Positions 1 through 64,000 of a stretch of 64,000 nt of DNA are shown here, piece after piece. The position numbers were made by a program, and so were the translations under genes. The notes under the pieces were generated by a model. It was not told where the DNA came from. It saw only the letters and a list, made by a program, of their open reading frames with translations, and did no database searches. The stretch spans positions 2,017,954-2,081,953 of the forward strand of contig NZ_CP065691.1 of the NCBI RefSeq assembly GCF_016027715.1. Reading direction: 5' to 3'. This DNA is from Lactococcus garvieae (GTDB taxonomy: Bacteria; Bacillota; Bacilli; Lactobacillales; Streptococcaceae). Each line of letters opens with the position of its first letter. The stretch's first letter is position 1.

Positions 1-2
1 CA

Positions 3-401
3 ACTGCAGTATGTGTGGTGGCCTTTTTAACAGGAATCTTTGGCACACAAATCTACCTCTTGCTGGTTGACTTGTCAAGTTTGACAGGATTTATAGCATG
101 GTTAGGCATATCTGTGAGTCACATTCGGTTCCGCCGTGCTTTTATCGCTCAAGGCGGTGATTTAAGTAACCTACCTTATCAAGCAAAATGGTTCCCTTTT
201 GGGCCGATTATGTCTCTTATTATGACAGCTATGATTGTTATTAACTTAGACCCTGCGCTTCTTTTTAGTAGCCACTGGGGAGAAGGATTAGCAATGTATG
301 CGGCAATTCCTATTTTCTTAGCTCTTTACTTGGGTTATAAGTGGAAATACAACACCAAGCTCGTCCCACTCAAAGCGGTAGATTTGAGCCGGGATAAATG
401 A
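3..401 (+). CDS. Amino-acid permease, C-terminal part (APC family, LysP-like), cut by the left edge
   Basis: The reading frame is open to the first bases of the window, so this is the 3' end of a longer gene. About 132 residues are visible. They hold three or four hydrophobic segments separated by a short basic loop (SHIRFRRAF) and end in a hydrophilic tail. This matches the last membrane segments of APC-superfamily amino-acid permeases, and the loop resembles lysine permease LysP. The substrate cannot be settled from this fragment. The GTG at position 15 is an internal Val codon, not a start. The stop codon overlaps the probable -10 region of the next gene, so no terminator separates them. 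Confidence 0.75.
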   Translation, partial: TAVCVVAFLTGIFGTQIYLLLVDLSSLTGFIAWLGISVSHIRFRRAFIAQGGDLSNLPYQAKWFPFGPIMSLIMTAMIVINLDPALLFSSHWGEGLAMYAAIPIFLALYLGYKWKYNTKLVPLKAVDLSRDK

Positions 402-416
402 TAAAATGAAAGCATG
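399..416 (+). promoter_or_regulatory. Extended -10 promoter placing the transcript start on the ATG (leaderless)
   Basis: TG (399-400), one base, then TAAAAT (402-407), with 6 bases before the ATG at 414. There is no Shine-Dalgarno sequence in between. The predicted RNA would begin at or next to the start codon. Confidence 0.5.
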
Positions 417-1217
417 AAGAACATTAAATTTCTCTTTTTGCCTTTTCTGCTTATCTTAGGTTTTCTAAGCTTATCAGCCTGTGGCCTCAACCAGAAAGAA
501 AGCACATGGGATAGGATTAAAGACAGTAAAACCATTACTATTGGCTACGAGGCAGATTTTGCCCCTCTAACTTCATCTCAAAAAAATGAAAAACCAGTAG
601 GGTTCAATGTCGCTCTTGCTGAGGCTGTTTTTAAAAACTATGATATTCAGATTAACTGGAAAGCTCTTGACTGGTCAGCCAAAGAAAAAGCACTTCAGGA
701 GGGTAAAGTTGATTTGATATGGGGCCCATATACAGCTGATAAAACGCGTGAAAAAACGTTACTATTCAGTCAACCATATCTGCTCGCAAATGCTGTTTTA
801 CTTGTCACCAAAGACTCAGATATCCACAATATTGGTGATATGCATAATATAGCTGTTGGTGGACAAAAAGCCTCAGCAGTTTATGATTTATTCAGTAATT
901 ATCCTCATGTCTTAAAAAACATTGTAAAAGAGAATTTAATGGTACTGTATGATAAACCAAGTCAAGGGATATCTTCCTTAATGGCGGGAGAAATTCAAGC
1001 AATGCTTTTAGATCAAAAGTATGCCAAAACTTATTTGCAAGAGCACCAGCTTCAAGACAAGTTTAATATTCTTAACACGACCTATCCGCAGAAAGAATAT
1101 GTGGTAGCCGCGCGTAAAAAAGACAAAGAATTAATAAATAGAGTGAACAAAGGCTTAGAAGAAGTCCATCAGTCTGGCGAATTTAGTGAGCTATCTAGAC
1201 AGTGGTTTCAGCCTTAA
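414..1217 (+). CDS. Amino-acid ABC transporter substrate-binding lipoprotein (orphan)
   Basis: The 267-residue protein has a lipoprotein signal peptide: KN at the start, a hydrophobic stretch, and the lipobox LSAC with the lipidated Cys at residue 23. The rest is the bacterial extracellular solute-binding fold, family 3 (polar amino acids), with TITIGYEADFAPL near the start of the mature protein and GKVDLIWGPYTADKTREK in the ligand region. It should sit on the outer face of the membrane and capture an amino acid. No permease or ATPase gene lies beside it; the only neighbour is an APC permease, a different mechanism. It may serve a transporter encoded elsewhere. The ligand is not predictable here. 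Confidence 0.8.
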   Translation: MKNIKFLFLPFLLILGFLSLSACGLNQKESTWDRIKDSKTITIGYEADFAPLTSSQKNEKPVGFNVALAEAVFKNYDIQINWKALDWSAKEKALQEGKVDLIWGPYTADKTREKTLLFSQPYLLANAVLLVTKDSDIHNIGDMHNIAVGGQKASAVYDLFSNYPHVLKNIVKENLMVLYDKPSQGISSLMAGEIQAMLLDQKYAKTYLQEHQLQDKFNILNTTYPQKEYVVAARKKDKELINRVNKGLEEVHQSGEFSELSRQWFQP

Positions 1218-1223
1218 GATGAT

Positions 1224-1256
1224 AAAATAAAAAGAGCGAAAGCTCTTTTTATTTTA
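1224..1256 (+). terminator. Intrinsic terminator after the solute-binding protein
   Basis: Perfect 14-bp stem ending in AAGAGC, a GAAA tetraloop, then GCTCTTTTTATTTT. Confidence 0.85.
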
Positions 1257-1272
1257 TGAAAGAGGAATAGAA

Positions 1273-1869
1273 ATGAAATTTATAGCAATTGTAGGTACCA
1301 ATGCCAGCTTTTCTTATAATCGAAAGTTGCTGTGGTACATGAAAAAACATTTTATAGACGAAGCAGAGATTGAAGTTATTGAAATAGCTGGACTGCCGTT
1401 GTTTTCAGAAGACAATATGGACTTGCCAGAGCGAATTTTAGAAATTGCAGAAGCGATAGAAGCTGCAGATGGATTGATTATCTCAACTCCGGAATATGAC
1501 CACGCGATTACGGCAGCTTTAAAATCTTTATTGGAATGGCTCTCATGGGGTGCCTTGCAGCCAGTGGTCAACACCCCTGTCATGATTGTTGGTGTTTCTT
1601 TGGGTAAACAAGGCACCGTTTTTGCGCAGGAAAACCTCCGACAAATCCTATCATCTCCTGGTTTGGAAGCTTTTGTTTTACCGGCGAATCAGTTTTTATT
1701 AAGCCATGCTGCAGAAGCTTTTGATGCTGCGGGAAACTTAGTGGATAGACAGACGATTTCTTGGTTGGAACATTGCTTTAGGAATTTCAGCCTTTATACT
1801 AACAATCTAAAACCCCTCCGCCAGCTTATCGAAACCGATGCGGACACTGGAGCTTCTGAAAATGAATGA
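1273..1869 (+). CDS. NAD(P)H-dependent FMN reductase family protein
   Basis: A 198-residue flavodoxin-like protein. The start (KFIAIVGTNASFSYNRKLL) is the phosphate-binding loop of the NADPH-dependent FMN reductase family, and TPEYDHAITAALKSLLEW near residues 75-95 is the family's flavin/dimer signature. It should be cytosolic and reduce FMN or a flavin-bound substrate with NAD(P)H. The next gene, an ApbE-type FMN transferase, overlaps its end by 8 bases, so the two are very likely co-translated and handle flavin together. A start at 1273 follows AGAGG a few bases upstream. Confidence 0.82.
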   Translation: MKFIAIVGTNASFSYNRKLLWYMKKHFIDEAEIEVIEIAGLPLFSEDNMDLPERILEIAEAIEAADGLIISTPEYDHAITAALKSLLEWLSWGALQPVVNTPVMIVGVSLGKQGTVFAQENLRQILSSPGLEAFVLPANQFLLSHAAEAFDAAGNLVDRQTISWLEHCFRNFSLYTNNLKPLRQLIETDADTGASENE

Positions 1870-2821
1870 TTTTATTTCCCGAAAATATCAGGGTCTTGGC
1901 ACAGTGATTGAACTAAGTGTGCTTAGGACTGATAAAGTAAAAGATGTGGAAAAGCTTGACCAAGCTTATGAAGAAATTAAAAAGTACGAGGACTTATTCA
2001 CTGTGAATAAGTTGTACTCGGAGATAATAGCGGTAAACCAAGCTGCGGGAGTCAGGGCTATACCTCTCTCAGAAGATGTCTATTCCTTGACCAAAAAAGC
2101 TGTGCAAGTTAGTCAAGAACATTTTGGTTTTAATGCCAGTGTTGGACCGCTGGTCGACTTATGGCGCATTGGTTTTGCGGATGCTCGTCTTCCCTCAGAT
2201 AGGGAAATTCAAGAGGCACTTCGATTAATTAGTCCGGATGAAATCGTCTTAGATGATTCCAAAAAGTCTGTTTTTCTTCCTGAAAAAGGTATGTCTTTAG
2301 ATTTAGGAGGAATTGCTAAAGGTTATATTGCAGATAAGGTAGCAACATTTTGGAAAAATCAGGGTATTTCCACAGGTGTTATTAACCTTGGGGGTAATGT
2401 TTTATTTTTAGGTCGTTTTTTAACGAGAGAATGGCGGGTTGGTATCCGAAATCCACTGGAAAAGACGAAATCTTTGGTTCTCCAAGTACTGACAAATTCA
2501 AAATCAGCAGTAACTTCAGGTATTAATCAGCGTTATCTAGAGATAGAAGGGGAGACTTATCACCACATTATAAATCCCGAAACAGGTTATCCTCATGTGA
2601 ATAACTTAGCTAGTGTGACTATCTTTTCGCAAACTGCTGTGGATGGGGAGATAGAGGCGAAGCGCTTATTTTTTGCGGAGAATCCAGAGGAAGTTTTTTC
2701 TATAAATAGTTCAAAAATTCATGGTGCAATTTTGATTAATAAGGATCGGGAAGTAAAAATCCTTGGACTAAAGCCCAAGGATGTTAGATTAATAGATAAG
2801 AGTTTTAAAATTATAAGCTGA
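1862..2821 (+). CDS. apbE: FAD:protein FMN transferase (ApbE family)
   Basis: ApbE enzymes attach FMN covalently to a Thr/Ser of target flavoproteins using FAD. The 319 residues contain the family motifs: FNASVGPLVDLWRIG near residue 90, LDLGGIAKGYIADK near residue 150 and GVINLGGNV near 175, which build the FAD and Mg site. There is no lipobox or signal peptide, so this copy should act in the cytosol. I chose ATG 1862 rather than the upstream in-frame ATG at 1838, because GGAG at 1849-1852 is correctly spaced. It overlaps the FMN reductase gene. No obvious target with an FMN-binding domain lies in the window. Confidence 0.85.
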   Translation: MNDFISRKYQGLGTVIELSVLRTDKVKDVEKLDQAYEEIKKYEDLFTVNKLYSEIIAVNQAAGVRAIPLSEDVYSLTKKAVQVSQEHFGFNASVGPLVDLWRIGFADARLPSDREIQEALRLISPDEIVLDDSKKSVFLPEKGMSLDLGGIAKGYIADKVATFWKNQGISTGVINLGGNVLFLGRFLTREWRVGIRNPLEKTKSLVLQVLTNSKSAVTSGINQRYLEIEGETYHHIINPETGYPHVNNLASVTIFSQTAVDGEIEAKRLFFAENPEEVFSINSSKIHGAILINKDREVKILGLKPKDVRLIDKSFKIIS

Positions 2822-2840
2822 AAATCATTCAGCTTTTTTT
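2815..2840 (+). terminator. Intrinsic terminator after apbE
   Basis: AAGCTGA, loop, TCAGCTT followed by a run of T. It overlaps the last bases of the convergent gene. Confidence 0.8.
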
Positions 2841-4437
2841 ACTCTGGACGAGCATAGGAAGCGATCATTTGTTCAGCACATTTGAGTCCATCAATGGCAG
2901 CCGAAACGATACCACCTGCAAATCCGGCACCTTCACCCGATGGATAAATCCCTTGGGTTGAAATAGACTGGAAACTTTCCTCATCCCGATTGATACGAAC
3001 AGGTGAGGATGAACGTGATTCTACACCTGTCATAATGGCATCGTTCATAGCAAAACCTCTAATTTTTTTATCAAATCCTAGAAGGGCTTCTTTCATGGAA
3101 GAAGTGATATATTCAGGGAAAAGCTGACTTAAGTCGGTTGGGGTAACGCCTAAAGCATAAGATGGTGTAACTTTGCCTACATGAGTTGAAGGACGATTTT
3201 CAAGGAAATCGCCAACCAGTTGTGCGGGTGCTTTATAGGTTTTTCCGCCTAAAATAAATGCTTTTTCTTCAAGTTTACGTTGGAATTCCACACCAGCTAA
3301 GGGGTGATCTTGGCCAAAATCTTCAGGGAAGACTTGAACCAGCAAACCGCTGTTCGCATTTTCTTCAGAACGAGCGTGCTCACTCATACCATTTGTAACA
3401 AGCCGTCCTTCTTCAGAAGCTGCAGGTACGACAAGTCCTCCCGGGCACATACAGAAAGTATAAACGCCACGGCCTGAGCTAGCTTTATGTGTTAAACGAT
3501 ATTCTGCAGCACCCAGACGAGGGTGTTCAGCAAACTCTTTGTATTGAGCCTTGTTAATCAGACTTTGCGGATGTTCTATACGGACACCGACAGCGAAAGG
3601 TTTAGCTGTCATATTGATACCTTTATCATAAAGTTCAGCAAAGGTATCACGCGCACTATGTCCAATAGCTAGTACGGCATGATTGGAAAGAATTTCTTCA
3701 CCATTTTTAAGGATAATTCCTTGAAGTTTATTTTTTTCAATTAAGAAGGACTCAACTTGGCTATCAAAAAGAACTTGCCCGCCAAGGGCGATAATCTGTT
3801 CACGGATATTTTTCACAATATCGCGGAGCAAGTCTGTCCCCACATGAGGATGTGCCTTGTAGAGGATATCCTCTGGTGCACCAGCTTTTACAAACTCTTC
3901 CAAGACTTTACGCCCACGTAAATCTCGGACGCGTGAAGTCAGTTTTCCATCAGAGAAAGTTCCCGCTCCACCTTCACCAAACTGTACATTTGAAGCAGGA
4001 TTGAGTTTACCGTCTTTCCAAAATTCATCAATTGATTTTACGCGTTCTTCAACTTTTTGTCCGCGTTCTAATACGACAGGCTTATAGCCCATTTGTGCTA
4101 AAAGCAGAGCTGAAAACATACCGGCAGGTCCAAAACCAATCACCAATGGTCGATGTGCCATAGGTTCCGTACCAATCTGAGGTTTTTTATATTTCAAATC
4201 AGGAGAAGGAGAAACGTTTTTGATTTTTTTCTTGAGCAGTTTTGCTTCATCTTTAACTTCCGCATCGACAGTATAAATAAAATTGATTTCACCACGGTGG
4301 CGGGCATCAATTGATTCTTTATAAATACGGTAGCTGATCAAATCAGACTCCTGGATTTTTAATTTTTTCAAAAGTAAGTCTTTGACTTTGTCTACAGGCT
4401 CATCAATTGAAGTTTTTATTTGAGATATTCTAAGCAT
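2839..4437 (-). CDS. FAD-dependent dehydrogenase (COG2509 type)
   Basis: A 532-residue protein of the conserved NAD(P)/FAD-dependent dehydrogenase group COG2509. It has an N-terminal extension of about 90 residues, then the dinucleotide-binding motif VIGFGPAGMFSALLLAQMG with the acidic ribose-binding end VLERG. FGEGGAGTFSDGKL and the C-terminal GEGAGFAGGIVSAAIDG complete the FAD site. The substrate of this widespread group is not established. It is convergent with apbE and upstream of lysS in the minus direction. The ATG at 4437 lies downstream of the AGAGAAC region. Function beyond flavin oxidoreductase is not claimed. Confidence 0.8.
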   Translation of the reverse strand: MLRISQIKTSIDEPVDKVKDLLLKKLKIQESDLISYRIYKESIDARHRGEINFIYTVDAEVKDEAKLLKKKIKNVSPSPDLKYKKPQIGTEPMAHRPLVIGFGPAGMFSALLLAQMGYKPVVLERGQKVEERVKSIDEFWKDGKLNPASNVQFGEGGAGTFSDGKLTSRVRDLRGRKVLEEFVKAGAPEDILYKAHPHVGTDLLRDIVKNIREQIIALGGQVLFDSQVESFLIEKNKLQGIILKNGEEILSNHAVLAIGHSARDTFAELYDKGINMTAKPFAVGVRIEHPQSLINKAQYKEFAEHPRLGAAEYRLTHKASSGRGVYTFCMCPGGLVVPAASEEGRLVTNGMSEHARSEENANSGLLVQVFPEDFGQDHPLAGVEFQRKLEEKAFILGGKTYKAPAQLVGDFLENRPSTHVGKVTPSYALGVTPTDLSQLFPEYITSSMKEALLGFDKKIRGFAMNDAIMTGVESRSSSPVRINRDEESFQSISTQGIYPSGEGAGFAGGIVSAAIDGLKCAEQMIASYARPE

Positions 4438-4502
4438 AATTTGTTCTCTTATCTATTATAAGTGTTTTAAAATAAGACGGATATAAAACACTTTGTGATT
4501 GT

Positions 4503-4532
4503 AAAAACCCAGTCATTAGAACTGGATTTTTT
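4503..4532 (-). terminator. Intrinsic terminator of lysS
   Basis: CCAGT and ACTGG arms around a 7-base loop. Read on the minus strand, it is followed by a T run. Confidence 0.8.
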
Positions 4533-4535
4533 CTT

Positions 4536-6035
<1,500 letters not shown>

Positions 6036-6139
6036 CTATAAAAAAGTTTATATCATCCATATTTTAGCATAATTTTACGGCTTTTGACAGCTTATAATTG
6101 TGTTTTAAGAAAATGTTTTGAAGCCAAAGTATTCTCAAA

Positions 6140-6234
6140 TTGAACTTTCTAACTTATTTTCTATAATATTCGTCATTAAAAGGAAATCTCTATGGTTTTT
6201 TGAGGAAAATAAAAAGGGCTGAAAGCCCCTTTTC
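6140..6234 (+). ncRNA. Candidate small RNA or aborted transcript (promoter-terminator pair without a gene)
   Basis: TTGAAC-16-TATAAT predicts a start near 6174, and the GGGCT/AGCCC hairpin followed by CTTTTC predicts an end near 6234. The product would be only about 60 bases. This rests on sequence pattern alone. The hairpin could instead be a bidirectional insulator between the divergent genes. Confidence 0.3.
6211..6234. terminator. Orphan intrinsic terminator hairpin
   Basis: AAAAAGGGCT, GAA, AGCCCCTTTT. It has T runs in both directions but follows no coding region. Confidence 0.6.
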
Positions 6235-6316
6235 ATTGCATTTGAGCACAAATAGTGTTACTTTGAATTTGTTATGAAAATCAAACATGAAAATACTACT
6301 AAAATTAATAAAAAAA

Positions 6317-6325
6317 TGCTACAAT
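6317..6325 (+). promoter_or_regulatory. kimA promoter, extended -10
   Basis: TG, one base, TACAAT. No good -35 is visible. It leaves a leader of about 100 bases before the TTG start. Confidence 0.55.
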
Positions 6326-6337
6326 AGTTGAGTTATC

Positions 6338-6400
6338 TTGGAGAGGGCTCTTTATGCTAGGAAAGTCAAGCCTAGACTGAATTCAGCCAGATGAATCCAA
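6338..6400 (+). promoter_or_regulatory. Possible structured 5' leader of kimA
   Basis: Nested pairings are visible: TTGGA (6338-6342) with TCCAA (6396-6400); GGCT (6346-6349) with AGCC (6385-6388); CTAGG (6357-6361) with CCTAG (6371-6375). A self-complementary CTGAATTCAG at 6377-6386 could compete with the second helix. It does not show the conserved segments of the ydaO c-di-AMP riboswitch that I recognise. Regulation is inferred from structure and position only. Confidence 0.35.
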
Positions 6401-6432
6401 CTTAAAGATTTTATTTATACAGGAGTTACGTT

Positions 6433-8271
6433 TTGAAAAAAGTCAAAGAGCTTTTAATTGGTAAATCTTTAAAGTCAACAGTAGGTGATTCGCACCTGCT
6501 GACTAAATTACAGGCCTTAGCCATGTTATCGTCAGATGCCTTGTCATCAATTGCTTATGGACCTGAACAAATTCTTTTGGTACTGGTTGCGGTTGGTGCA
6601 GGAGCTTCTTGGTATTCAATTCCTATTGCCTTAATTATTTTGGTTTTACTGTTTGCCTTGATAGGGAGCTATACACAGGTTATTCATGCTTACCCCTCAG
6701 GTGGTGGAGCTTATCTGGTTTCAACAGAAAACTTAGGGACTATTCCTGGATTGATATCTGGCGGGTCTCTATTGGTTGACTATATGTTAACCGTTGCTGT
6801 CTCAACAGCTTCTGGGGCTGATGCGATCACTTCAGCCTTGCCAGAATTAAGTCGATATAATTTAGAGATTGCAGTAGCCTTAGCTCTTCTTTTGATGCTG
6901 ATGAATCTGAGGGGACTTCGCGAATCCGCAGCCTTTCTGATGATTCCAGTTTATACCTTTATTGTTACAACTGTAGCTCTTTTAGGTATTGGGGTTTTCC
7001 GTATCTTATCAGGCAGCTTACCTTATCAAGCACCTGCTCATATTGGTGCAACGGTGGGGGGAGTTTCACTTATCCTTTTGCTTAAGGCTTTCTCAACAGG
7101 TTCGTCATCTCTAACAGGGGTGGAAGCCATCTCTAATGCCGTGCCTTTCTTTAAGCAGCCGAAGGAAAAAAATGCAGCTAAAACCTTGGTTATGATGGGA
7201 ATTATTTTGGCTATATTTTTCAGTGGAGTAATCTTCTTTGCTTACTGGCTAGGTTTGACTCCAAGTGGCAATGTCACTATCATTGCGCAAATGGCGCAAA
7301 AGATTTTTGGTGACAGTGTCTTTGGGCATGCTTTCTTCTTTATCTTCCAAATTGCAACAGCTTTAATCTTGGCCGTAGCAGCAAACACAGGCTATTCTGC
7401 CTTTCCCATGCTTGCCTTTAATATGGCGAAGAAAAAATATATGCCTCACTTGTTTACCGCACGTGGTACACGTTTGAGTTATTCTAACGGGATTATTAGC
7501 TTGGCTATTGGTGCCGTGATTCTTCTCTTCATCTTTGATGGACAAACAGATAAGCTTATACCACTGTATGCGATTGGTGTATTTACCCCTTTCACACTCG
7601 CCCAAATTGGGATGGTAGTGCACTGGCGTAAGCGTTTGGGAAACAAGTTCCTTCTGCGTTCAATGCCTAATATTATCGGCGCAATCATTTCTTTTGTAGT
7701 TGTTATGATTTTGCTGATTTTCCGTACAGCTGAAATCTGGCCTTTCTTTATTGTTTTGCCAATCTTGATTTTCTGCTTTATCCGTATCCATAGTCATTAT
7801 ATGAATGTGGCTGAGCAATTACGGTTACGTAAGGAAACAGCTGAACACAAGTTTGATGGAAATACCGTCATCGTTCTTGTCGGAAACGTAACGAATGTCG
7901 ATGTAGGTGCAATAAACTATGCGCGTTCTGTCGGAGATTATCTTATTGCGCTCCATGTATCAACAAAAGAAGATACAGAAAAAGAAGCAGAAATCGAACG
8001 TGATTTCAATGAAACATTCCCTGATATCAAGTTGACAGTAGTTCATACAAGTTACCGTAGCATTATTACGCCAGCTGTCCGCTTCATTAATTTAGCGGCC
8101 AAGCAAGCTAAAATGCACAACTACACAACAACAGTCTTGATACCAACATTTATCCCGTCGAAGCCATGGCAAAATATCTTCCATAACCAGACAGGCTTGC
8201 GTTTACGCTACTATCTGAATGCCCACGAAGATATCATCCTTTCAAGTTATAACTATCATTTGAAAAAATAA
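6433..8271 (+). CDS. kimA: KimA-like potassium uptake permease (APC superfamily)
   Basis: A 612-residue membrane protein. About 12 hydrophobic segments fill residues 40-460, and a cytosolic C-terminal domain (about 475-612) begins with VIVLVGNVTNVDVGAINYARS, resembling a universal-stress fold. The early motif LQALAMLSSDALSSIAYGPEQ and PSGGGAYLVSTENLG match the YdaO/KimA group, which imports K+ with protons and is inhibited by c-di-AMP in other Firmicutes. The window also encodes the c-di-AMP synthase CdaA. Translation starts at TTG 6433 after AGGAG (6421-6425). It is a single-gene unit ending in a terminator. An amino-acid substrate cannot be excluded from sequence alone. Confidence 0.8.
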   Translation: MKKVKELLIGKSLKSTVGDSHLLTKLQALAMLSSDALSSIAYGPEQILLVLVAVGAGASWYSIPIALIILVLLFALIGSYTQVIHAYPSGGGAYLVSTENLGTIPGLISGGSLLVDYMLTVAVSTASGADAITSALPELSRYNLEIAVALALLLMLMNLRGLRESAAFLMIPVYTFIVTTVALLGIGVFRILSGSLPYQAPAHIGATVGGVSLILLLKAFSTGSSSLTGVEAISNAVPFFKQPKEKNAAKTLVMMGIILAIFFSGVIFFAYWLGLTPSGNVTIIAQMAQKIFGDSVFGHAFFFIFQIATALILAVAANTGYSAFPMLAFNMAKKKYMPHLFTARGTRLSYSNGIISLAIGAVILLFIFDGQTDKLIPLYAIGVFTPFTLAQIGMVVHWRKRLGNKFLLRSMPNIIGAIISFVVVMILLIFRTAEIWPFFIVLPILIFCFIRIHSHYMNVAEQLRLRKETAEHKFDGNTVIVLVGNVTNVDVGAINYARSVGDYLIALHVSTKEDTEKEAEIERDFNETFPDIKLTVVHTSYRSIITPAVRFINLAAKQAKMHNYTTTVLIPTFIPSKPWQNIFHNQTGLRLRYYLNAHEDIILSSYNYHLKK

Positions 8272-8278
8272 ATAATAT

Positions 8279-8323
8279 AAAGTGTTCTCTTTAGCAACTT
8301 TTAGCTAGTGGGAGCACTTTTTT
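8279..8323 (+). terminator. Intrinsic terminator after kimA
   Basis: AAGTGTTCTC pairs with GGGAGCACTT (two G-T pairs), followed by six T. Confidence 0.8.
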
Positions 8324-8478
8324 CTTTGAAGACAAGAGAATATTAAGAGAAAAAGAGTAAAAAGAGAGGGACCGCGGCGGGCAGCAAGAAAAAGTGTTTA
8401 GCCATCATAATATCAGGGAGCTAAATTCACCAATCCTGCGACAGATGCGAATGAATACACAAATTAATTTTCGTTTTT

Positions 8479-8497
8479 TGTTATAATAGTTGTCATG
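8479..8497 (+). promoter_or_regulatory. Extended -10 promoter, probable leaderless start of the yeiH gene
   Basis: TG (8479-8480), one base, TATAAT (8482-8487), then 7 bases to ATG 8495. No Shine-Dalgarno is present. Confidence 0.55.
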
Positions 8498-9502
8498 TTA
8501 AATAAGAAGATTATGCCAGGTTTAGGGCTCAGTTTTGTGGTTGCTTTAGTCAGCTACTTTTTAAATTTATTCGTTTTTAAAGGGCTGGGGGCCGCAACTA
8601 TTGCTATTTTGTTGGGCATTATTTTAGGAAATATTTACTTCAAACAGCCCACTCTCTTTGCTGGTACTGCGTGGTCAGAAAAGAAGCTTCTGGAGTTTTC
8701 AGTAATGTTTCTAGGAGCGACTGTTACTTTCCAAACGATCCAAAAGTTAGGATGGAACGGTATGAGCTTTATTCTTTTACAAATGGTATTGACGATAGCT
8801 TTTGTACTGTTCATCGGGAAAAAACTCGGATTTTCATCGAAAGTTAATGCACTGATGGCATCTGGAAATGCTGTTTGTGGATCTTCAGCTATTGCTGCAG
8901 TGGAACCTGTAATTGGAGCAGAAGACAAAGACAAGCGAACAGCGATAACGATGGTTAACCTTATGGGAACTGTCTTGATGCTCCTCTTACCTCTCTTAGG
9001 AACTTTTATTTTTGGGCAAAGTGACTTTTTACGTGGGGCACTGATTGGGGGAACGGTACAGTCTGTTGGGCAAGTTGTTGCTTCAGCAACCATGGTTAAT
9101 ACAGAAACAACCACTATGGCTACACTTTTTAAAATCATGCGTATCATTATGCTTGTTTTTGTTGTTCTTTATTTTGCCTATCAATCACGTCGAACAGAAG
9201 AAAAACCCAAGGGCCAAAGCGAGCAACTTAAAATCAAACGCCAAGCATTTTTACCTTGGTATGTGTTAGGCTTCATTATTCTGTGTAGCTTGGATACGCT
9301 TATCCAATTTCCTCAAGTTGTAACAGAAAGTGCCCGCTTTATCAGCAGTTGGTGCGAAATTATTGCCTTAGCTGCCATAGGGTTACGCTTAAATTTAGTA
9401 GAATTTGTGAGAGCCGGTAGAAAATTAGCCATTTATGGCTTGGCTGTCTTGGTTTTTCAAGTAGGCCTCGCTCTTATTTTGATTCGTCTATTATTAGCCT
9501 AG
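8495..9502 (+). CDS. YeiH/UPF0324 family membrane protein (putative sulfate exporter family)
   Basis: 335 residues with about 10 hydrophobic segments. The signatures LLEFSVMFLGATVTFQTI and SGNAVCGSSAIAAVEPVIGAEDKDKRTAITMVNLMGT are diagnostic of the UPF0324/YeiH family. The family is annotated as sulfate exporter by distant similarity; direct biochemical proof is limited, so the substrate is uncertain. The gene stands alone between kimA and thiI. Its start codon is reached directly from a -10 box without a ribosome-binding site. Confidence 0.8.
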   Translation: MLNKKIMPGLGLSFVVALVSYFLNLFVFKGLGAATIAILLGIILGNIYFKQPTLFAGTAWSEKKLLEFSVMFLGATVTFQTIQKLGWNGMSFILLQMVLTIAFVLFIGKKLGFSSKVNALMASGNAVCGSSAIAAVEPVIGAEDKDKRTAITMVNLMGTVLMLLLPLLGTFIFGQSDFLRGALIGGTVQSVGQVVASATMVNTETTTMATLFKIMRIIMLVFVVLYFAYQSRRTEEKPKGQSEQLKIKRQAFLPWYVLGFIILCSLDTLIQFPQVVTESARFISSWCEIIALAAIGLRLNLVEFVRAGRKLAIYGLAVLVFQVGLALILIRLLLA

Positions 9503-9516
9503 AAAAATAGCTAATG

Positions 9517-9525
9517 TGGTATAAT
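9517..9525 (+). promoter_or_regulatory. thiI promoter, extended -10
   Basis: TG, one base, TATAAT, with a leader of about 65 bases and a normal AAAGGAAA site before the ATG. Confidence 0.5.
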
Positions 9526-9595
9526 AGCCTGTACTGAAATTCTGTAAAGAATGATGAGATAATTTTATTTTAGTAAGTAACAAAGGAAAAGAAAA

Positions 9596-10816
9596 ATGAC
9601 TATCGTATATGATGAAATTATGGTTCGCTACGGTGAACTATCAACTAAAGGAAAAAATCGTGGTTTTTTCATCAACCGTTTGGCTAATAACATCAAGGAA
9701 GTCCTTGCTGATTTAACAGACTTGAAAATTACAGCCCAACGTGACCGTGCCCATATTGAATTAAACGGGACAGATTATGAAGAAGTATCGAAGCGCCTGA
9801 CAAAAGTTTTTGGTATTCAAAACTTCTCAGCTTCTATTAAAGTTGAAAAAACAATTGAAGGATTAAAAGCAGCAGTAGTTGATTTGATGAAAGAGATTTA
9901 TCATGAAGGAATGACTTTCAAAATTGCTACACGTCGGGCGGATCATAGCTTTGAACAAGATTCAACAGAATTAAACATGACTTTAGGAGATGTTGTCTTT
10001 GACAATTTTGACTACGCTAAAGTCCAAATGAAGAAGCCAGATATTACCTTACGTGTCGAAATCCGACTTGAAGGTGCATACCTTAGCTTTGAAACACTTA
10101 AAGGTGCGGGAGGTATGCCAGTAGGAACTGCAGGTCGTGGTCATTTGATGCTCTCAGGTGGTATTGATTCACCAGTAGCAGGTTATTTGGCACTTAAACG
10201 TGGTGTAGAGATTGAAGCGGTCCACTTTGCTTCACCTCCTTATACAAGTCCAGGCGCTTTAAAAAAAGCTAAGGATTTAACGGCTAAATTGACTGCATTT
10301 GGTGGAACGATTACTTTTATTGAAGTACCTTTCACTGAGATTCAGGAAGAGATTAAAGCAAAGGCTCCTCAAGCTTACTTGATGACTTTGACACGACGTT
10401 TCATGATGCGTGTGGTTGATCGTATCCGCGAAGACCGTGGAGGTAAAGTAATCATTAATGGGGAGAGTTTAGGACAAGTTGCTTCACAAACCTTGGGTTC
10501 AATGTCTGTGATCAATGAAGTGACGAACACACCTGTGATTCGACCAGTTGTCACTATGGACAAAATTGAAATTATTGACATTGCTGAAAAAATTGATACT
10601 TTCAATCTCTCTATTCTTCCATTTGAAGATTGCTGTACAGTCTTTGCTCCACCATCACCAAAAACTAACCCTAAATTAGATAATGTATTAGCCTATGAAA
10701 AGCGTTTAGATGTTGAAGGCATGGTTGATCGTGCAGTTGAAGGTATCATGATTAGCAAAATAACTGGTGAAAACTGGGACCAAGAAGAAGCAAATGAATT
10801 TGAAGATTTGCTTTAA
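9596..10816 (+). CDS. thiI: tRNA 4-thiouridine synthase ThiI
   Basis: ThiI adenylates U8 of tRNA and inserts sulfur from a persulfide donor. The 406 residues give an N-terminal ferredoxin-like and THUMP region (about 1-165), then the PP-loop pyrophosphatase motif SGGIDSP near residue 187. There is no C-terminal rhodanese domain, as usual in Gram-positive forms. The paired cysteine desulfurase that often precedes thiI in Firmicutes is absent; the upstream neighbour is the yeiH-type gene. A strong terminator follows. Confidence 0.93.
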
Positions 10817-10827
10817 TTGATTAAAAA

Positions 10828-10855
10828 TAAACTGTATCAAGAGATACAGTTTTTC
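10828..10855 (+). terminator. Intrinsic terminator after thiI
   Basis: AAACTGTATC, AAGA loop, GATACAGTTTTT. Confidence 0.85.
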
Positions 10856-10886
10856 GTCTTTCCATAGGAAAGTAGAAAGGAAATAA

Positions 10887-12290
10887 ATGAAAAATAGAAC
10901 AAAAGTACTACTTACTATAGGTTTATTCACACTTATGTCTACCTTAGATGGTTCTATAGTAAACATCGCACTGCCAACGATGGCACGTGAGTTAAATGTC
11001 ACAACTTCTCAAATCACTTGGGTCGTCACTATTTATCTCATTGTAATTAGTGCTATTATCCTTATTTTTGGCCGTCTAGCCGATTTGATTGGGAAAACCA
11101 AAGTGACGCGATGGGGGTGGACGATTTTTATCGTTGGCTCATTGCTTGCGGGATTAAATATTGGACTGGGCTTGCCTTTCTTACTGTTTGCACGTGCTGT
11201 ACAAGCGATTGGAGCATCGATGTTCATGGCTACAAGCTTTGGGATTGTTGCGCAAGTCTTCCCTGTTGAGAGCCGTGCACGTGCCATGTCTATCACTTCT
11301 ATGTTTGTGTCCGTCGGTTCCATAGCAGGGCCAGCGCTTGGTGGTTTGATATTACAAGTTGCTTCTTGGAACTATATCTTTTGGATTAATGTACCGATTG
11401 GAATATTAGCTTGGATTTTTGGAAGCCGAGCTTTGCCAGAAGATGAAGGACAAGGATCGGTAAATGAGGTGGATTTGTCTGGAGGGTTGCAGATGTCTGC
11501 AGTGATTGTGCTTTTATTCATGTCATTGAATTTTGGACAAACTCTTGGCTGGACCAATCCTATTCTGCTCTTGAGTATAGCTTTAGGTATTATCCTATTT
11601 ATTAGTTTTATCTTTACTGAAAAACGCAAAGAAAAACCTTTGCTTGATTTAGGAATTTTTAAAAATAAACTTTTTTCTTTAAGTCTGCTCATGTCCCTCT
11701 TAAACTTTACAGTGGCTATGTTCTCAAGTATCCTTCTGCCTTTTTACTTACAAGACTACCGTGATTATGTTCCTGGTGCAGCGGGATTCATCATGATGGC
11801 TTATCCAGTTGCCATGCTCATCGTAAGTCCAATAGCAGGTGCACTTGCAGATAGAATTGATAAAGAAGTAATCACTTTTGTGGGGATCACAGGTATTGTC
11901 ATTTCACAGATAGGTTACTTACTTATCCATGCAAACACTCCCCAGTGGTGGGTTATAGCGATACTTGTACTACAAGGGGGTTCAATGGGAGCTTTCCAAA
12001 GTCCGAATAATGCTCTAATCATGGAAACAGTAGAGCGAAAATATCTAGGAATAGCAGGTTCTGTAAATTCCTTGATTCGGAATATGGCTTTTGTCTTAGG
12101 AACATCCGTGGCAACGATTATTCTCTTTATATCTATGTCACACCAACTCGGATATACAGTTAGAACGTATCTTCCCGAACATCCTGATGTCTTCCTCCAA
12201 GGTATGCATATGGCCTTCTTCCTCTCCTTAGCATTAACAACTATTTCTTGGGTTTTAGCAGGATTCCGACTTGTAAGACGTAAAAAATAA
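10887..12290 (+). CDS. MFS drug efflux transporter, DHA2 (14-TM) family
   Basis: 467 residues with about 14 hydrophobic segments. Motif C-like and family signatures include STLDGSIVNIALPTMARELN at the N-terminus, the loop GRLADLIGKTK between segments 2 and 3, and GSIAGPALGG in segment 5. These place it in the EmrB/QacA group, which exports toxic compounds with proton antiport. The substrates are unknown. AGAAAGGAAATAA precedes the ATG. It is a monocistron, convergent with the antiporter gene and sharing its terminator. No regulator of the TetR or MarR type lies beside it. Confidence 0.85.
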   Translation: MKNRTKVLLTIGLFTLMSTLDGSIVNIALPTMARELNVTTSQITWVVTIYLIVISAIILIFGRLADLIGKTKVTRWGWTIFIVGSLLAGLNIGLGLPFLLFARAVQAIGASMFMATSFGIVAQVFPVESRARAMSITSMFVSVGSIAGPALGGLILQVASWNYIFWINVPIGILAWIFGSRALPEDEGQGSVNEVDLSGGLQMSAVIVLLFMSLNFGQTLGWTNPILLLSIALGIILFISFIFTEKRKEKPLLDLGIFKNKLFSLSLLMSLLNFTVAMFSSILLPFYLQDYRDYVPGAAGFIMMAYPVAMLIVSPIAGALADRIDKEVITFVGITGIVISQIGYLLIHANTPQWWVIAILVLQGGSMGAFQSPNNALIMETVERKYLGIAGSVNSLIRNMAFVLGTSVATIILFISMSHQLGYTVRTYLPEHPDVFLQGMHMAFFLSLALTTISWVLAGFRLVRRKK

Positions 12291-12326
12291 AAACAGTGAG
12301 CTTTATTAGAGCTCACTGTTTTTTTA
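12290..12326. terminator. Bidirectional terminator between the MFS gene and nhaP
   Basis: 12-bp stem AAACAGTGAGCT / AGCTCACTGTTT with T runs on both strands. Confidence 0.85.
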
Positions 12327-14411
12327 ATGTGGTGCAGGTTCACTATTTGTCTTTTTTTGTGCTCTCTTCCTTCTTTTCTCGATGAAATCATAGAGTAGAG
12401 TATGATGATTGCTGGCAAGCGAATAATCTTCTAGAGTATTTACATTTTGACGTAAAACTTTTGCTTCACCGATGGTTAATTCACCACGAGATTCATACTC
12501 GAAGATAGCTTTGCGTTCCAAATAATAAGCGCGCATCATCTCTTTGAGATTATTAGGTTGAGCACGGTGGAGGATACCAGTGATATAGCCACCACGCGCA
12601 ACAAACTCTGCTGATCGCAGGCGTTCGGCTTGTAGATAGTGGATTAAGCGGTCATCATAAACGGATTCCAAGTTATCAAGGGCTTGTAAAACCAACTCTG
12701 TATTAGAAAAATAAAGGGCCGTGATTTCTCGATGAGCAGTTTCATTGTCTGTTTGTGCTTTCCGGAAGCTGAAGTCCAAGCGTATAATTCTTGAAAATAG
12801 GAAATGGATGACACGAATTGATATTGCTGAAGCATATTGTAAACTTGAAACTAAGTTGTGAGCGACAGACTGTTCCATGGAGTGAATATAACGCTGATAT
12901 GTTCGATAAGTATACATGGAAATTTCATCTCGTCTTAGAGCATTCTCTAAGCCTTCAGCTTCCAGACGGACGATGAGCAGTTGCAGCTCATTAAAGTCGA
13001 TAGAAGTGTTGGAACTCTCTTGCTCAATGATGAGTTTTTGAATACGCTCTTGATAACTATCAATCGCAATATTGTAACCGAGCCGAGCTTTTTCCTTGGT
13101 TACCTGCTTGAGGTCGTTTTCAAGCTCACGCACTACATCTGCTAAGATTGAAATTTTGGTTAGATTATCTACCTTAACCACTTTCTTAGCTGCAATTAAA
13201 GGAAGTACAAAGAGTCCAGTTAAGAAGCTGAGAGCTGTAACTGCCGCACAAAGGAAGATGATTAAACTATGAGGAGCATCAACTGTACGGGGAAGCAAGA
13301 GGACAGTGGCTATACTTACAGTCCCTTTTGACCCTGCAAAAGTCAGCAATAAAATATCATTCCAATAAGCGGAAAAACTTTGATTACGGCGAAGCGACAC
13401 ATAGCGATAATAAATCGACAGCAAAGAAAAACGTAAAATAAAGAGTCCGATTGTTAAAAGAAGAACCATTAACAAAAGGGAAGTCGTCGAGTAAAGAGGA
13501 TCTGCAATCAAAGGGAAAACCAGTTGATGTAATTCTAAACCAAGGAAAAGAAAGACTGTTGAATTTAAGACAAAAGTCAGCAAATTCCAGATTGTGTTTT
13601 TAACCTTAGTGACCTGGGCATCAAAAAGAGTCGTACGCTTCAGTCCATTGGCCTGCATGACACCAGCCACCACAACAGCAATGATTCCTGAAACTTCAAG
13701 CAAATCCGCAATCAAAAAGGCAGATAAGGGAAGCATAAGTTCCAAGATAAGGTAGCCTGTAACATCACGCGCATCTACATCTTCGAGTACGCGCAGAATA
13801 AGAGATTTAATCCAAACAAGAACGAAACCAACGACCACTCCCCCAATAGCCGAGATGACTAAGTCCGTAGACGCATGTGTCAGAGAAAATTCTCCCGTTG
13901 TGAGGGCTAATACCGCGATTTGGAATGAAATGATACCCGAAGCATCATTAAGTAAACCTTCTCCAGTGAGAATACTCATAACACGTTTGGGAAAGTTAAA
14001 ACGTTCAGAGAGGGCAGCTACCGCAATAGCGTCAGTTGGAGCTAAGGAAGCCCCTAAAGCAAAACAAGCTGCTAAAGGTACAGACAAGTAGAAGAAGTGA
14101 GTTAGATATCCTAAACCAATTGTTGTAATAAAAACGAGAGGGAAAATAAGCATTAAAATCGTTCGGGTATGTTTAAAGATATGTTTGACATCTGCCTCCT
14201 CACTTTCCCGGAAAAGCAAGGGAGCGATGATGAAACCCAAGAAGAATTCTGGGTCGACCTGCAAAAGTTTTGAAGCACCTAAAAAGCCCAAACAAAGCCC
14301 AATCACGACTTGGATCAGTGGAAGAGCCAACTTTGGGAAAACTTTATTGATGATATTTGAAATAACTAGAGCAAGAAGAAAAATGATGACATAAAAAATA
14401 GTATGGAGCAC
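12324..14411 (-). CDS. Na+/H+ antiporter, CPA1 (NhaP/NhaK-like) family
   Basis: 695 residues. The membrane domain (about 1-410) carries the CPA1 hallmarks: APTDAIAVAALSERF with the ion-binding Asp near residue 125, and GEGLLNDASGI near residue 150. A long hydrophilic C-terminal domain of about 280 residues follows, rich in helices and probably regulatory. It should exchange Na+ or K+ for H+ at the cell membrane. The start is GTG 14411 with AAAGGAAA 8 bases upstream. It shares a terminator with the convergent MFS gene. Confidence 0.85.
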   Translation of the reverse strand: MLHTIFYVIIFLLALVISNIINKVFPKLALPLIQVVIGLCLGFLGASKLLQVDPEFFLGFIIAPLLFRESEEADVKHIFKHTRTILMLIFPLVFITTIGLGYLTHFFYLSVPLAACFALGASLAPTDAIAVAALSERFNFPKRVMSILTGEGLLNDASGIISFQIAVLALTTGEFSLTHASTDLVISAIGGVVVGFVLVWIKSLILRVLEDVDARDVTGYLILELMLPLSAFLIADLLEVSGIIAVVVAGVMQANGLKRTTLFDAQVTKVKNTIWNLLTFVLNSTVFLFLGLELHQLVFPLIADPLYSTTSLLLMVLLLTIGLFILRFSLLSIYYRYVSLRRNQSFSAYWNDILLLTFAGSKGTVSIATVLLLPRTVDAPHSLIIFLCAAVTALSFLTGLFVLPLIAAKKVVKVDNLTKISILADVVRELENDLKQVTKEKARLGYNIAIDSYQERIQKLIIEQESSNTSIDFNELQLLIVRLEAEGLENALRRDEISMYTYRTYQRYIHSMEQSVAHNLVSSLQYASAISIRVIHFLFSRIIRLDFSFRKAQTDNETAHREITALYFSNTELVLQALDNLESVYDDRLIHYLQAERLRSAEFVARGGYITGILHRAQPNNLKEMMRAYYLERKAIFEYESRGELTIGEAKVLRQNVNTLEDYSLASNHHTLLYDFIEKRRKRAQKKTNSEPAPH

Positions 14412-14482
14412 AAATTTTCCTTTCTTTTTTCTATTTTATTAGAGCAATAAACCGTAGTTTATAGATTATAAGTCTAGAGAAT

Positions 14483-14941
14483 TTACTTGATTTTTTTCAA
14501 TTGTTCCTTTTTCTGATTGATTTTTTCATCAATTTTGCTGAGATTTTTTTTACTTAGAAGTGCACGACATCGCTTGAGTTCAAGCTCGGTCAGCTGACGC
14601 TTTAATTTCTCTTTTTTGATGAAATCGGATTCGCCACTATCAATATATTCTAGCTTTTGCTGAAGAAGAATTTGTTTGGATTTAAAAGCTTCTATTTGAT
14701 GCTTCAGCTTGGAAACTTGTTCATAATTTGCATCTTGTTGATGTAAATTTTTAAGTTTATCAGACAAGAAAAGCCTCCTCTCTTCGAGAAGTTGAATGGC
14801 TTCAATAATCTTATTTCTTTTTTCTTCGCTTGAAGATGTTTTAAAAATTTCGCTTTTCTTGATGCCAGTTGTCATTTCTGGCTTATCTAAGTATTGAGTA
14901 CGTAAATCTTTCAGCATTTGTTCAAAATCTTTATCAGGCAT
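14483..14941 (-). CDS. Coiled-coil protein of unknown function
   Basis: I do not recognise a family. The 152 residues start with MPDKDFEQMLKDLRTQYLD. From about residue 55 to the end they are almost all charged helix, with Leu/Ile spaced as in heptads (EERRLFLSDKLKNLHQQ, LKHQIEAFKSKQILLQQKL), finishing in a Lys-rich tail (KEQLKKIK). There is no signal peptide or membrane segment. The ATG follows AAGGA at normal spacing and the frame is intact, so it is probably a real gene. It lies between the antiporter and tyrS and ends without a clear terminator before the antiporter's upstream region. Confidence 0.65.
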   Translation of the reverse strand: MPDKDFEQMLKDLRTQYLDKPEMTTGIKKSEIFKTSSSEEKRNKIIEAIQLLEERRLFLSDKLKNLHQQDANYEQVSKLKHQIEAFKSKQILLQQKLEYIDSGESDFIKKEKLKRQLTELELKRCRALLSKKNLSKIDEKINQKKEQLKKIK

Positions 14942-15038
14942 AATTTTATCCTTATAATTTTGTTCTTAACTACTATTATAGCATGTCTACAAGTGAAAAA
15001 TAATGTGTTTGATTAAATAATTTTATGAAGCCAAGTAT

Positions 15039-15077
15039 AAAATAAAAATAGTGGACATGTTCCACTATTTTTATTTT
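15039..15077. terminator. Bidirectional terminator of tyrS
   Basis: Perfect 17-bp arms ending in ATAGTGGA and beginning with TCCACTAT around a 5-base loop, with T-rich flanks on both sides. Confidence 0.88.
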
Positions 15078-16336
15078 TAGTAAGTCAAGATAAAGTTTTT
15101 CTTTTTACCACGACGAATAACGGTCAATTGATCATCGATTTTATCTGTATCTGAAACGATGTAATCCAAATCTTGAACACGTTCGCCATTGATATAGATC
15201 GCACCGTTTGTTACATCTTCACGTGCTTGACGTTTAGATTTTTCGATTCCTGCTGCGATAAGAAGCTCAACAATATTGAGGTTATCATCTGCTTTCACTT
15301 GGTATGTAGGAACATCTTTCAATCCTGATAGAATTGATTTTGCATCTAAAGATTTCACGTCGCCACCGCCAAACAAAGTTTCAGTGATTTTTACGGCTTG
15401 TTCATAAGCTGCTTGTCCGTGAACGAGTGTTACCACTTCGCGTGCCAATACTTTTTGTGCTAAGCGCTCATGACGTGCTTCTTCAAACTTTTTACCAATC
15501 TCAGCGATTTCTTCAAGAGAGAGGAAAGTGAAAATCTTGAGCATTTTTACAGCATCGTCATCGTTAACGTTAAGCCAGAATTGATACATTTCAAAAGGTG
15601 AAGTCTTATCAGCATCAAGCCATATCGCATTCCCTTCGGATTTACCAAATTTCTTACCTGTAGAATCAGTAATCAATGGAATTGTGATGACATGTCCAGT
15701 TTTACCTGCTTTACGACGCAATAATTCTGTTCCGGCGGTCATATTGCCCCATTGATCAGAACCACCCAATTGTAAAGTGATGCCATGGCGTTGGTTAAGT
15801 TCATAGAAATCGTAGCCTTGCATGATTTGGTAGGCGAATTCTGTATAAGAAATACCAGACTCGATACGGCTCTTGACTGAGTCTTTACTCATCATATAGT
15901 TGATGGTGTAGTATTTACCCACATCACGAAGGAAATCAATAAAGCTTAAATTCTCGAACCAGTTATAGTTGTTTTCCATTTGGGCATTGTTTTCGCCATT
16001 TTCAAAATCAAGGAAACGTTCCAACTGAGCACGAATTTTATCTGCCCACGCAACAACAGTATCTTTTGTTTGCAAACCACGTTCAGCGTCTTTGAAAGAA
16101 GGGTCACCAACTAAACCAGTAGCTCCTCCAACCAAAGGATAAGGCTTATGCCCCGCCATTTGGAGACGCTTCATAGTCAAAATGAGGACTAAGTTACCTA
16201 GATGTAAACTATCAGCAGTAGGATCGTAACCAACATAATAACTTACCATGCCCTCAGTTAAAGCTTCGCGTAGAGCTTCTTCATCAGTGGTTTGGAAAAT
16301 CAGACCACGTTCTTTTAGTTCGTCAAAAATATTCAT
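15077..16336 (-). CDS. tyrS: Tyrosyl-tRNA synthetase
   Basis: 419 residues, standard for the TyrRS-Y group. The class I HIGH-like motif appears as [12 protein letters not shown] near residue 40, and the KMSKS-equivalent as [13 protein letters not shown] near residue 230. The C-terminal S4-like RNA-binding domain occupies about 350-419. It charges tRNA-Tyr. A strong AGGAGG lies before the ATG. The spacer to the divergent pbp1B gene is only 136 bases, too short for a full T-box plus promoters, and none is seen. Confidence 0.95.
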
Positions 16337-16456
16337 GTTACCTCCTAAATTTAGTTAATACTGACAGTTTCAATATAGTTTCTCTCAGTAATTAGATTAA
16401 CGTTCTCATTATATCAAAAAAAAAGAAAAAATAGGGGCGAAAAAAGAGACTAAGTT

Positions 16457-16475
16457 TGGTATAATATGTAGTATG
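16457..16475 (+). promoter_or_regulatory. Extended -10 promoter, probable leaderless start of pbp1B
   Basis: TG (16457-16458), one base, TATAAT (16460-16465), then 7 bases to ATG 16473. No Shine-Dalgarno is present. Confidence 0.55.
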
Positions 16476-18899
16476 AAAAAAGATCAAGACCCGTCAAAAG
16501 AACGTGCACGTGCACGTTTGCAGGCTAAGATGGAGGCAAAGCGTGCTCAAAATGCACAAAGAAGCGATAAAAAAACTCCAGAAAAGCCCTTAAAACCGAA
16601 AAAAGATCAATTGGATTCCAATGAAGAAAATAAAACGACTCTCCAAACTATTTTTTCTGTAGTGCGTGGTGTTGTCGTTATTTTTGGTGTTGTCTTTCTT
16701 TTAGTAGGTGTGTTTGGTGCGGCAGCAGGCGTTGGTTATTTTGCACGTCTTGTCGAAAAAACAGAAGTTCCAAGTAAAAAAGAACTTCTCGAACAGGTTA
16801 ATAATATACATGGCGTTTCCGTAATGAAATACAGCAATGGTGAAAGTATTTCTGATGTTTCTAGTGATTTGGTGCGGATAAATGTATCAAGTGGGGAAAT
16901 TTCAAACAATGTAAAAAATGCTCTCATCTCAACCGAGGACGAAACTTTTAAGACAAATAATGGTGTTGTTCCTAAAGCAGTCATACGAGGAATCTTAGGC
17001 GCTGTAGGTGGAGGAACCAGCTCTGGTGGCTCCACAATTACGCAACAGTTGGTCAAACAACAATCACTGGGAGACAATGTCACCTTCCAGCGTAAAGCGA
17101 GTGAGATTGTCTATGCGCTTCAACTCAATCAATATTTGAGTAAGGATGAAATCTTGACCAATTACCTTAATGTCTCTCCATTTGGACGGAACAACCAAGG
17201 TAAAAATATTGCTGGGGTACAAGCAGCGGCACAGGGGATTTTTGGAAAATCTGCTAAAGAGCTGACTGTGCCTGAAGCAGCCTTTATAGCTGGTCTGCCA
17301 CAGAGTCCGATCGTCTATTCACCTTATAATGCAGATGGTTCGCTCAAATCAAAAGAAATGCTTTCTTATGGGCTGGCCCGTCAACAAAACGTGCTGTTTA
17401 ACATGTATCGCGCAGGGTACTTGAATAAGGCAGACTATGAAAAGTACAGTGCAGTTGATATTTCAAAAGAATTCTTACCCTCAAAAACTCAAGACTCGAT
17501 TACACATGGCTACCTCTACAATGTTGTCTACAGTGAAGCTGTAGATCATGTTTATGATTATCTCATCAAGAGGGATAAAGTTTCTGCGACAGAACAAGGC
17601 AATGACAGTACGAAACAAAAATATCGTGAGCTAGCAGCTCAAGCCCTTCAAACAGGTGGCTATACTATCACCACAACTATCAATCGCGGCGTGCATGAAG
17701 CCATGCAAAATGCAGTTGCCCAATACGGCAGTATTTTACAAGATGGTACAGGAGAGGTTCAAACAGGGAATGTCTTGATGGATAACAAGACAGGAGCTGT
17801 ACTTGGCTTTATTGGTGGTTTAGATTATGCAACCAACCAAAACAACCATGCTTTTGATACAAAACGTAATCCAGGTTCTTCTATTAAGCCAATTTTGGCT
17901 TATGCTCCTGCAATTGACTTGGGACTTATTGGGTCAGCAAGTATGCTTAGCAACTATCCAGCAAGTTACTCTGATGGGACGCCAATCTTACACGTTGGAG
18001 AAACGGGGACAGGCATGGTAAGTCTTAATGAAGCTTTGGGTGTATCCTGGAATATACCTGCGCATTGGACATATCAAGCCATACTTGATTCTGGCAATAG
18101 CGTGGAACCTTATATGACGAAGATGGGCTATTACATACCTGACTATAGTGTGGAGTCTCTTCCTTTAGGAGGAGGGATTGAGCCAACAGTTGTACAACAT
18201 ACTAATGGCTTTCAAACTTTGGCAAATGGTGGAGTTTATGAGCCACATTATGTTGTACAAAGTATCAAAGATGATACAGGTAAAGATATTTACGAACATA
18301 AGAGTCAAGCAGAGCGCGTTTACTCACAAGCAACTTCAACAATTACCCAAAGTCTGTTACGTAATGTACTGACTTACGATGTCAGTCGACGTACGACGAA
18401 CTTCTTACAAGACTTGCAAGCTATCAATCCAACGCTTGCCAGCAGTGTAGACTGGACAGGTAAAACGGGTACCTCAAATGATTACGTGGATGGCTGGCTG
18501 ATGTTATCAACACCGAAAGTGTCTCTAGGTGGGTGGATTGGTCATGATGACAACACCTCGATGGCAAGTAAAACAGCCGCTGTGAATAACGGGACCTACA
18601 TGGCAAACTTAGTGAACGCGATAGCAGCAGCTGATCCAAATGTCTTTGGACCCGGTGAAAAATTCCCGGATCCAAGTAAAGATCCTGATATTATCAAGAG
18701 CACCGTTCTTAAGTCGACAGGTCAAAAACCTGGTACAGTAACTGGTGGAAAACTTAAAAATGTTAAAGTTTCGGGAGAAACAACCACAAGTTATTGGGCT
18801 AAAAATGGGGCATCTGTTACACAGTTCAAATTTGGTATTGGCGGAACAGAGGCAAACTATAATGATGCTTGGAGCAGGATTCTAGGTACTATTAAATAA
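16473..18899 (+). CDS. pbp1B: Bifunctional class A penicillin-binding protein (PBP1B type)
   Basis: An 808-residue enzyme that polymerises and cross-links peptidoglycan. A basic, Ala/Lys-rich cytosolic tail (about 1-60) is followed by one membrane segment (about 65-95). The GT51 glycosyltransferase has STEDETF near residue 153 and GGSTITQQLVK near 190. The transpeptidase carries SSIK (about 469), SWN and KTGTSND (about 665). All catalytic motifs are intact. It lies alone between tyrS and the MGMT pair and ends in a strong terminator. The gene name follows the overall domain layout; orthology to a given PBP1B was not computed. Confidence 0.87.
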   Translation: MKKDQDPSKERARARLQAKMEAKRAQNAQRSDKKTPEKPLKPKKDQLDSNEENKTTLQTIFSVVRGVVVIFGVVFLLVGVFGAAAGVGYFARLVEKTEVPSKKELLEQVNNIHGVSVMKYSNGESISDVSSDLVRINVSSGEISNNVKNALISTEDETFKTNNGVVPKAVIRGILGAVGGGTSSGGSTITQQLVKQQSLGDNVTFQRKASEIVYALQLNQYLSKDEILTNYLNVSPFGRNNQGKNIAGVQAAAQGIFGKSAKELTVPEAAFIAGLPQSPIVYSPYNADGSLKSKEMLSYGLARQQNVLFNMYRAGYLNKADYEKYSAVDISKEFLPSKTQDSITHGYLYNVVYSEAVDHVYDYLIKRDKVSATEQGNDSTKQKYRELAAQALQTGGYTITTTINRGVHEAMQNAVAQYGSILQDGTGEVQTGNVLMDNKTGAVLGFIGGLDYATNQNNHAFDTKRNPGSSIKPILAYAPAIDLGLIGSASMLSNYPASYSDGTPILHVGETGTGMVSLNEALGVSWNIPAHWTYQAILDSGNSVEPYMTKMGYYIPDYSVESLPLGGGIEPTVVQHTNGFQTLANGGVYEPHYVVQSIKDDTGKDIYEHKSQAERVYSQATSTITQSLLRNVLTYDVSRRTTNFLQDLQAINPTLASSVDWTGKTGTSNDYVDGWLMLSTPKVSLGGWIGHDDNTSMASKTAAVNNGTYMANLVNAIAAADPNVFGPGEKFPDPSKDPDIIKSTVLKSTGQKPGTVTGGKLKNVKVSGETTTSYWAKNGASVTQFKFGIGGTEANYNDAWSRILGTIK

Positions 18900-18935
18900 A
18901 AAGAAGCGACTTGAGATATCAAGTCGCTTTTCTCT
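18900..18935 (+). terminator. Intrinsic terminator after pbp1B
   Basis: AAGCGACTTGA, GATA loop, TCAAGTCGCTTTTCT. Confidence 0.88.
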
Positions 18936-18956
18936 TGAAAGGGAGTGTTATCTCCC

Positions 18957-18993
18957 TTGTTTTTAAGAATAAACATGATAAAATAAATTCATG
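18957..18993 (+). promoter_or_regulatory. Promoter of the MGMT pair, probable leaderless start
   Basis: TTGTTT (18957-18962), 16 bases, TAAAAT (18979-18984) with an upstream TG, then 6 bases to ATG 18991. No Shine-Dalgarno is present. Confidence 0.55.
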
Positions 18994-19500
18994 AAGAAAG
19001 TTCTCTATAAAAATTATTTTGAGACACCACTGGGACAAATGGTAAGTATAACAGACTTAGAAAGACTTTACCTGCTAGAATTTCTTGAGCGACAAAATTT
19101 AGAAAAAGAATTAGAAAAACTAAAAGCTCTTTTTAAGAGGGAACAAAATGAACTTTCCACTCGTGTCGAAAAGGAAGTGGGGGAATACTTCAGAGGTGAA
19201 AGAAAGAGATTTGATTTGCCATTAGTTTTAGAGGGTACAGAGTTTCAGAAAAAGATTTGGCTAGAGGTAGTACAAATTCCTTTTGGGCAAACCCGGAGTT
19301 ATAAAGAAATAGCTCAAAAAATAGAGAACCCGAGAGCAAGCATAGCGGTAGGTTCAGCCAATGCTGCAAACCGTTATGCCATTATTATACCTTGCCATCG
19401 CTTAAAGAAAAGTACGGGCAAGTTAGCTGGATATGCTGCCGGGATTTGGCGTAAAGAATGGCTTTTGAATTTTGAGGAGGAAGTAGAAAATGACAGCTGA
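18991..19500 (+). CDS. ogt: Methylated-DNA--protein-cysteine methyltransferase (Ogt/AdaC-like)
   Basis: A suicide DNA repair enzyme that moves alkyl groups from O6-guanine to its own Cys. The 169 residues comprise an N-terminal accessory domain (about 1-85) and the MGMT core, with IIIPCHRLKKSTGKLAGY holding the acceptor Cys near residue 135. The segment just upstream, RASIAVGSANAANRYA, most resembles the Ada C-terminal domain. Aligned by eye, the Arg finger expected before AVG is Ile. It overlaps the next MGMT-like gene by 11 bases, so the two are co-translated. Confidence 0.85.
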   Translation: MKKVLYKNYFETPLGQMVSITDLERLYLLEFLERQNLEKELEKLKALFKREQNELSTRVEKEVGEYFRGERKRFDLPLVLEGTEFQKKIWLEVVQIPFGQTRSYKEIAQKIENPRASIAVGSANAANRYAIIIPCHRLKKSTGKLAGYAAGIWRKEWLLNFEEEVENDS

Positions 19501-19894
19501 AAATTTTAAACTGTCGGTAGAGCGAGATCAGGATGGGCAAATTATCCAAGTCTTTTTCGATGATCAGCATGAGCCAATGTCTTATGAGGCACTGAATAAG
19601 ACTCAGAATTTTAAGTTAAATATAGGCACAGCATTTCAACAAGCAGTCTGGCTTGAATTGCCCAAAATACCTGCGGGAACCACCATCAGCTATCAAGAAA
19701 TGGCAAACCGCGTGGGAAGACCAAAAGCTCAGCAGGCTGTCGGCCAGGCTTTGGCCCGCAACCCCCTACCTGTAATTTTGCCCTGCCATAGAGTAACACG
19801 TAAAGATGGAAGTCTTGGCGGTTTTATGGGCAAAGAGAAAGCAATAAATATTAAACAAGAAATTTTAAACTATGAAAAAAGCCTTAGCATATAA
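19490..19894 (+). CDS. Second MGMT-fold protein, short form with intact acceptor Cys
   Basis: 134 residues. The C-terminal two-thirds are the MGMT DNA-binding core: GTAFQQAVWLELPKIPAG, SYQEMANRVGRPKA, then ARNPLPVILPCHRV with the Cys near residue 98. The N-terminal portion is short and unlike a full accessory domain. Alkyltransferase-like proteins replace this Cys with Trp; here it is Cys, so it may be an active methyltransferase. Aligned by eye, the Arg finger position is Gln. The start lies inside the previous gene, with GAGGAAG before the ATG. Confidence 0.8.
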   Translation: MTAENFKLSVERDQDGQIIQVFFDDQHEPMSYEALNKTQNFKLNIGTAFQQAVWLELPKIPAGTTISYQEMANRVGRPKAQQAVGQALARNPLPVILPCHRVTRKDGSLGGFMGKEKAINIKQEILNYEKSLSI

Positions 19895-19908
19895 GCTATG
19901 GCTTTTTT
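19875..19908. terminator. Bidirectional terminator between the MGMT pair and the PAP2 gene
   Basis: AAAAAAGCCTTAGC pairs with GCTATGGCTTTTTT (one mismatch). It begins inside the MGMT coding end. Confidence 0.8.
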
Positions 19909-19909
19909 A

Positions 19910-20596
19910 TTATTGAGCTTCCTCTCTCATGCTCTTAGGAATGTAACGTACAGGTTTTTGAGGCTTTTTAAATTTAAGATAAGTAGGGTAGGTAAAACCA
20001 ATGACGGTTACTCCCCAAAGCAAGCCACCTAAAGTGTCTGAGGGATAATGTACCCAGAGAAGAATACGTGAGAACATAGTGAGCAAGATGAGGACGACTG
20101 CAAGTAAACCAAGTAAGGATTTGCCTAAAGTAGAAGACAGCTCTTGTAGAATAATGAAAAAGAGACAACCAAAGAGGACAACAGCAAAAGTAGAGTGTCC
20201 ACTAGCAAAACTTTTCCCAGGTTCGTCAATAAAGGCAGGAAGTCGATGAAGTTCGGGGCGGCTACGACCAATAATAAGCTTGATCAGTGTATTCCCACCT
20301 ATAGCTATTCCTGCAACGAGAGCCAACCAGATGGCTGAAACTCTATCTCTTATAAAAATAACAGCAGCAATGATTAGTCCAATTACAGCCCCCATAGTAT
20401 CGCCAAGAAACTTGGCAATAACTGATGAAATCAGAACAAGTAGCTTATTATCTTGAAGATGCCATGCCGCAGTTTGCAAGTCTGAATCAATAGCAGGTAT
20501 CGGTGCGTGGGTATAATGAAGCTTGACAAGAATGGCAAGTCCTATAAATAAAACCAAAGAGATAGTACTAATGGTATAGTAATTTTTTTTATTCAT
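19910..20596 (-). CDS. PAP2-family membrane phosphatase
   Basis: 228 residues with six predicted membrane segments and the full acid-phosphatase signature: KLIIGRSRP (KX6RP), GKSFASGHS (PSGH-like) and SRILLWVHYPSD (SRX5HX3D). Enzymes of this family dephosphorylate lipid phosphates such as undecaprenyl pyrophosphate or phosphatidate at the membrane surface. Which one is not clear. AAGGAAA precedes the ATG. The C-terminal tail is basic. Confidence 0.83.
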   Translation of the reverse strand: MNKKNYYTISTISLVLFIGLAILVKLHYTHAPIPAIDSDLQTAAWHLQDNKLLVLISSVIAKFLGDTMGAVIGLIIAAVIFIRDRVSAIWLALVAGIAIGGNTLIKLIIGRSRPELHRLPAFIDEPGKSFASGHSTFAVVLFGCLFFIILQELSSTLGKSLLGLLAVVLILLTMFSRILLWVHYPSDTLGGLLWGVTVIGFTYPTYLKFKKPQKPVRYIPKSMREEAQ

Positions 20597-20692
20597 AAAT
20601 TTCCTTAATTCAAATTTAAATACCTTTTGATTTTACTTTTTCTATCTGAAATAGACCTCAATATTAAAAAAATAGTACTATTAGAACCTAAC

Positions 20693-20717
20693 AAAAAAAG
20701 AGACGAAAGTCTCTTTC
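20693..20717 (-). terminator. Intrinsic terminator of pepA
   Basis: AAGAGAC / GTCTCTT arms with a GAAA loop. Read on the minus strand, it ends in seven T. Confidence 0.85.
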
Positions 20718-20721
20718 TTAC

Positions 20722-21789
20722 TTAGTAATTTTTGATGGCTGCAACTTTTTCTTCATTCAATGAAGTTACAATGGCACGCAGAAAGTTTTGAGCTTCTGTG
20801 AAGTCATCCATATTGAAAATTGTTTGATGGCTGTGGATGTAGCGCGCACACACACCGATTGTAGTTGATGGAACACCTTCATTTTGAAGGTGGGCAGCAC
20901 CAGCATCAGTACCGCCTTTTGAGATGTAAGCCTGTGTTTTAATACCATTAATTTCTGCTGTATTCAGCAAAAAGTCTTTCATGCCAGGAAGCATGATATG
21001 TCCTGGATCATAGTAGCGAAGCAATGAGCCTTCACCTAGACGGCCATTATCATTGCCAAAAGTATCTGTTGCAGGTGAGCAGTCAACGGCAAAGAAAACT
21101 TCAGGCTTAAATTTCGTTGTGGAAACATGTGCACCACGTAGACCAACTTCTTCTTGAACATTTGCACCGATAATCAATGTTACAGGCAACTCTTGATCTT
21201 TAAGATAATCCAAGAGTTCCAAAATCATCAAGCATCCATAGCGATTGTCCCATGCTTTGCTGATAACATTTTTACCATTTGCAGTTAAGATTGTTTCTGA
21301 TTCAGGGACAATAACATCGCCTTGGCGTATCCCGAATTCTAAAACTTCTTCCTTACTCATGAAGCCACCATCAAAGATAATGTCTTCGACTTGCGGCATA
21401 GCTGGTGCACCTGTTGCTCCGCGAAGAAGATGAGGAGGCAATCCACCTGTTACCACAGGAATTTTTTTGCCCTCACGTGTAAATAAAGTGAAACGTTGAG
21501 CACTGACGACTAAAGGATTCCAACCTCCCAGTGTGACAACACGTAACGTTCCGTCTGCCTTGATTGATGAAACCATGAAGCCAACTTCGTCCATATGAGC
21601 TGCCACCATGATACGCGGTGCATTTTCTGTCTTGCTCTCTTTAGTAACAAAGATGCCACCCAGTCCATCAGTCTCAGGGGTGTATCCAAGTTCAACCATG
21701 CGTGCGCGGATATAGTTACGCATTGGTGCTTCATATCCACTTGTGGCCTGGATTTCAGTTACTTCTTTAATTTTGTTAAATAAAGTCAT
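20722..21789 (-). CDS. pepA: Glutamyl aminopeptidase PepA (M42 family)
   Basis: A cytosolic metallo-aminopeptidase that removes N-terminal Glu/Asp from peptides. The 355 residues match lactococcal PepA in length and carry the M42 metal ligands: VAAHMDEVGF near residue 65, NVISKAWDNRYG near 175, ANVQEEVGLRGA near 208 and the SKGGTDAGAAH loop near 315. A longer frame exists upstream, but ATG 21789 is preferred because AGGAG sits 6 bases before it. The promoter TTGCCA-17-TACAAT lies upstream. It is a single-gene unit. Confidence 0.93.
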   Translation of the reverse strand: MTLFNKIKEVTEIQATSGYEAPMRNYIRARMVELGYTPETDGLGGIFVTKESKTENAPRIMVAAHMDEVGFMVSSIKADGTLRVVTLGGWNPLVVSAQRFTLFTREGKKIPVVTGGLPPHLLRGATGAPAMPQVEDIIFDGGFMSKEEVLEFGIRQGDVIVPESETILTANGKNVISKAWDNRYGCLMILELLDYLKDQELPVTLIIGANVQEEVGLRGAHVSTTKFKPEVFFAVDCSPATDTFGNDNGRLGEGSLLRYYDPGHIMLPGMKDFLLNTAEINGIKTQAYISKGGTDAGAAHLQNEGVPSTTIGVCARYIHSHQTIFNMDDFTEAQNFLRAIVTSLNEEKVAAIKNY

Positions 21790-21820
21790 GTAGGGCTCCT
21801 TTGATTTTCTATACTTTATT

Positions 21821-21849
21821 ATTGTAGCATTAGGAGCAGTATATGGCAA
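21821..21849 (-). promoter_or_regulatory. pepA promoter
   Basis: Read on the minus strand: TTGCCA, 17 bases, TACAAT with an upstream TG. Confidence 0.65.
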
Positions 21850-21955
21850 TATATAGTGAAAGCAGCAAATAGTATTACTTTTTATTTTATTTAAGGATGA
21901 GTATAGTATAATAGAAAGAAATCAGTGATTATAAGTATTAATAAATTGGTTTTTA

Positions 21956-21974
21956 TGTTAAAATTTTTTATATG
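21956..21974 (+). promoter_or_regulatory. Extended -10 promoter, probable leaderless start of the DUF4651 gene
   Basis: TG (21956-21957), one base, TAAAAT (21959-21964), then 7 A/T-rich bases to ATG 21972. No Shine-Dalgarno is present. Confidence 0.5.
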
Positions 21975-22259
21975 AAAAAATATTTGAAAGTTGGCTTGGG
22001 GGTCCTCGCTGGTATAGCTGGTGCGCAGGTACTCTATCAGGGCTACAAACATGTTGAAGAAAACTTGCGTGCAGAAGTTATCGAAGCTGTGCGTGAAGCT
22101 TTTGCTGACCGAGATATTCAAGCGGTCTGGATCTTTGAAGAAGCAGACCGTGGCGCCATTTACAAAGGCGGTATAATTCTTGGTGAAAACCAAAGCATTG
22201 ATTTTGAAATTGATGGGGAAACCTTAAAAATTACCGAATTAGGGGAGGAGTATTTATGA
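21972..22259 (+). CDS. DUF4651 small protein
   Basis: 95 residues. A Lys-containing start and a weakly hydrophobic segment (about 7-25, GLGVLAGIAGAQVLYQG) suggest an N-terminal anchor. A compact domain follows, with VWIFEEADRGAIYKGGIIL and an acidic end. It matches the DUF4651 family found beside thioredoxin-like ytpP in streptococci and lactococci. The function is unknown. It overlaps the thioredoxin gene by 4 bases (ATGA), suggesting coupled translation. Confidence 0.7.
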   Translation: MKKYLKVGLGVLAGIAGAQVLYQGYKHVEENLRAEVIEAVREAFADRDIQAVWIFEEADRGAIYKGGIILGENQSIDFEIDGETLKITELGEEYL

Positions 22260-22573
22260 TTATTCCAAAAAATTATGAAGAATTAGCTGAAATTGTTAAA
22301 TCTGATGGCAAACAAGTACTGTATTTTACTGCAGGTTGGTGTCCAGACTGCACTTTCATTAAACCAAAATTACCAGAGCTTGAAACGGAATTTTCGGATT
22401 TTAACTTTGTTCAAGTAGATCGTGATGAATTTATGGACTTGGCTATTGAATGGGGAATCATGGGTATTCCTAGTTTTGTGACGCTTGAGAATGGTAAAGA
22501 AACTGGACGTCTAGTCAATAAATTACGAAAAACTAAAGAAGAAGTTAGTGAATTTTTGAAGGGTGTAGAATAA
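22256..22573 (+). CDS. Thioredoxin-family protein (YtpP-like)
   Basis: 105 residues of thioredoxin fold with the redox motif WCPDC near residues 28-32 and the cis-Pro region MGIPSFVT near residue 75. WCPDC instead of WCGPC is typical of the YtpP group, reported in Bacillus-type bacteria to work with low-molecular-weight thiols. Cytosolic. It sits between the DUF4651 gene and ytpR, 5 bases before the latter, so one operon. Confidence 0.85.
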   Translation: MIIPKNYEELAEIVKSDGKQVLYFTAGWCPDCTFIKPKLPELETEFSDFNFVQVDRDEFMDLAIEWGIMGIPSFVTLENGKETGRLVNKLRKTKEEVSEFLKGVE

Positions 22574-22578
22574 ACAAA

Positions 22579-23202
22579 ATGATTGCAACGTATAATAAAA
22601 ATGTTGGTGATGTCCTCATGCTGATTGTGGCGAATAATGAAGGGGCAGAAGTAAACTATGAACGCAAAGCAGACGTCGCGCGTGTTTTTCGGGAAGATAA
22701 TGGTCAGACAGTAGCTTGGAATATCTTCAATATTAAAGGTGAGTGGCCGAACTTAGTGCAAGGGCAAAACAGTCTGACTGAAGACCAAGTAGCACAACTC
22801 AATACAAAATTGAGCGCAGCCGGTTTTGAAGAACAGCTTGTTTATGATGGTCAGCCTAAATTTGTAGTAGCGGAGATTCTGACAATGGAAGATCATGCGG
22901 ACAGTGACCACTTACATGTGTGTCAAGTCGAAGTTGGCTTGGAAGAACCTGTTCAAATCGTTTGTGGTGCTCCAAATGCTTCTATTGGTATGAAGACTGT
23001 AGCTGCATTGCCAGGTGCGATGATGCCTTCAGGTAGTCTAATCTGGCCAGGGGCTCTTCGTGGTGTATCATCTTTTGGAATGCTATGTTCAGCGCGTGAA
23101 CTTGACTTACCAAATGCACCACAAGTCCGTGGTATTGTTGAACTGAACTCTGATTTAACAGCAGGAGTTGCTTTTGATGCAGCAACAATGTGGCAAGCAT
23201 AA
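22579..23202 (+). CDS. ytpR: YtpR-family tRNA-binding domain protein
   Basis: 207 residues. An N-terminal DUF4479-like region (about 1-85) precedes an EMAP/Csaa-type OB-fold tRNA-binding domain: VAEILTMEDHADSDHLHVCQVEVG, IVCGAPNASIGMKTVAALPGA and GMLCSARELDL. It resembles the N-terminal domain of PheT but stands alone. Its role is not well defined. It is the last gene of the DUF4651-ytpP-ytpR unit, followed by a terminator and then ssb, a gene order also known in streptococci. Confidence 0.85.
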   Translation: MIATYNKNVGDVLMLIVANNEGAEVNYERKADVARVFREDNGQTVAWNIFNIKGEWPNLVQGQNSLTEDQVAQLNTKLSAAGFEEQLVYDGQPKFVVAEILTMEDHADSDHLHVCQVEVGLEEPVQIVCGAPNASIGMKTVAALPGAMMPSGSLIWPGALRGVSSFGMLCSARELDLPNAPQVRGIVELNSDLTAGVAFDAATMWQA

Positions 23203-23205
23203 AAT

Positions 23206-23240
23206 AAAAAAAGATCTCGGTGAAAACGGAGGTCTTTTTT
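23206..23240 (+). terminator. Intrinsic terminator after ytpR
   Basis: AAAAGATCTC pairs with GAGGTCTTTT (one G-T pair), followed by T. Confidence 0.75.
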
Positions 23241-23267
23241 CGTATAAAGAGCTAAGGAGGTAGAAAA

Positions 23268-23657
23268 ATGAATAAAACACTACTCGTTGGCAGACTTGCT
23301 GCAGATCCTGAGATAAGTAAGACCACAGGAGATAAGAGTTTACTTAGGATAAATTTAGCGGTTAAAAGACGCTATAAAAATACATCAGGAGAAAGGCAAA
23401 CAGATTTTATTTCCTTAGTTTTTTGGGAAAAGCTAGCAGAACACTGTGTTTCTTATGCTAAAAAAGGCGTTTTACTTGCTGTGGAGGGAGAAATTCGCAC
23501 ACGGATGTATATGGACAAGCAGGATCAAAAGCGCTATGTAACTGAAGTATTGGTCAATAATTTTGACATATTAGAGAGTCGTGCTACCATAGCTCTGCGA
23601 GAGGGAAATATCGAAAATGAAGATCTTGATTTAAAGGAAAATGAACTCCCTTTTTAG
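23268..23657 (+). CDS. ssb: Single-stranded DNA-binding protein (SsbB-like)
   Basis: 129 residues. The OB fold starts with NKTLLVGRLAADPEI and contains FISLVFWEKLAEHC and the GEIRTRMY strand. The C-terminal tail is short and acidic and ends ENELPF, the tip that binds partner proteins. At 129 residues it lacks the long Gly/Gln linker of a replicative SsbA, which suggests the SsbB type used in DNA uptake or a second copy. AAGGAGG precedes the ATG. The sequence TTCGTATA (23239-23246) upstream is only a loose match to a competence box. Confidence 0.85.
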   Translation: MNKTLLVGRLAADPEISKTTGDKSLLRINLAVKRRYKNTSGERQTDFISLVFWEKLAEHCVSYAKKGVLLAVEGEIRTRMYMDKQDQKRYVTEVLVNNFDILESRATIALREGNIENEDLDLKENELPF

Positions 23658-23715
23658 TTTGAAAAAAGTTTTTACTTCTGATAGGATGAAAGGAGTATAG
23701 AGTAAGGGGAAAAAG

Positions 23716-24246
23716 ATGGTAAAAGCTAAAACAAAAGAAGAACTGATTCAGTATTCAGAAGAAAACTGGAGGAAGATTTGCAGACTATTGGAAGACTTAC
23801 CTCCTGAAGTACAACAAGGGAACTTTAAATTCGGACAGGAGCATGGTAAAGAAGCCCACTGGGGTCGGGATAAAAATATACGCGATGTTTTTGCGCATCT
23901 TTATGAGTGGCAAAAACTTCTGCAAAGTTTTGTATTAAATAATCAAAAAGGAAAAAATCAAAGCTTTTTACCTGTCCCCTATACTTGGAAAAGCTATGCA
24001 GAGATGAATCAAGTTTTTTGGAAAAAGCACCAAGAGTCTTCTTACGAAGAGATGAAAGAAAAGTTAGCCATAAGCCATCAAAAGACCCTCAATTTATTAC
24101 AAGAATTTACCAATGAAGAGCTTTACACAAAAAAATTTTATTCATGGACTGGAACAACCACTCTTGGGCAGTATTTTCAATCTTCATTGGCCTCTCATTA
24201 TGATTGGGCCTTGAAGAAAATAAGGCTTCACAAGAAAACGTTTTAA
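23716..24246 (+). CDS. ClbS/DfsB family four-helix bundle protein
   Basis: 176 residues, largely helical. AKTKEELIQYSEENWRKI at the start, NIRDVFAHLYEWQKLL in the middle and GQYFQSSLASHYDWALKKI at the end match ClbS/DfsB (DUF1706), a DinB-like fold. Characterised members include ClbS, which protects against colibactin; most members have no known substrate. The window holds nothing like a colibactin cluster, so no such role is inferred. AAGGGGAAAA precedes the ATG. It lies between ssb and groESL. Confidence 0.78.
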   Translation: MVKAKTKEELIQYSEENWRKICRLLEDLPPEVQQGNFKFGQEHGKEAHWGRDKNIRDVFAHLYEWQKLLQSFVLNNQKGKNQSFLPVPYTWKSYAEMNQVFWKKHQESSYEEMKEKLAISHQKTLNLLQEFTNEELYTKKFYSWTGTTTLGQYFQSSLASHYDWALKKIRLHKKTF

Positions 24247-24271
24247 AAATATAAAAAATGAAGTTTTTTTC

Positions 24272-24300
24272 TTGACTAATTTTGACCTTCGCGGTAAAAT
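24272..24300 (+). promoter_or_regulatory. groESL promoter (sigma-A type)
   Basis: TTGACT, 17 bases, TAAAAT, ending 12 bases before the CIRCE element. Confidence 0.8.
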
Positions 24301-24312
24301 AAGATATATAAA

Positions 24313-24339
24313 TTAGCACTCGAACTTAAAGAGTGCTAA
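24313..24339 (+). promoter_or_regulatory. CIRCE operator (HrcA site)
   Basis: TTAGCACTC, 9 bases, GAGTGCTAA: a perfect consensus dyad. It lies at the probable start of the groESL transcript, where HrcA represses until heat shock. Confidence 0.97.
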
Positions 24340-24645
<306 letters not shown>

Positions 24646-24668
24646 AGAAAATAAAGATAGGAGAGTAA

Positions 24669-26297
<1,629 letters not shown>

Positions 26298-26303
26298 AAA
26301 TAT

Positions 26304-26335
26304 AAAAGAACCCTTGATATTAAAGGGTTCTTTTT
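26304..26335 (+). terminator. Intrinsic terminator of groESL
   Basis: AAAGAACCCTT, loop, AAGGGTTCTTTTT. Confidence 0.9.
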
Positions 26336-26382
26336 AGGTTAGTAATATAAAAAATAAAGCTCTGTGATATGAGAACTGTACT

Positions 26383-26419
26383 AAAAAATCTCCTTAGAAG
26401 TAAAGGAGATTTTTATTTT
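26383..26419. terminator. Terminator of the walRKJ operon (also T-rich on the plus strand)
   Basis: AAAAATCTCCTT and AAAGGAGATTTTT arms. On the minus strand it follows walJ directly. Confidence 0.8.
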
Positions 26420-26423
26420 AAAC

Positions 26424-27236
26424 TCAAATATCATAAAGCTTGCTTGCATGTTCATGGCTAGTGTCAAGGATGTGTACATCACGTTTAGTATCTACGTCAT
26501 GTTGGGCGAGAAATCCATCCATAGTCATGTGTGCAAGTTCTTGCATGTTATTGTTTAGGCTTAGGTGACCAAGGAAGATACGCTTAGTTTTGTTTCCTAA
26601 AACATTAAATGCTGCTTCTGCACCATCTTCGTTAGATAAGTGACCTTGGTCGCTAAGGATACGTTGCTTAGTTTTCCAAGGATATCCTCCCATCCGCAGG
26701 ATTTCAATATCATGGTTACTTTCCATGAGGTAGCCATCAGCATTCTCAATTGTTCCTCGAATACGGTCGCTTACATAACCTGTATCTGTTAGTAAGACAA
26801 AGGATTTATCGTCCTTCATGAAACGGTAAAATTGTGGTGCGATGGCATCATGGCTGACTCCAAAACTTTCAATGTCAATATCACCAAAGGTTTTTGTTTT
26901 GCCCATCTCAAAAATATGTTTTTGATCACTAGATATTTTTCCTAATGAGTTTTTACTGTCGAGTTCCTGCCAAGTCAGTTCATTTGCATAGAGCTGAATG
27001 CCATGCTTTCGTGCAAGAACGCCAATACCCTTGATATGATCACTGTGCTCATGTGTGATAAGAAGTGTGTCAATATCTTTAATATCACGATCTATTTCGC
27101 CTAATAGACTCTCAATCTTTTTACCTGATAGTCCGGCATCTACGAGGATTTTCTTTTCAGGTGTTTCCAGATAAAAAGAGTTTCCAGTACTACCTGAAGC
27201 TAAAATTGAATATTTAAATGCTGATTCGTTGCTCAT
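26424..27236 (-). CDS. walJ: MBL-fold metallo-hydrolase WalJ (YycJ/VicX)
   Basis: 270 residues of metallo-beta-lactamase fold: ILASGSTGNSFYLETPEKKILVDAGLS, then LLITHEHSDHIKGIG (HxHxDH metal site near residue 60) and the distal His in HLSLNNN. It is always found with walRK; reported roles concern DNA end processing and wall control, and its exact activity is unsettled. It overlaps walK by 4 bases. Confidence 0.9.
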   Translation of the reverse strand: MSNESAFKYSILASGSTGNSFYLETPEKKILVDAGLSGKKIESLLGEIDRDIKDIDTLLITHEHSDHIKGIGVLARKHGIQLYANELTWQELDSKNSLGKISSDQKHIFEMGKTKTFGDIDIESFGVSHDAIAPQFYRFMKDDKSFVLLTDTGYVSDRIRGTIENADGYLMESNHDIEILRMGGYPWKTKQRILSDQGHLSNEDGAEAAFNVLGNKTKRIFLGHLSLNNNMQELAHMTMDGFLAQHDVDTKRDVHILDTSHEHASKLYDI

Positions 27237-28651
27237 TCAGCAAAATCCTCCCAGTCATTATTTTCTTGATTAATCTCATCGCTGTAAGGTAGAGATAAAG
27301 TGAAAGTTGAGCCACTTTTACCATCTGAAGTGACTTGGATATCTCCATTATGTAGTTTCATAATGTCAAAAGCAATAGACAGACCCAAGCCCGTCCCACC
27401 AATCTGACTGTTTCTTGATGAATTATCTACCCGGTAGAAACGATCAAAAACTTTGGTCAAGCCAGATTTAGGAATTCCCATTCCTTGGTCCGTAATAGAA
27501 GTAAATGCTTTATTATTTTCACACCATACAGCTATAGTTATATTACCACCATTTGGAGAATATTTAAAGGCATTATTAATAATATTGTCAATAACTTGTG
27601 ACAGCTTGTCTGTATCGATTTCAAGCCAGATTTCTTGTGTAGGTATTTGACGAATAATTTTGAAATTGCTGTAATTTTTTTCAATGATTTTATCGAATCG
27701 ATCAATAATATAATTGATAAAATCAACATAATTAATGACTTCTGTGTGGAGTTTGACTTTATCTTGGTCCATACGGGAGAGTTCTAGAAGCTCCCCAATC
27801 ATCCGAATCATCCTATCTGTTTCATTAAGTGAAACGTCCACGAAGTTTGCTGCTACTTCAGGATCAGAGAGGGCGCCGTCATTCAGTGCTTCCAGATAAG
27901 CTTTAACAGATGTTAAAGGTGTACGTAGCTCATGAGAAACGTTAGAGACGAAAAGTCGGCGGTCACGCTCAATCTTTTCCTGTTCAGTTGTATCATGGAT
28001 GACGGCAATAATACCAGAGATATATCCGGACTCACTACGGAAAAGCATAAAGTTAATTCGGAGAATAACAGCAGCGCCATCGCAATTAATAGTATTCAGA
28101 GTTAACTCAGGCTCTTTTTGGAGTAAATCATGGAAAGAATAATCATCGGCTATCTTTAAGATATTGATTAACTCTTTTCCAATAATTTCTTCACTTGTTT
28201 GGTCTAAGAGGTTAAGGGCTGCATGGTTAGCTAGATTGATATGACCATGTCTATCGGTAGTAATGACTCCATCAGCCAGATAAGTCAAAATACTTTCTAG
28301 CTGGTTACGCTGATTTTCTAGATGTTCTTGTCGATCTTCAATCTCATGCCCTAACAATAATAGTTTGTTATAAGCCCTTGCGAGTTCATCGTTGTCAGTA
28401 GACCTCTGACGATTTTCATAATTACTTTGTAAAAAATTATCTACTTGATTGGAGATTTTATTTGCAGACTGGGCTAAGCGACTAAGATACCAAATAAGAA
28501 GACTTAGGGTAATGAGATAAAAAATAAAAAACTGTAAAAGTGCCGTTGTATCTGTCTGATAAAAGGTACTATTTGTTATCTCAAAAATGCCAAAAAGAAG
28601 TAGATGAATCACTACTCCTTTAAGTACTATCGAATTAAAAAATTTATTCAT
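27233..28651 (-). CDS. walK: Cell-wall sensor histidine kinase WalK (VicK)
   Basis: 472 residues. Two membrane segments (about 10-27 and 38-58) enclose an extracellular loop of only about 10 residues, unlike Bacillus WalK with its large outer domain and similar to streptococcal forms, which have almost none. A HAMP-like region, a PAS domain (about 105-215), HisKA with SNVSHELRTPLTSVKAYLEAL and a HATPase with DNIINNAFKYSPNGG follow. It controls WalR by phosphorylation and dephosphorylation. It overlaps walR by 8 bases. Confidence 0.93.
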   Translation of the reverse strand: MNKFFNSIVLKGVVIHLLLFGIFEITNSTFYQTDTTALLQFFIFYLITLSLLIWYLSRLAQSANKISNQVDNFLQSNYENRQRSTDNDELARAYNKLLLLGHEIEDRQEHLENQRNQLESILTYLADGVITTDRHGHINLANHAALNLLDQTSEEIIGKELINILKIADDYSFHDLLQKEPELTLNTINCDGAAVILRINFMLFRSESGYISGIIAVIHDTTEQEKIERDRRLFVSNVSHELRTPLTSVKAYLEALNDGALSDPEVAANFVDVSLNETDRMIRMIGELLELSRMDQDKVKLHTEVINYVDFINYIIDRFDKIIEKNYSNFKIIRQIPTQEIWLEIDTDKLSQVIDNIINNAFKYSPNGGNITIAVWCENNKAFTSITDQGMGIPKSGLTKVFDRFYRVDNSSRNSQIGGTGLGLSIAFDIMKLHNGDIQVTSDGKSGSTFTLSLPYSDEINQENNDWEDFAE

Positions 28652-29345
28652 GTGGTTCGCTCATGTAGTAGCCGACACCACGTCGTGTGGATACATATTG
28701 AGGGCGGCTTGGTGTATCTTCAACTTTTTCGCGAAGACGACGTACTGTAACGTCAACTGTACGAACATCACCGAAATAGTCGTAGCCCCAAACTGTTTCA
28801 AGTAAAGTTTCACGTGTGATAACTTCCCCAAGATGCTGTGCAAGGTAGTAAAGAAGTTCAAATTCACGGTGTGTCAAGTCTAATTGAGTTTCGTTTTTGT
28901 AAGCTGCATAGTGCGTAGGATTGATACGTAGTGTACCAATAACCAATTCTTTTTTAGAATCTTTTGGTTGTTCTACAGGAACGTTTGTCATACGACGCAA
29001 GTTTGATTTGATACGAGCCAACAATTCACGATTTGAAAATGGCTTTGTGATGTAATCATCTGCACCAAGTTCAAGGCCGATAACTTTATCAAACTCTGTA
29101 TCTTTGGCAGAAACCATTAAAATTGGTACTTCTGAAGTTTTACGGATTTGACGTGTAACTTCAAGTCCGTCAATTTTTGGTAACATTAAATCAAGATAAA
29201 TAAGGTCTGGTTTTTCTGCTTCAAAGAGTTCAAGAGCTTCTTCACCATCAAAAGCAGTGACTACTTCATACCCTTCTTTGACAAGATTAAATTTTACAAT
29301 ATCTGAAATTGGTTTTTCGTCGTCAACAACAAGAATTTTTTTCAT
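28644..29345 (-). CDS. walR: Response regulator WalR (VicR/YycF)
   Basis: 233 residues. The receiver domain has the acidic pocket VVDDEKPI and the phosphorylated Asp in DLIYLDLMLPKIDGLEV near residue 53. The OmpR-type winged-helix domain includes LTHREFELLYYLA, VRTVDVTVRRLREKVE and RGVGYYM. It regulates peptidoglycan hydrolase genes and is usually essential. It is the first gene of the walRKJ operon. Confidence 0.96.
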   Translation of the reverse strand: MKKILVVDDEKPISDIVKFNLVKEGYEVVTAFDGEEALELFEAEKPDLIYLDLMLPKIDGLEVTRQIRKTSEVPILMVSAKDTEFDKVIGLELGADDYITKPFSNRELLARIKSNLRRMTNVPVEQPKDSKKELVIGTLRINPTHYAAYKNETQLDLTHREFELLYYLAQHLGEVITRETLLETVWGYDYFGDVRTVDVTVRRLREKVEDTPSRPQYVSTRRGVGYYMSEPHE

Positions 29346-29390
29346 GATAATCCTTTCGCTTAGATGTATATAATATTATTTGCTTTTCTC

Positions 29391-29419
29391 ATTATACAAT
29401 TATTACAGTAGTATAGCAA
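29391..29419 (-). promoter_or_regulatory. walR promoter with a WalR-box-like repeat
   Basis: Read on the minus strand: TTGCTA, 17 bases, TATAAT. The -10 is the second half of TGTAAT-N5-TATAAT, one base from the WalR box consensus TGTWAH-N5-TGTWAH. A second near-match (TGTTTC-N5-TGTAAA) lies at 29446-29462. Autoregulation is inferred. Confidence 0.5.
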
Positions 29420-29539
29420 GGTAAAGCATTCCATAATATAGAAATTTTACAAAAGTGAAACAATCCGTAAAATAAGAAACGTATATAGAAGATAATAAGT
29501 ACAAAAGAACATTTTTTCCCTATTTTTTCCTTTTATTTT

Positions 29540-29558
29540 TGCTATAATATATCTTATG
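29540..29558 (+). promoter_or_regulatory. Extended -10 promoter, probable leaderless start of tmk
   Basis: TG (29540-29541), one base, TATAAT (29543-29548), then 7 bases to ATG 29556. No Shine-Dalgarno is present. Confidence 0.55.
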
Positions 29559-30185
29559 AGTGGAATACTAATTAGCTTGGAAGGGCCAGATGGAGCTGGA
29601 AAAACAACAGTTTTACAAAAAATACTTCCAGAACTAGAGAGATCGCAATATAAAGTGGTCTCCACACGCGAGCCTGGGGGTGTGCGTGTAGCAGAAGAAA
29701 TTCGCAATATAATTCTCAGTACAGAGAATACGGAGATAGATAGTAAGACCGAGTTAATGCTCTTTGCAGCAGCAAGACGTCTACATATGCAAACCAAAAT
29801 GCTGCCTGCTCTTGAGGCAGGTAAGTTAGTAATTGTAGACCGATTTATTGATTCGTCTGTTGCCTATCAAGGTTACGGACGTGAACTTGGTGTTCAACCT
29901 GTAAACTGGCTTAATGAATTTGCAACAGATGGTCTTAAACCAGATTTGACATTATATTTCGATATTGATACAGATGTTGCACTTGAACGTATTATGAAAA
30001 ATAGAGCAGATGAGGTCAATCGTCTTGATTTAGAACGTGCAGACATGCATCGAAAAGTCAGAAAAGGCTATCTGGAAATCGTGAAAAACGAACCAGAGCG
30101 CTTTGTTACGATAGATGCTAGTCAAGAACTGGAAGCAGTTGTTGCAGAAGCATTATCTGTAATAAAAAATAGATTTCATTTGTAA
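29556..30185 (+). CDS. tmk: Thymidylate kinase
   Basis: 209 residues. P-loop [14 protein letters not shown] near residue 8, the DR(F/Y) motif [15 protein letters not shown] near 92, and the lid region are complete. It phosphorylates dTMP to dTDP. It is the first gene of the conserved tmk-holB-ricT-yabA-rsmI run, linking nucleotide supply to the replication clamp loader. The ATG follows a -10 box directly, without a ribosome site. Confidence 0.96.
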
Positions 30186-30210
30186 CAAAATTTCAAAGAA
30201 AGGAGTTTTC

Positions 30211-31074
30211 ATGAATATCGCGGAAATTCAACCGGCACTTTTTGAACGTTTTCGTTATGTATTACAAGCGAATAAGCTGAGCCATGCTTATTTATTCAGT
30301 GGAGGTTTTGGCAGTTTCGATATGGCCATTTGGTTAAGTCAAGCGATTTTTTGTGAAAATCCTACACAGGGCTTGCCTTGTGAAGAGTGCCGACACTGTC
30401 GCCTCGTTGCAGCGGAGAAATTTGCTGATCTACACGTTATTCGTCCAGATGGACAAACGATAAAGACTGGGCAAATTCGTGACTTAGCTGAAGTTTTTAG
30501 TCAGTCAGGTTTCGAGAGTGCTCAGAAGGTTGTTCTGATTACGGAAGCGGAGAAGATGAATAGTAATGCAGCAAATGCTTTGCTGAAATCAATTGAGGAA
30601 CCAGACAAGGCAACGCATGTCTTTTTACTGACTGAAAATGAAAATTTAATTTTACCAACCATAAAGTCCCGAACGCAAGTGTTTAGCTTTCCGAAGAATA
30701 GTCACTACTTACAAGAAGCGCTTGAAAAAAATGGTGCCCTAAAAACACAAGCAGAGCTCCTCAGTCGCATCTGTAATTCACTGGAAGAAGCGCAAGAAAT
30801 TGCTGGTGCCGCATGGTTCACAGAACTTCTAAATAAAGTGCAACAGTTGATAAAATTATTAAAAAATGACCCTAGAGAAGCTTTCCTCTATATTTCTAAT
30901 ATAACGGAAAACATTGAGGAAAAAGAGAGGCAGAGTTTTATTTTTGCCTTACTCTTGGAACTCTTTAATCAAGAGAAGATGCCAACTTTAACGCAAAGAA
31001 CTTTTCAAGCAGAAAAAATGTGGAAAAGCAATGTTCGCTTTGGCGCTTGCTTAGAATACATCGTACTGAAATAG
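30211..31074 (+). CDS. holB: DNA polymerase III subunit delta' (HolB)
   Basis: 287 residues of clamp-loader AAA+ fold. The Walker A region is degenerate (SGGFGSFDMA), as expected for delta'. The zinc site is seen as CENPTQGLPCEECRHC near residues 50-65. NSNAANALLKSIEEP near residue 115 corresponds to the SRC/sensor region. It assembles with the tau/gamma and delta subunits to load the beta clamp. AAAGGAG precedes the ATG. Twelve bases separate it from ricT. Confidence 0.92.
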   Translation: MNIAEIQPALFERFRYVLQANKLSHAYLFSGGFGSFDMAIWLSQAIFCENPTQGLPCEECRHCRLVAAEKFADLHVIRPDGQTIKTGQIRDLAEVFSQSGFESAQKVVLITEAEKMNSNAANALLKSIEEPDKATHVFLLTENENLILPTIKSRTQVFSFPKNSHYLQEALEKNGALKTQAELLSRICNSLEEAQEIAGAAWFTELLNKVQQLIKLLKNDPREAFLYISNITENIEEKERQSFIFALLLELFNQEKMPTLTQRTFQAEKMWKSNVRFGACLEYIVLK

Positions 31075-31086
31075 GAAGAAGAAACT

Positions 31087-31860
31087 ATGATTTATGAAGT
31101 AGAGTTTACTCATGGAGAACAGAATACTTTTGTAGGTGGCCACGAAGAGTTTGCGCCAAGAACTCCAGTGATTATTCAAAATGCTAAAGGCAAATCTTAT
31201 GGTCGTGTGATGAAGCAGTTGCCACCAGATAGCAAAGTTGATATATCAGGTGAAATTGTTCGAGCAATAGGAAAAGAAGATCAGGAAATGATTGAGGCGA
31301 CAGAACAACTTTCATATCAAGCCTGTCTCACGATTCGCCAGATTGTAGCTGCCAATGGAATTGACATGAAAATCACAGATGCAGCTTATAATTTAAATCA
31401 AAGTCAACTTTTTGTCTCGTTCACATCAGAGAATAGAGTAGACTTCCGTGCTCTGCTTAAAGAGCTAGCTGCAACTTTTAGAACACGGATCGAGCTTAGA
31501 CAAATCGGTGCGCGTGATGCTGCCAAGATTTATGGTGGGGTTGGGCCATGTGGTCGTCCTTTATGTTGTTCGGAATTTATCTATGAGTTTCCGAATGTTT
31601 CCATTAAGATGGCTAAAAATCAGTCTTTATCTTTGAAACAAAGCAAACTTAATGGGCTTTGTGGGCGTTTGATGTGCTGTCTTTCTTATGAAGATGAATT
31701 TTACCGTGAAGCACGTAAAAATTTCCCTGATTTTGGTGAACATATTGTGACAGATGAAGGCGAAGGAAAAGTTATTGGACTTAATATTTTGAACAATAGA
31801 GTCAAACTGCGACTGGAAAATACAATAAAAGAATTCGACATTTCAGAAGTAAAAGTTTAA
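31087..31860 (+). CDS. ricT: RicT/YaaT (PSP1-domain Fe-S regulatory protein)
   Basis: 257 residues. The PSP1 domain holds the conserved Cys-rich signatures GPCGRPLCC near residue 155 and LNGLCGRLMCCLSYEDEF near 190, which bind Fe-S clusters in the Ric complex of Bacillus (RNA maturation with RNase Y). Other Ric partners are not in this window. It lies between holB and yabA as in many Firmicutes. Confidence 0.92.
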   Translation: MIYEVEFTHGEQNTFVGGHEEFAPRTPVIIQNAKGKSYGRVMKQLPPDSKVDISGEIVRAIGKEDQEMIEATEQLSYQACLTIRQIVAANGIDMKITDAAYNLNQSQLFVSFTSENRVDFRALLKELAATFRTRIELRQIGARDAAKIYGGVGPCGRPLCCSEFIYEFPNVSIKMAKNQSLSLKQSKLNGLCGRLMCCLSYEDEFYREARKNFPDFGEHIVTDEGEGKVIGLNILNNRVKLRLENTIKEFDISEVKV

Positions 31861-31896
31861 AAATCGATAGTATCTAGATAATTTATGGGGGAAATT

Positions 31897-32226
31897 ATGA
31901 CTGATAAGAATGAGATTTATGTGCAATTAGGATTACTGGAAGAAAGTTTAGCTTATACTTTAAGCCAAATTTCGACAGTACGTCATGCACTAGATGAATC
32001 ATTAAAAGAAAATGCGACAATTCGCATGGAAAATGAAAAATTGCGTGAGCGTTTAGCTCATGTTGAGAAAAAAGAAGAGGAAGCCAGTTCAAAATCCAAA
32101 AATGAACCCAATCCAAATCTCATCCAAATTTTTAATGAAGGTTTTCATGTTTGCCACTTGCATTATGCAGAACGATTGCAAGATGGTGAAAACTGTTTGG
32201 ACTGTTTGGAGTTACTATATAGATGA
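31897..32226 (+). CDS. yabA: Replication initiation control protein YabA
   Basis: 109 residues. A coiled coil (about 8-65) leads, by a Ser/Lys linker, to a zinc-binding C-terminal domain with [20 protein letters not shown]. It restrains DnaA and touches the beta clamp. I chose ATG 31897 because GGGGGAA lies just upstream; an in-frame ATG at 31885 overlaps that site. The stop overlaps the start of rsmI (ATGA). Confidence 0.92.
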
Positions 32227-33089
32227 TCAATATACAAAAAAGTTTCAAGGGGAAATGTGAAGCGGGTAAACTTTACCTGGTGCCTACCCCGATTGGAAAT
32301 ATGCAAGACATGACTTTACGAGCTTTGGAAACGCTCCGTAGTGTCGACTTGGTTGCGAGTGAAGATACACGAAACACGCAAAAACTTTTAAATCATTTTG
32401 AAATTAAGGTGGCGCAAGAATCTTTTCATGAGCATAATTCATTTGATAAAATTCCGAAACTACTTGATTTCCTTCTATCCGGAAAATCACTGGCTCAGGT
32501 ATCTGATGCCGGGATGCCTTCAATATCAGACCCAGGCCACGACTTAGTGGTAGAAGCAATCAAGTTGAATATTGACGTGGTAGCTCTGCCTGGTGCATCA
32601 GCTGGGATTACAGCCCTCATTGCTTCAGGATTAGTGCCACAGCCGCATATTTTTTACGGCTTCTTGCCTCGGAAAAAAGGAGAGCAAAAAAAGTTTTTGG
32701 AAACAAAAGTAGCTTATCCGGAAACCCAAATTTTCTATGAGTCGCCTTACCGGGTAGCGGAGACTTTAGAAAATATAGCATCGGTTTATGGTGATCGACA
32801 AGTTGCTTTGGTAAGAGAATTAACAAAGATATATGAAGAATACCGACGCGGTAAAATTTCTGAAATTTTACTCTCATTAAAAGAGCAGCCTATCAAAGGA
32901 GAGTGTTTGATTATTGTTTCAGGTTTTGATGGGGAGATGGTTTCTGAAGAAGAATCCGAAACGACTCCGCTAGAAGCTGTTCTAGCTCTTGTTGACGCAG
33001 GAATGAAACCTAACGTAGCTATTAAGCAAATAGCAAAAGAACGTGATTTAGTGAGACAAGAGCTTTATGCCCAATACCATGATTTATAA
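32223..33089 (+). CDS. rsmI: 16S rRNA (cytidine1402-2'-O)-methyltransferase RsmI
   Basis: 288 residues of tetrapyrrole-methylase fold. [24 protein letters not shown] is the signature start; [16 protein letters not shown] near 97 and [16 protein letters not shown] near 125 form the SAM site. It methylates the ribose of C1402 in the ribosomal decoding centre. It is the last gene of the tmk run and overlaps yabA by 4 bases. Confidence 0.95.
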
Positions 33090-33116
33090 AAAAAGCAGTG
33101 CTGGCTTTTTTTTTTT
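33088..33116 (+). terminator. Intrinsic terminator after rsmI
   Basis: AAAAAAAGC, short loop, GCTTTTTTTTTTT. Confidence 0.75.
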
Positions 33117-33217
33117 ACTTTTAAAATAGAAGAAACTTTATTTCCAAACTTAGAGAAAAGTAAATTGTATAGATTATGTTAAAATCAAAAAGTGAGTAAA
33201 AAGGAAGTGGAGATATA

Positions 33218-34060
33218 ATGAAAAAAAATAAGATTCTTACCTTACTAGCTTTGAGCGCAGCTGGCCTTACTCTTTTGGCGGCTTGCTCAGATTCAAGTAA
33301 AAATACAAGCGACACGCAAAAAAAGACAACGACAGTAAATATAGCAATATCTGGTTCATCAAATCCTTATGAATACACTAAGGATGGTCAGCTGACAGGC
33401 TATGAATATGATATTTTGAAAAAAGTAGATGAGCAACTGCCACAATATACATTTAAGTTTCAGACCTATGATGACAGTGCCATATTAGCAGCCTTAGATG
33501 CGGGACGAGCAGATATTGGGGTAAACATTTACGGTAAAACAAAAGCCCGTGAAGAAAAGTATCTCTTTAGCTACCCCACAACTCAAGGAATCAATGCAAT
33601 CTTCTCAAATGATAAAGATAAAATAACAACTATCGAAGGACTTGTAGGGAAAAAGACTGAAATTCCAACGGGGACAAACTATGGTGATATCATGGATCAA
33701 TGGAACAACTCTAACCCCGATAAAAAGATTACAGTAGATTATTCAAAGCGTGGCTTAGCAGAGCGTCTGCAAGCATTATCTGATGGACAGATGGATTTCA
33801 TCTTTGCATCAAAATCAGCGGCTGAAAATCTTGTGAAAGAACATGCAGTAACAGGTATTTCTGATACGGTGCCTACTGATCTTGAAAAATACCCTGAGTT
33901 TAAGACTTATACTTATTATATACTCGATAATAGCCAAACCCAGCTTCAAAAAGATCTCAATGAGGAAATCAAAAAAATGGCTGAGGAAGGTTATTTAAAA
34001 GAGCTTTCTCAAAAATATTTTGGTGGTGATCAAGTTCCAGGTATGGAACAATATAAATAA
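33218..34060 (+). CDS. Amino-acid ABC transporter substrate-binding lipoprotein (second orphan)
   Basis: 280 residues with a lipoprotein signal, the lipobox LAAC and Cys at residue 23. A low-complexity Ser/Thr/Lys linker follows, then the family 3 solute-binding fold (VNIAISGSSNPYEYTKDGQLTGYEYDI; ALDAGRADIGVNIYGKTKAREEKYLFS). It should bind a polar amino acid outside the cell. No permease or ATPase gene is adjacent. GGAAGTGGAGATATA precedes the ATG. It shares little sequence with the orphan at 414. Confidence 0.83.
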   Translation: MKKNKILTLLALSAAGLTLLAACSDSSKNTSDTQKKTTTVNIAISGSSNPYEYTKDGQLTGYEYDILKKVDEQLPQYTFKFQTYDDSAILAALDAGRADIGVNIYGKTKAREEKYLFSYPTTQGINAIFSNDKDKITTIEGLVGKKTEIPTGTNYGDIMDQWNNSNPDKKITVDYSKRGLAERLQALSDGQMDFIFASKSAAENLVKEHAVTGISDTVPTDLEKYPEFKTYTYYILDNSQTQLQKDLNEEIKKMAEEGYLKELSQKYFGGDQVPGMEQYK

Positions 34061-34086
34061 AAAGTGCCTAAGCACTTTTTATTTTT
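34059..34086. terminator. Bidirectional terminator between the solute-binding protein and the 59-codon gene
   Basis: AAAAAGTGC, CTAA, GCACTTTTT, with T runs on both strands. The minus-strand gene stops inside it. Confidence 0.85.
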
Positions 34087-34264
34087 AACAATGTCCGTCC
34101 ACGTTCTCATTAATCCAATATTGATTTTCCTCGTCAAAAACACGGAGATGAGGATTGTTGTGGATAAAAAGAAGAACATCTTCCCGGCTTAAACCGCTAA
34201 ACTTAACGGCTGCACCTAAAGTTACGACTTCCATATTTTCGAGAGCATTACGTAAATTTTCCAT
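34085..34264 (-). CDS. Small 59-residue protein, helix-turn-helix-like, leaderless
   Basis: I do not recognise a named family. The frame reads MENLRNALENMEVVTLGAAV, then KFSGLSREDVLLFIHNNP, then a strand-turn-strand HLRVFDEENQYWIN and a polar end. The order short helix, helix-turn-helix (AAVKFSGLSREDVLLFI) and small wing suggests a minimal winged-helix DNA-binding domain. It has its own promoter and shares a bidirectional terminator, which supports a real gene. There is no Shine-Dalgarno: TATAAT ends 5 bases before the ATG. The protein is acidic overall. Confidence 0.65.
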   Translation of the reverse strand: MENLRNALENMEVVTLGAAVKFSGLSREDVLLFIHNNPHLRVFDEENQYWINENVDGHC

Positions 34265-34275
34265 AGTTTATTATA
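34262..34275 (-). promoter_or_regulatory. -10 box abutting the ATG of the 59-codon gene
   Basis: Read on the minus strand: TATAAT (34275-34270), 5 bases, ATG. No ribosome-binding site fits. Confidence 0.5.
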
Positions 34276-34356
34276 GCTTTTTTTCCCAAATATGAGAAAA
34301 GAAAGAATAAATGTCTCGGTTTTTTAGGCAATTTGTCTAAAAAAAAGAATTTCTAC

Positions 34357-34385
34357 TTGATTTTCACTCGCAAATTTTATAAAAT
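34357..34385 (+). promoter_or_regulatory. Mevalonate kinase promoter
   Basis: TTGATT (34357-34362), 17 bases, TAAAAT (34380-34385), about 40 bases before the start codon. Confidence 0.6.
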
Positions 34386-34426
34386 TGTCAAGTACCTTTG
34401 CGTACGTTAATGGAGAATTTATAGTT

Positions 34427-35359
34427 ATGACTACAAATAAAATGGGCACAGGAACGGCTCATTCCAAATTAATTTTGATTGGGGAGCACTCAGTCGTTTA
34501 TGGCCAACCTGCTATTGCGCTTCCAGTGACGATTTTGAAGACAACCGTTACGATTTCTTCTATCAAATATGGACAATACATTGAAAATAATGAATCACGT
34601 CGCAGACTAGATGTGCTCGGAGATGAATTTGAGGGGGTACGCCAACTTATTTTACGTCTTTTAGAGAAATTTGATTCTGTAAGACTTCCGTTCTCGTTAG
34701 AAATTGATTCGAATATTCCTCTAGGGCGTGGTTTAGGAGCATCTGCGGCTTTAGCTACAGCCATCACACGTGCTTTTTATGATTTCTTTGATGCTAAGCT
34801 GACCGATGAAGTACTTTTATCTTTTGCTAATTTCTCAGAAAACATCACGCATGGTCGTTCATCAGGTATAGATGTGGCAACTGTAAACTCTGAGCTACCG
34901 CTTTGGTTTATTAAGGGCCAAACGGCAGAACCTTTTGACTTGAATCTTTCGGGCTATCTGGTGATTGGTGATTCAGGCGTACACGGCTTTACGAGCCAAG
35001 CTATCAGCATGGTAAGAGAAAAATTAACAGACGATAAGATAAAAGCCCAAGGGCATATTAATCATCTGGGAGAGCTTTCTAAAGCCTCAAAAGATTTCTT
35101 GATGACAAATAAATTGGAAGAACTTGGGCAAGTGATGAATCATGCGCATGCCAATCTCTCCGCTTTAGGTGTATCACACCCTCGTTTAGATACGCTTGTA
35201 GATACAGCCTTAAGAAATGGTGCCCTTGGTGCCAAACTCACGGGCTCAGGTCTCGGAGGAGTTATGGTGGCCTTGGCTGCTAATGAAAAAGATGCTATCC
35301 ATATTAGCCAAAAATTATTAAAAAATGGTGCTAAAAACACATGGATTTACTCTGTTTAA
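34427..35359 (+). CDS. mvk: Mevalonate kinase
   Basis: 310 residues of the GHMP kinase family. KLILIGEHSVVYGQPAIALP is the N-terminal signature, PLGRGLGASAALATA near residue 103 the phosphate loop, and KLTGSGLGGVMVALA the third motif. It phosphorylates mevalonate, the first kinase step towards isoprenoids. I prefer ATG 34427, with GGAG 11 bases upstream; the frame continues upstream without a better start. A terminator and a universal stress gene separate it from the other mevalonate genes. Confidence 0.93.
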   Translation: MTTNKMGTGTAHSKLILIGEHSVVYGQPAIALPVTILKTTVTISSIKYGQYIENNESRRRLDVLGDEFEGVRQLILRLLEKFDSVRLPFSLEIDSNIPLGRGLGASAALATAITRAFYDFFDAKLTDEVLLSFANFSENITHGRSSGIDVATVNSELPLWFIKGQTAEPFDLNLSGYLVIGDSGVHGFTSQAISMVREKLTDDKIKAQGHINHLGELSKASKDFLMTNKLEELGQVMNHAHANLSALGVSHPRLDTLVDTALRNGALGAKLTGSGLGGVMVALAANEKDAIHISQKLLKNGAKNTWIYSV

Positions 35360-35371
35360 ACTGAAAATATA

Positions 35372-35411
35372 AGAAAACCTTTGGAAATAGCGTATTTTCG
35401 AGGGTTTTTAT
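35372..35411 (+). terminator. Intrinsic terminator after mvk
   Basis: AAAACC and GAAATA pair with TATTTTC and GGTTTTT around a short loop, with an internal bulge. Confidence 0.7.
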
Positions 35412-35453
35412 TTACTCTAAACATCAAAAAAATTACTTCTAAATGCAAGGCGC

Positions 35454-35482
35454 TTCCATTTACTAGATGAAAGCATTATAAT
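35454..35482 (+). promoter_or_regulatory. Universal stress gene promoter
   Basis: TTCCAT, 17 bases, TATAAT (35477-35482). Confidence 0.5.
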
Positions 35483-35507
35483 GTAGTCAAGTGATGGAGG
35501 TGACACC

Positions 35508-35924
35508 ATGAGTAATTATAAAAAAGTATTAGTGCCCCTTGATGGATCAGAAAACTCGTATAAAGCGCTTCGTGAAGCAGCAGAAATCGCGCGATTCAAT
35601 AATGATGAACTTTTTATTTTGACAGTTCAAGATGATGGGAGTTTGTACGGGCATGCTTTACCCATTCTCAAACAGAATTACACAAAAGCTTCAGAGATGA
35701 TTCTGCAAAAAGCACTGGATATTGTAAAAGATATTCTCAACCCACAAACTTTTGTGGTGGTAGGATCTCCCAAAAGGCAAATTGTTGAATTTGCGACAGA
35801 ACAAAAAGCAGATCTAATCGTGATAGGAGCCACCGGTTCAAATTATTTTGAACGGATGACGTTAGGCTCTACCACGGCCTATGTTGTAAACCACGCACCT
35901 TGCCATGTTACAGTGGTAAGGTGA
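35508..35924 (+). CDS. Universal stress protein, UspA family
   Basis: 138 residues. The fold starts KVLVPLDGSENSYKALREAAEIA and ends with the nucleotide-binding loop GATGSNYFERMTLGSTTAYVVNHAPCHVTVV (ATP-binding type, G-2x-G-9x-G-S/T). It is probably a cytosolic ATP-binding stress protein of undefined client. TGGAGG precedes the ATG. It has its own promoter and terminator within the mevalonate region, so it is likely a separate unit. Confidence 0.88.
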   Translation: MSNYKKVLVPLDGSENSYKALREAAEIARFNNDELFILTVQDDGSLYGHALPILKQNYTKASEMILQKALDIVKDILNPQTFVVVGSPKRQIVEFATEQKADLIVIGATGSNYFERMTLGSTTAYVVNHAPCHVTVVR

Positions 35925-35963
35925 GAGTCAGGATGTATGCCATAGAACAATGTGAGTAAAACC

Positions 35964-35993
35964 CCAATCGCCACCGTAAGTGGTGATTTTTTA
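35964..35993 (+). terminator. Intrinsic terminator after the universal stress gene
   Basis: AATCGCCAC, CGTAA, GTGGTGATT with one G-T pair, then T. Confidence 0.75.
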
Positions 35994-36058
35994 ATATCTT
36001 CAGGTAGGACGAGTCAAGATAGAAATAAAAACGAGAAATAGCTAAATCCCACTCCCTT

Positions 36059-36067
36059 TGTTATAAT
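36059..36067 (+). promoter_or_regulatory. mvaD promoter, extended -10
   Basis: TG, one base, TATAAT, with a leader of about 30 bases and an AAGAGGAAAAA ribosome site. Confidence 0.55.
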
Positions 36068-36101
36068 AAGAGAGATAAACTCACAAGAGGAAAAATGAAG
36101 A

Positions 36102-37049
36102 ATGAATGAATTTACTGTAAGAGCACATACGAACATTGCTCTGATTAAATATTGGGGTAAAGCAGATGTAACTATGAATATCCCGACGACAAGCTCCTTA
36201 TCAATGACTTTGGATCAATTTTACACAACCACATCTGTGGCTTTTTCTGAACATGATCAATTGATTCTCAATGGAAACGACATCGATGCAACCCGAGTGC
36301 ATAACTTTTTAGATATGTTGCGAGCAAAGCATGGTGATTTTCCAGGTATTTTAGTGACCTCAGAAAATCATGTGCCTACTGCTGCGGGGTTAGCTTCATC
36401 AGCATCAAGCTTTGCAGCCTTAACAGGAGCTATGTTTGGACTTTTAGAGTTACCTGCAGATTTGACTGAAATGTCCCGCATTGCACGGCGTGGTTCTGGT
36501 TCAGCATCGCGTTCTATTTTTGGAAATTTTGCCATTTGGAATAAGGGGGAAGATGATGCTTCATCCTATGCAGAAAGTTTCTATGATGAGGATATCAACC
36601 TGTCAATGATTGTAGCTGAAATCTCAAGTGCGCAAAAGAAAATGTCTTCAACAAAAGGGATGCAACTTGCACAAACTGCACCAACTTATAGTGCATGGGT
36701 TGAAAAATCAGCGCGTCAGTTGGAAGAAATGAAAGCAGCAATACGTCAAGCCGATATTGAAAAGATTGGGCTTATTGCTGAGGATAATGCTTTAGGCATG
36801 CATCAGCAAAACCGTTTGTGTGCAGAACCCTTTGATTATTTTACAGAAGATACACAACGTATTGTGGCTTTTGCACAGGACTGCTATAAAGCAGGGCTAC
36901 TCGCTTTTGTGACGATTGATGCAGGGCCAAATGTTAAGATAATTACTGATCGTGCGACAGAAAATGTCCTTTTAGAAAAATTCCGTGAGAATTTCCCCGA
37001 AATTACTTTTGACCTTGCACATGCAGGAGGCGGCCTTGAATACTTATAA
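36102..37049 (+). CDS. mvaD: Diphosphomevalonate decarboxylase
   Basis: 315 residues, GHMP family. VRAHTNIALIKYWGKAD is the family start. TAAGLASSASSFAALT near residue 90 is the phosphate loop, and RRGSGSASRSIFGNFAIW the following motif. It converts mevalonate diphosphate to isopentenyl diphosphate. First gene of the mvaD-mvaK2-fni operon. Its last codons overlap the ribosome site and start of the next gene. Confidence 0.95.
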   Translation: MNEFTVRAHTNIALIKYWGKADVTMNIPTTSSLSMTLDQFYTTTSVAFSEHDQLILNGNDIDATRVHNFLDMLRAKHGDFPGILVTSENHVPTAAGLASSASSFAALTGAMFGLLELPADLTEMSRIARRGSGSASRSIFGNFAIWNKGEDDASSYAESFYDEDINLSMIVAEISSAQKKMSSTKGMQLAQTAPTYSAWVEKSARQLEEMKAAIRQADIEKIGLIAEDNALGMHQQNRLCAEPFDYFTEDTQRIVAFAQDCYKAGLLAFVTIDAGPNVKIITDRATENVLLEKFRENFPEITFDLAHAGGGLEYL

Positions 37050-37977
37050 GACAGATGTTCCAGGGAAGCTTTTTATTGCTGGTGAGTATGCAGTTACACG
37101 CCCGGGTGGCTTAGCACTCGTAACTAGCCTTGAAAGTGATTTTCAAGTAAGTATTTCAGCAACCTCAGGGCCCTCTCTTTTGCACAGCAATGTGGATATG
37201 CCAGACAGTTCTTTCTCAATCAAGGATTTTCAAGCGGATCGAACAGGGCCTTGGAACTTTGCTATGACAGCTATTGAGTATGTTTTAAAAGAAGCTCCCC
37301 TCCATCAAGATTTTCATCTTGATATTAAAAGTGGTTTGGGCTACGGTGAAAATAAGAAAGGCTATGGCTCATCGGCTTGTGTTGTGGTGGGTGTTGTGAA
37401 TGCTTTGAATGCTTTTTTTCATTTGAATCTACCACTTGCCAAACGATTTGAGATTGCTGCTCAGGCTCACTATGATGTCCAAGGCAGTGGTTCACGTGGG
37501 GATGTTGCTGCTATTATGTATGGCGGCAGTATTTTCTATGAAAATCACCAACGTGTCATACCGATAAATATTCCTTGGTCAGCTTATGTGGTGCAAACAA
37601 ATAAATCTGCCAAAACAGGAGAAAAGCTCAAACAAAAACTCTCCGATGAATTTTTTACTAAAAGTGATGAGTTAGTAATTGAGATCAGTACAGCGATTGA
37701 TATGAAAGACTTTGAACTCTTCAAAGAAAAACTTCTGGAAAATCAACTGCTTCTTATTGAACACCAAGCCAAGGGGTATATGACAGATCAGTTGGCCTTG
37801 GCTCTCAATATTATTAATAGCCAACCAGAGTTTGCAGGAAAGATTTCAGGAGCAGGGTTTGGAGAAAATATTATTCTTTTTGCAAAAAATGAAGAAAATA
37901 TAGCTGAATTAAAAGTGGTTCTGGAAGAAGAAGGCATGAAACTTGAAAAAGCAAGAATAGGAAAGCAAAATGACTAA
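37036..37977 (+). CDS. mvaK2: Phosphomevalonate kinase
   Basis: 313 residues, GHMP family: VPGKLFIAGEYAVTRPGGLALV at the start, GYGSSACVVVGVVNAL near residue 107 and KISGAGFGENIILFA near the end. It phosphorylates phosphomevalonate. I place the start at TTG 37036 because AGGAGG lies 5 bases upstream; the in-frame ATG at 37021 has no ribosome site. The gene overlaps mvaD by 14 bases and fni by 8. Confidence 0.92.
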   Translation: MNTYKTDVPGKLFIAGEYAVTRPGGLALVTSLESDFQVSISATSGPSLLHSNVDMPDSSFSIKDFQADRTGPWNFAMTAIEYVLKEAPLHQDFHLDIKSGLGYGENKKGYGSSACVVVGVVNALNAFFHLNLPLAKRFEIAAQAHYDVQGSGSRGDVAAIMYGGSIFYENHQRVIPINIPWSAYVVQTNKSAKTGEKLKQKLSDEFFTKSDELVIEISTAIDMKDFELFKEKLLENQLLLIEHQAKGYMTDQLALALNIINSQPEFAGKISGAGFGENIILFAKNEENIAELKVVLEEEGMKLEKARIGKQND

Positions 37978-39010
37978 AGAAATCCATGGGCATCGTAAAG
38001 ACGAGCATCTTTCTCTTGGCTTGAAATATTGGCGAGAAGGACGAAACACTTCAGAGTTTTCGTCGGCTCTACGGTTGGTACCAAACGGCTTACCAGAGAT
38101 TGCGACAGCAGAGGTTGACTTATCTATCTCTCTTTTTGAACATCAGTTTGATTTTCCTTTTTACATCGAAGCTATGACTGGCGGTTCAAAAAAAGGAGAT
38201 AAGATTAATTTAGAGCTAGCAGAAATCGCTGCGAACCAGAAAATAGCTATGGCTGTAGGTTCACAGTCCATTGCACTTAAATACCCTGAGTTAGAGGAAG
38301 GTTTTCGTCAAGTACGTCAACATAACCCACAAGGCTTTATTTTTGCCAATATTGGTGCAGGTCACCCTCTAGAAAATGCTCTAAAAGCTGTTGATATGCT
38401 ATCAGCAGATGCTTTAGAAATCCATGTTAATACTGGACAAGAGCTAGTGATGAAAGATAGTGAGGGAGATCGTACTTTCTACTGGCTTGAAAATATAAAC
38501 CATATTGCTGAAAACCTTGATGTACCTGTTATTGTCAAGGAAGTTGGCTTTGGCATGAGCCAAAAGATGTTTCACCAACTAAGCCAAACTGCGGTAGCAG
38601 CTATTAACGTGGGTGGTAAAGGTGGGACAAATTTTGCTTGGATTGAGAGTGGACGCGGGCAAAGCACTTTAGATTTAAATGATTATGGTTTTACTGGTCC
38701 TGAAAGTCTGATAGAAGCTCATCTGGCCCAAAATAGTAAACCTTTGATCGCTACAGGGGGAGTAAGTTCTCCACGAGATATACTTCATGCTCAACTTTTG
38801 GGGGCTTCTTTGGTAAGTTCTGCTGGTTATGTTCTTTCAGTACTTCAGAAAGAAGGAATACAAGCTTTAGAAGAAATGTTTGCACAGTGGAAGGATGATC
38901 TCACTAAGCTCTATACTTTAGTCGGAGCGCGGGATTTGAGTGCCTTATCACAGGTTGAATTTATCTATAACAAAGAGCTCAAGTACTTTCTAGATGAAAG
39001 AAAAAGATAA
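37970..39010 (+). CDS. fni: Isopentenyl-diphosphate delta-isomerase, type 2 (FMN)
   Basis: 346 residues of FMN TIM barrel. FYIEAMTGGSKKGDKIN near residue 65, the GQ-rich IHVNTGQELVMKDSEGDR loop near 155, and INVGGKGGTNFAWIESGR near 210 are type 2 signatures. It isomerises IPP and DMAPP, completing the pathway to undecaprenyl precursors. Last gene of the mvaD operon. Confidence 0.94.
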   Translation: MTKEIHGHRKDEHLSLGLKYWREGRNTSEFSSALRLVPNGLPEIATAEVDLSISLFEHQFDFPFYIEAMTGGSKKGDKINLELAEIAANQKIAMAVGSQSIALKYPELEEGFRQVRQHNPQGFIFANIGAGHPLENALKAVDMLSADALEIHVNTGQELVMKDSEGDRTFYWLENINHIAENLDVPVIVKEVGFGMSQKMFHQLSQTAVAAINVGGKGGTNFAWIESGRGQSTLDLNDYGFTGPESLIEAHLAQNSKPLIATGGVSSPRDILHAQLLGASLVSSAGYVLSVLQKEGIQALEEMFAQWKDDLTKLYTLVGARDLSALSQVEFIYNKELKYFLDERKR

Positions 39011-39020
39011 ACAGATAATT

Positions 39021-39048
39021 TTGTAAACGGTTCTTATTTCTTTATAAT
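39021..39048 (+). promoter_or_regulatory. sodA promoter
   Basis: TTGTAA, 16 bases, TATAAT. TGTAAACGGTTCTT (39022-39035) loosely resembles a cre site, differing at the conserved last two bases. Confidence 0.55.
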
Positions 39049-39078
39049 AATAGTATATTAAAATTTAAGGAGAATACT

Positions 39079-39687
39079 ATGGCTTACACACTTCCAGAAT
39101 TACCTTACGCATATGACGCTTTGGAACCTTTCTTTGATGAAGAAACAATGCACTTGCACCATGATAAACACCACCAAACTTATGTAAACAATCTTAATGC
39201 TGCAATCGAGAAACACCCTGAGTTCTTTGACAAAACAGTTGAAGAGCTGGTGGCTTATTTGGATCGCTTGCCAGAAGACATTCGTGTTGCAGTTCGCAAT
39301 AACGGTGGGGGACATCTTAACCACACAATGTTCTGGGAATGGTTAGCTCCAAATGCTGGTGGCGCACCAACTGGTGAAATCGCTTCAGCTATTGATGAAG
39401 CTTTTGGCTCATTTGATGACTTTAAAGCAGAATTTAAAACAGCTGCAACAGGTCGCTTCGGATCAGGTTGGGCTTGGTTAGTACTGGATTACGGTAAACT
39501 TAAAGTTGTTTCTACTGCAAACCAAGACAATCCAATTTCTGACGGTCAAATTCCAGTTCTTGGTCTCGATGTTTGGGAACATGCTTACTACTTAAAATAT
39601 CACAACGTTCGTCCAGATTACATCGAAGCTTTCTTTAACTTGATTAACTGGGATAAAGTAAACGAACTTTATGCAAATGCTAAATAA
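39079..39687 (+). CDS. sodA: Superoxide dismutase, Mn/Fe type
   Basis: 202 residues. Metal ligands are in [14 protein letters not shown] (about 27), [15 protein letters not shown] (about 82) and [14 protein letters not shown] (about 165-170). The GGG and metal-environment residues suggest the Mn-using group, as in other lactococci. It dismutates superoxide in the cytosol. Own promoter and terminator; TTAAGGAGAA before the ATG. Confidence 0.95.
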
Positions 39688-39689
39688 AA

Positions 39690-39722
39690 TAAAAAAGAAC
39701 GCTCATTGAGGGTTCTTTTTTT
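39690..39722 (+). terminator. Intrinsic terminator after sodA
   Basis: AAAAAAGAAC, loop, GTTCTTTTTTT. Confidence 0.85.
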
Positions 39723-39792
39723 GATATAAAATAATTTTTCTAAAAGAATTGTTGTTTACAAGGCGAACCTGGTTTTATAAATCCTATATTCA

Positions 39793-39811
39793 TGCTATAA
39801 TAGGAGCTATG
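39793..39811 (+). promoter_or_regulatory. Extended -10 promoter running into AGGAG and the helicase ATG
   Basis: TG (39793-39794), one base, TATAAT (39796-39801), AGGAG (39802-39806), two bases, ATG 39809. The AGGAG is too near the ATG, and would be upstream of the expected transcript start. Confidence 0.5.
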
Positions 39812-41149
39812 AAATTTACAGAATTTAACTTTAAAGAGTATATCAACGAAACACTTGAGGCAATCAAGTTTGTTTCACCGACCCCCGTTCAGGAAAAACT
39901 TATTCCTGTCGTATTATCAGGCCGTGATTTGGTAGGGGAATCAAAAACAGGATCAGGAAAGACACATACTTTCTTGCTCCCTATTTTCCAACAATTAAAT
40001 ACAGATCTTGATGAGGTTCAAGCGGTTATTACCGCTCCCTCTCGTGAACTTGCGACCCAGATTTATCATGCAGCGCAAGAGTTTACGAAATTCAATGATG
40101 CTATTCGTGTTGTAAACTATGTTGGTGGTACAGATAAAGCACGTCAAATTAAGAAACTTGAATCAGCTCAACCACATATCGTAATCGGTACACCAGGTCG
40201 TATTCAAGACCTCCTCAAATCAGGTGCCTTAATTATCCATACTGCTTCTATCTTTGTTGTCGATGAAGCTGATATGACCTTGGATATGGGTTTCTTGACA
40301 GATGTGGATAAAATTGCATCTAGCTTTGGTAAAAAAGTACAAATGCTGGTTTTCTCAGCAACTATCCCTCAAAAACTGCAACCTTTCTTGAAGAAGTACT
40401 TGAATAACCCAGTCATGGAAAAGATTGCGAATAAAACAGTTATCTCAGACACCATCGAAAACTGGTTGATTTCAACTAAAGGTGCGTCGCACAATCAGAT
40501 TTTACTTCAGCTTTCCAAAGCAGCTAACCCATATATGGCAATGATTTTTGCAAATACTAAAGGGCGTGTGGATGACATCCATCATTTCCTTGTAAACAAT
40601 GGTGTAAAAGCAGCTAAAATTCATGGAGATATCCCACCACGTGAACGTAAACGTATCATGGCAAGTATTAAAAACTTGGATTACCAATTTGTCGTGGCAA
40701 CAGATATTGCTGCTCGTGGTATTGATATTGAAGGTGTAAGTCATGTTATCAATGATGAACTTCCTCGTGATTTGTCATTCTTTGTTCACCGTGTTGGCCG
40801 TTCAGGACGTAACGGCTTGTCGGGAACAGCTATTACGCTTTATAGTCCATCAGACGATTCCGCTATTCGTGAAATTGAAAAAATGGGTGTAACTTTCCAA
40901 CCTAAAGCTGTTAAAAATGGTGAAATCGTTGATTCTTATGATCGTGACCGCCGTGAAAAGCGTGCAGCTAAGACGGGAGAACTTTCAAATAAAATGCGTG
41001 GGCAATTGGCTAAGAGTAAGAAAAAAGTTAAGCCAGGCTATAAACGCGCATTGAAGTGGGCGATTGAAGAAGAAAATACTAAAAAGCGCCGTGCTGAGCA
41101 TACCAAAAACGCACGAAAACAACGAGAATCACGTAAACAAAAATTCTAA
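39809..41149 (+). CDS. DEAD-box RNA helicase
   Basis: 446 residues. All core motifs are present: Q motif (FVSPTPVQEKLIP), SKTGSGKTHTF (motif I), VVDEADMTLD (II), FSATIP (III), VATDIAARGIDIEG (V) and HRVGRSGRNG (VI). A Lys/Arg-rich tail of about 60 residues ends the protein. It is similar in layout to the CshB-like helicases used in ribosome assembly and RNA decay at low temperature. I start at ATG 39809; an upstream in-frame extension (39749) lacks conservation and a ribosome site. The stop overlaps the next start. Confidence 0.9.
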   Translation: MKFTEFNFKEYINETLEAIKFVSPTPVQEKLIPVVLSGRDLVGESKTGSGKTHTFLLPIFQQLNTDLDEVQAVITAPSRELATQIYHAAQEFTKFNDAIRVVNYVGGTDKARQIKKLESAQPHIVIGTPGRIQDLLKSGALIIHTASIFVVDEADMTLDMGFLTDVDKIASSFGKKVQMLVFSATIPQKLQPFLKKYLNNPVMEKIANKTVISDTIENWLISTKGASHNQILLQLSKAANPYMAMIFANTKGRVDDIHHFLVNNGVKAAKIHGDIPPRERKRIMASIKNLDYQFVVATDIAARGIDIEGVSHVINDELPRDLSFFVHRVGRSGRNGLSGTAITLYSPSDDSAIREIEKMGVTFQPKAVKNGEIVDSYDRDRREKRAAKTGELSNKMRGQLAKSKKKVKPGYKRALKWAIEEENTKKRRAEHTKNARKQRESRKQKF

Positions 41150-41742
41150 TGAAAAAATTCTTCAGAGTTTTAAGCTTCATTATTGGTTTGGGTTTGATCT
41201 ATGCTCTTATTTGTCTAGGGTTGATTTTTAGTGCAAGTGGAAATCGCTCAGTAAACACTCAAGATATAGAAACGATACTGGTTCTAGGAAGTAAAATTAA
41301 TTCAAACGGACAACCCGCTCAAACGACCAAGGATCGCCTAGATACTGCCTTAGAACTTGCTCAGCATAATCCTCGTGCACAAGTGATTGTGTCAGGTTAT
41401 CGCAGCGCTGGATCTCCTGTATCTGAGGCTGAGGGGATGGCAAGGTATCTTAAAAGTCATGGATTAAACTCTGATCGAATTATTCAAGAAAAGAAGGCGC
41501 GAAATACTGTAGAGAATTTCGCGTTTTCTAAAAAGTATATTCGCGGGGCAACAGTGATAGTTACCAGTGATTTTCATCTGTATCGTAGTCTTTACTTGGC
41601 CTCGAAATTAGGCTATGAAGATTATGAAGGCTTTGCTGCTTTCACTCATGACACGCCCCCCCAAACCTTAGGACATTACGCTAGGGAGACTCTAGCCCTA
41701 GGCTACTATTTGATTAAATTTACACTATTTTCTGCTAGATAA
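41149..41742 (+). CDS. DUF218/YdcF-family membrane-anchored protein
   Basis: 197 residues. One N-terminal membrane segment (about 5-27) is followed by the DUF218 fold: TILVLGSKINSNGQPAQTTKDRLDTAL, VIVSGYRSAGSPVSEAEGMARYL and VIVTSDFHLYRSLYLA. Related SanA/ElyC proteins affect envelope integrity, but no enzymatic reaction is firmly known. The domain should lie outside the cell. It overlaps the helicase stop (TAATG), so the two are co-transcribed. Confidence 0.8.
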   Translation: MKKFFRVLSFIIGLGLIYALICLGLIFSASGNRSVNTQDIETILVLGSKINSNGQPAQTTKDRLDTALELAQHNPRAQVIVSGYRSAGSPVSEAEGMARYLKSHGLNSDRIIQEKKARNTVENFAFSKKYIRGATVIVTSDFHLYRSLYLASKLGYEDYEGFAAFTHDTPPQTLGHYARETLALGYYLIKFTLFSAR

Positions 41743-41752
41743 AGGAGTTTTC

Positions 41753-42493
41753 ATGTTTCAACCAGAACAGATAAGCAAGCTCAATGAACTCGAAACTTTG
41801 GTTCTTGACTTCGTCATAAAGTCACCAGAAAAAGTTCAAAAGGCCACAATTCGAAGTTTGGCGAGCCAACTACATGTTTCCACAACGACCATTGTGAGAA
41901 TGAGTACCAAGTTAGGTTTCAATGGTTGGGCTGAATTAAAGTTCTTTCTGAAAAATCAAAGCAAACCTAAAACGGCAGAAGAACAACATTATGATAATAT
42001 GTTAGAATTTGATATGTTTTTGCGACGGATGAACTCCGAAAGCTATCAAAAACGTCTGACAGAAGCAGCAAAAATGATTGCTAAGGCGGATTATACTGTT
42101 TTTATGGGGATTGGTAACTCGGGCTCATTGGCTGACTATGCTTGCAAGTATTTTGTGAATGCAGGTTTACGTGCATTTGTGATTAATGACCCCTTTCAAG
42201 CAATTCAAATCAATGGTACAGGAAATGTTATTGCCTTGATTTTATCGGCTTCAGGCGAAACGATTCAGATTATCAATAAAGAGTTAGAGTTCAAGCAAGA
42301 AGGGGCGCAGATAATTTCTTTGACAAATAATGAAGACAGTACTGTAGGTAGACTAGCTGATTTGCAACTCTTTTATAACTTGACACCAGAATGGTCTAAA
42401 CTTTACCCTTTGGGAAACTTGACGACTCAACTTCCAGTTCTTGCAGTTCTCGAAGTTTTAGCACATAAAACTCTTCATTTTTTGGAGGATTAA
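41753..42493 (+). CDS. MurR/RpiR-family transcription regulator
   Basis: 246 residues. An N-terminal HTH (TIRSLASQLHVSTTTIVRMSTKLGFNGWAE, about 30-60) and a C-terminal SIS sugar-phosphate-binding domain (VFMGIGNSGSLADYACKYF near 115). It probably senses a phospho-sugar. Because the 6-phospho-beta-glucosidase and PTS genes follow, beta-glucoside phosphate is a likely effector (inference). AAAGGAG precedes the ATG, 10 bases after the DUF218 gene. Confidence 0.85.
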   Translation: MFQPEQISKLNELETLVLDFVIKSPEKVQKATIRSLASQLHVSTTTIVRMSTKLGFNGWAELKFFLKNQSKPKTAEEQHYDNMLEFDMFLRRMNSESYQKRLTEAAKMIAKADYTVFMGIGNSGSLADYACKYFVNAGLRAFVINDPFQAIQINGTGNVIALILSASGETIQIINKELEFKQEGAQIISLTNNEDSTVGRLADLQLFYNLTPEWSKLYPLGNLTTQLPVLAVLEVLAHKTLHFLED

Positions 42494-42528
42494 AGGTAAT
42501 TTTGTTTCTGAATATGAAACATGTTTTC

Positions 42529-42558
42529 AAAAACTTGCAGGATTTTGCAAGTTTTTTT
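42529..42558 (+). terminator. Intrinsic terminator after the RpiR gene
   Basis: AAAACTTGCA, GGATT, TGCAAGTTTTTTT. Confidence 0.85.
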
Positions 42559-42646
42559 GTATCATATGAATAAAAATAGCTAATTTCTTAGCTTCTACAC
42601 TGTTTTATTTTTGTTTCGGAAAGCAATGAGAAGAAAAGAAGTTCTC

Positions 42647-42675
42647 TTGAAAGCCCTTCCTGAAAGCGCTATAAT
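42647..42675 (+). promoter_or_regulatory. bgl promoter with overlapping cre site
   Basis: TTGAAA (42647-42652), 17 bases, TATAAT (42670-42675). TGAAAGCGCTATAA (42661-42674) matches the CcpA cre consensus at 13 of 14 positions and covers the -10. Upstream, a dyad TGAAACATGTTTTCA at about 42515-42529 could be the RpiR operator. Confidence 0.7.
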
Positions 42676-42719
42676 AAATATAGACTCAAAAGAAGAATAA
42701 AGGAAAAGGTAATTTATAA

Positions 42720-44201
<1,482 letters not shown>

Positions 44202-44219
44202 AGTCTTTCATTCAGCTTA

Positions 44220-44257
44220 TGAAAACATTTGCATTATTAGAATGAAAGCGGTATACT
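44220..44257 (+). promoter_or_regulatory. ptcBA promoter with cre-like sites
   Basis: TTGCAT (44229-44234), 17 bases, TATACT (44252-44257). TGAAAACATTTGCA (44220-44233) fits cre at 13 of 14 positions and covers the -35. TGAAAGCGGTATAC (44243-44256) is a weaker match (12 of 14) over the -10. Confidence 0.65.
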
Positions 44258-44292
44258 TAAGAATATAAAAAAGAAAAAGAGGGAAGAATATT

Positions 44293-44613
44293 ATGGCTGA
44301 TAAAATAATCGCTTTAGCTTGTGCAGCAGGCATGTCAACATCACTTTTAGTTTCAAAAATGCAAAAGGCAGCTGCAGACAAAGGAATGGACTACGAAATT
44401 TTTGCAAAATCAACAGCAGATATTGACAACATGCTTGCTGGTAATCCTAAACCAGACGTCCTTCTCCTAGGACCTCAAGTTGGTTTCATGAAGACAGAAG
44501 TACAAAAGAAAGCCCAAGCTGTTGATGTACCTATGGATGTGATTAAAATGCAAGATTATGGCATGATGCGTGGGGACAAAGTTCTAGAAGCAGCCGAAGC
44601 GTTAATGAAGTAA
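44293..44613 (+). CDS. ptcB: PTS lactose/cellobiose-family IIB
   Basis: 106 residues. The phosphorylated Cys lies at residue 10 in IIALACAAGMSTSLLVSKM; the fold ends with MQDYGMMRGDKVLEAAEALMK. It passes phosphate from IIA to the sugar bound by a IIC. No IIC gene is in the window. GAGGGAAG precedes the ATG. Confidence 0.9.
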   Translation: MADKIIALACAAGMSTSLLVSKMQKAAADKGMDYEIFAKSTADIDNMLAGNPKPDVLLLGPQVGFMKTEVQKKAQAVDVPMDVIKMQDYGMMRGDKVLEAAEALMK

Positions 44614-44648
44614 AAAATAAATAAATAATACTAATAAAAGGGGATGTA

Positions 44649-44981
44649 ATGAACGAAGAAAGAATGGAAATTGTGATGGGTATCATCATGCACGGTGGAA
44701 ATGCTAAAGGCTTAGCCTTCCAAGCAATCCAACAAGCAAAAGAAGGAGATTTTGAAGCAGCAGAAAAATCACTTCAGGAGTCTAACCAAGAGTTACTCCA
44801 AGCCCATGATGTTCAAACAGATATGCTGACTAAAGAAGCACAAGGGATCCGTACCGAAATTGATCTCTATATGGTGCATGCTCAGGATCATCTGATGAAC
44901 GCAATTACCTTCAAAGACTTGGCTACGGAAATAATCAGTCAAGAAAAACGTCTTCAAGAGTTAGAAAAAGCAGCAAAATAA
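44649..44981 (+). CDS. ptcA: PTS lactose/cellobiose-family IIA
   Basis: 110 residues of the helical IIA-Lac fold. GIIMHGGNAKGLAFQAIQQAKEG is the family start, and the phosphorylated His is in DLYMVHAQDHLMNAI at about residue 77. It receives phosphate from HPr. It is the last gene of the ptcBA unit, with a terminator after it. In L. lactis the equivalent pair serves several sugars with separately encoded IIC proteins. Confidence 0.9.
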   Translation: MNEERMEIVMGIIMHGGNAKGLAFQAIQQAKEGDFEAAEKSLQESNQELLQAHDVQTDMLTKEAQGIRTEIDLYMVHAQDHLMNAITFKDLATEIISQEKRLQELEKAAK

Positions 44982-45006
44982 ATACTGACAAAAGCTTTGA
45001 GAAAAA

Positions 45007-45042
45007 TAAAAAATCCTGAGTTTAAACTTCAGGATTTTTTCT
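45007..45042 (+). terminator. Intrinsic terminator after ptcA
   Basis: AAAAAATCCTGA, loop, TCAGGATTTTTTC. Confidence 0.85.
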
Positions 45043-45087
45043 TTTTTGAAGATAGTTATGAGAGAAAAAATCAAGTAACAAAAGTTC

Positions 45088-45116
45088 TTGCTTTTATTGT
45101 GAGTTTTCGATATAAT
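45088..45116 (+). promoter_or_regulatory. tRNA-Cys promoter
   Basis: TTGCTT, 17 bases, TATAAT, ending 12 bases before the tRNA. Confidence 0.75.
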
Positions 45117-45128
45117 GGTTGATGTTGT

Positions 45129-45199
<71 letters not shown>

Positions 45200-45232
45200 T
45201 TTACAATGCTTTGCATTATACTGTATTATATT

Positions 45233-45261
45233 AAAAACCGCTGAGTAGTGCGGTTTTTTTG
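45233..45261 (+). terminator. Intrinsic terminator after tRNA-Cys
   Basis: AAAAACCGC, loop, GCGGTTTTTTT. Confidence 0.85.
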
Positions 45262-45362
45262 TTTGTAAAAGAAAGAAATGCGCGAGACAAAATTTTTTAG
45301 GATAGAATACGCACCCTGGTCTGAGGGAAAGTGAAGACAGTATAGTAATCTTATCTTTTTCC

Positions 45363-45435
45363 TTAGTTTATTGTTGACAAAACTAAATAAAAGTTTTATA
45401 ATCATTTTTGTTAGTTTGAAATAATGAAAAACTAA
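45363..45435 (+). promoter_or_regulatory. lmrA promoter with two matching operator-like dyads
   Basis: A perfect consensus promoter, TTGACA (45374-45379), 17 bases, TATAAT (45397-45402). The dyad TTAGTTT (45363-45369), 10 bases, AAACTAA (45380-45386) encloses the -35. A second dyad with identical arms, TTAGTTT (45411-45417), 11 bases, AAACTAA (45429-45435), lies just downstream of the start. A repressor binding both would block transcription. The regulator is not encoded nearby. Confidence 0.6.
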
Positions 45436-45452
45436 ATAAACAAGGAGATAAA

Positions 45453-47198
45453 ATGGAAAAAGAAATAAAAGCAAATAAAATAAAAAGTAGGGACTTTTTA
45501 AAGTTAATAGCAAAAAGTAAACCGAAATATTCTTTCTTTGTGATCGGACTGCTCTCAGGAATCATCGGAGCAATATTGCAACTTATTGTGCCTAAAATGA
45601 TTCAGCCGCTTATTTCGGGGTTTGCTAAAGGTATTGATTATGGTCTCTTAGGGAATGTCGTAATGGTTTATATTCTGTCTGCTTTGTTAGGTGCAGTGGG
45701 TGCTTCCGTTCTTGGTTTTTTTGGTGAGAATGTTGTGAAAAAACTGCGTTCAACAGTTTGGAATAAGATGGTTCACCTACCCGTAAAATATTTTGATGAA
45801 GTCAAAACAGGTGAGATCGGTAGCCGTTTGGTAAATGATACGACTCAAGTAAAGGATCTCTTAGCAAATACTGTACCACAAACTCTGACAAGCCTCTTAC
45901 TACTTGTAGGTTCAATCTTTATGATGTTCCGTATGGACTGGCACATGACAGTTGCTATGGTAGTGGTAGTACCTGTAGCTATGCTGATTATTATGCCTTT
46001 AGCCACTTTTGGCCGTAAGTTTGGGATGCAACGTCAAGATGCTTTAGCAGGTTTCTCAGGAACAGCAAGCGAAGTTCTTAGCGAAATCCGCCTCGTAAAA
46101 TCTTCAAATGCAGAAGAACAAGCTACTCAATCTGCAGAGAAAAATATTAGTAAGCTCTATAAAATAGGTTTAAGAGAAGCAATTTTTGATGGTTCTATGC
46201 AGCCTATCATGATGCTTTTGATGATGTCTACCATCTTTGGACTCCTCCTCTATGGTATTCATCGTGTAGCTGTAGGAGCAATGACAATGGCTACCTTGAT
46301 GAGCTTCTTGATGTATTTGATGAATATGATAGGATCCGTACCTACTCTAGCGATGTTCTTTACAGCTAGCTCAAAAGCTTCTGGAGCCACAGCACGTCTG
46401 AATGAAGTCTTAAACGAGGAACAAGAAAATTTGAGCCAAGGCGAAATACTGGATATCGAAGGTCAAGTCCTACATGTTGAAAATCTCACTTTTTCATATG
46501 ATGATTCAGAAGAAATTCTGAAAAACATTACTTTTGAAGCAAAGCCTAATAGTATCGTTGCCTTTGCAGGCCCTTCAGGTGGAGGGAAATCTACTATTTT
46601 CTCAATCCTAGAACGCTTTTATGAACCAACTGGTGGTCAAGTTATGATGGGGAATCAAAACATTGAGAACCTTTCTCTCAAAGACTGGCGAAGTCAGATT
46701 GGCTTTGTTTCACAGGATTCTGCAATTATGGCAGGAACAATTCGGGATAACTTGACTTATGGTTTAGAGGGAGCTTATAGTGACACTCAGCTTTGGGAAG
46801 TTTTAGATTTGGCATTTGCCAGAGGCTTTGTAGAAAATATGCCTGAACAATTAAATACCCAAGTCGGTGAACGTGGTGTAAAAATATCTGGCGGCCAACG
46901 TCAACGCTTGGCGATTGCTCGTGCTTTCTTGCGTAATCCTAAAATTCTCATGCTTGATGAAGCTACAGCCAGCCTTGACTCGGAATCGGAAGCAATGGTT
47001 CAAAAAGCTTTGGATAGCTTAATGAAGGGAAGAACAACACTTGTAATTGCTCACCGTTTGTCAACAATAGTTGATGCTGATAACATTTACTTTATTGAAA
47101 AAGGAGAAATTACAGGTGCTGGTAAACACAGCAATCTTGTAAAAACGCATTCTCTTTATGCTCAATATGTTCAAGAACAATTGACTGTTGCGCAATAA
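45453..47198 (+). CDS. lmrA: Multidrug ABC exporter LmrA (half-transporter)
   Basis: 581 residues. Six membrane segments (about 25-310) are followed by the ATPase domain: Walker A FAGPSGGGKST near residue 371, signature ISGGQRQRLAIARAFL near 478 and Walker B ILMLDEATASLDSESE. Long stretches such as VKYFDEVKTGE and FVSQDSAIMAGTIR match the lactococcal LmrA I know, though the membrane part differs at many positions. It acts as a homodimer exporting lipophilic drugs. AAGGAG precedes the ATG. Convergent with the PBP gene. Confidence 0.88.
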   Translation: MEKEIKANKIKSRDFLKLIAKSKPKYSFFVIGLLSGIIGAILQLIVPKMIQPLISGFAKGIDYGLLGNVVMVYILSALLGAVGASVLGFFGENVVKKLRSTVWNKMVHLPVKYFDEVKTGEIGSRLVNDTTQVKDLLANTVPQTLTSLLLLVGSIFMMFRMDWHMTVAMVVVVPVAMLIIMPLATFGRKFGMQRQDALAGFSGTASEVLSEIRLVKSSNAEEQATQSAEKNISKLYKIGLREAIFDGSMQPIMMLLMMSTIFGLLLYGIHRVAVGAMTMATLMSFLMYLMNMIGSVPTLAMFFTASSKASGATARLNEVLNEEQENLSQGEILDIEGQVLHVENLTFSYDDSEEILKNITFEAKPNSIVAFAGPSGGGKSTIFSILERFYEPTGGQVMMGNQNIENLSLKDWRSQIGFVSQDSAIMAGTIRDNLTYGLEGAYSDTQLWEVLDLAFARGFVENMPEQLNTQVGERGVKISGGQRQRLAIARAFLRNPKILMLDEATASLDSESEAMVQKALDSLMKGRTTLVIAHRLSTIVDADNIYFIEKGEITGAGKHSNLVKTHSLYAQYVQEQLTVAQ

Positions 47199-47199
47199 T

Positions 47200-47229
47200 A
47201 AAAAGCTACTCATGAGAGTAGCTTTTTTT
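47200..47229. terminator. Bidirectional terminator between lmrA and the class A PBP
   Basis: AAAAAGCTACTC, ATGA, GAGTAGCTTTTTTT, with T runs on both strands. Confidence 0.88.
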
Positions 47230-49369
47230 AGTTTTCATTAGCACCATAAACTGATCCGGCATCTAAAAGTTTATCTTGACGGTGGGACTGATAAAATTCC
47301 TCAAGTCCAGGTGTAACACTTGGGGTAACGGCATTGAAATTCTTTGCTTGCTGGATAGCTTGCGCAGTTGGCGGTGCGACCAATTGGGGCAATTCTGGCA
47401 AGAGAGGTTCATGGGACATAGCTGTACCCGAGTAGCTGAATGGAGGAACATTTCGTCCTTGATTCATAAAACGAATCGTGTTATTGAGAAGATAAACACG
47501 CATATTATTTTCCTGCTCAATCGGAGCCGCTTGAACATAGTACTTTCCACTCATATCAGGGCTTCCCACCCAAACAGCAGTAGAAACACCAGTCGATGTT
47601 GCTGCCATCCAAGCATCAGGAGCACCTTGACTGCGGGCAGGCTCTGTTGCGGTTTCTGGGAAGTTCGATAGCCCCGATTTTGTTGCAAAAGCATTTGGCC
47701 ATTGAGGCTGTGCAGCTAGGGGCTCTGAGCCATTTGGCTGAGTGACATGTTGCATGAGATTGACGAGAGAGCGAGCGGTGGAAGAACTCATGGCACGCTG
47801 TGATTCAGGTTTAGCAAGTGGTAGCTCTTGACCGTTGACACTCACAGAAGCTACAGCAGTTGGAGTGACCCGCACGCCATCGTTACCGATTGCGGAGTAA
47901 GCCGAAGCAGACTGTAAAGGAGAGAAGTCATAACTGATCGACTGAGACTGATTATATTTAAGTGAAGCAATGCCTAGAGGTTGCATAATACTATTTTTTT
48001 GCTCGTCATTGGTCATATCAAAAGTTTGCAGAGCAGCAGAGTTCAGAGAGTTTCCTAGAGCAAAGCTGACCGGAACAGGACCATAATTATTACCCCCATA
48101 GTTCATTAAGGGCGTTCCATCAGCATAAGTCGTTGCATTGCCGTTCAATGTACTGTTTTCATTGATAAAGCCATATTCAAGAGCAGGGGCATAGTCTAAG
48201 AGTGGCTTAATCGTTGAACCAGAAGAGCGTACCGATGAGGTAGGAAGCTGAGGATTATCCGAGTTTGTATTTAATGCAAGGATATGTCCTGTTTGCGTAT
48301 CCACCACAGAAATTGCCGTTAAAGTTCCTTCAGGAAGTTCATTACGAGGAATATTAGAGACATCAGGAGCTGTATGGTTGGCTACAGTTTCGAGGTAGTC
48401 CAGATGTGCCTTTGTGGCATAAGTCTTCACGACAACTTTAGCGTTTCGTGGTAATGCAAGTTGTCCTAACTCCTTTTGAACTTGGGCAATATATGCTTGA
48501 TAGGCGTGGGGGATGCCTTGTGTATAACTTGGTTTAAGCTCGAGCTTGGTTTTGACAGCCTCAACGCTGTCTTTATATTCTTGCTCTGAGATAATCTTGC
48601 TTGACTTCATAACGGAAAGGACAGTCAAGGCTCTTTCTTTACCTGCACCTGCAAAATCTTGGACATAGGTAGTAGGCGCCTGACCGAGACCAGCGAGATA
48701 AGCGATTTGGGCAATATAGAGAGGCGTCTTTTTAGAGGCTATCATTGGAGTAGAAAACAGATTATTCCATGCAGCCCCAGGTCCGATAGTATCTGGTGTT
48801 AAGCGTAAAGTATCCAGATAACTTGTCAGAATTTCGTTACGAGAATAGCGTTCCGCCAAACTGTGGGCATCGATTAATTCAACGATTTTGCGTGAGAGAG
48901 ATTTATCGGCATTAAAACCACCATGAGCAATGTTTTTAGCTAATTGCTGATCAAGCGTCGAGCCTCCACGGGCACCATTCGCAAGATGCAAACGTGTGAG
49001 AACCTCCGACAAAAGGGCATTTGTTACACCTTTGATTGAGTAACCTTTAGTTTTTCGAGAATAGAAGTCACTGTCTTCAACTGCTACTAAAGCTTTGGTG
49101 TAAAGTTCAGGAATATTTTTCTCTTTACCTGAAAGCCGTGCCGGAATATACTTGTAGATATTGGATGTTTCTTGAAGCGGTTCGCCATTAATATCTGTAA
49201 TTGTAAAAGATTGAGAGATGGCTTGGGGTGAGGGCTTGAGCTCAATGGTGTGAGCATTATCTGACTCTTTGTCTAAAAGGTAAACCGCACCGATGGCACC
49301 CACAGCTCCTAAAGTTAGGATAAGAAGAAAAAGGATGGACAGAGTACGCAGTATTATTTTTTTAGCCAT
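47228..49369 (-). CDS. Class A penicillin-binding protein, divergent motifs
   Basis: 713 residues. One membrane segment (about 8-30) precedes the GT51 domain with LVAVEDSDF (Glu 98) and GGSTLDQQLAKN near 136, where most relatives read GGSTITQQ. The transpeptidase has STIK (Ser 385), SLN (441) and KSG (564) in place of the usual KTG; Ser at that place is seen in some PBPs. The C-terminal 60 residues are Pro/Gln/Ala-rich, without a PASTA domain. It is expected to make and cross-link peptidoglycan. It starts within the stop of the PASTA gene upstream (TAATG), so they are co-translated. PBP2A is a possible identity. Confidence 0.82.
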   Translation of the reverse strand: MAKKIILRTLSILFLLILTLGAVGAIGAVYLLDKESDNAHTIELKPSPQAISQSFTITDINGEPLQETSNIYKYIPARLSGKEKNIPELYTKALVAVEDSDFYSRKTKGYSIKGVTNALLSEVLTRLHLANGARGGSTLDQQLAKNIAHGGFNADKSLSRKIVELIDAHSLAERYSRNEILTSYLDTLRLTPDTIGPGAAWNNLFSTPMIASKKTPLYIAQIAYLAGLGQAPTTYVQDFAGAGKERALTVLSVMKSSKIISEQEYKDSVEAVKTKLELKPSYTQGIPHAYQAYIAQVQKELGQLALPRNAKVVVKTYATKAHLDYLETVANHTAPDVSNIPRNELPEGTLTAISVVDTQTGHILALNTNSDNPQLPTSSVRSSGSTIKPLLDYAPALEYGFINENSTLNGNATTYADGTPLMNYGGNNYGPVPVSFALGNSLNSAALQTFDMTNDEQKNSIMQPLGIASLKYNQSQSISYDFSPLQSASAYSAIGNDGVRVTPTAVASVSVNGQELPLAKPESQRAMSSSTARSLVNLMQHVTQPNGSEPLAAQPQWPNAFATKSGLSNFPETATEPARSQGAPDAWMAATSTGVSTAVWVGSPDMSGKYYVQAAPIEQENNMRVYLLNNTIRFMNQGRNVPPFSYSGTAMSHEPLLPELPQLVAPPTAQAIQQAKNFNAVTPSVTPGLEEFYQSHRQDKLLDAGSVYGANEN

Positions 49370-50481
49370 TACTTATCCTCCTTTTCTTTATCCTTATCTT
49401 TATCTTTATTATCATTGTCCTTAGAATCATTTTTTTCTGTGGAATCTGAGTCAGATTTTTCTTCCTTTTCTTGCGTCTGAACGGTAATTGTTTGACCTTT
49501 CATAATGCGGCTATAGTCTGAAGGATTTGGACTTTGTTTAGTAATAGTTGCTTTATCCGTATCTTCAAATTGGGCAGGAACTTCAATCTTGTAGTCTGAA
49601 TGCGCCGTTTTACGTGCTTCAGCCAAAGTCTTTCCTATAAGATGAGGTAAAACAACACTTGATTCTTCCAGCTGCTCCGATTTTACAATCTTATTTTGGA
49701 AATCTGTTAACTCTTTAATACGCGCTTCCACGGTTTCTTTTTGACTCAGATAAGTACTGACTTTGTTAAAGACAGGAATAAAATCGGCCATCAGCGTATT
49801 ATCCGTTGCAATTTTATCAAATTGCAGGCGGCTAACTGTATCATAGTTGTTTGTATAATTGACAAATTGAGTAAAATTATTAAGAAGAGAATTTGCCTGG
49901 TTTAAAACTTGAACGGATTCGGCAATGGTAGTTTTAGAAACAGCGTTATTATCCTCAATGTAAGACTTGATACTCTTCTCAGTTTGTTGCGCGAGCTGAT
50001 CAGCATGTTGCATAAATTTAGGAATCTGTCCTGCCTTTAATTTTTGTGCTTCAGATTGAAGCGAGTGAATAGAACGGGAAAGTCGAGCATTTTCATAAGT
50101 TTGAGACAGTTGAGTCATTTGCTCATCACTTGCTCCCATAGCTTGCTGTAGTTGCTCATTATTTTTGGAGAATTCTTCTTCAGGCATTTCTCCTTTGACA
50201 ATAGCATTTACAAGTTTTTCATTAGCCGCTAAATTTTCCGCTAACTCACTCGATGCATTACTTAGATATATATCTAAAGCATTGTTTTTTAATTTTTTGA
50301 TGTAATCATTATCATCAGGGTGAATATTTGTTGTTTCGACAATTTCTTTCTGAGACATTGACTGAAAAACAGGGTAGTCACGGAAGAGAATCTGTCGACC
50401 AAGGATCCCAGCAATCAGTATGATAATGCTCAAAAGAACAACCAATAAAATAAAAACTTTATTGAAGATATGTTTTTTCAT
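49369..50481 (-). CDS. Membrane-anchored coiled-coil protein with a single PASTA-like domain
   Basis: 370 residues. One N-terminal membrane segment (about 8-30) leads to a long extracellular helical region (about 60-275) rich in Gln, Lys and Glu. A PASTA-like domain follows (about 275-345): VVLPHLIGKTLAEARKTA, then TITKQSPNPSDYSRIMKG. The tail is a run of Lys/Asp/Glu/Ser/Asn. PASTA domains are known to contact peptidoglycan or beta-lactams in Stk kinases and PBPs. Here the domain is carried by a separate protein co-translated with a class A PBP, so it may be a partner of that enzyme (inference). I chose ATG 50481, with GAGG 6 bases upstream. Confidence 0.72.
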   Translation of the reverse strand: MKKHIFNKVFILLVVLLSIIILIAGILGRQILFRDYPVFQSMSQKEIVETTNIHPDDNDYIKKLKNNALDIYLSNASSELAENLAANEKLVNAIVKGEMPEEEFSKNNEQLQQAMGASDEQMTQLSQTYENARLSRSIHSLQSEAQKLKAGQIPKFMQHADQLAQQTEKSIKSYIEDNNAVSKTTIAESVQVLNQANSLLNNFTQFVNYTNNYDTVSRLQFDKIATDNTLMADFIPVFNKVSTYLSQKETVEARIKELTDFQNKIVKSEQLEESSVVLPHLIGKTLAEARKTAHSDYKIEVPAQFEDTDKATITKQSPNPSDYSRIMKGQTITVQTQEKEEKSDSDSTEKNDSKDNDNKDKDKDKEKEDK

Positions 50482-50551
50482 TTCAAACCTCATAAGTATT
50501 AAGCTTAACATAAGCTATTGAACTCCTCCATTATAACAACTTTTTTGGTGA

Positions 50552-53556
<3,005 letters not shown>

Positions 53557-53557
53557 T

Positions 53558-53589
53558 AAAAAAGACTGTACAATATGTACAGTTTTTTT
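53558..53589 (+). terminator. Intrinsic terminator after dagK
   Basis: ACTGTACA, ATA, TGTACAGTTTTTTT. Confidence 0.8.
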
Positions 53590-53603
53590 GAGCAGTTTTT
53601 ACC

Positions 53604-53632
53604 TTGTTTAATGCAAGCGTTTGCATTAAAAT
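53604..53632 (+). promoter_or_regulatory. msmK promoter with a perfect cre site in the spacer
   Basis: TTGTTT (53604-53609), 17 bases, TAAAAT (53627-53632). TGCAAGCGTTTGCA (53612-53625) fits the CcpA cre consensus at all positions and is nearly palindromic, so a LacI-type repressor such as MalR is also possible. Confidence 0.75.
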
Positions 53633-53670
53633 GGATATAGCATTTAAGTAAAAAGATTAAAGGAGACAAT

Positions 53671-54810
53671 ATGACGACGCTTAAACTAGACAAGGTTTAC
53701 AAAAAATACCCCAACGCTACCCAATACTCTGTGGAAGACTTTAACTTAGACGTTAAAGACAAAGAATTTATCGTTTTTGTTGGGCCATCTGGATGTGGAA
53801 AATCGACTACTCTGCGTATGATTGCAGGACTTGAAGATATCACAGAAGGCGATTTTACCATTGATGGTAAAGTTATGAATGATGTGGCGCCTAAAGATCG
53901 TGATATTGCGATGGTCTTTCAGAACTATGCTCTCTATCCTCATATGACTGTCTTTGATAACATGGCTTTTGGACTTAAACTGCGCAAGTATAAAAAGGAA
54001 GATATCAAAAAACGTGTTGAGGAAGCAGCCAATATTCTTGGCCTGACAGATCTTCTTGACCGTAAACCTGCGGACATGTCTGGGGGACAACGTCAGCGTG
54101 TAGCTATGGGACGTGCGATTGTACGTGATGCCAAGGTCTTTCTCATGGATGAACCTTTATCAAATCTCGATGCCAAACTGCGTGTATCCATGCGGACAGA
54201 GATTGCCAAAATTCACCGTCGTATTGGTGCAACAACCATTTATGTTACCCATGATCAGACCGAAGCGATGACCCTTGCGGATCGTATCGTTATCATGAGT
54301 TCAACACCAAATGCGGACAAGTCAGGAACTGTAGGGCGTATCGAACAGATTGGGACACCTCAAGAGTTATACAATGAACCTGCGACAAAATTTGTGGCTG
54401 GCTTTATCGGTAGTCCAGCTATGAATTTCCTCAATCTAAAAATCATTGACAATAAGCTTGTGGGTGAAGGCATCAGCTTAACGCTTCCAGAAGGGCAGCA
54501 CAAGCTTTTGAAGGAAAAGGGCTACTCCTCTAAAGAAGTTATCATGGGGATTCGTCCAGAGGATATCTCTGCGTCTATCATTGCAGAGCAAGCCTATCCT
54601 GAAGCACAAATAGAGGCTGAAGTGACCGTTTCAGAACTGTTAGGGGCTGAAACTATGCTTTATCTTAAAGCTGGTGATGCAGAACTTGTCTCACGCGTCG
54701 AGGCAAGAGATTTCCGTCAACCTGGAGAAAAAATCAGGGTCACGCTTAACCTCAATAAAGCACACTTCTTTGACAAACAAACAGAAGTTCGTATTGTGGA
54801 AGATAAATAA
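53671..54810 (+). CDS. msmK: Sugar ABC transporter ATPase (MsmK/UgpC/MalK family)
   Basis: 379 residues. Walker A VGPSGCGKST near residue 35, the signature MSGGQRQRVAMGRAIVRD near 135, Walker B VFLMDEPLSNLDAKLR, then a C-terminal TOBE/MOP regulatory domain (about 240-379). It powers carbohydrate import. No permease or binding protein is adjacent; single shared ATPases serving many sugar importers are known in streptococci (MsmK), and this solitary gene fits that pattern. Strong cre control suggests glucose repression. Confidence 0.9.
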   Translation: MTTLKLDKVYKKYPNATQYSVEDFNLDVKDKEFIVFVGPSGCGKSTTLRMIAGLEDITEGDFTIDGKVMNDVAPKDRDIAMVFQNYALYPHMTVFDNMAFGLKLRKYKKEDIKKRVEEAANILGLTDLLDRKPADMSGGQRQRVAMGRAIVRDAKVFLMDEPLSNLDAKLRVSMRTEIAKIHRRIGATTIYVTHDQTEAMTLADRIVIMSSTPNADKSGTVGRIEQIGTPQELYNEPATKFVAGFIGSPAMNFLNLKIIDNKLVGEGISLTLPEGQHKLLKEKGYSSKEVIMGIRPEDISASIIAEQAYPEAQIEAEVTVSELLGAETMLYLKAGDAELVSRVEARDFRQPGEKIRVTLNLNKAHFFDKQTEVRIVEDK

Positions 54811-54825
54811 AATCATAATAAATGG

Positions 54826-54876
54826 AAAGTATTTTTGGATACCTTTATTGGAAGTCTAAAGATGCTTTTTCTTTTC
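54826..54876 (+). terminator. Intrinsic terminator after msmK
   Basis: AAAGTATTTTTGGA pairs over 14 positions with TCTAAAGATGCTTT (three G-T pairs) around a 15-base loop, followed by T-rich sequence. Confidence 0.65.
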
Positions 54877-54921
54877 GAAAATTATTGCATATAAACTTAT
54901 ATTTTAATATGTTGAAAGCTA

Positions 54922-54966
54922 GAGTGTCAAAAGTGTTTGACACTCATCACATATGGGAGCTATAGT
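54922..54966 (+). promoter_or_regulatory. PFOR gene promoter with a 10-bp dyad on the -35
   Basis: TTGACA (54937-54942), 18 bases, TATAGT (54961-54966). The dyad GAGTGTCAAA (54922-54931), 4 bases, TTTGACACTC (54936-54945) contains the -35 hexamer in its right arm, a typical repressor layout. The leader that follows is about 135 bases. The regulator is unknown. Confidence 0.6.
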
Positions 54967-55048
54967 TAAAAGTGCTAAAATAGAAATAGTCAAAAATTTA
55001 AGCGTAGGAGCTCTTGGTTTTTCAGGAATACATCCACAACAGGAACAA

Positions 55049-55096
55049 ATGACACCGTTCTTGCTGAAGAGAAATCAAATAAATGCTTTTACATAA
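55049..55096 (+). CDS. Possible 15-codon leader peptide before the PFOR gene
   Basis: ATG with AGGAA 3 bases upstream encodes MTPFLLKRNQINAFT. The stop TAA (55094-55096) overlaps AAGGA, the ribosome site of the PFOR gene, so translation could be coupled. It may be chance: the frame is short and the spacing tight. Confidence 0.25.
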   Translation: MTPFLLKRNQINAFT

Positions 55097-55106
55097 GGAC
55101 TTTATC

Positions 55107-58100
55107 ATGAAAAAAACTATGGATGGGAATATGGCAGCAGCACATGTGGCTTATGCTTTCTCTGAAATTGCAATGATTTACCCGATTACTCCCAGTTCAC
55201 CAATGGCAGATTATACGGATGCTTGGTCGACAGCAGGTCGTAAAAATATTTGGGGACAGCCTGTAAAACTGAGTGAGATGCAGTCTGAGGCTGGGGCTGC
55301 TGGAGCTTTGCACGGTGCCATAAAAGCAGGGGCTTTGGCAACAACATTTACTTCATCTCAAGGGCTCCTGCTTATGTTACCCAACATGTACAAGATGGCA
55401 GGTGAACTTCTGCCCGGTGTTATTCATGTTGCCGCTCGTGCAATTGCTACTGGTGCACTTAATATATCCGGCGATCACTCAGATGTTATGGCAGCACGTT
55501 CGACCGGCTTTGCAATGCTTGCAGCTTCAAGTGTACAAGAGGTTATGGACTTATCTGCCGTTTCTCACCTAGCTACTCTTGAAGCCTCTATACCTTTTTT
55601 GAACTTTTTTGATGGTTTTCGCACATCACATGAAATACAGAAAATTGAAGTTTTAGATTATGAAGATTTAGCAAAATTAATTAATCAAGACAAGCTCACA
55701 GCTTTTCGAAAGCGTGCTATGAATCCTGATCATCCCACTGTTTCTGGGACAAATCAAAATGCAGATATTTATTTTCAACAGCGTGAAACAGTTAACCCTC
55801 ACTATGAAGAGTTGCCTGCTCTTGTACAAAAGTACATGGCAGAAATTAATGCTTTGCGTGGAACAAACTATGACTTAGTTGACTACTACGGTGCTCCAGA
55901 TGCAGAAGAAGTTATCGTAAGCATGGGCTCTGTCGCAGGAACGATCAAACAAACCGTCGACCATCTTAATGCTCACGGACGGAAAGTTGGCTTCCTTAAC
56001 ATTCATCTCTATCGTCCTTTTCCAGCGGAAAATTTCCTTGAAAAACTACCTAAAACGGTTACTTCAATAGCGGTTCTTGACCGTACAAAAGAATCAGGGA
56101 GTAGTGCCGAGCCACTCTTGTTAGACGTTAAAGATTTATTGTTTGATTACAACATTTCTGTTTCTGGGGGGCGTTACGGGATTGGTGGAAAAGATACACG
56201 GCCTGAACATATATGTGCTGTCTTTGATTACTTGCAAAATAAGCAAAGTAAAAAGAGCTTCACTATTGGTATCGAAGATGATGTGACGAATCTTTCTCTA
56301 CCAGCTTCTGAAAGCCTTGATTTGACTTCAGCAGATATTTATCAAGCAAAATTCTGGGGGTTTGGTTCAGATGGTACAGTAGGGGCGAATAAGGCTGCGA
56401 TTAAAATCATTGGAGATTATACGAACAAGTATGTTCAAGGAGCTTTTGAATACGATTCTAAAAAATCTGGAGGTCTTACAGTCAGCCATTTGCGCTTTGG
56501 AGACACTCCGATTCAGTCAGAGTACATGATTTCGTGTCCAGACTTTGTGGCTTGCCATAATACTACTTATGTCCGTCAATATGACCTCGTGAAAGGTTTG
56601 CGACGAGGTGGAACTTTCCTTCTTAATACCAGTTGGACAGATGAACAGCTTGACCGTAACCTTCCGAGTAAGTTAAAACGCTATATTGCAGCAAATGATA
56701 TAAACTTTTACAGCATTGATGCAGCAAAAATTGCCCAGACAACAGGTCTAGGACGCCGCATTAATACAATCATGCAGGTTGCTTTCTTTAAGCTAACAGA
56801 GATTATGCCTTTTGACGAAGTATATGAAATTCTGAAACAAGATGCTCAAAAGTATGCAAAAAAATCACCTAAAATTGTAGAGCAAAATCTTCAAGCTATG
56901 GAAGAAGCGCTGACTTATCTCCATAAAGTAGAAGTACCAGAAGTTTGGGCATTGTTAGAAGAAAAAACACCAAAGACTGTTCAAGCAGATACAGCCCGCA
57001 AACGCTATGTTTTTAACTTTTTAGATAAAGTGAATGCCTTTGAGGGAGATCAACTGACAGTCCAGGACATAGCGACTCATGTAACTGCAGGAAGCAGTCC
57101 TTTAGGGATTTCTGCTTTTGAAAAGCGCGGAGTAGCTTTAGAAGTACCCGAATGGAATGCTGATGCATGTATCCAATGTAATGAATGTTCTTTTGTTTGT
57201 CCCCACGCAGCTATTCGACCATTTTTGGCTGATGAAGATGAGTGGAATGTAGCCCCAGAAGGTTTCAATGTCATGGATTACCGTGGTAAGGATGGCCTTA
57301 AATACCGTATTCAAGTTTCAATTGAGGATTGTACAGGTTGTGGCCTTTGTGTAGAAGCTTGCCCCAAAAAAGGCGAAGCCCTCAAAATGGTACCTTACGA
57401 AAGTCAAAAATCGCAAGCAGTAAACTGGGCTTTCGGTATGACTTTGAAACAAAAAGAAAATCCAGCTCGTCCTGGGACTGTAGCGGGTACACAGTTTAAT
57501 AAACCACTCTTTGAGTTCTCGGGAGCTTGTTCTGGCTGCGGAGAAACGCCATACATCAAACTTTTGACGCAAATGTTTGGTGATCGTATGATGATTTCTA
57601 ATGCGACAGGATGTTCTTCTATCTATGGTGGAACACAAGCTGCTCCTTATACGACAAATGATGCAGGTCAAGGCCCAGCTTGGTCAAACTCTCTCTTTGA
57701 AGATAATGCCGAATATGGTTATGGGATGTGGGTTGCAAGTCAAACAAGACGTCAAAAATTTGCTGCAAGCGTAGAAGCTGCCTTGCCAGAGATGTCAGAA
57801 GACTTGGCAAAACTTGCAAAAGACTGGATAGAACATTTGGATGTTTCTGAAGGAACACGTGCACGCTCTGAGAAATTCAAGGCTTTACTTGAAGCTGAAA
57901 TAGATAATGCAGATGTTCTCAAAGAAATATACAAAGAAAAAGACCAGTTTGTTAAACCCACCCAATGGATATTTGGTGGTGATGGTTGGGCTTATGATAT
58001 TGGCTTTGGAGGCTTGGATCATGTCATCGCAAGTGGTGCGGATGTAAATATTCTTGTAATGGATAATGAAGTTTATGCCAATACTGGAGGTCAAGTTTCC

Positions 58101-58754
58101 AAGGGCACACCGGCCAGTGCTATTGCGCAATTTGCTTCAGGTGGTAAGGTAGCTGCCAAGAAGGACTTGGGCTTTATGGCCATGACCTATGGGAACGTCT
58201 ATGTTGCTCAAATTGCAAGTGGTGCAAATATGATGCAAACGATCAAAGCATTGGATGAAGCAGAAAAACATAATGGGCCGTCATTGATTATTGCCTATAC
58301 ACCATGTATTACACATGGTAACTATGAAGGAATGAGCAAAGTACTCGATGAAGCAAAAGCAGCAGTAAATAGTGGTTACTGGCAACTTTATCGTTATAAT
58401 CCAGCGCTTGAAGAATTAGGGAAAAATCCAATGACTTTGGACTTTAAGCGCCCTGACTTTAGCCAAGTAAGAGAGCTTCTTGTAAAACAATCACGTTTTG
58501 CAAATCTCATGAAAGTGAATGCAGCCCAAGCAGAGATGCTTTATGCAAAAGCTGCAAGTGATGCCCGTAAAAAATTCTTACGTTATGCTCGTGTATCAGG
58601 AGACTATGATAAATTTGTAGAGCGAGAAGTCAAGAATTCTGATGTAAAAACAGAAAAACCAGCTCGTGAAAAAAGAGAGCGAAAAGAGCGTTCAGTTGAT
58701 CCTGAACGTGAAGCAAGACGTGCCGCAAGAAAAGCTGCACGACAAGCTAAATAA
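55107..58754 (+). CDS. nifJ: Pyruvate:ferredoxin (flavodoxin) oxidoreductase
   Basis: 1215 residues. It oxidises pyruvate to acetyl-CoA and CO2, passing electrons to ferredoxin or flavodoxin. YPITPSSPMADYTDAW opens the pyruvate domain. Two 4Fe-4S motifs lie near residues 687 (CIQCNECSFVCPHA) and 741 (CTGCGLCVEACPK). CSGCGETPYIKLL near 806 and NATGCSSIYGG ligate the proximal cluster. The thiamine-diphosphate motif GDGWAYDIGFGGLDH lies near 957. The last 40 residues are an Arg/Lys-rich tail (EKRERKERS, EREARRAARKAARQAK) beyond the usual end. ATG 55107 has AAGGA 7 bases upstream. Monocistronic, no ferredoxin gene beside it. Confidence 0.93.
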   Translation: MKKTMDGNMAAAHVAYAFSEIAMIYPITPSSPMADYTDAWSTAGRKNIWGQPVKLSEMQSEAGAAGALHGAIKAGALATTFTSSQGLLLMLPNMYKMAGELLPGVIHVAARAIATGALNISGDHSDVMAARSTGFAMLAASSVQEVMDLSAVSHLATLEASIPFLNFFDGFRTSHEIQKIEVLDYEDLAKLINQDKLTAFRKRAMNPDHPTVSGTNQNADIYFQQRETVNPHYEELPALVQKYMAEINALRGTNYDLVDYYGAPDAEEVIVSMGSVAGTIKQTVDHLNAHGRKVGFLNIHLYRPFPAENFLEKLPKTVTSIAVLDRTKESGSSAEPLLLDVKDLLFDYNISVSGGRYGIGGKDTRPEHICAVFDYLQNKQSKKSFTIGIEDDVTNLSLPASESLDLTSADIYQAKFWGFGSDGTVGANKAAIKIIGDYTNKYVQGAFEYDSKKSGGLTVSHLRFGDTPIQSEYMISCPDFVACHNTTYVRQYDLVKGLRRGGTFLLNTSWTDEQLDRNLPSKLKRYIAANDINFYSIDAAKIAQTTGLGRRINTIMQVAFFKLTEIMPFDEVYEILKQDAQKYAKKSPKIVEQNLQAMEEALTYLHKVEVPEVWALLEEKTPKTVQADTARKRYVFNFLDKVNAFEGDQLTVQDIATHVTAGSSPLGISAFEKRGVALEVPEWNADACIQCNECSFVCPHAAIRPFLADEDEWNVAPEGFNVMDYRGKDGLKYRIQVSIEDCTGCGLCVEACPKKGEALKMVPYESQKSQAVNWAFGMTLKQKENPARPGTVAGTQFNKPLFEFSGACSGCGETPYIKLLTQMFGDRMMISNATGCSSIYGGTQAAPYTTNDAGQGPAWSNSLFEDNAEYGYGMWVASQTRRQKFAASVEAALPEMSEDLAKLAKDWIEHLDVSEGTRARSEKFKALLEAEIDNADVLKEIYKEKDQFVKPTQWIFGGDGWAYDIGFGGLDHVIASGADVNILVMDNEVYANTGGQVSKGTPASAIAQFASGGKVAAKKDLGFMAMTYGNVYVAQIASGANMMQTIKALDEAEKHNGPSLIIAYTPCITHGNYEGMSKVLDEAKAAVNSGYWQLYRYNPALEELGKNPMTLDFKRPDFSQVRELLVKQSRFANLMKVNAAQAEMLYAKAASDARKKFLRYARVSGDYDKFVEREVKNSDVKTEKPAREKRERKERSVDPEREARRAARKAARQAK

Positions 58755-58760
58755 TCCCAG

Positions 58761-58798
58761 AAAAGTGGCTGTTTGGAAACAACCACTTTTCTTTTTTA
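58761..58798 (+). terminator. Intrinsic terminator after nifJ
   Basis: GAAAAGTGG with CCACTTTTC, inner TGTTT/AAACA pairing, then T. Confidence 0.88.
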
Positions 58799-58830
58799 TA
58801 CGTAGGAGTTAACATAAAAAGAGGTATTTT

Positions 58831-58839
58831 TGATATAAT
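58831..58839 (+). promoter_or_regulatory. cdaA operon promoter, extended -10
   Basis: TG, one base, TATAAT, about 33 bases before the GTG start, with AAGGAGG in between. Confidence 0.55.
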
Positions 58840-58871
58840 GGTAAGAAATAATTCAGTAAGGAGGACAGCGT

Positions 58872-59699
58872 GTGAGTGATTTTAGTCAAATTTTTAATCT
58901 TGACTTTTGGCAAAAAATACTGGAATTAAACCAATCACCTTGGCGGGTGTTTATTTCCGTTATTGACATCGCTATCGTTAGTTTTTTTCTTTATTTAGCT
59001 ATGCGTTTTGTACAAGGGACAAAATTAGTCAGCTTAGTACGTGGTGTAATCATCTTTGTTCTTATAAGAATAGTTGCTGGTTTAATTGGTTTAACTACGC
59101 TGGAGTGGTTACTGAATCAAGTAATTACCTATGGTGCTATAGCTGGTGTAATCATCTTTCAACCAGAAATTCGAAGAGCACTAGAAGGTTTGGGGCGGAC
59201 AACAAATCGTTTGTCTGCAAATCGTAACAAGTCAATAAATAATTACATTGAAGCTTATGAAAAATCTTTTGCCTATATGTCAGAACGTAAGATAGGAGCT
59301 TTGATTGCGATTGAGCGGACGCAAACCTTGAGTGAGTACGCGTCGACAGGAATTCGTTTAGATGCAGATATCTCAAGCGAACTTATTATTAATATATTTA
59401 TTCCTAATACACCTTTGCATGATGGTGCTGTTATAATTCAAAACGATAAAATTGCTGTCACCAGTGCTTACCTCCCCTTAACAGAAAAAACAGGTATCTC
59501 AAAAGAATTTGGCACGCGGCATCGCGCAGCTATCGGTTTATCAGAAGCCTCCGATGCAGTGGTTCTTGTGGTTTCTGAGGAAACAGGCGGGATTTCTATT
59601 GCTTATAATGGTGAATTATTTGCGGATATTTCAAAAGAAGTTTTCCATGAGAAACTCATGGCGATTTTGGGACCAACAGAAACAGGAGGCAAAAAATAA
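58872..59699 (+). CDS. cdaA: Diadenylate cyclase CdaA
   Basis: 275 residues. Three membrane segments (about 25-100) precede the DAC domain with PLHDGAVIIQ near residue 180 and GTRHRAAIGLSE near 215, the DGA and RHR motifs that make c-di-AMP from two ATP. The start is GTG after GGAGG. It is the first gene of cdaA-cdaR-glmM and overlaps cdaR by 1 base. Its product controls K+ and osmolyte transport, linking it to the kimA-like gene. Confidence 0.96.
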   Translation: MSDFSQIFNLDFWQKILELNQSPWRVFISVIDIAIVSFFLYLAMRFVQGTKLVSLVRGVIIFVLIRIVAGLIGLTTLEWLLNQVITYGAIAGVIIFQPEIRRALEGLGRTTNRLSANRNKSINNYIEAYEKSFAYMSERKIGALIAIERTQTLSEYASTGIRLDADISSELIINIFIPNTPLHDGAVIIQNDKIAVTSAYLPLTEKTGISKEFGTRHRAAIGLSEASDAVVLVVSEETGGISIAYNGELFADISKEVFHEKLMAILGPTETGGKK

Positions 59700-60652
59700 T
59701 GAAAAATAATTTTTTCGCTTCAAAACTATTTACGTTACTGGCTTCTGTCTTCTTTGCTGTTATCTTGTTTTTCAACGCAAGTTCTGTTGCAGTGAGAAAC
59801 CAAGGAAACTCAACAACGGGCGAAGTTTATACAACGACGATTTCCAATGTTCCGATTGAAATCAAGTATAATACAGATGAATATTTTGCTAGCGGCTATA
59901 ACAATACTGCTAACGTTTACTTAACCAGTTATAATCGTGTTCAAATCAGTACAGAAGAAAACCCCGATTCACGGAATTTCTATCTGGTAGTAGATTTGTC
60001 GAATGCTAGTGAAGGGACAGTTACAATGCCTGTCCGTATCCAACAGCTCCCTAATGGGATAAATGCTCAGATTGAACCAACAACCTTGACAGTACGCTTA
60101 GAAAAGAAAGCCAGCGCTGAATTCAATGTTGCACCTTTGATTGAACAAGCACAACTGCCTGATGGCTTTAAAGTTAATGAAATCAAGCTAAGCCAAGAAA
60201 AGGTCAAGGTAACGGCGGGTGAAACAAGTATTAAGCAAATTCATGCGATACAAGCTGCCCTACCGAGTGATGCTTACTTAAATGATGACTACTCTGGTAC
60301 TGTAACGCTACATGCAGTGGATGCTGACGGTAAACTCTTGCCAGCTCAAATCAGTCCAGCAACAGTCCAAATGAAAGTGAGTGTGGAAAAACCTTCGAAA
60401 ACAGTACCTGTCAATGTTAAGAAAACGGGCACACTGGATCAAAGTCTTTCAGATATGAGGACGTCAATATCGCAAAAAACAGTGACAATTTCAGGAGAGC
60501 AAAGCGCTCTTGATAAAATTGATAGTGTAGATGCAACCGTGAATATATCAAATATCACGCAAAAAGAAACAGTAAATGTAGATATTCAAGCAGCTGGAGT
60601 AAGTGTTAAACCTAGTCAAATAGAAGTAACGTTGACTCCTAAGAAAAAATAA
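59699..60652 (+). CDS. cdaR: CdaA regulatory protein CdaR (YbbR repeats)
   Basis: 317 residues. A single N-terminal membrane segment (about 8-28) is followed by three extracellular YbbR repeats, for example [35 protein letters not shown] and [16 protein letters not shown]. It binds and modulates CdaA at the membrane. Between cdaA and glmM as in most Firmicutes. Confidence 0.93.
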
Positions 60653-60681
60653 TAGAGCAAAATAGAAAAGAGAAAAATAAA

Positions 60682-62043
60682 ATGGGTAAATATTTTGGAA
60701 CAGATGGTGTCCGTGGAGAAGCAAATGTTGAACTAACGCCAGAAATGGCTTTTAAACTCGGACGTTTTGGAGGTTATGTGCTTAGCCAACATGAGATTGG
60801 TACACCGAAAGTTTATGTTGCACGTGATCCACGTATCTCTGGGCAAATGCTCTCAACGAGTTTAATTTCTGGCCTCTTGTCTGTAGGTATCGAAGTCTAT
60901 GATTTAGGCGTGATTGCTACGCCTGGTGTAGCCTATCTAGTGCGTAAAGAAGAAGCATCAGCCGGTGTCATGATTTCTGCAAGTCACAATCCAGCTTTGG
61001 ATAATGGTATTAAATTCTTTGGTGCCGATGGCTTTAAATTGGATGATGATAAAGAATTAGAAATTGAAGCACTCATTGATGCTGAGAAAGACACACTACC
61101 TCGCCCTTCTGCTGAAGGGCTTGGTGTCCTACATGACTACAATGAAGCTGTTCGTAAATACCAAGCTTTCCTAAAAACAACAGCTGAAGGGGATTTTGAA
61201 GGCTTTAAAGTTGTTCTTGATACAGCCAATGGTGCTTCACATACATCTGCTCGTGCAGTTTTTGCTGATTTGAATGCAGAGTTAACCGTGATTGGGGAAA
61301 ACCCAAATGGTCTTAATATCAATGATGGAGTTGGTTCAACTCATCCTGAAAAAACAGCTGATACGGTTGTTGAAACAGGAAGTGACATTGGACTTGCCTT
61401 TGATGGAGATGCGGATCGTCTCATTGCTGTAGACGAAAATGGACAAATTGTTGATGGTGACAAAATTATGTTTATCGTGGGTAAATACCTGCTAGAGCAA
61501 GGAAGATTGGCAAAAGATACAGTTGTTACGACAGTAATGTCTAATCTTGGTTTCCACTTGGCACTTGAAGAAGCTGGAATGAATTCTGTAGTTACCGCGG
61601 TAGGTGACCGTTATGTCGTGGAAGAAATGCGTAAAAATAATTACAATTTTGGTGGCGAGCAGTCTGGTCACATGGTATTCTTGGACTATAACACAACAGG
61701 AGATGGTCAGTTATCAGCTATCCAATTGGTGAAAGTCATGCGCGAAACAGGCAAGAAATTATCTGAATTGGCTGCTGAAGTAACAATTTATCCGCAAAAA
61801 TTAGTGAATGTTCGCGTGGCAAATAATGCTGCCAAAGAAGGAGCGATGGATATTCCAGCTATTCGTGAAGTAATCTCCGAGATGGAAAAACAAATGAATG
61901 GTAAGGGTCGTATCCTTGTCCGCCCAAGTGGTACAGAACCACTTCTCCGTGTGATGGCAGAAGCTCCAACGGATGAAGAAGTGAATCATGTGGTTGATAC
62001 TATTGTTGATGTGGTAAAAGATGAAATCGGTGTAAAACTTTAA
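60682..62043 (+). CDS. glmM: Phosphoglucosamine mutase GlmM
   Basis: 453 residues. [14 protein letters not shown] at the start, the active-site phospho-Ser in [18 protein letters not shown] near residue 100, the metal loop AFDGDADRL near 240 and the C-terminal [14 protein letters not shown]. It interconverts glucosamine-6-P and glucosamine-1-P for peptidoglycan precursors, and can inhibit CdaA in related bacteria. Last gene of the operon. Confidence 0.97.
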
Positions 62044-62073
62044 AAAAAGAGATTCATATGAATCTCTTTTTTT
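62042..62073 (+). terminator. Intrinsic terminator of cdaA-cdaR-glmM
   Basis: AAAGAGATTC, ATAT, GAATCTCTTTTTTT. Confidence 0.9.
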
Positions 62074-62108
62074 ACTCACGTTTCTTATTATTACTAAAAC
62101 AATAAGTA

Positions 62109-62117
62109 TGTTAAAAT
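62109..62117 (+). promoter_or_regulatory. Promoter of the EIIA gene, extended -10
   Basis: TG, one base, TAAAAT, about 60 bases before the ATG. Confidence 0.5.
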
Positions 62118-62179
62118 AGAATTACACAAAGCATGAAGGTTTATTGCGCAATTATAAATTACTTAAAGGAGGTTATGGG

Positions 62180-62686
62180 ATGTTTAGTAAGAGTCATAAA
62201 AATAAAATGTTTAAAGAAGATGTCACAATTTATGCTCCCATGGATGGAGAAATCATTGATTTAACACAAGTTCCTGAAGAAATTTTTGCTAAAAAACTAA
62301 TGGGTGAGGGCTACGCTATTGAGCCTGAAGTGCGCGGTACAAAAGCAACCATATATAGCCCAGCAAGTGGTGAAATCACTATTTGTCAAGGGCATGCTGT
62401 AGGTTTACGCCGTGCAGATGGACTTGAACTTTTTCTTCATATTGGGATTGACACAGTGAGTTTGAATGGTGAGCCATTTGATATAAGCTTAAAGATTGGC
62501 GACTTTGTACAAGGTGGAGAAAAAATTGGTAGTGTCCGATGGCATAAAATACAAGAAGCTAATCTCCCTTTGACTACCACTGTATTAATCACAAATACAT
62601 CCAGTGCTTTAGAAAATTTACAAGTCAACTATGGGTCATCCAAGTCGGGGAAAGCAATTGGAGAAGCAATAGCTAAGAAAAAATAA
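62180..62686 (+). CDS. Stand-alone PTS glucose-family EIIA
   Basis: 168 residues. VTIYAPMDGEIIDLTQVPEEIF starts the EIIA-Glc fold, and the phosphorylated His lies in LELFLHIGIDTVSLNG near residue 87; the partner His is in CQGHAVGL. It takes phosphate from HPr and gives it to a IIB. No IIBC is fused or adjacent, so it probably serves a transporter encoded elsewhere. I chose ATG 62180, with AGGAGG 7 bases upstream, over an in-frame start at 62144. Confidence 0.88.
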   Translation: MFSKSHKNKMFKEDVTIYAPMDGEIIDLTQVPEEIFAKKLMGEGYAIEPEVRGTKATIYSPASGEITICQGHAVGLRRADGLELFLHIGIDTVSLNGEPFDISLKIGDFVQGGEKIGSVRWHKIQEANLPLTTTVLITNTSSALENLQVNYGSSKSGKAIGEAIAKKK

Positions 62687-62707
62687 AAGCAGTTTACTGC
62701 TTTTTTT
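62685..62707 (+). terminator. Intrinsic terminator after the EIIA gene
   Basis: AAAAGCAG, TTTA, CTGCTTTTTTT. Confidence 0.85.
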
Positions 62708-62762
62708 GATGATTTAAATAAAATTATAGAGTACATTCAAAGCCAGTGTGCTCGTTTTTTTT

Positions 62763-62780
62763 TGCTATAATAAAACTATG
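62763..62780 (+). promoter_or_regulatory. Extended -10 promoter, probable leaderless start of tsaE
   Basis: TG (62763-62764), one base, TATAAT (62766-62771), then 6 bases to ATG 62778. No Shine-Dalgarno is present. Confidence 0.55.
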
Positions 62781-63233
62781 AAATTAAAAGCTAATGAAGA
62801 AAAGATGCTGGCCTTTGCTAAGCGTTTAGGAGGTCTACTCCAAGCACAGGATGTTATTGTGTTAACAGGAGAACTAGGTGCAGGGAAGACTACCTTTGTT
62901 AAAGGCTTGGCTTTAGGATTAGATATTCAACAGATGATTAAGAGCCCAACCTATACCATTGTACGTGAATATGAACAGGGAAAACTGCCCTTGTATCATA
63001 TGGATGTCTATCGTGTTGGAGATGATCCAGACAGTTTTGACTTGGATGATTATCTTTTTGGCGAGGGCGTTTCTGTTATTGAGTGGGGAGAACTTTTAGG
63101 TAAAGACTTGCCTGACGACTATCTTGAAGTCCAGCTCGATAAATATGCAGAGGGTTTTGCAACAGACGCTCAGCGTGAGTTAGAACTCATCCCTCATGGC
63201 CAACGCTATGAAAATTTATTAGGAGAACTATGA
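62778..63233 (+). CDS. tsaE: tRNA threonylcarbamoyladenosine synthesis ATPase TsaE
   Basis: 151 residues. Walker A LTGELGAGKTTFVKGLA near residue 34, then the family signatures KSPTYTIVREYEQG and HMDVYRVGD. VIEWGELL follows. It powers the TsaBDE complex that forms t6A37 in tRNA. I use ATG 62778; an in-frame upstream start (62748) lies before the promoter. It overlaps the GNAT gene by 4 bases. Confidence 0.95.
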   Translation: MKLKANEEKMLAFAKRLGGLLQAQDVIVLTGELGAGKTTFVKGLALGLDIQQMIKSPTYTIVREYEQGKLPLYHMDVYRVGDDPDSFDLDDYLFGEGVSVIEWGELLGKDLPDDYLEVQLDKYAEGFATDAQRELELIPHGQRYENLLGEL

Positions 63234-63745
63234 ATACAGAATTACTTATACGTGAAGCGACCAAAGAAGATAGCTCCAAGCTGATAGCATTTCTTGACCA
63301 GATAGGAAAAGAAAGTCATTTCTTAACCTTAGATGAAGCGGGAATATTAATGTCAGAAACTCAGATGGAAGACTACCTTGATCAAATTTCACAAAAGGAT
63401 AACAATGCTTATTTTTTAGCTTTTCTAGGTGAGGAAATTGCTGGTGTTTTGCATATTACAGCTGATTTTCATTATCGAATTCGTCATATTGGAGATATTT
63501 TTATTGCTGTAGCTTCAAAATTTCAAGGTTATGGGGTGGCTTCTTTTCTTTTTACTGATGCTCTAGAATGGGTTGAAGAAACAGGAGTTATAAAACGCTT
63601 AGAACTGACTGTTCAAAAACGAAATAAAGCAGCTATCCATTTGTATGAAAAATTTGGTTTTGAGCTTGAGGCTATCCAGAAATATGGGGCACGCGATGAA
63701 GATGGGCATCTCATAGATGTTTGTGAAATGGTTAAGTTTTTTTGA
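63230..63745 (+). CDS. GNAT-family N-acetyltransferase
   Basis: 171 residues. The acetyl-CoA loop is seen in VASKFQGYGVASFLFTDAL near residue 103, and the C-terminal AAIHLYEKFGFELEAIQ is the family motif B. The substrate is unknown; the closest layout is that of ribosomal-protein or antibiotic acetyltransferases. It follows tsaE by an ATGA overlap and precedes the LCP gene, an order kept in many streptococci and lactococci. Confidence 0.88.
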   Translation: MNTELLIREATKEDSSKLIAFLDQIGKESHFLTLDEAGILMSETQMEDYLDQISQKDNNAYFLAFLGEEIAGVLHITADFHYRIRHIGDIFIAVASKFQGYGVASFLFTDALEWVEETGVIKRLELTVQKRNKAAIHLYEKFGFELEAIQKYGARDEDGHLIDVCEMVKFF

Positions 63746-63768
63746 AAAAATTCCAACCAAAAAGAAGG

Positions 63769-63797
63769 AAAAGGAGGCCATATTTGGTCCCCTTTTT
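63769..63797 (+). terminator. Probable terminator after the GNAT gene
   Basis: AAAAGGAGGCCA pairs with TGGTCCCCTTTT with one mismatch, followed by T. Confidence 0.65.
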
Positions 63798-63806
63798 GTA
63801 TTTATG

Positions 63807-63843
63807 TTGTTTATTTGCAAAATTTTGATATAATTTTATTATG
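63807..63843 (+). promoter_or_regulatory. Promoter of the LCP gene, probable leaderless start
   Basis: TTGTTT (63807-63812), 16 bases, TATAAT (63829-63834) with an upstream TG, then 6 bases to ATG 63841. No Shine-Dalgarno is present. Confidence 0.55.
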
Positions 63844-64000
63844 AAACTTTGGATAAAATCGCTGCTAATGATCGTAGGAATCATTGCTTTAACAGCCGGA
63901 GCAGCCACTGTCTACGTATCGACAGTCTTAGATAGCACAACAAAAGCCTTTTCTAAAACTTATGCAGAAGTAGGTAGCGCTGATGCAGGAAAAATTATCA
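63841..64000 (+). CDS. Start of a probable LytR-CpsA-Psr (LCP) family gene, cut by the right edge
   Basis: 53 codons are visible: MKLWIKSLLMIVGIIALTAG then AATVYVSTVLDSTTKAF. One N-terminal membrane segment and a short polar stretch match the start of LCP proteins, which attach polymers to peptidoglycan. Family membership is inferred largely from the tsaE-GNAT-lytR order; the catalytic LCP domain lies beyond the window. Confidence 0.6.
   Translation, partial: MKLWIKSLLMIVGIIALTAGAATVYVSTVLDSTTKAFSKTYAEVGSADAGKII

Follow-up and report, generated by a model that had tools for sequence, protein, structure and literature searches.

Leaderless genes are already known in Lactococcus and Streptococcus. 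In this clade the class was predicted in 2011, under the name of TA-led genes, and the same paper gives the arrangement as absent from Enterococcus and Lactobacillus (Zheng 2011, PMC3160421). About 13% of the mRNAs of L. cremoris are stated to be leaderless (PMC10986495, citing van der Meulen 2016). The figure reported for S. agalactiae, S. pyogenes and S. pneumoniae is 8-9% of the mRNAs or operons; the leaderless mRNAs of S. agalactiae all use AUG, with 90% beginning at the A, and 81% of the S. pyogenes cases are common to S. agalactiae (PMC4448216, PMC6431027, PMC6212727).

We have analysed a 64-kb stretch of the genome of L. garvieae (hereafter the window) and argue that eleven of its genes are very probably leaderless genes of this known bacterial kind, expressed from extended -10 promoters. 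Each has a housekeeping-type promoter with an extended -10 element (TGnTATAAT or TGnTAAAAT, the TG lacking at 34264) that ends 6-7 nt, and once 5 nt, before the ATG. RNA polymerase would start at the A of the AUG and yield an mRNA that has neither a 5' leader nor a Shine-Dalgarno (SD) sequence, each gene presumably being the first of its transcript. By analogy with published work on leaderless mRNAs, the ribosome would then bind the 5'-terminal AUG directly.

The promoter-ATG signal in the window

The preliminary description of the window had listed eleven starts with TATAAT or TAAAAT 5-7 nt upstream. All coordinates proved right, with TATAAT at seven and TAAAAT at four of the starts:

399..1217, plus strand: amino-acid ABC transporter, substrate-binding protein (family hits do not reach the curated cut-offs); TGA TAAAAT, hexamer 402-407, 6 nt, ATG 414
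8479..9502, plus strand: YeiH-like membrane protein (curated cut-off not reached); TGT TATAAT, 8482-8487, 7 nt, ATG 8495
16457..18899, plus strand: PBP1B (1122 bits, cut-off 1225); TGG TATAAT, 16460-16465, 7 nt, ATG 16473
18976..19500, plus strand: Ogt-type DNA methyltransferase; TGA TAAAAT, 18979-18984, 6 nt, ATG 18991
21956..22259, plus strand: 95-aa protein without family match; TGT TAAAAT, 21959-21964, 7 nt, ATG 21972
29540..30185, plus strand: thymidylate kinase, tmk; TGC TATAAT, 29543-29548, 7 nt, ATG 29556
34085..34278, minus strand: 59-aa protein (no family match, 49 residues searched); TATAAT without TG, 34270-34275, 5 nt, ATG 34264
39793..41149, plus strand: DEAD-box RNA helicase (hits short of the curated cut-offs); TGC TATAAT, 39796-39801, 7-nt spacer AGGAGCT, ATG 39809
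50569..52552, plus strand: NAD-dependent DNA ligase, ligA; TGA TAAAAT, 50572-50577, 7 nt, ATG 50585
62763..63233, plus strand: tsaE; TGC TATAAT, 62766-62771, 6 nt, ATG 62778
63826..64000, plus strand: putative LCP gene, extending past the window end; TGA TATAAT, 63829-63834, 6 nt, ATG 63841

The spacer measures 6 nt at 414, 18991, 62778 and 63841, 7 nt at 8495, 16473, 21972, 29556, 39809 and 50585, and 5 nt at 34264 alone. The start codon is ATG and the -1 base a pyrimidine in all eleven cases. A TG one base 5' of the hexamer is present at ten of them, as had been described, the exception being 34264, which with its 5-nt spacer is the least certain case. The statement that no usable SD sequence precedes these genes also held: between -20 and -4 the longest match is 0 nt at nine starts and 3 nt at two (16473 and 39809), and the AGGAG of the helicase is detected only once the last 4 nt before the ATG are included. 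This SD window was used for the window starts and for the 438 called genes discussed below, and one of -17 to -4 for the orthologue survey and the SD-led counts.

The arrangement is much commoner in the window than in randomised sequence. First-order Markov simulation predicts on average 0.61 copies of TG.TA.AAT-N6/7-ATG (maximum 5); the window has 10, a number that none of 300 simulations reached. Of TATAAT-N4..8-ATG it has 15 copies, where shuffled sequence gives 4.4 and none of 100 shuffles came as high. For the loose motif TA[TA]AAT-N5..7-ATG the count is 17 against 8.5 expected, with 3 of 300 simulations as high, so that most of the signal is carried by the TG and the exact spacing. When a TG, a spacer of 6-7 nt and no more than one hexamer mismatch are all required, 8 of the 57 called genes in the window qualify; in 400 kb sampled from this genome the number is 10 of 381 (Fisher p = 0.0008, post hoc). 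The earlier estimate of one gene in five thus fits this window, which has a local excess, and does not extend to the genome. A search with Rfam at gathering thresholds found a single tRNA as the sole structured RNA in the window, and searching plasmids for the tmk promoter gave no match.

Spacing, start codon and -1 base in the genome

The genome-wide count confirmed the signal: TGnTATAAT-N6-ATG is found 57 times, versus 0 in a reversed control. When the spacer is allowed to vary over N5-8 the numbers are 90 versus 6, distributed as 9 (N5), 57 (N6), 13 (N7) and 11 (N8). Among 438 called genes in a 464-kb sample of the genome, the ATG lies at 6 nt in nine cases and at 7 nt in nine, in none at 10-16 nt, and reappears from 17 nt onwards; the gene calls behind this distribution and the SD-led counts use a crude start choice (longest frames, best SD).

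The base at -1 is C or T at 57 of 70 N6-7 sites, versus 10 of 20 N5/N8 sites and 61 of 127 SD-led ATGs, a preference that is expected if transcription begins at the A of the AUG. The arrangement is moreover specific for ATG. Over eight Lactococcus genomes ATG at N6 gave 414 sites versus 8 in the control, and GTG plus TTG gave 32 versus 21, which is near background; non-ATG starts open 34 of 161 SD-led genes. Outside the window, 53 of the 57 fetched N6-7 sites open frames of at least 45 codons and 4 open shorter ones. Eleven of the 57 fetched frames extend past the end of their stretch.

The genome-wide leaderless set includes ksgA, rsmD, rlmB, truA, smpB and tsaE, all of which act on ribosomes or tRNA. 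To look for functional enrichment, 50 of the 57 additional frames were compared with protein families, and 35 had a match within the limits applied; no enrichment is claimed, since the leadered control comprises only 27 genes, unannotated and some with wrong starts.

Conservation among orthologues

Most Lactococcus (g1) orthologues have the arrangement, with 54 of 62 rows leaderless. It is partly kept in four further genera, namely g9 (22/36), g2 (14/21), g3 (9/21) and g5 (9/41; taken as Streptococcus from its species number), and it was seen at none of the 49 orthologue starts that come from another five genera of the Streptococcaceae. Hexamer and spacing are kept although the flanks diverge, and the -1 base is a pyrimidine in 89 of the 108 leaderless rows. 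Taken together, the exact spacing, the -1 pyrimidine, the lack of an SD, the restriction to AUG and the conservation argue for the transcript start at the A of the AUG that had been predicted.

The survey takes every in-frame ATG behind a fitting -10 as a start and is thereby biased towards the leaderless label, yet none of the 60 starts from these five genera and from other families received it. Its SD label is loose, a 4-nt match being sufficient. Thirty-nine starts fit neither rule and were counted as not leaderless; they include four g3 tmk genes with TA(G/A)AAT at 6-7 nt and no TG. Because the surveyed genes were picked for their leaderless state in this genome, the fall with distance is partly ascertainment. 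Starts 414 and 8495 were left out of the comparisons, as were the following rows: for tsaE, G065 (broken frame) and G020 (no match); for pbp1B, G065 (internal stop), G020 and G069 (no orthologue-grade match), G023 (no hit in its stretch) and all five g2 genomes (only other PBPs, 35-38% identity); for tmk, G069 (no match); for the helicase, G030, G069, G061, G032 and G065, plus a stop-containing second copy in G066; for ksgA, G061 (no match) and G065; and for ligA, nine genomes without the locus (G047, G042, G049, G037, G008, G038, G015, G016 and G005). Of 30 loci searched, 10 contribute to the LCP rows and 4 to those of ogt.

The individual genes differ in how widely the state is shared. PBP1B is leaderless in 8/8 g1, 7/7 g9 and 4/4 g3 rows and in 0/8 of g5, its rows from g4, g8 and g10 being weak alignments (32-38% identity). 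For tmk the counts are 8/8 in g1, 5/5 in g2, 7/7 in g9 and 0/8 in g5. The tsaE gene is leaderless in 25 of 42 rows from four genera (6/8 g1, 7/7 g9, 4/4 g3, 8/8 g5; 0/5 g2) and SD-led in two of the eight from g1. The helicase is leaderless in 4/8 g1, 5/5 g2 and 0/26 other rows, the remaining four Lactococcus orthologues having neither such a -10 nor an SD. The putative LCP gene at 63841 is leaderless in 8/8 g1 rows, ogt has TG and TATAAT at 6 nt in the three other loci found adjoining pbp1B, and the gene at 21972 shows the same arrangement in all three orthologues found (L. petauri, L. formosensis and L. cremoris). The four closest orthologues of 34264 have TATAAT at 6 nt, again without TG.

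The clearest distribution is that of ligA, which is leaderless in 17/17 rows of g1, g2, g3 and g5, always with the weaker hexamer TA(A/G)AAT, in 0/2 of g4 and g6 and in 0/11 of other families. In a tree whose one side is formed by the other families, the leaderless state of ligA is confined to a clade (17/17 inside, 0/13 outside). By this comparison the leaderless state of ligA looks derived; the same may be said, less surely, of the family as a whole.

Alternative explanations

The boxes might be chance matches in AT-rich DNA, with the real promoters further upstream and SD-independent starts. This is very unlikely: the TG-less loose motif does lie merely about twofold above expectation, but the extended motif far exceeds its controls in both window and genome, ATGs at 10-16 nt are missing, and hexamer and spacing outlast the divergence of the flanks. 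Just as improbable are true starts at internal SD-led codons, the promoter then having an ordinary short leader. An in-frame ATG, GTG or TTG does occur within 40 codons in nine of the ten plus-strand genes, and those at 16530 and 62859 follow a weak AGG or AGGA; by eye, however, no strong SD precedes these codons, the Lactococcus orthologues of tmk, ligA, the helicase and PBP1B align from residue 1 at the predicted ATG, and tsaE does so in its four nearest genomes.

Translation starts differently on leaderless and on SD-led mRNAs. In this ordinary sense the distinct translation class proposed in the preliminary description stands, although it is not a new one, having been reported in Lactococcus and Streptococcus before. 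That the genes form a coordinately regulated class, with an advantage whenever canonical initiation declines (through stress, ppGpp, IF3 or 16S changes), seems unlikely to us. The ribosome- and tRNA-acting genes of the genome-wide set would suit it, leaderless translation in E. coli has been tied to IF2/IF3, initiator tRNA and ppGpp (PMC9031893), and common regulation has been suggested from conservation in three streptococci (PMC6431027). On the other hand, PMC9031893 states that others could not reproduce the MazF model, and in S. pneumoniae the presence of an RBS made no difference to the output of a leaderless pbp2A reporter (PMC6212727). Only two ribosome-maintenance genes, tsaE and ksgA, were compared, and ksgA is leaderless in just 9 of 42 rows (6/8 Lactococcus, 3/5 g2, 0/29 other genera); its restriction to g1 and g2 speaks against an old, conserved ribosome-feedback set, and a ksgA feedback link was downgraded for this poor conservation.

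A broader proposal is that the leaderless state is a derived innovation of the ancestor of the Lactococcus- and Streptococcus-like genera. It would have been gained through fusion of an extended -10 with the AUG, after which one gene after another took it over. These would mostly be genes for maintenance enzymes of low output, for DNA repair, rRNA/tRNA modification, ribosome rescue, cofactors and the wall, whose synthesis would be buffered or raised when SD-led initiation falls. As a whole we consider it unlikely. A derived gain in the common ancestor finds some support in the ligA distribution; the buffered or raised synthesis of maintenance enzymes is a conjecture drawn from a gene list that lacks a fair control.

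Comparison with known leaderless systems

Leaderless genes expressed from extended -10 promoters, our preferred reading, reveal no new mechanism. The signal is real and the genes are named, which aids start-codon annotation of genes that lack an SD and provides promoter-AUG fusions, shared by several genera, that can be put to the test. With ligA, tmk and tsaE there are clear evolutionary cases of leaderless versus leadered states in related species. What the present analysis would add is the derived-looking leaderless state of ligA and, less surely, of the family.

The TA-led genes of Zheng 2011 (PMC3160421) are alike in having a Pribnow box just 5' of the start, with an extremely strong TG in Lactococcus. 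The paper prefers a scenario in which the leaderless state is ancestral and was lost across bacteria, whereas here no leaderless case was seen among 49 starts from the five other genera or among 11 ligA starts from other families. Genus g5 does not share the state for tmk, PBP1B, the helicase and ksgA, and does share it for tsaE (8/8) and ligA (1/1). Among the closest systems is that of L. cremoris, where 5' ends have been measured, whereas L. garvieae is known here from DNA alone; the L. cremoris orthologue of 34264 is SD-led. Its DNA shows the same arrangement for tmk and the 21972 orthologue, and the leaderless mRNAs described for this member of the same genus likewise go with bimodal leader lengths and an empty zone at short leaders (PMC10986495).

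Probable leaderless starts in the window

All 11 start codons listed below are preceded by a TATAAT or TAAAAT hexamer that ends 5-7 nt upstream, as read and measured directly, and in 10 of the 11 this hexamer is extended by a TG one base ahead of it. A Shine-Dalgarno (SD) sequence at a workable distance is found at none of the 11. In these respects the preliminary description was accurate.

Start codons by window position (plus strand unless stated)
414
8495
16473, PBP1B
18991, Ogt
21972, 95-aa product, no NCBIfam family match
29556, tmk
34264, minus strand, 59-aa product (49 residues searched), no NCBIfam family match
39809, helicase
50585, ligA
62778, tsaE
63841, predicted gene extending past the window end, earlier labelled LCP

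NCBIfam was searched with 10 of the 11 proteins. The products of ogt, tmk, ligA and tsaE scored above the curated cut-offs; a substrate-binding protein, a YeiH-like protein, PBP1B and the helicase gave strong matches, yet under the cut-offs. Among RNA genes, the window yielded a tRNA-Cys (45129-45199) and nothing else.

The arrangement clearly exceeds chance. The window holds 10 copies of TG.TA.AAT-N6/7-ATG (Nn, n nucleotides between hexamer and start codon), where the Markov mean is 0.61 and 0 of 300 simulations were as high, and 17 copies of the looser TA[TA]AAT-N5..7-ATG, where it is 8.5 (3 of 300 as high). A genome-wide motif count, along the lines proposed as a check, gave the same picture: TGNTATAAT-N5..8-ATG was found 90 times versus 6 in the reversed control, and the N6 form 57 times versus 0. 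The 90 sites divide into 9 at N5, 57 at N6, 13 at N7 and 11 at N8, the excess being chiefly at N6, with N7. With N6-N7 spacing, such a promoter should begin transcription at the A of the ATG. Frames of at least 45 codons are opened by 53 of the 57 N6-7 sites taken from outside the window; 11 of the 57 frames run off their stretch. The share of about one gene in five proposed earlier holds for the window but not for the genome, as a strict rule is satisfied by 8 of 57 genes in the window versus 10 of 381 in a 400-kb sample of the same genome (p = 0.0008, an after-the-fact value because the window was picked on sight of the pattern).

Indications that transcription begins at the AUG

A pyrimidine lies directly 5' of the ATG in all 11 window sites and in 57 of 70 N6-7 sites, versus 10 of 20 sites at N5/N8 and 61 of 127 among ATGs led by an SD. 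Among 438 called genes in a 464-kb sample, the extended hexamer stands 6 nt (9 genes) or 7 nt (9 genes) before the ATG, is absent at 10-16 nt and reappears from 17 nt; four matches at 12-16 nt do precede a GTG or TTG. Moreover, at N6 in eight Lactococcus genomes ATG was counted 414 times versus 8 in the control and GTG plus TTG 32 times versus 21; non-ATG starts make up 34 of 161 among SD-led genes. As second residue, Lys or Asn is encoded by 30 of 53 leaderless frames versus 36 of 127 frames led by an SD (p = 0.0006). On this sequence evidence, the reading of the 11 starts as leaderless is well supported.

Conservation and distribution

Relatives were compared for nine of the 11 genes (all but 414 and 8495). 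Conservation among Lactococcus orthologues, likewise proposed as a check, was seen in most of them. In eight genome_contigs loci (six named Lactococcus species and two MAGs) the tmk arrangement is kept in seven, one with TATACT, the exception being a MAG at 45% identity; that of 21972 is kept in all three loci found. For 34264 it stands at the matching ATG in 4 of 7 loci found, and in two more an ATG lying a few codons farther upstream has TATAAT 6 nt ahead of it; the L. cremoris gene is SD-led. The helicase arrangement is kept in 2 of 3 loci found, the L. termiticola gene being SD-led. The helicase ATG of four other Lactococcus genomes (L153-L156) has neither SD nor adjoining -10.

For six window genes plus ksgA, the survey then took in as many as 44 family genomes each (own genome included); for ligA it drew on 39 genomes from across the order, of which 30 had a locus. 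TGNTATAAT-N6-ATG was tallied in 295 genomes of the family.

Sites and leaderless starts by genus group of the Streptococcaceae
Group	TGNTATAAT-N6-ATG per genome	Leaderless starts, seven genes
g1 (Lactococcus)	36-62 (26 in one, 71% complete)	54/62
g2	44-96	14/21
g9	35-51	22/36
g3	20-24	9/21
g5 (presumably Streptococcus, judged by its species count)	about 9-41 (by eye)	9/41
g4, g6, g7, g8, g10	0-6	0/49 combined
Eight other families of the order (102 genomes)	0-12 (controls 0-15)	–
Other families (ligA only)	–	0/11

The hexamer is TAAAAT or TAGAAT in all 17 leaderless ligA rows and TATAAT in all leaderless-scored rows of tmk (20/20) and PBP1B (19/19); at four tmk starts of g3 the hexamer is TA(G/A)AAT without TG. 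Two g2 tsaE starts (L072, L076) show neither SD nor a -10 passing the rule, and are perhaps coupled to an upstream gene. The ligA alignment of G008, G015 and G016 falls into two blocks near residues 386-391 within a single open frame (689-696 aa), a pattern suggestive of an insertion; that of G005 is in pieces, some containing stops.

In the other families, repeated copies of one site occur within two of the three highest counts. One genome of another family, G346, has five identical TGGTATAAT sites listed, of which one was read together with a one-base variant. In its repeated element (L318, minus, start 74 on the reverse strand; L319, 79), TGGTATAAT-N6-ATG opens a 16-codon frame, possibly a mobile element's leaderless leader peptide, which stops just short of a transposase-like frame (labelled by eye) in the same reading frame. 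Genome G347 has one TGGTATAATTAAATCATG site in seven copies; behind each of the two copies read (L320, 82; L321, 81) lies only an 8-codon frame.

Possible gain and loss

Since some non-leaderless genes have a like promoter farther upstream with an SD between promoter and ATG (ligA in g6; in g5, tmk, the helicase and part of the PBP1B genes), the state could be switched by a longer or shorter distance from -10 to ATG, or by a new promoter. A single gain would fit the ligA tree (drawn without g7-g10), in which the other families form one side (100/99), the order within the family is (g6,(g4,(g5,(g3,(g1,g2))))), and the 17 leaderless rows are united at 100/100, with g4 placed at 87/74. The ksgA tree, midpoint-rooted without outgroup, has g4, g7, g8 and g10 on one side and leaves open a loss in g6 (leaderless in 0 of 14 rows), because g6 is unresolved there among the leaderless-bearing genera.

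The gene set and the question of stress

Family matches were obtained for 35 of 50 extra leaderless-candidate frames. Those above curated cut-offs included dephospho-CoA kinase, KsgA, SmpB, UvrC, MutY, AcpS, FolD, LspA, MenG, RlmB, RsmD, RecX, RuvB, ArgR and ArgS; those under them included MenA and, from cut frames, MurT, PBP3 and TruA. Several HAD phosphatases were also matched. We claim no functional enrichment, a fair control being lacking.

Two of the genes predicted to be leaderless in this genome, ksgA and smpB (L221, L223), encode proteins that work on ribosomes or in ribosome rescue. Leaderless ksgA is confined to g1 (6/8) and g2 (3/5), with 0 of 29 elsewhere, a distribution that argues against an ancient ribosome-feedback set centred on this gene. 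The proposal of a stress-responsive class has little behind it here.

Relation to known leaderless genes

The primary paper on L. lactis transcription start sites is van der Meulen 2016, cited through PMC10986495. The class, proposed earlier as a distinct one, is already known in Lactococcus, as two reports make clear (PMC3160421, PMC10986495). The former predicted leaderless genes in the Lactococcus-Streptococcus clade, with the signal TAtAAT and a TG extremely strong in Lactococcus; the latter puts leaderless mRNAs of L. cremoris at about 13% and describes a bimodal distribution of leaders and a metagene peak at the start codon. Studies of streptococci report 70 leaderless operons (9%) in S. 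pneumoniae, where adding an RBS did not affect a leaderless pbp2A reporter (PMC6212727), 78 cases in S. agalactiae, all AUG and 90% at the A (PMC4448216), and 67 in S. pyogenes, 54 of them common to S. agalactiae and 39 also to S. pneumoniae (PMC6431027). A review describes the control of leaderless translation as for the most part global and as poorly understood, and states that others did not reproduce the MazF model (PMC9031893).

The empty zone 10-16 nt before the ATG in the present genome resembles the absence in L. cremoris of leaders between 4 and 14 nt (PMC10986495). Zheng 2011 (PMC3160421) also names an Oenococcus-Leuconostoc clade; for the Lactococcus-Streptococcus clade, the genomic spread found here agrees with it.
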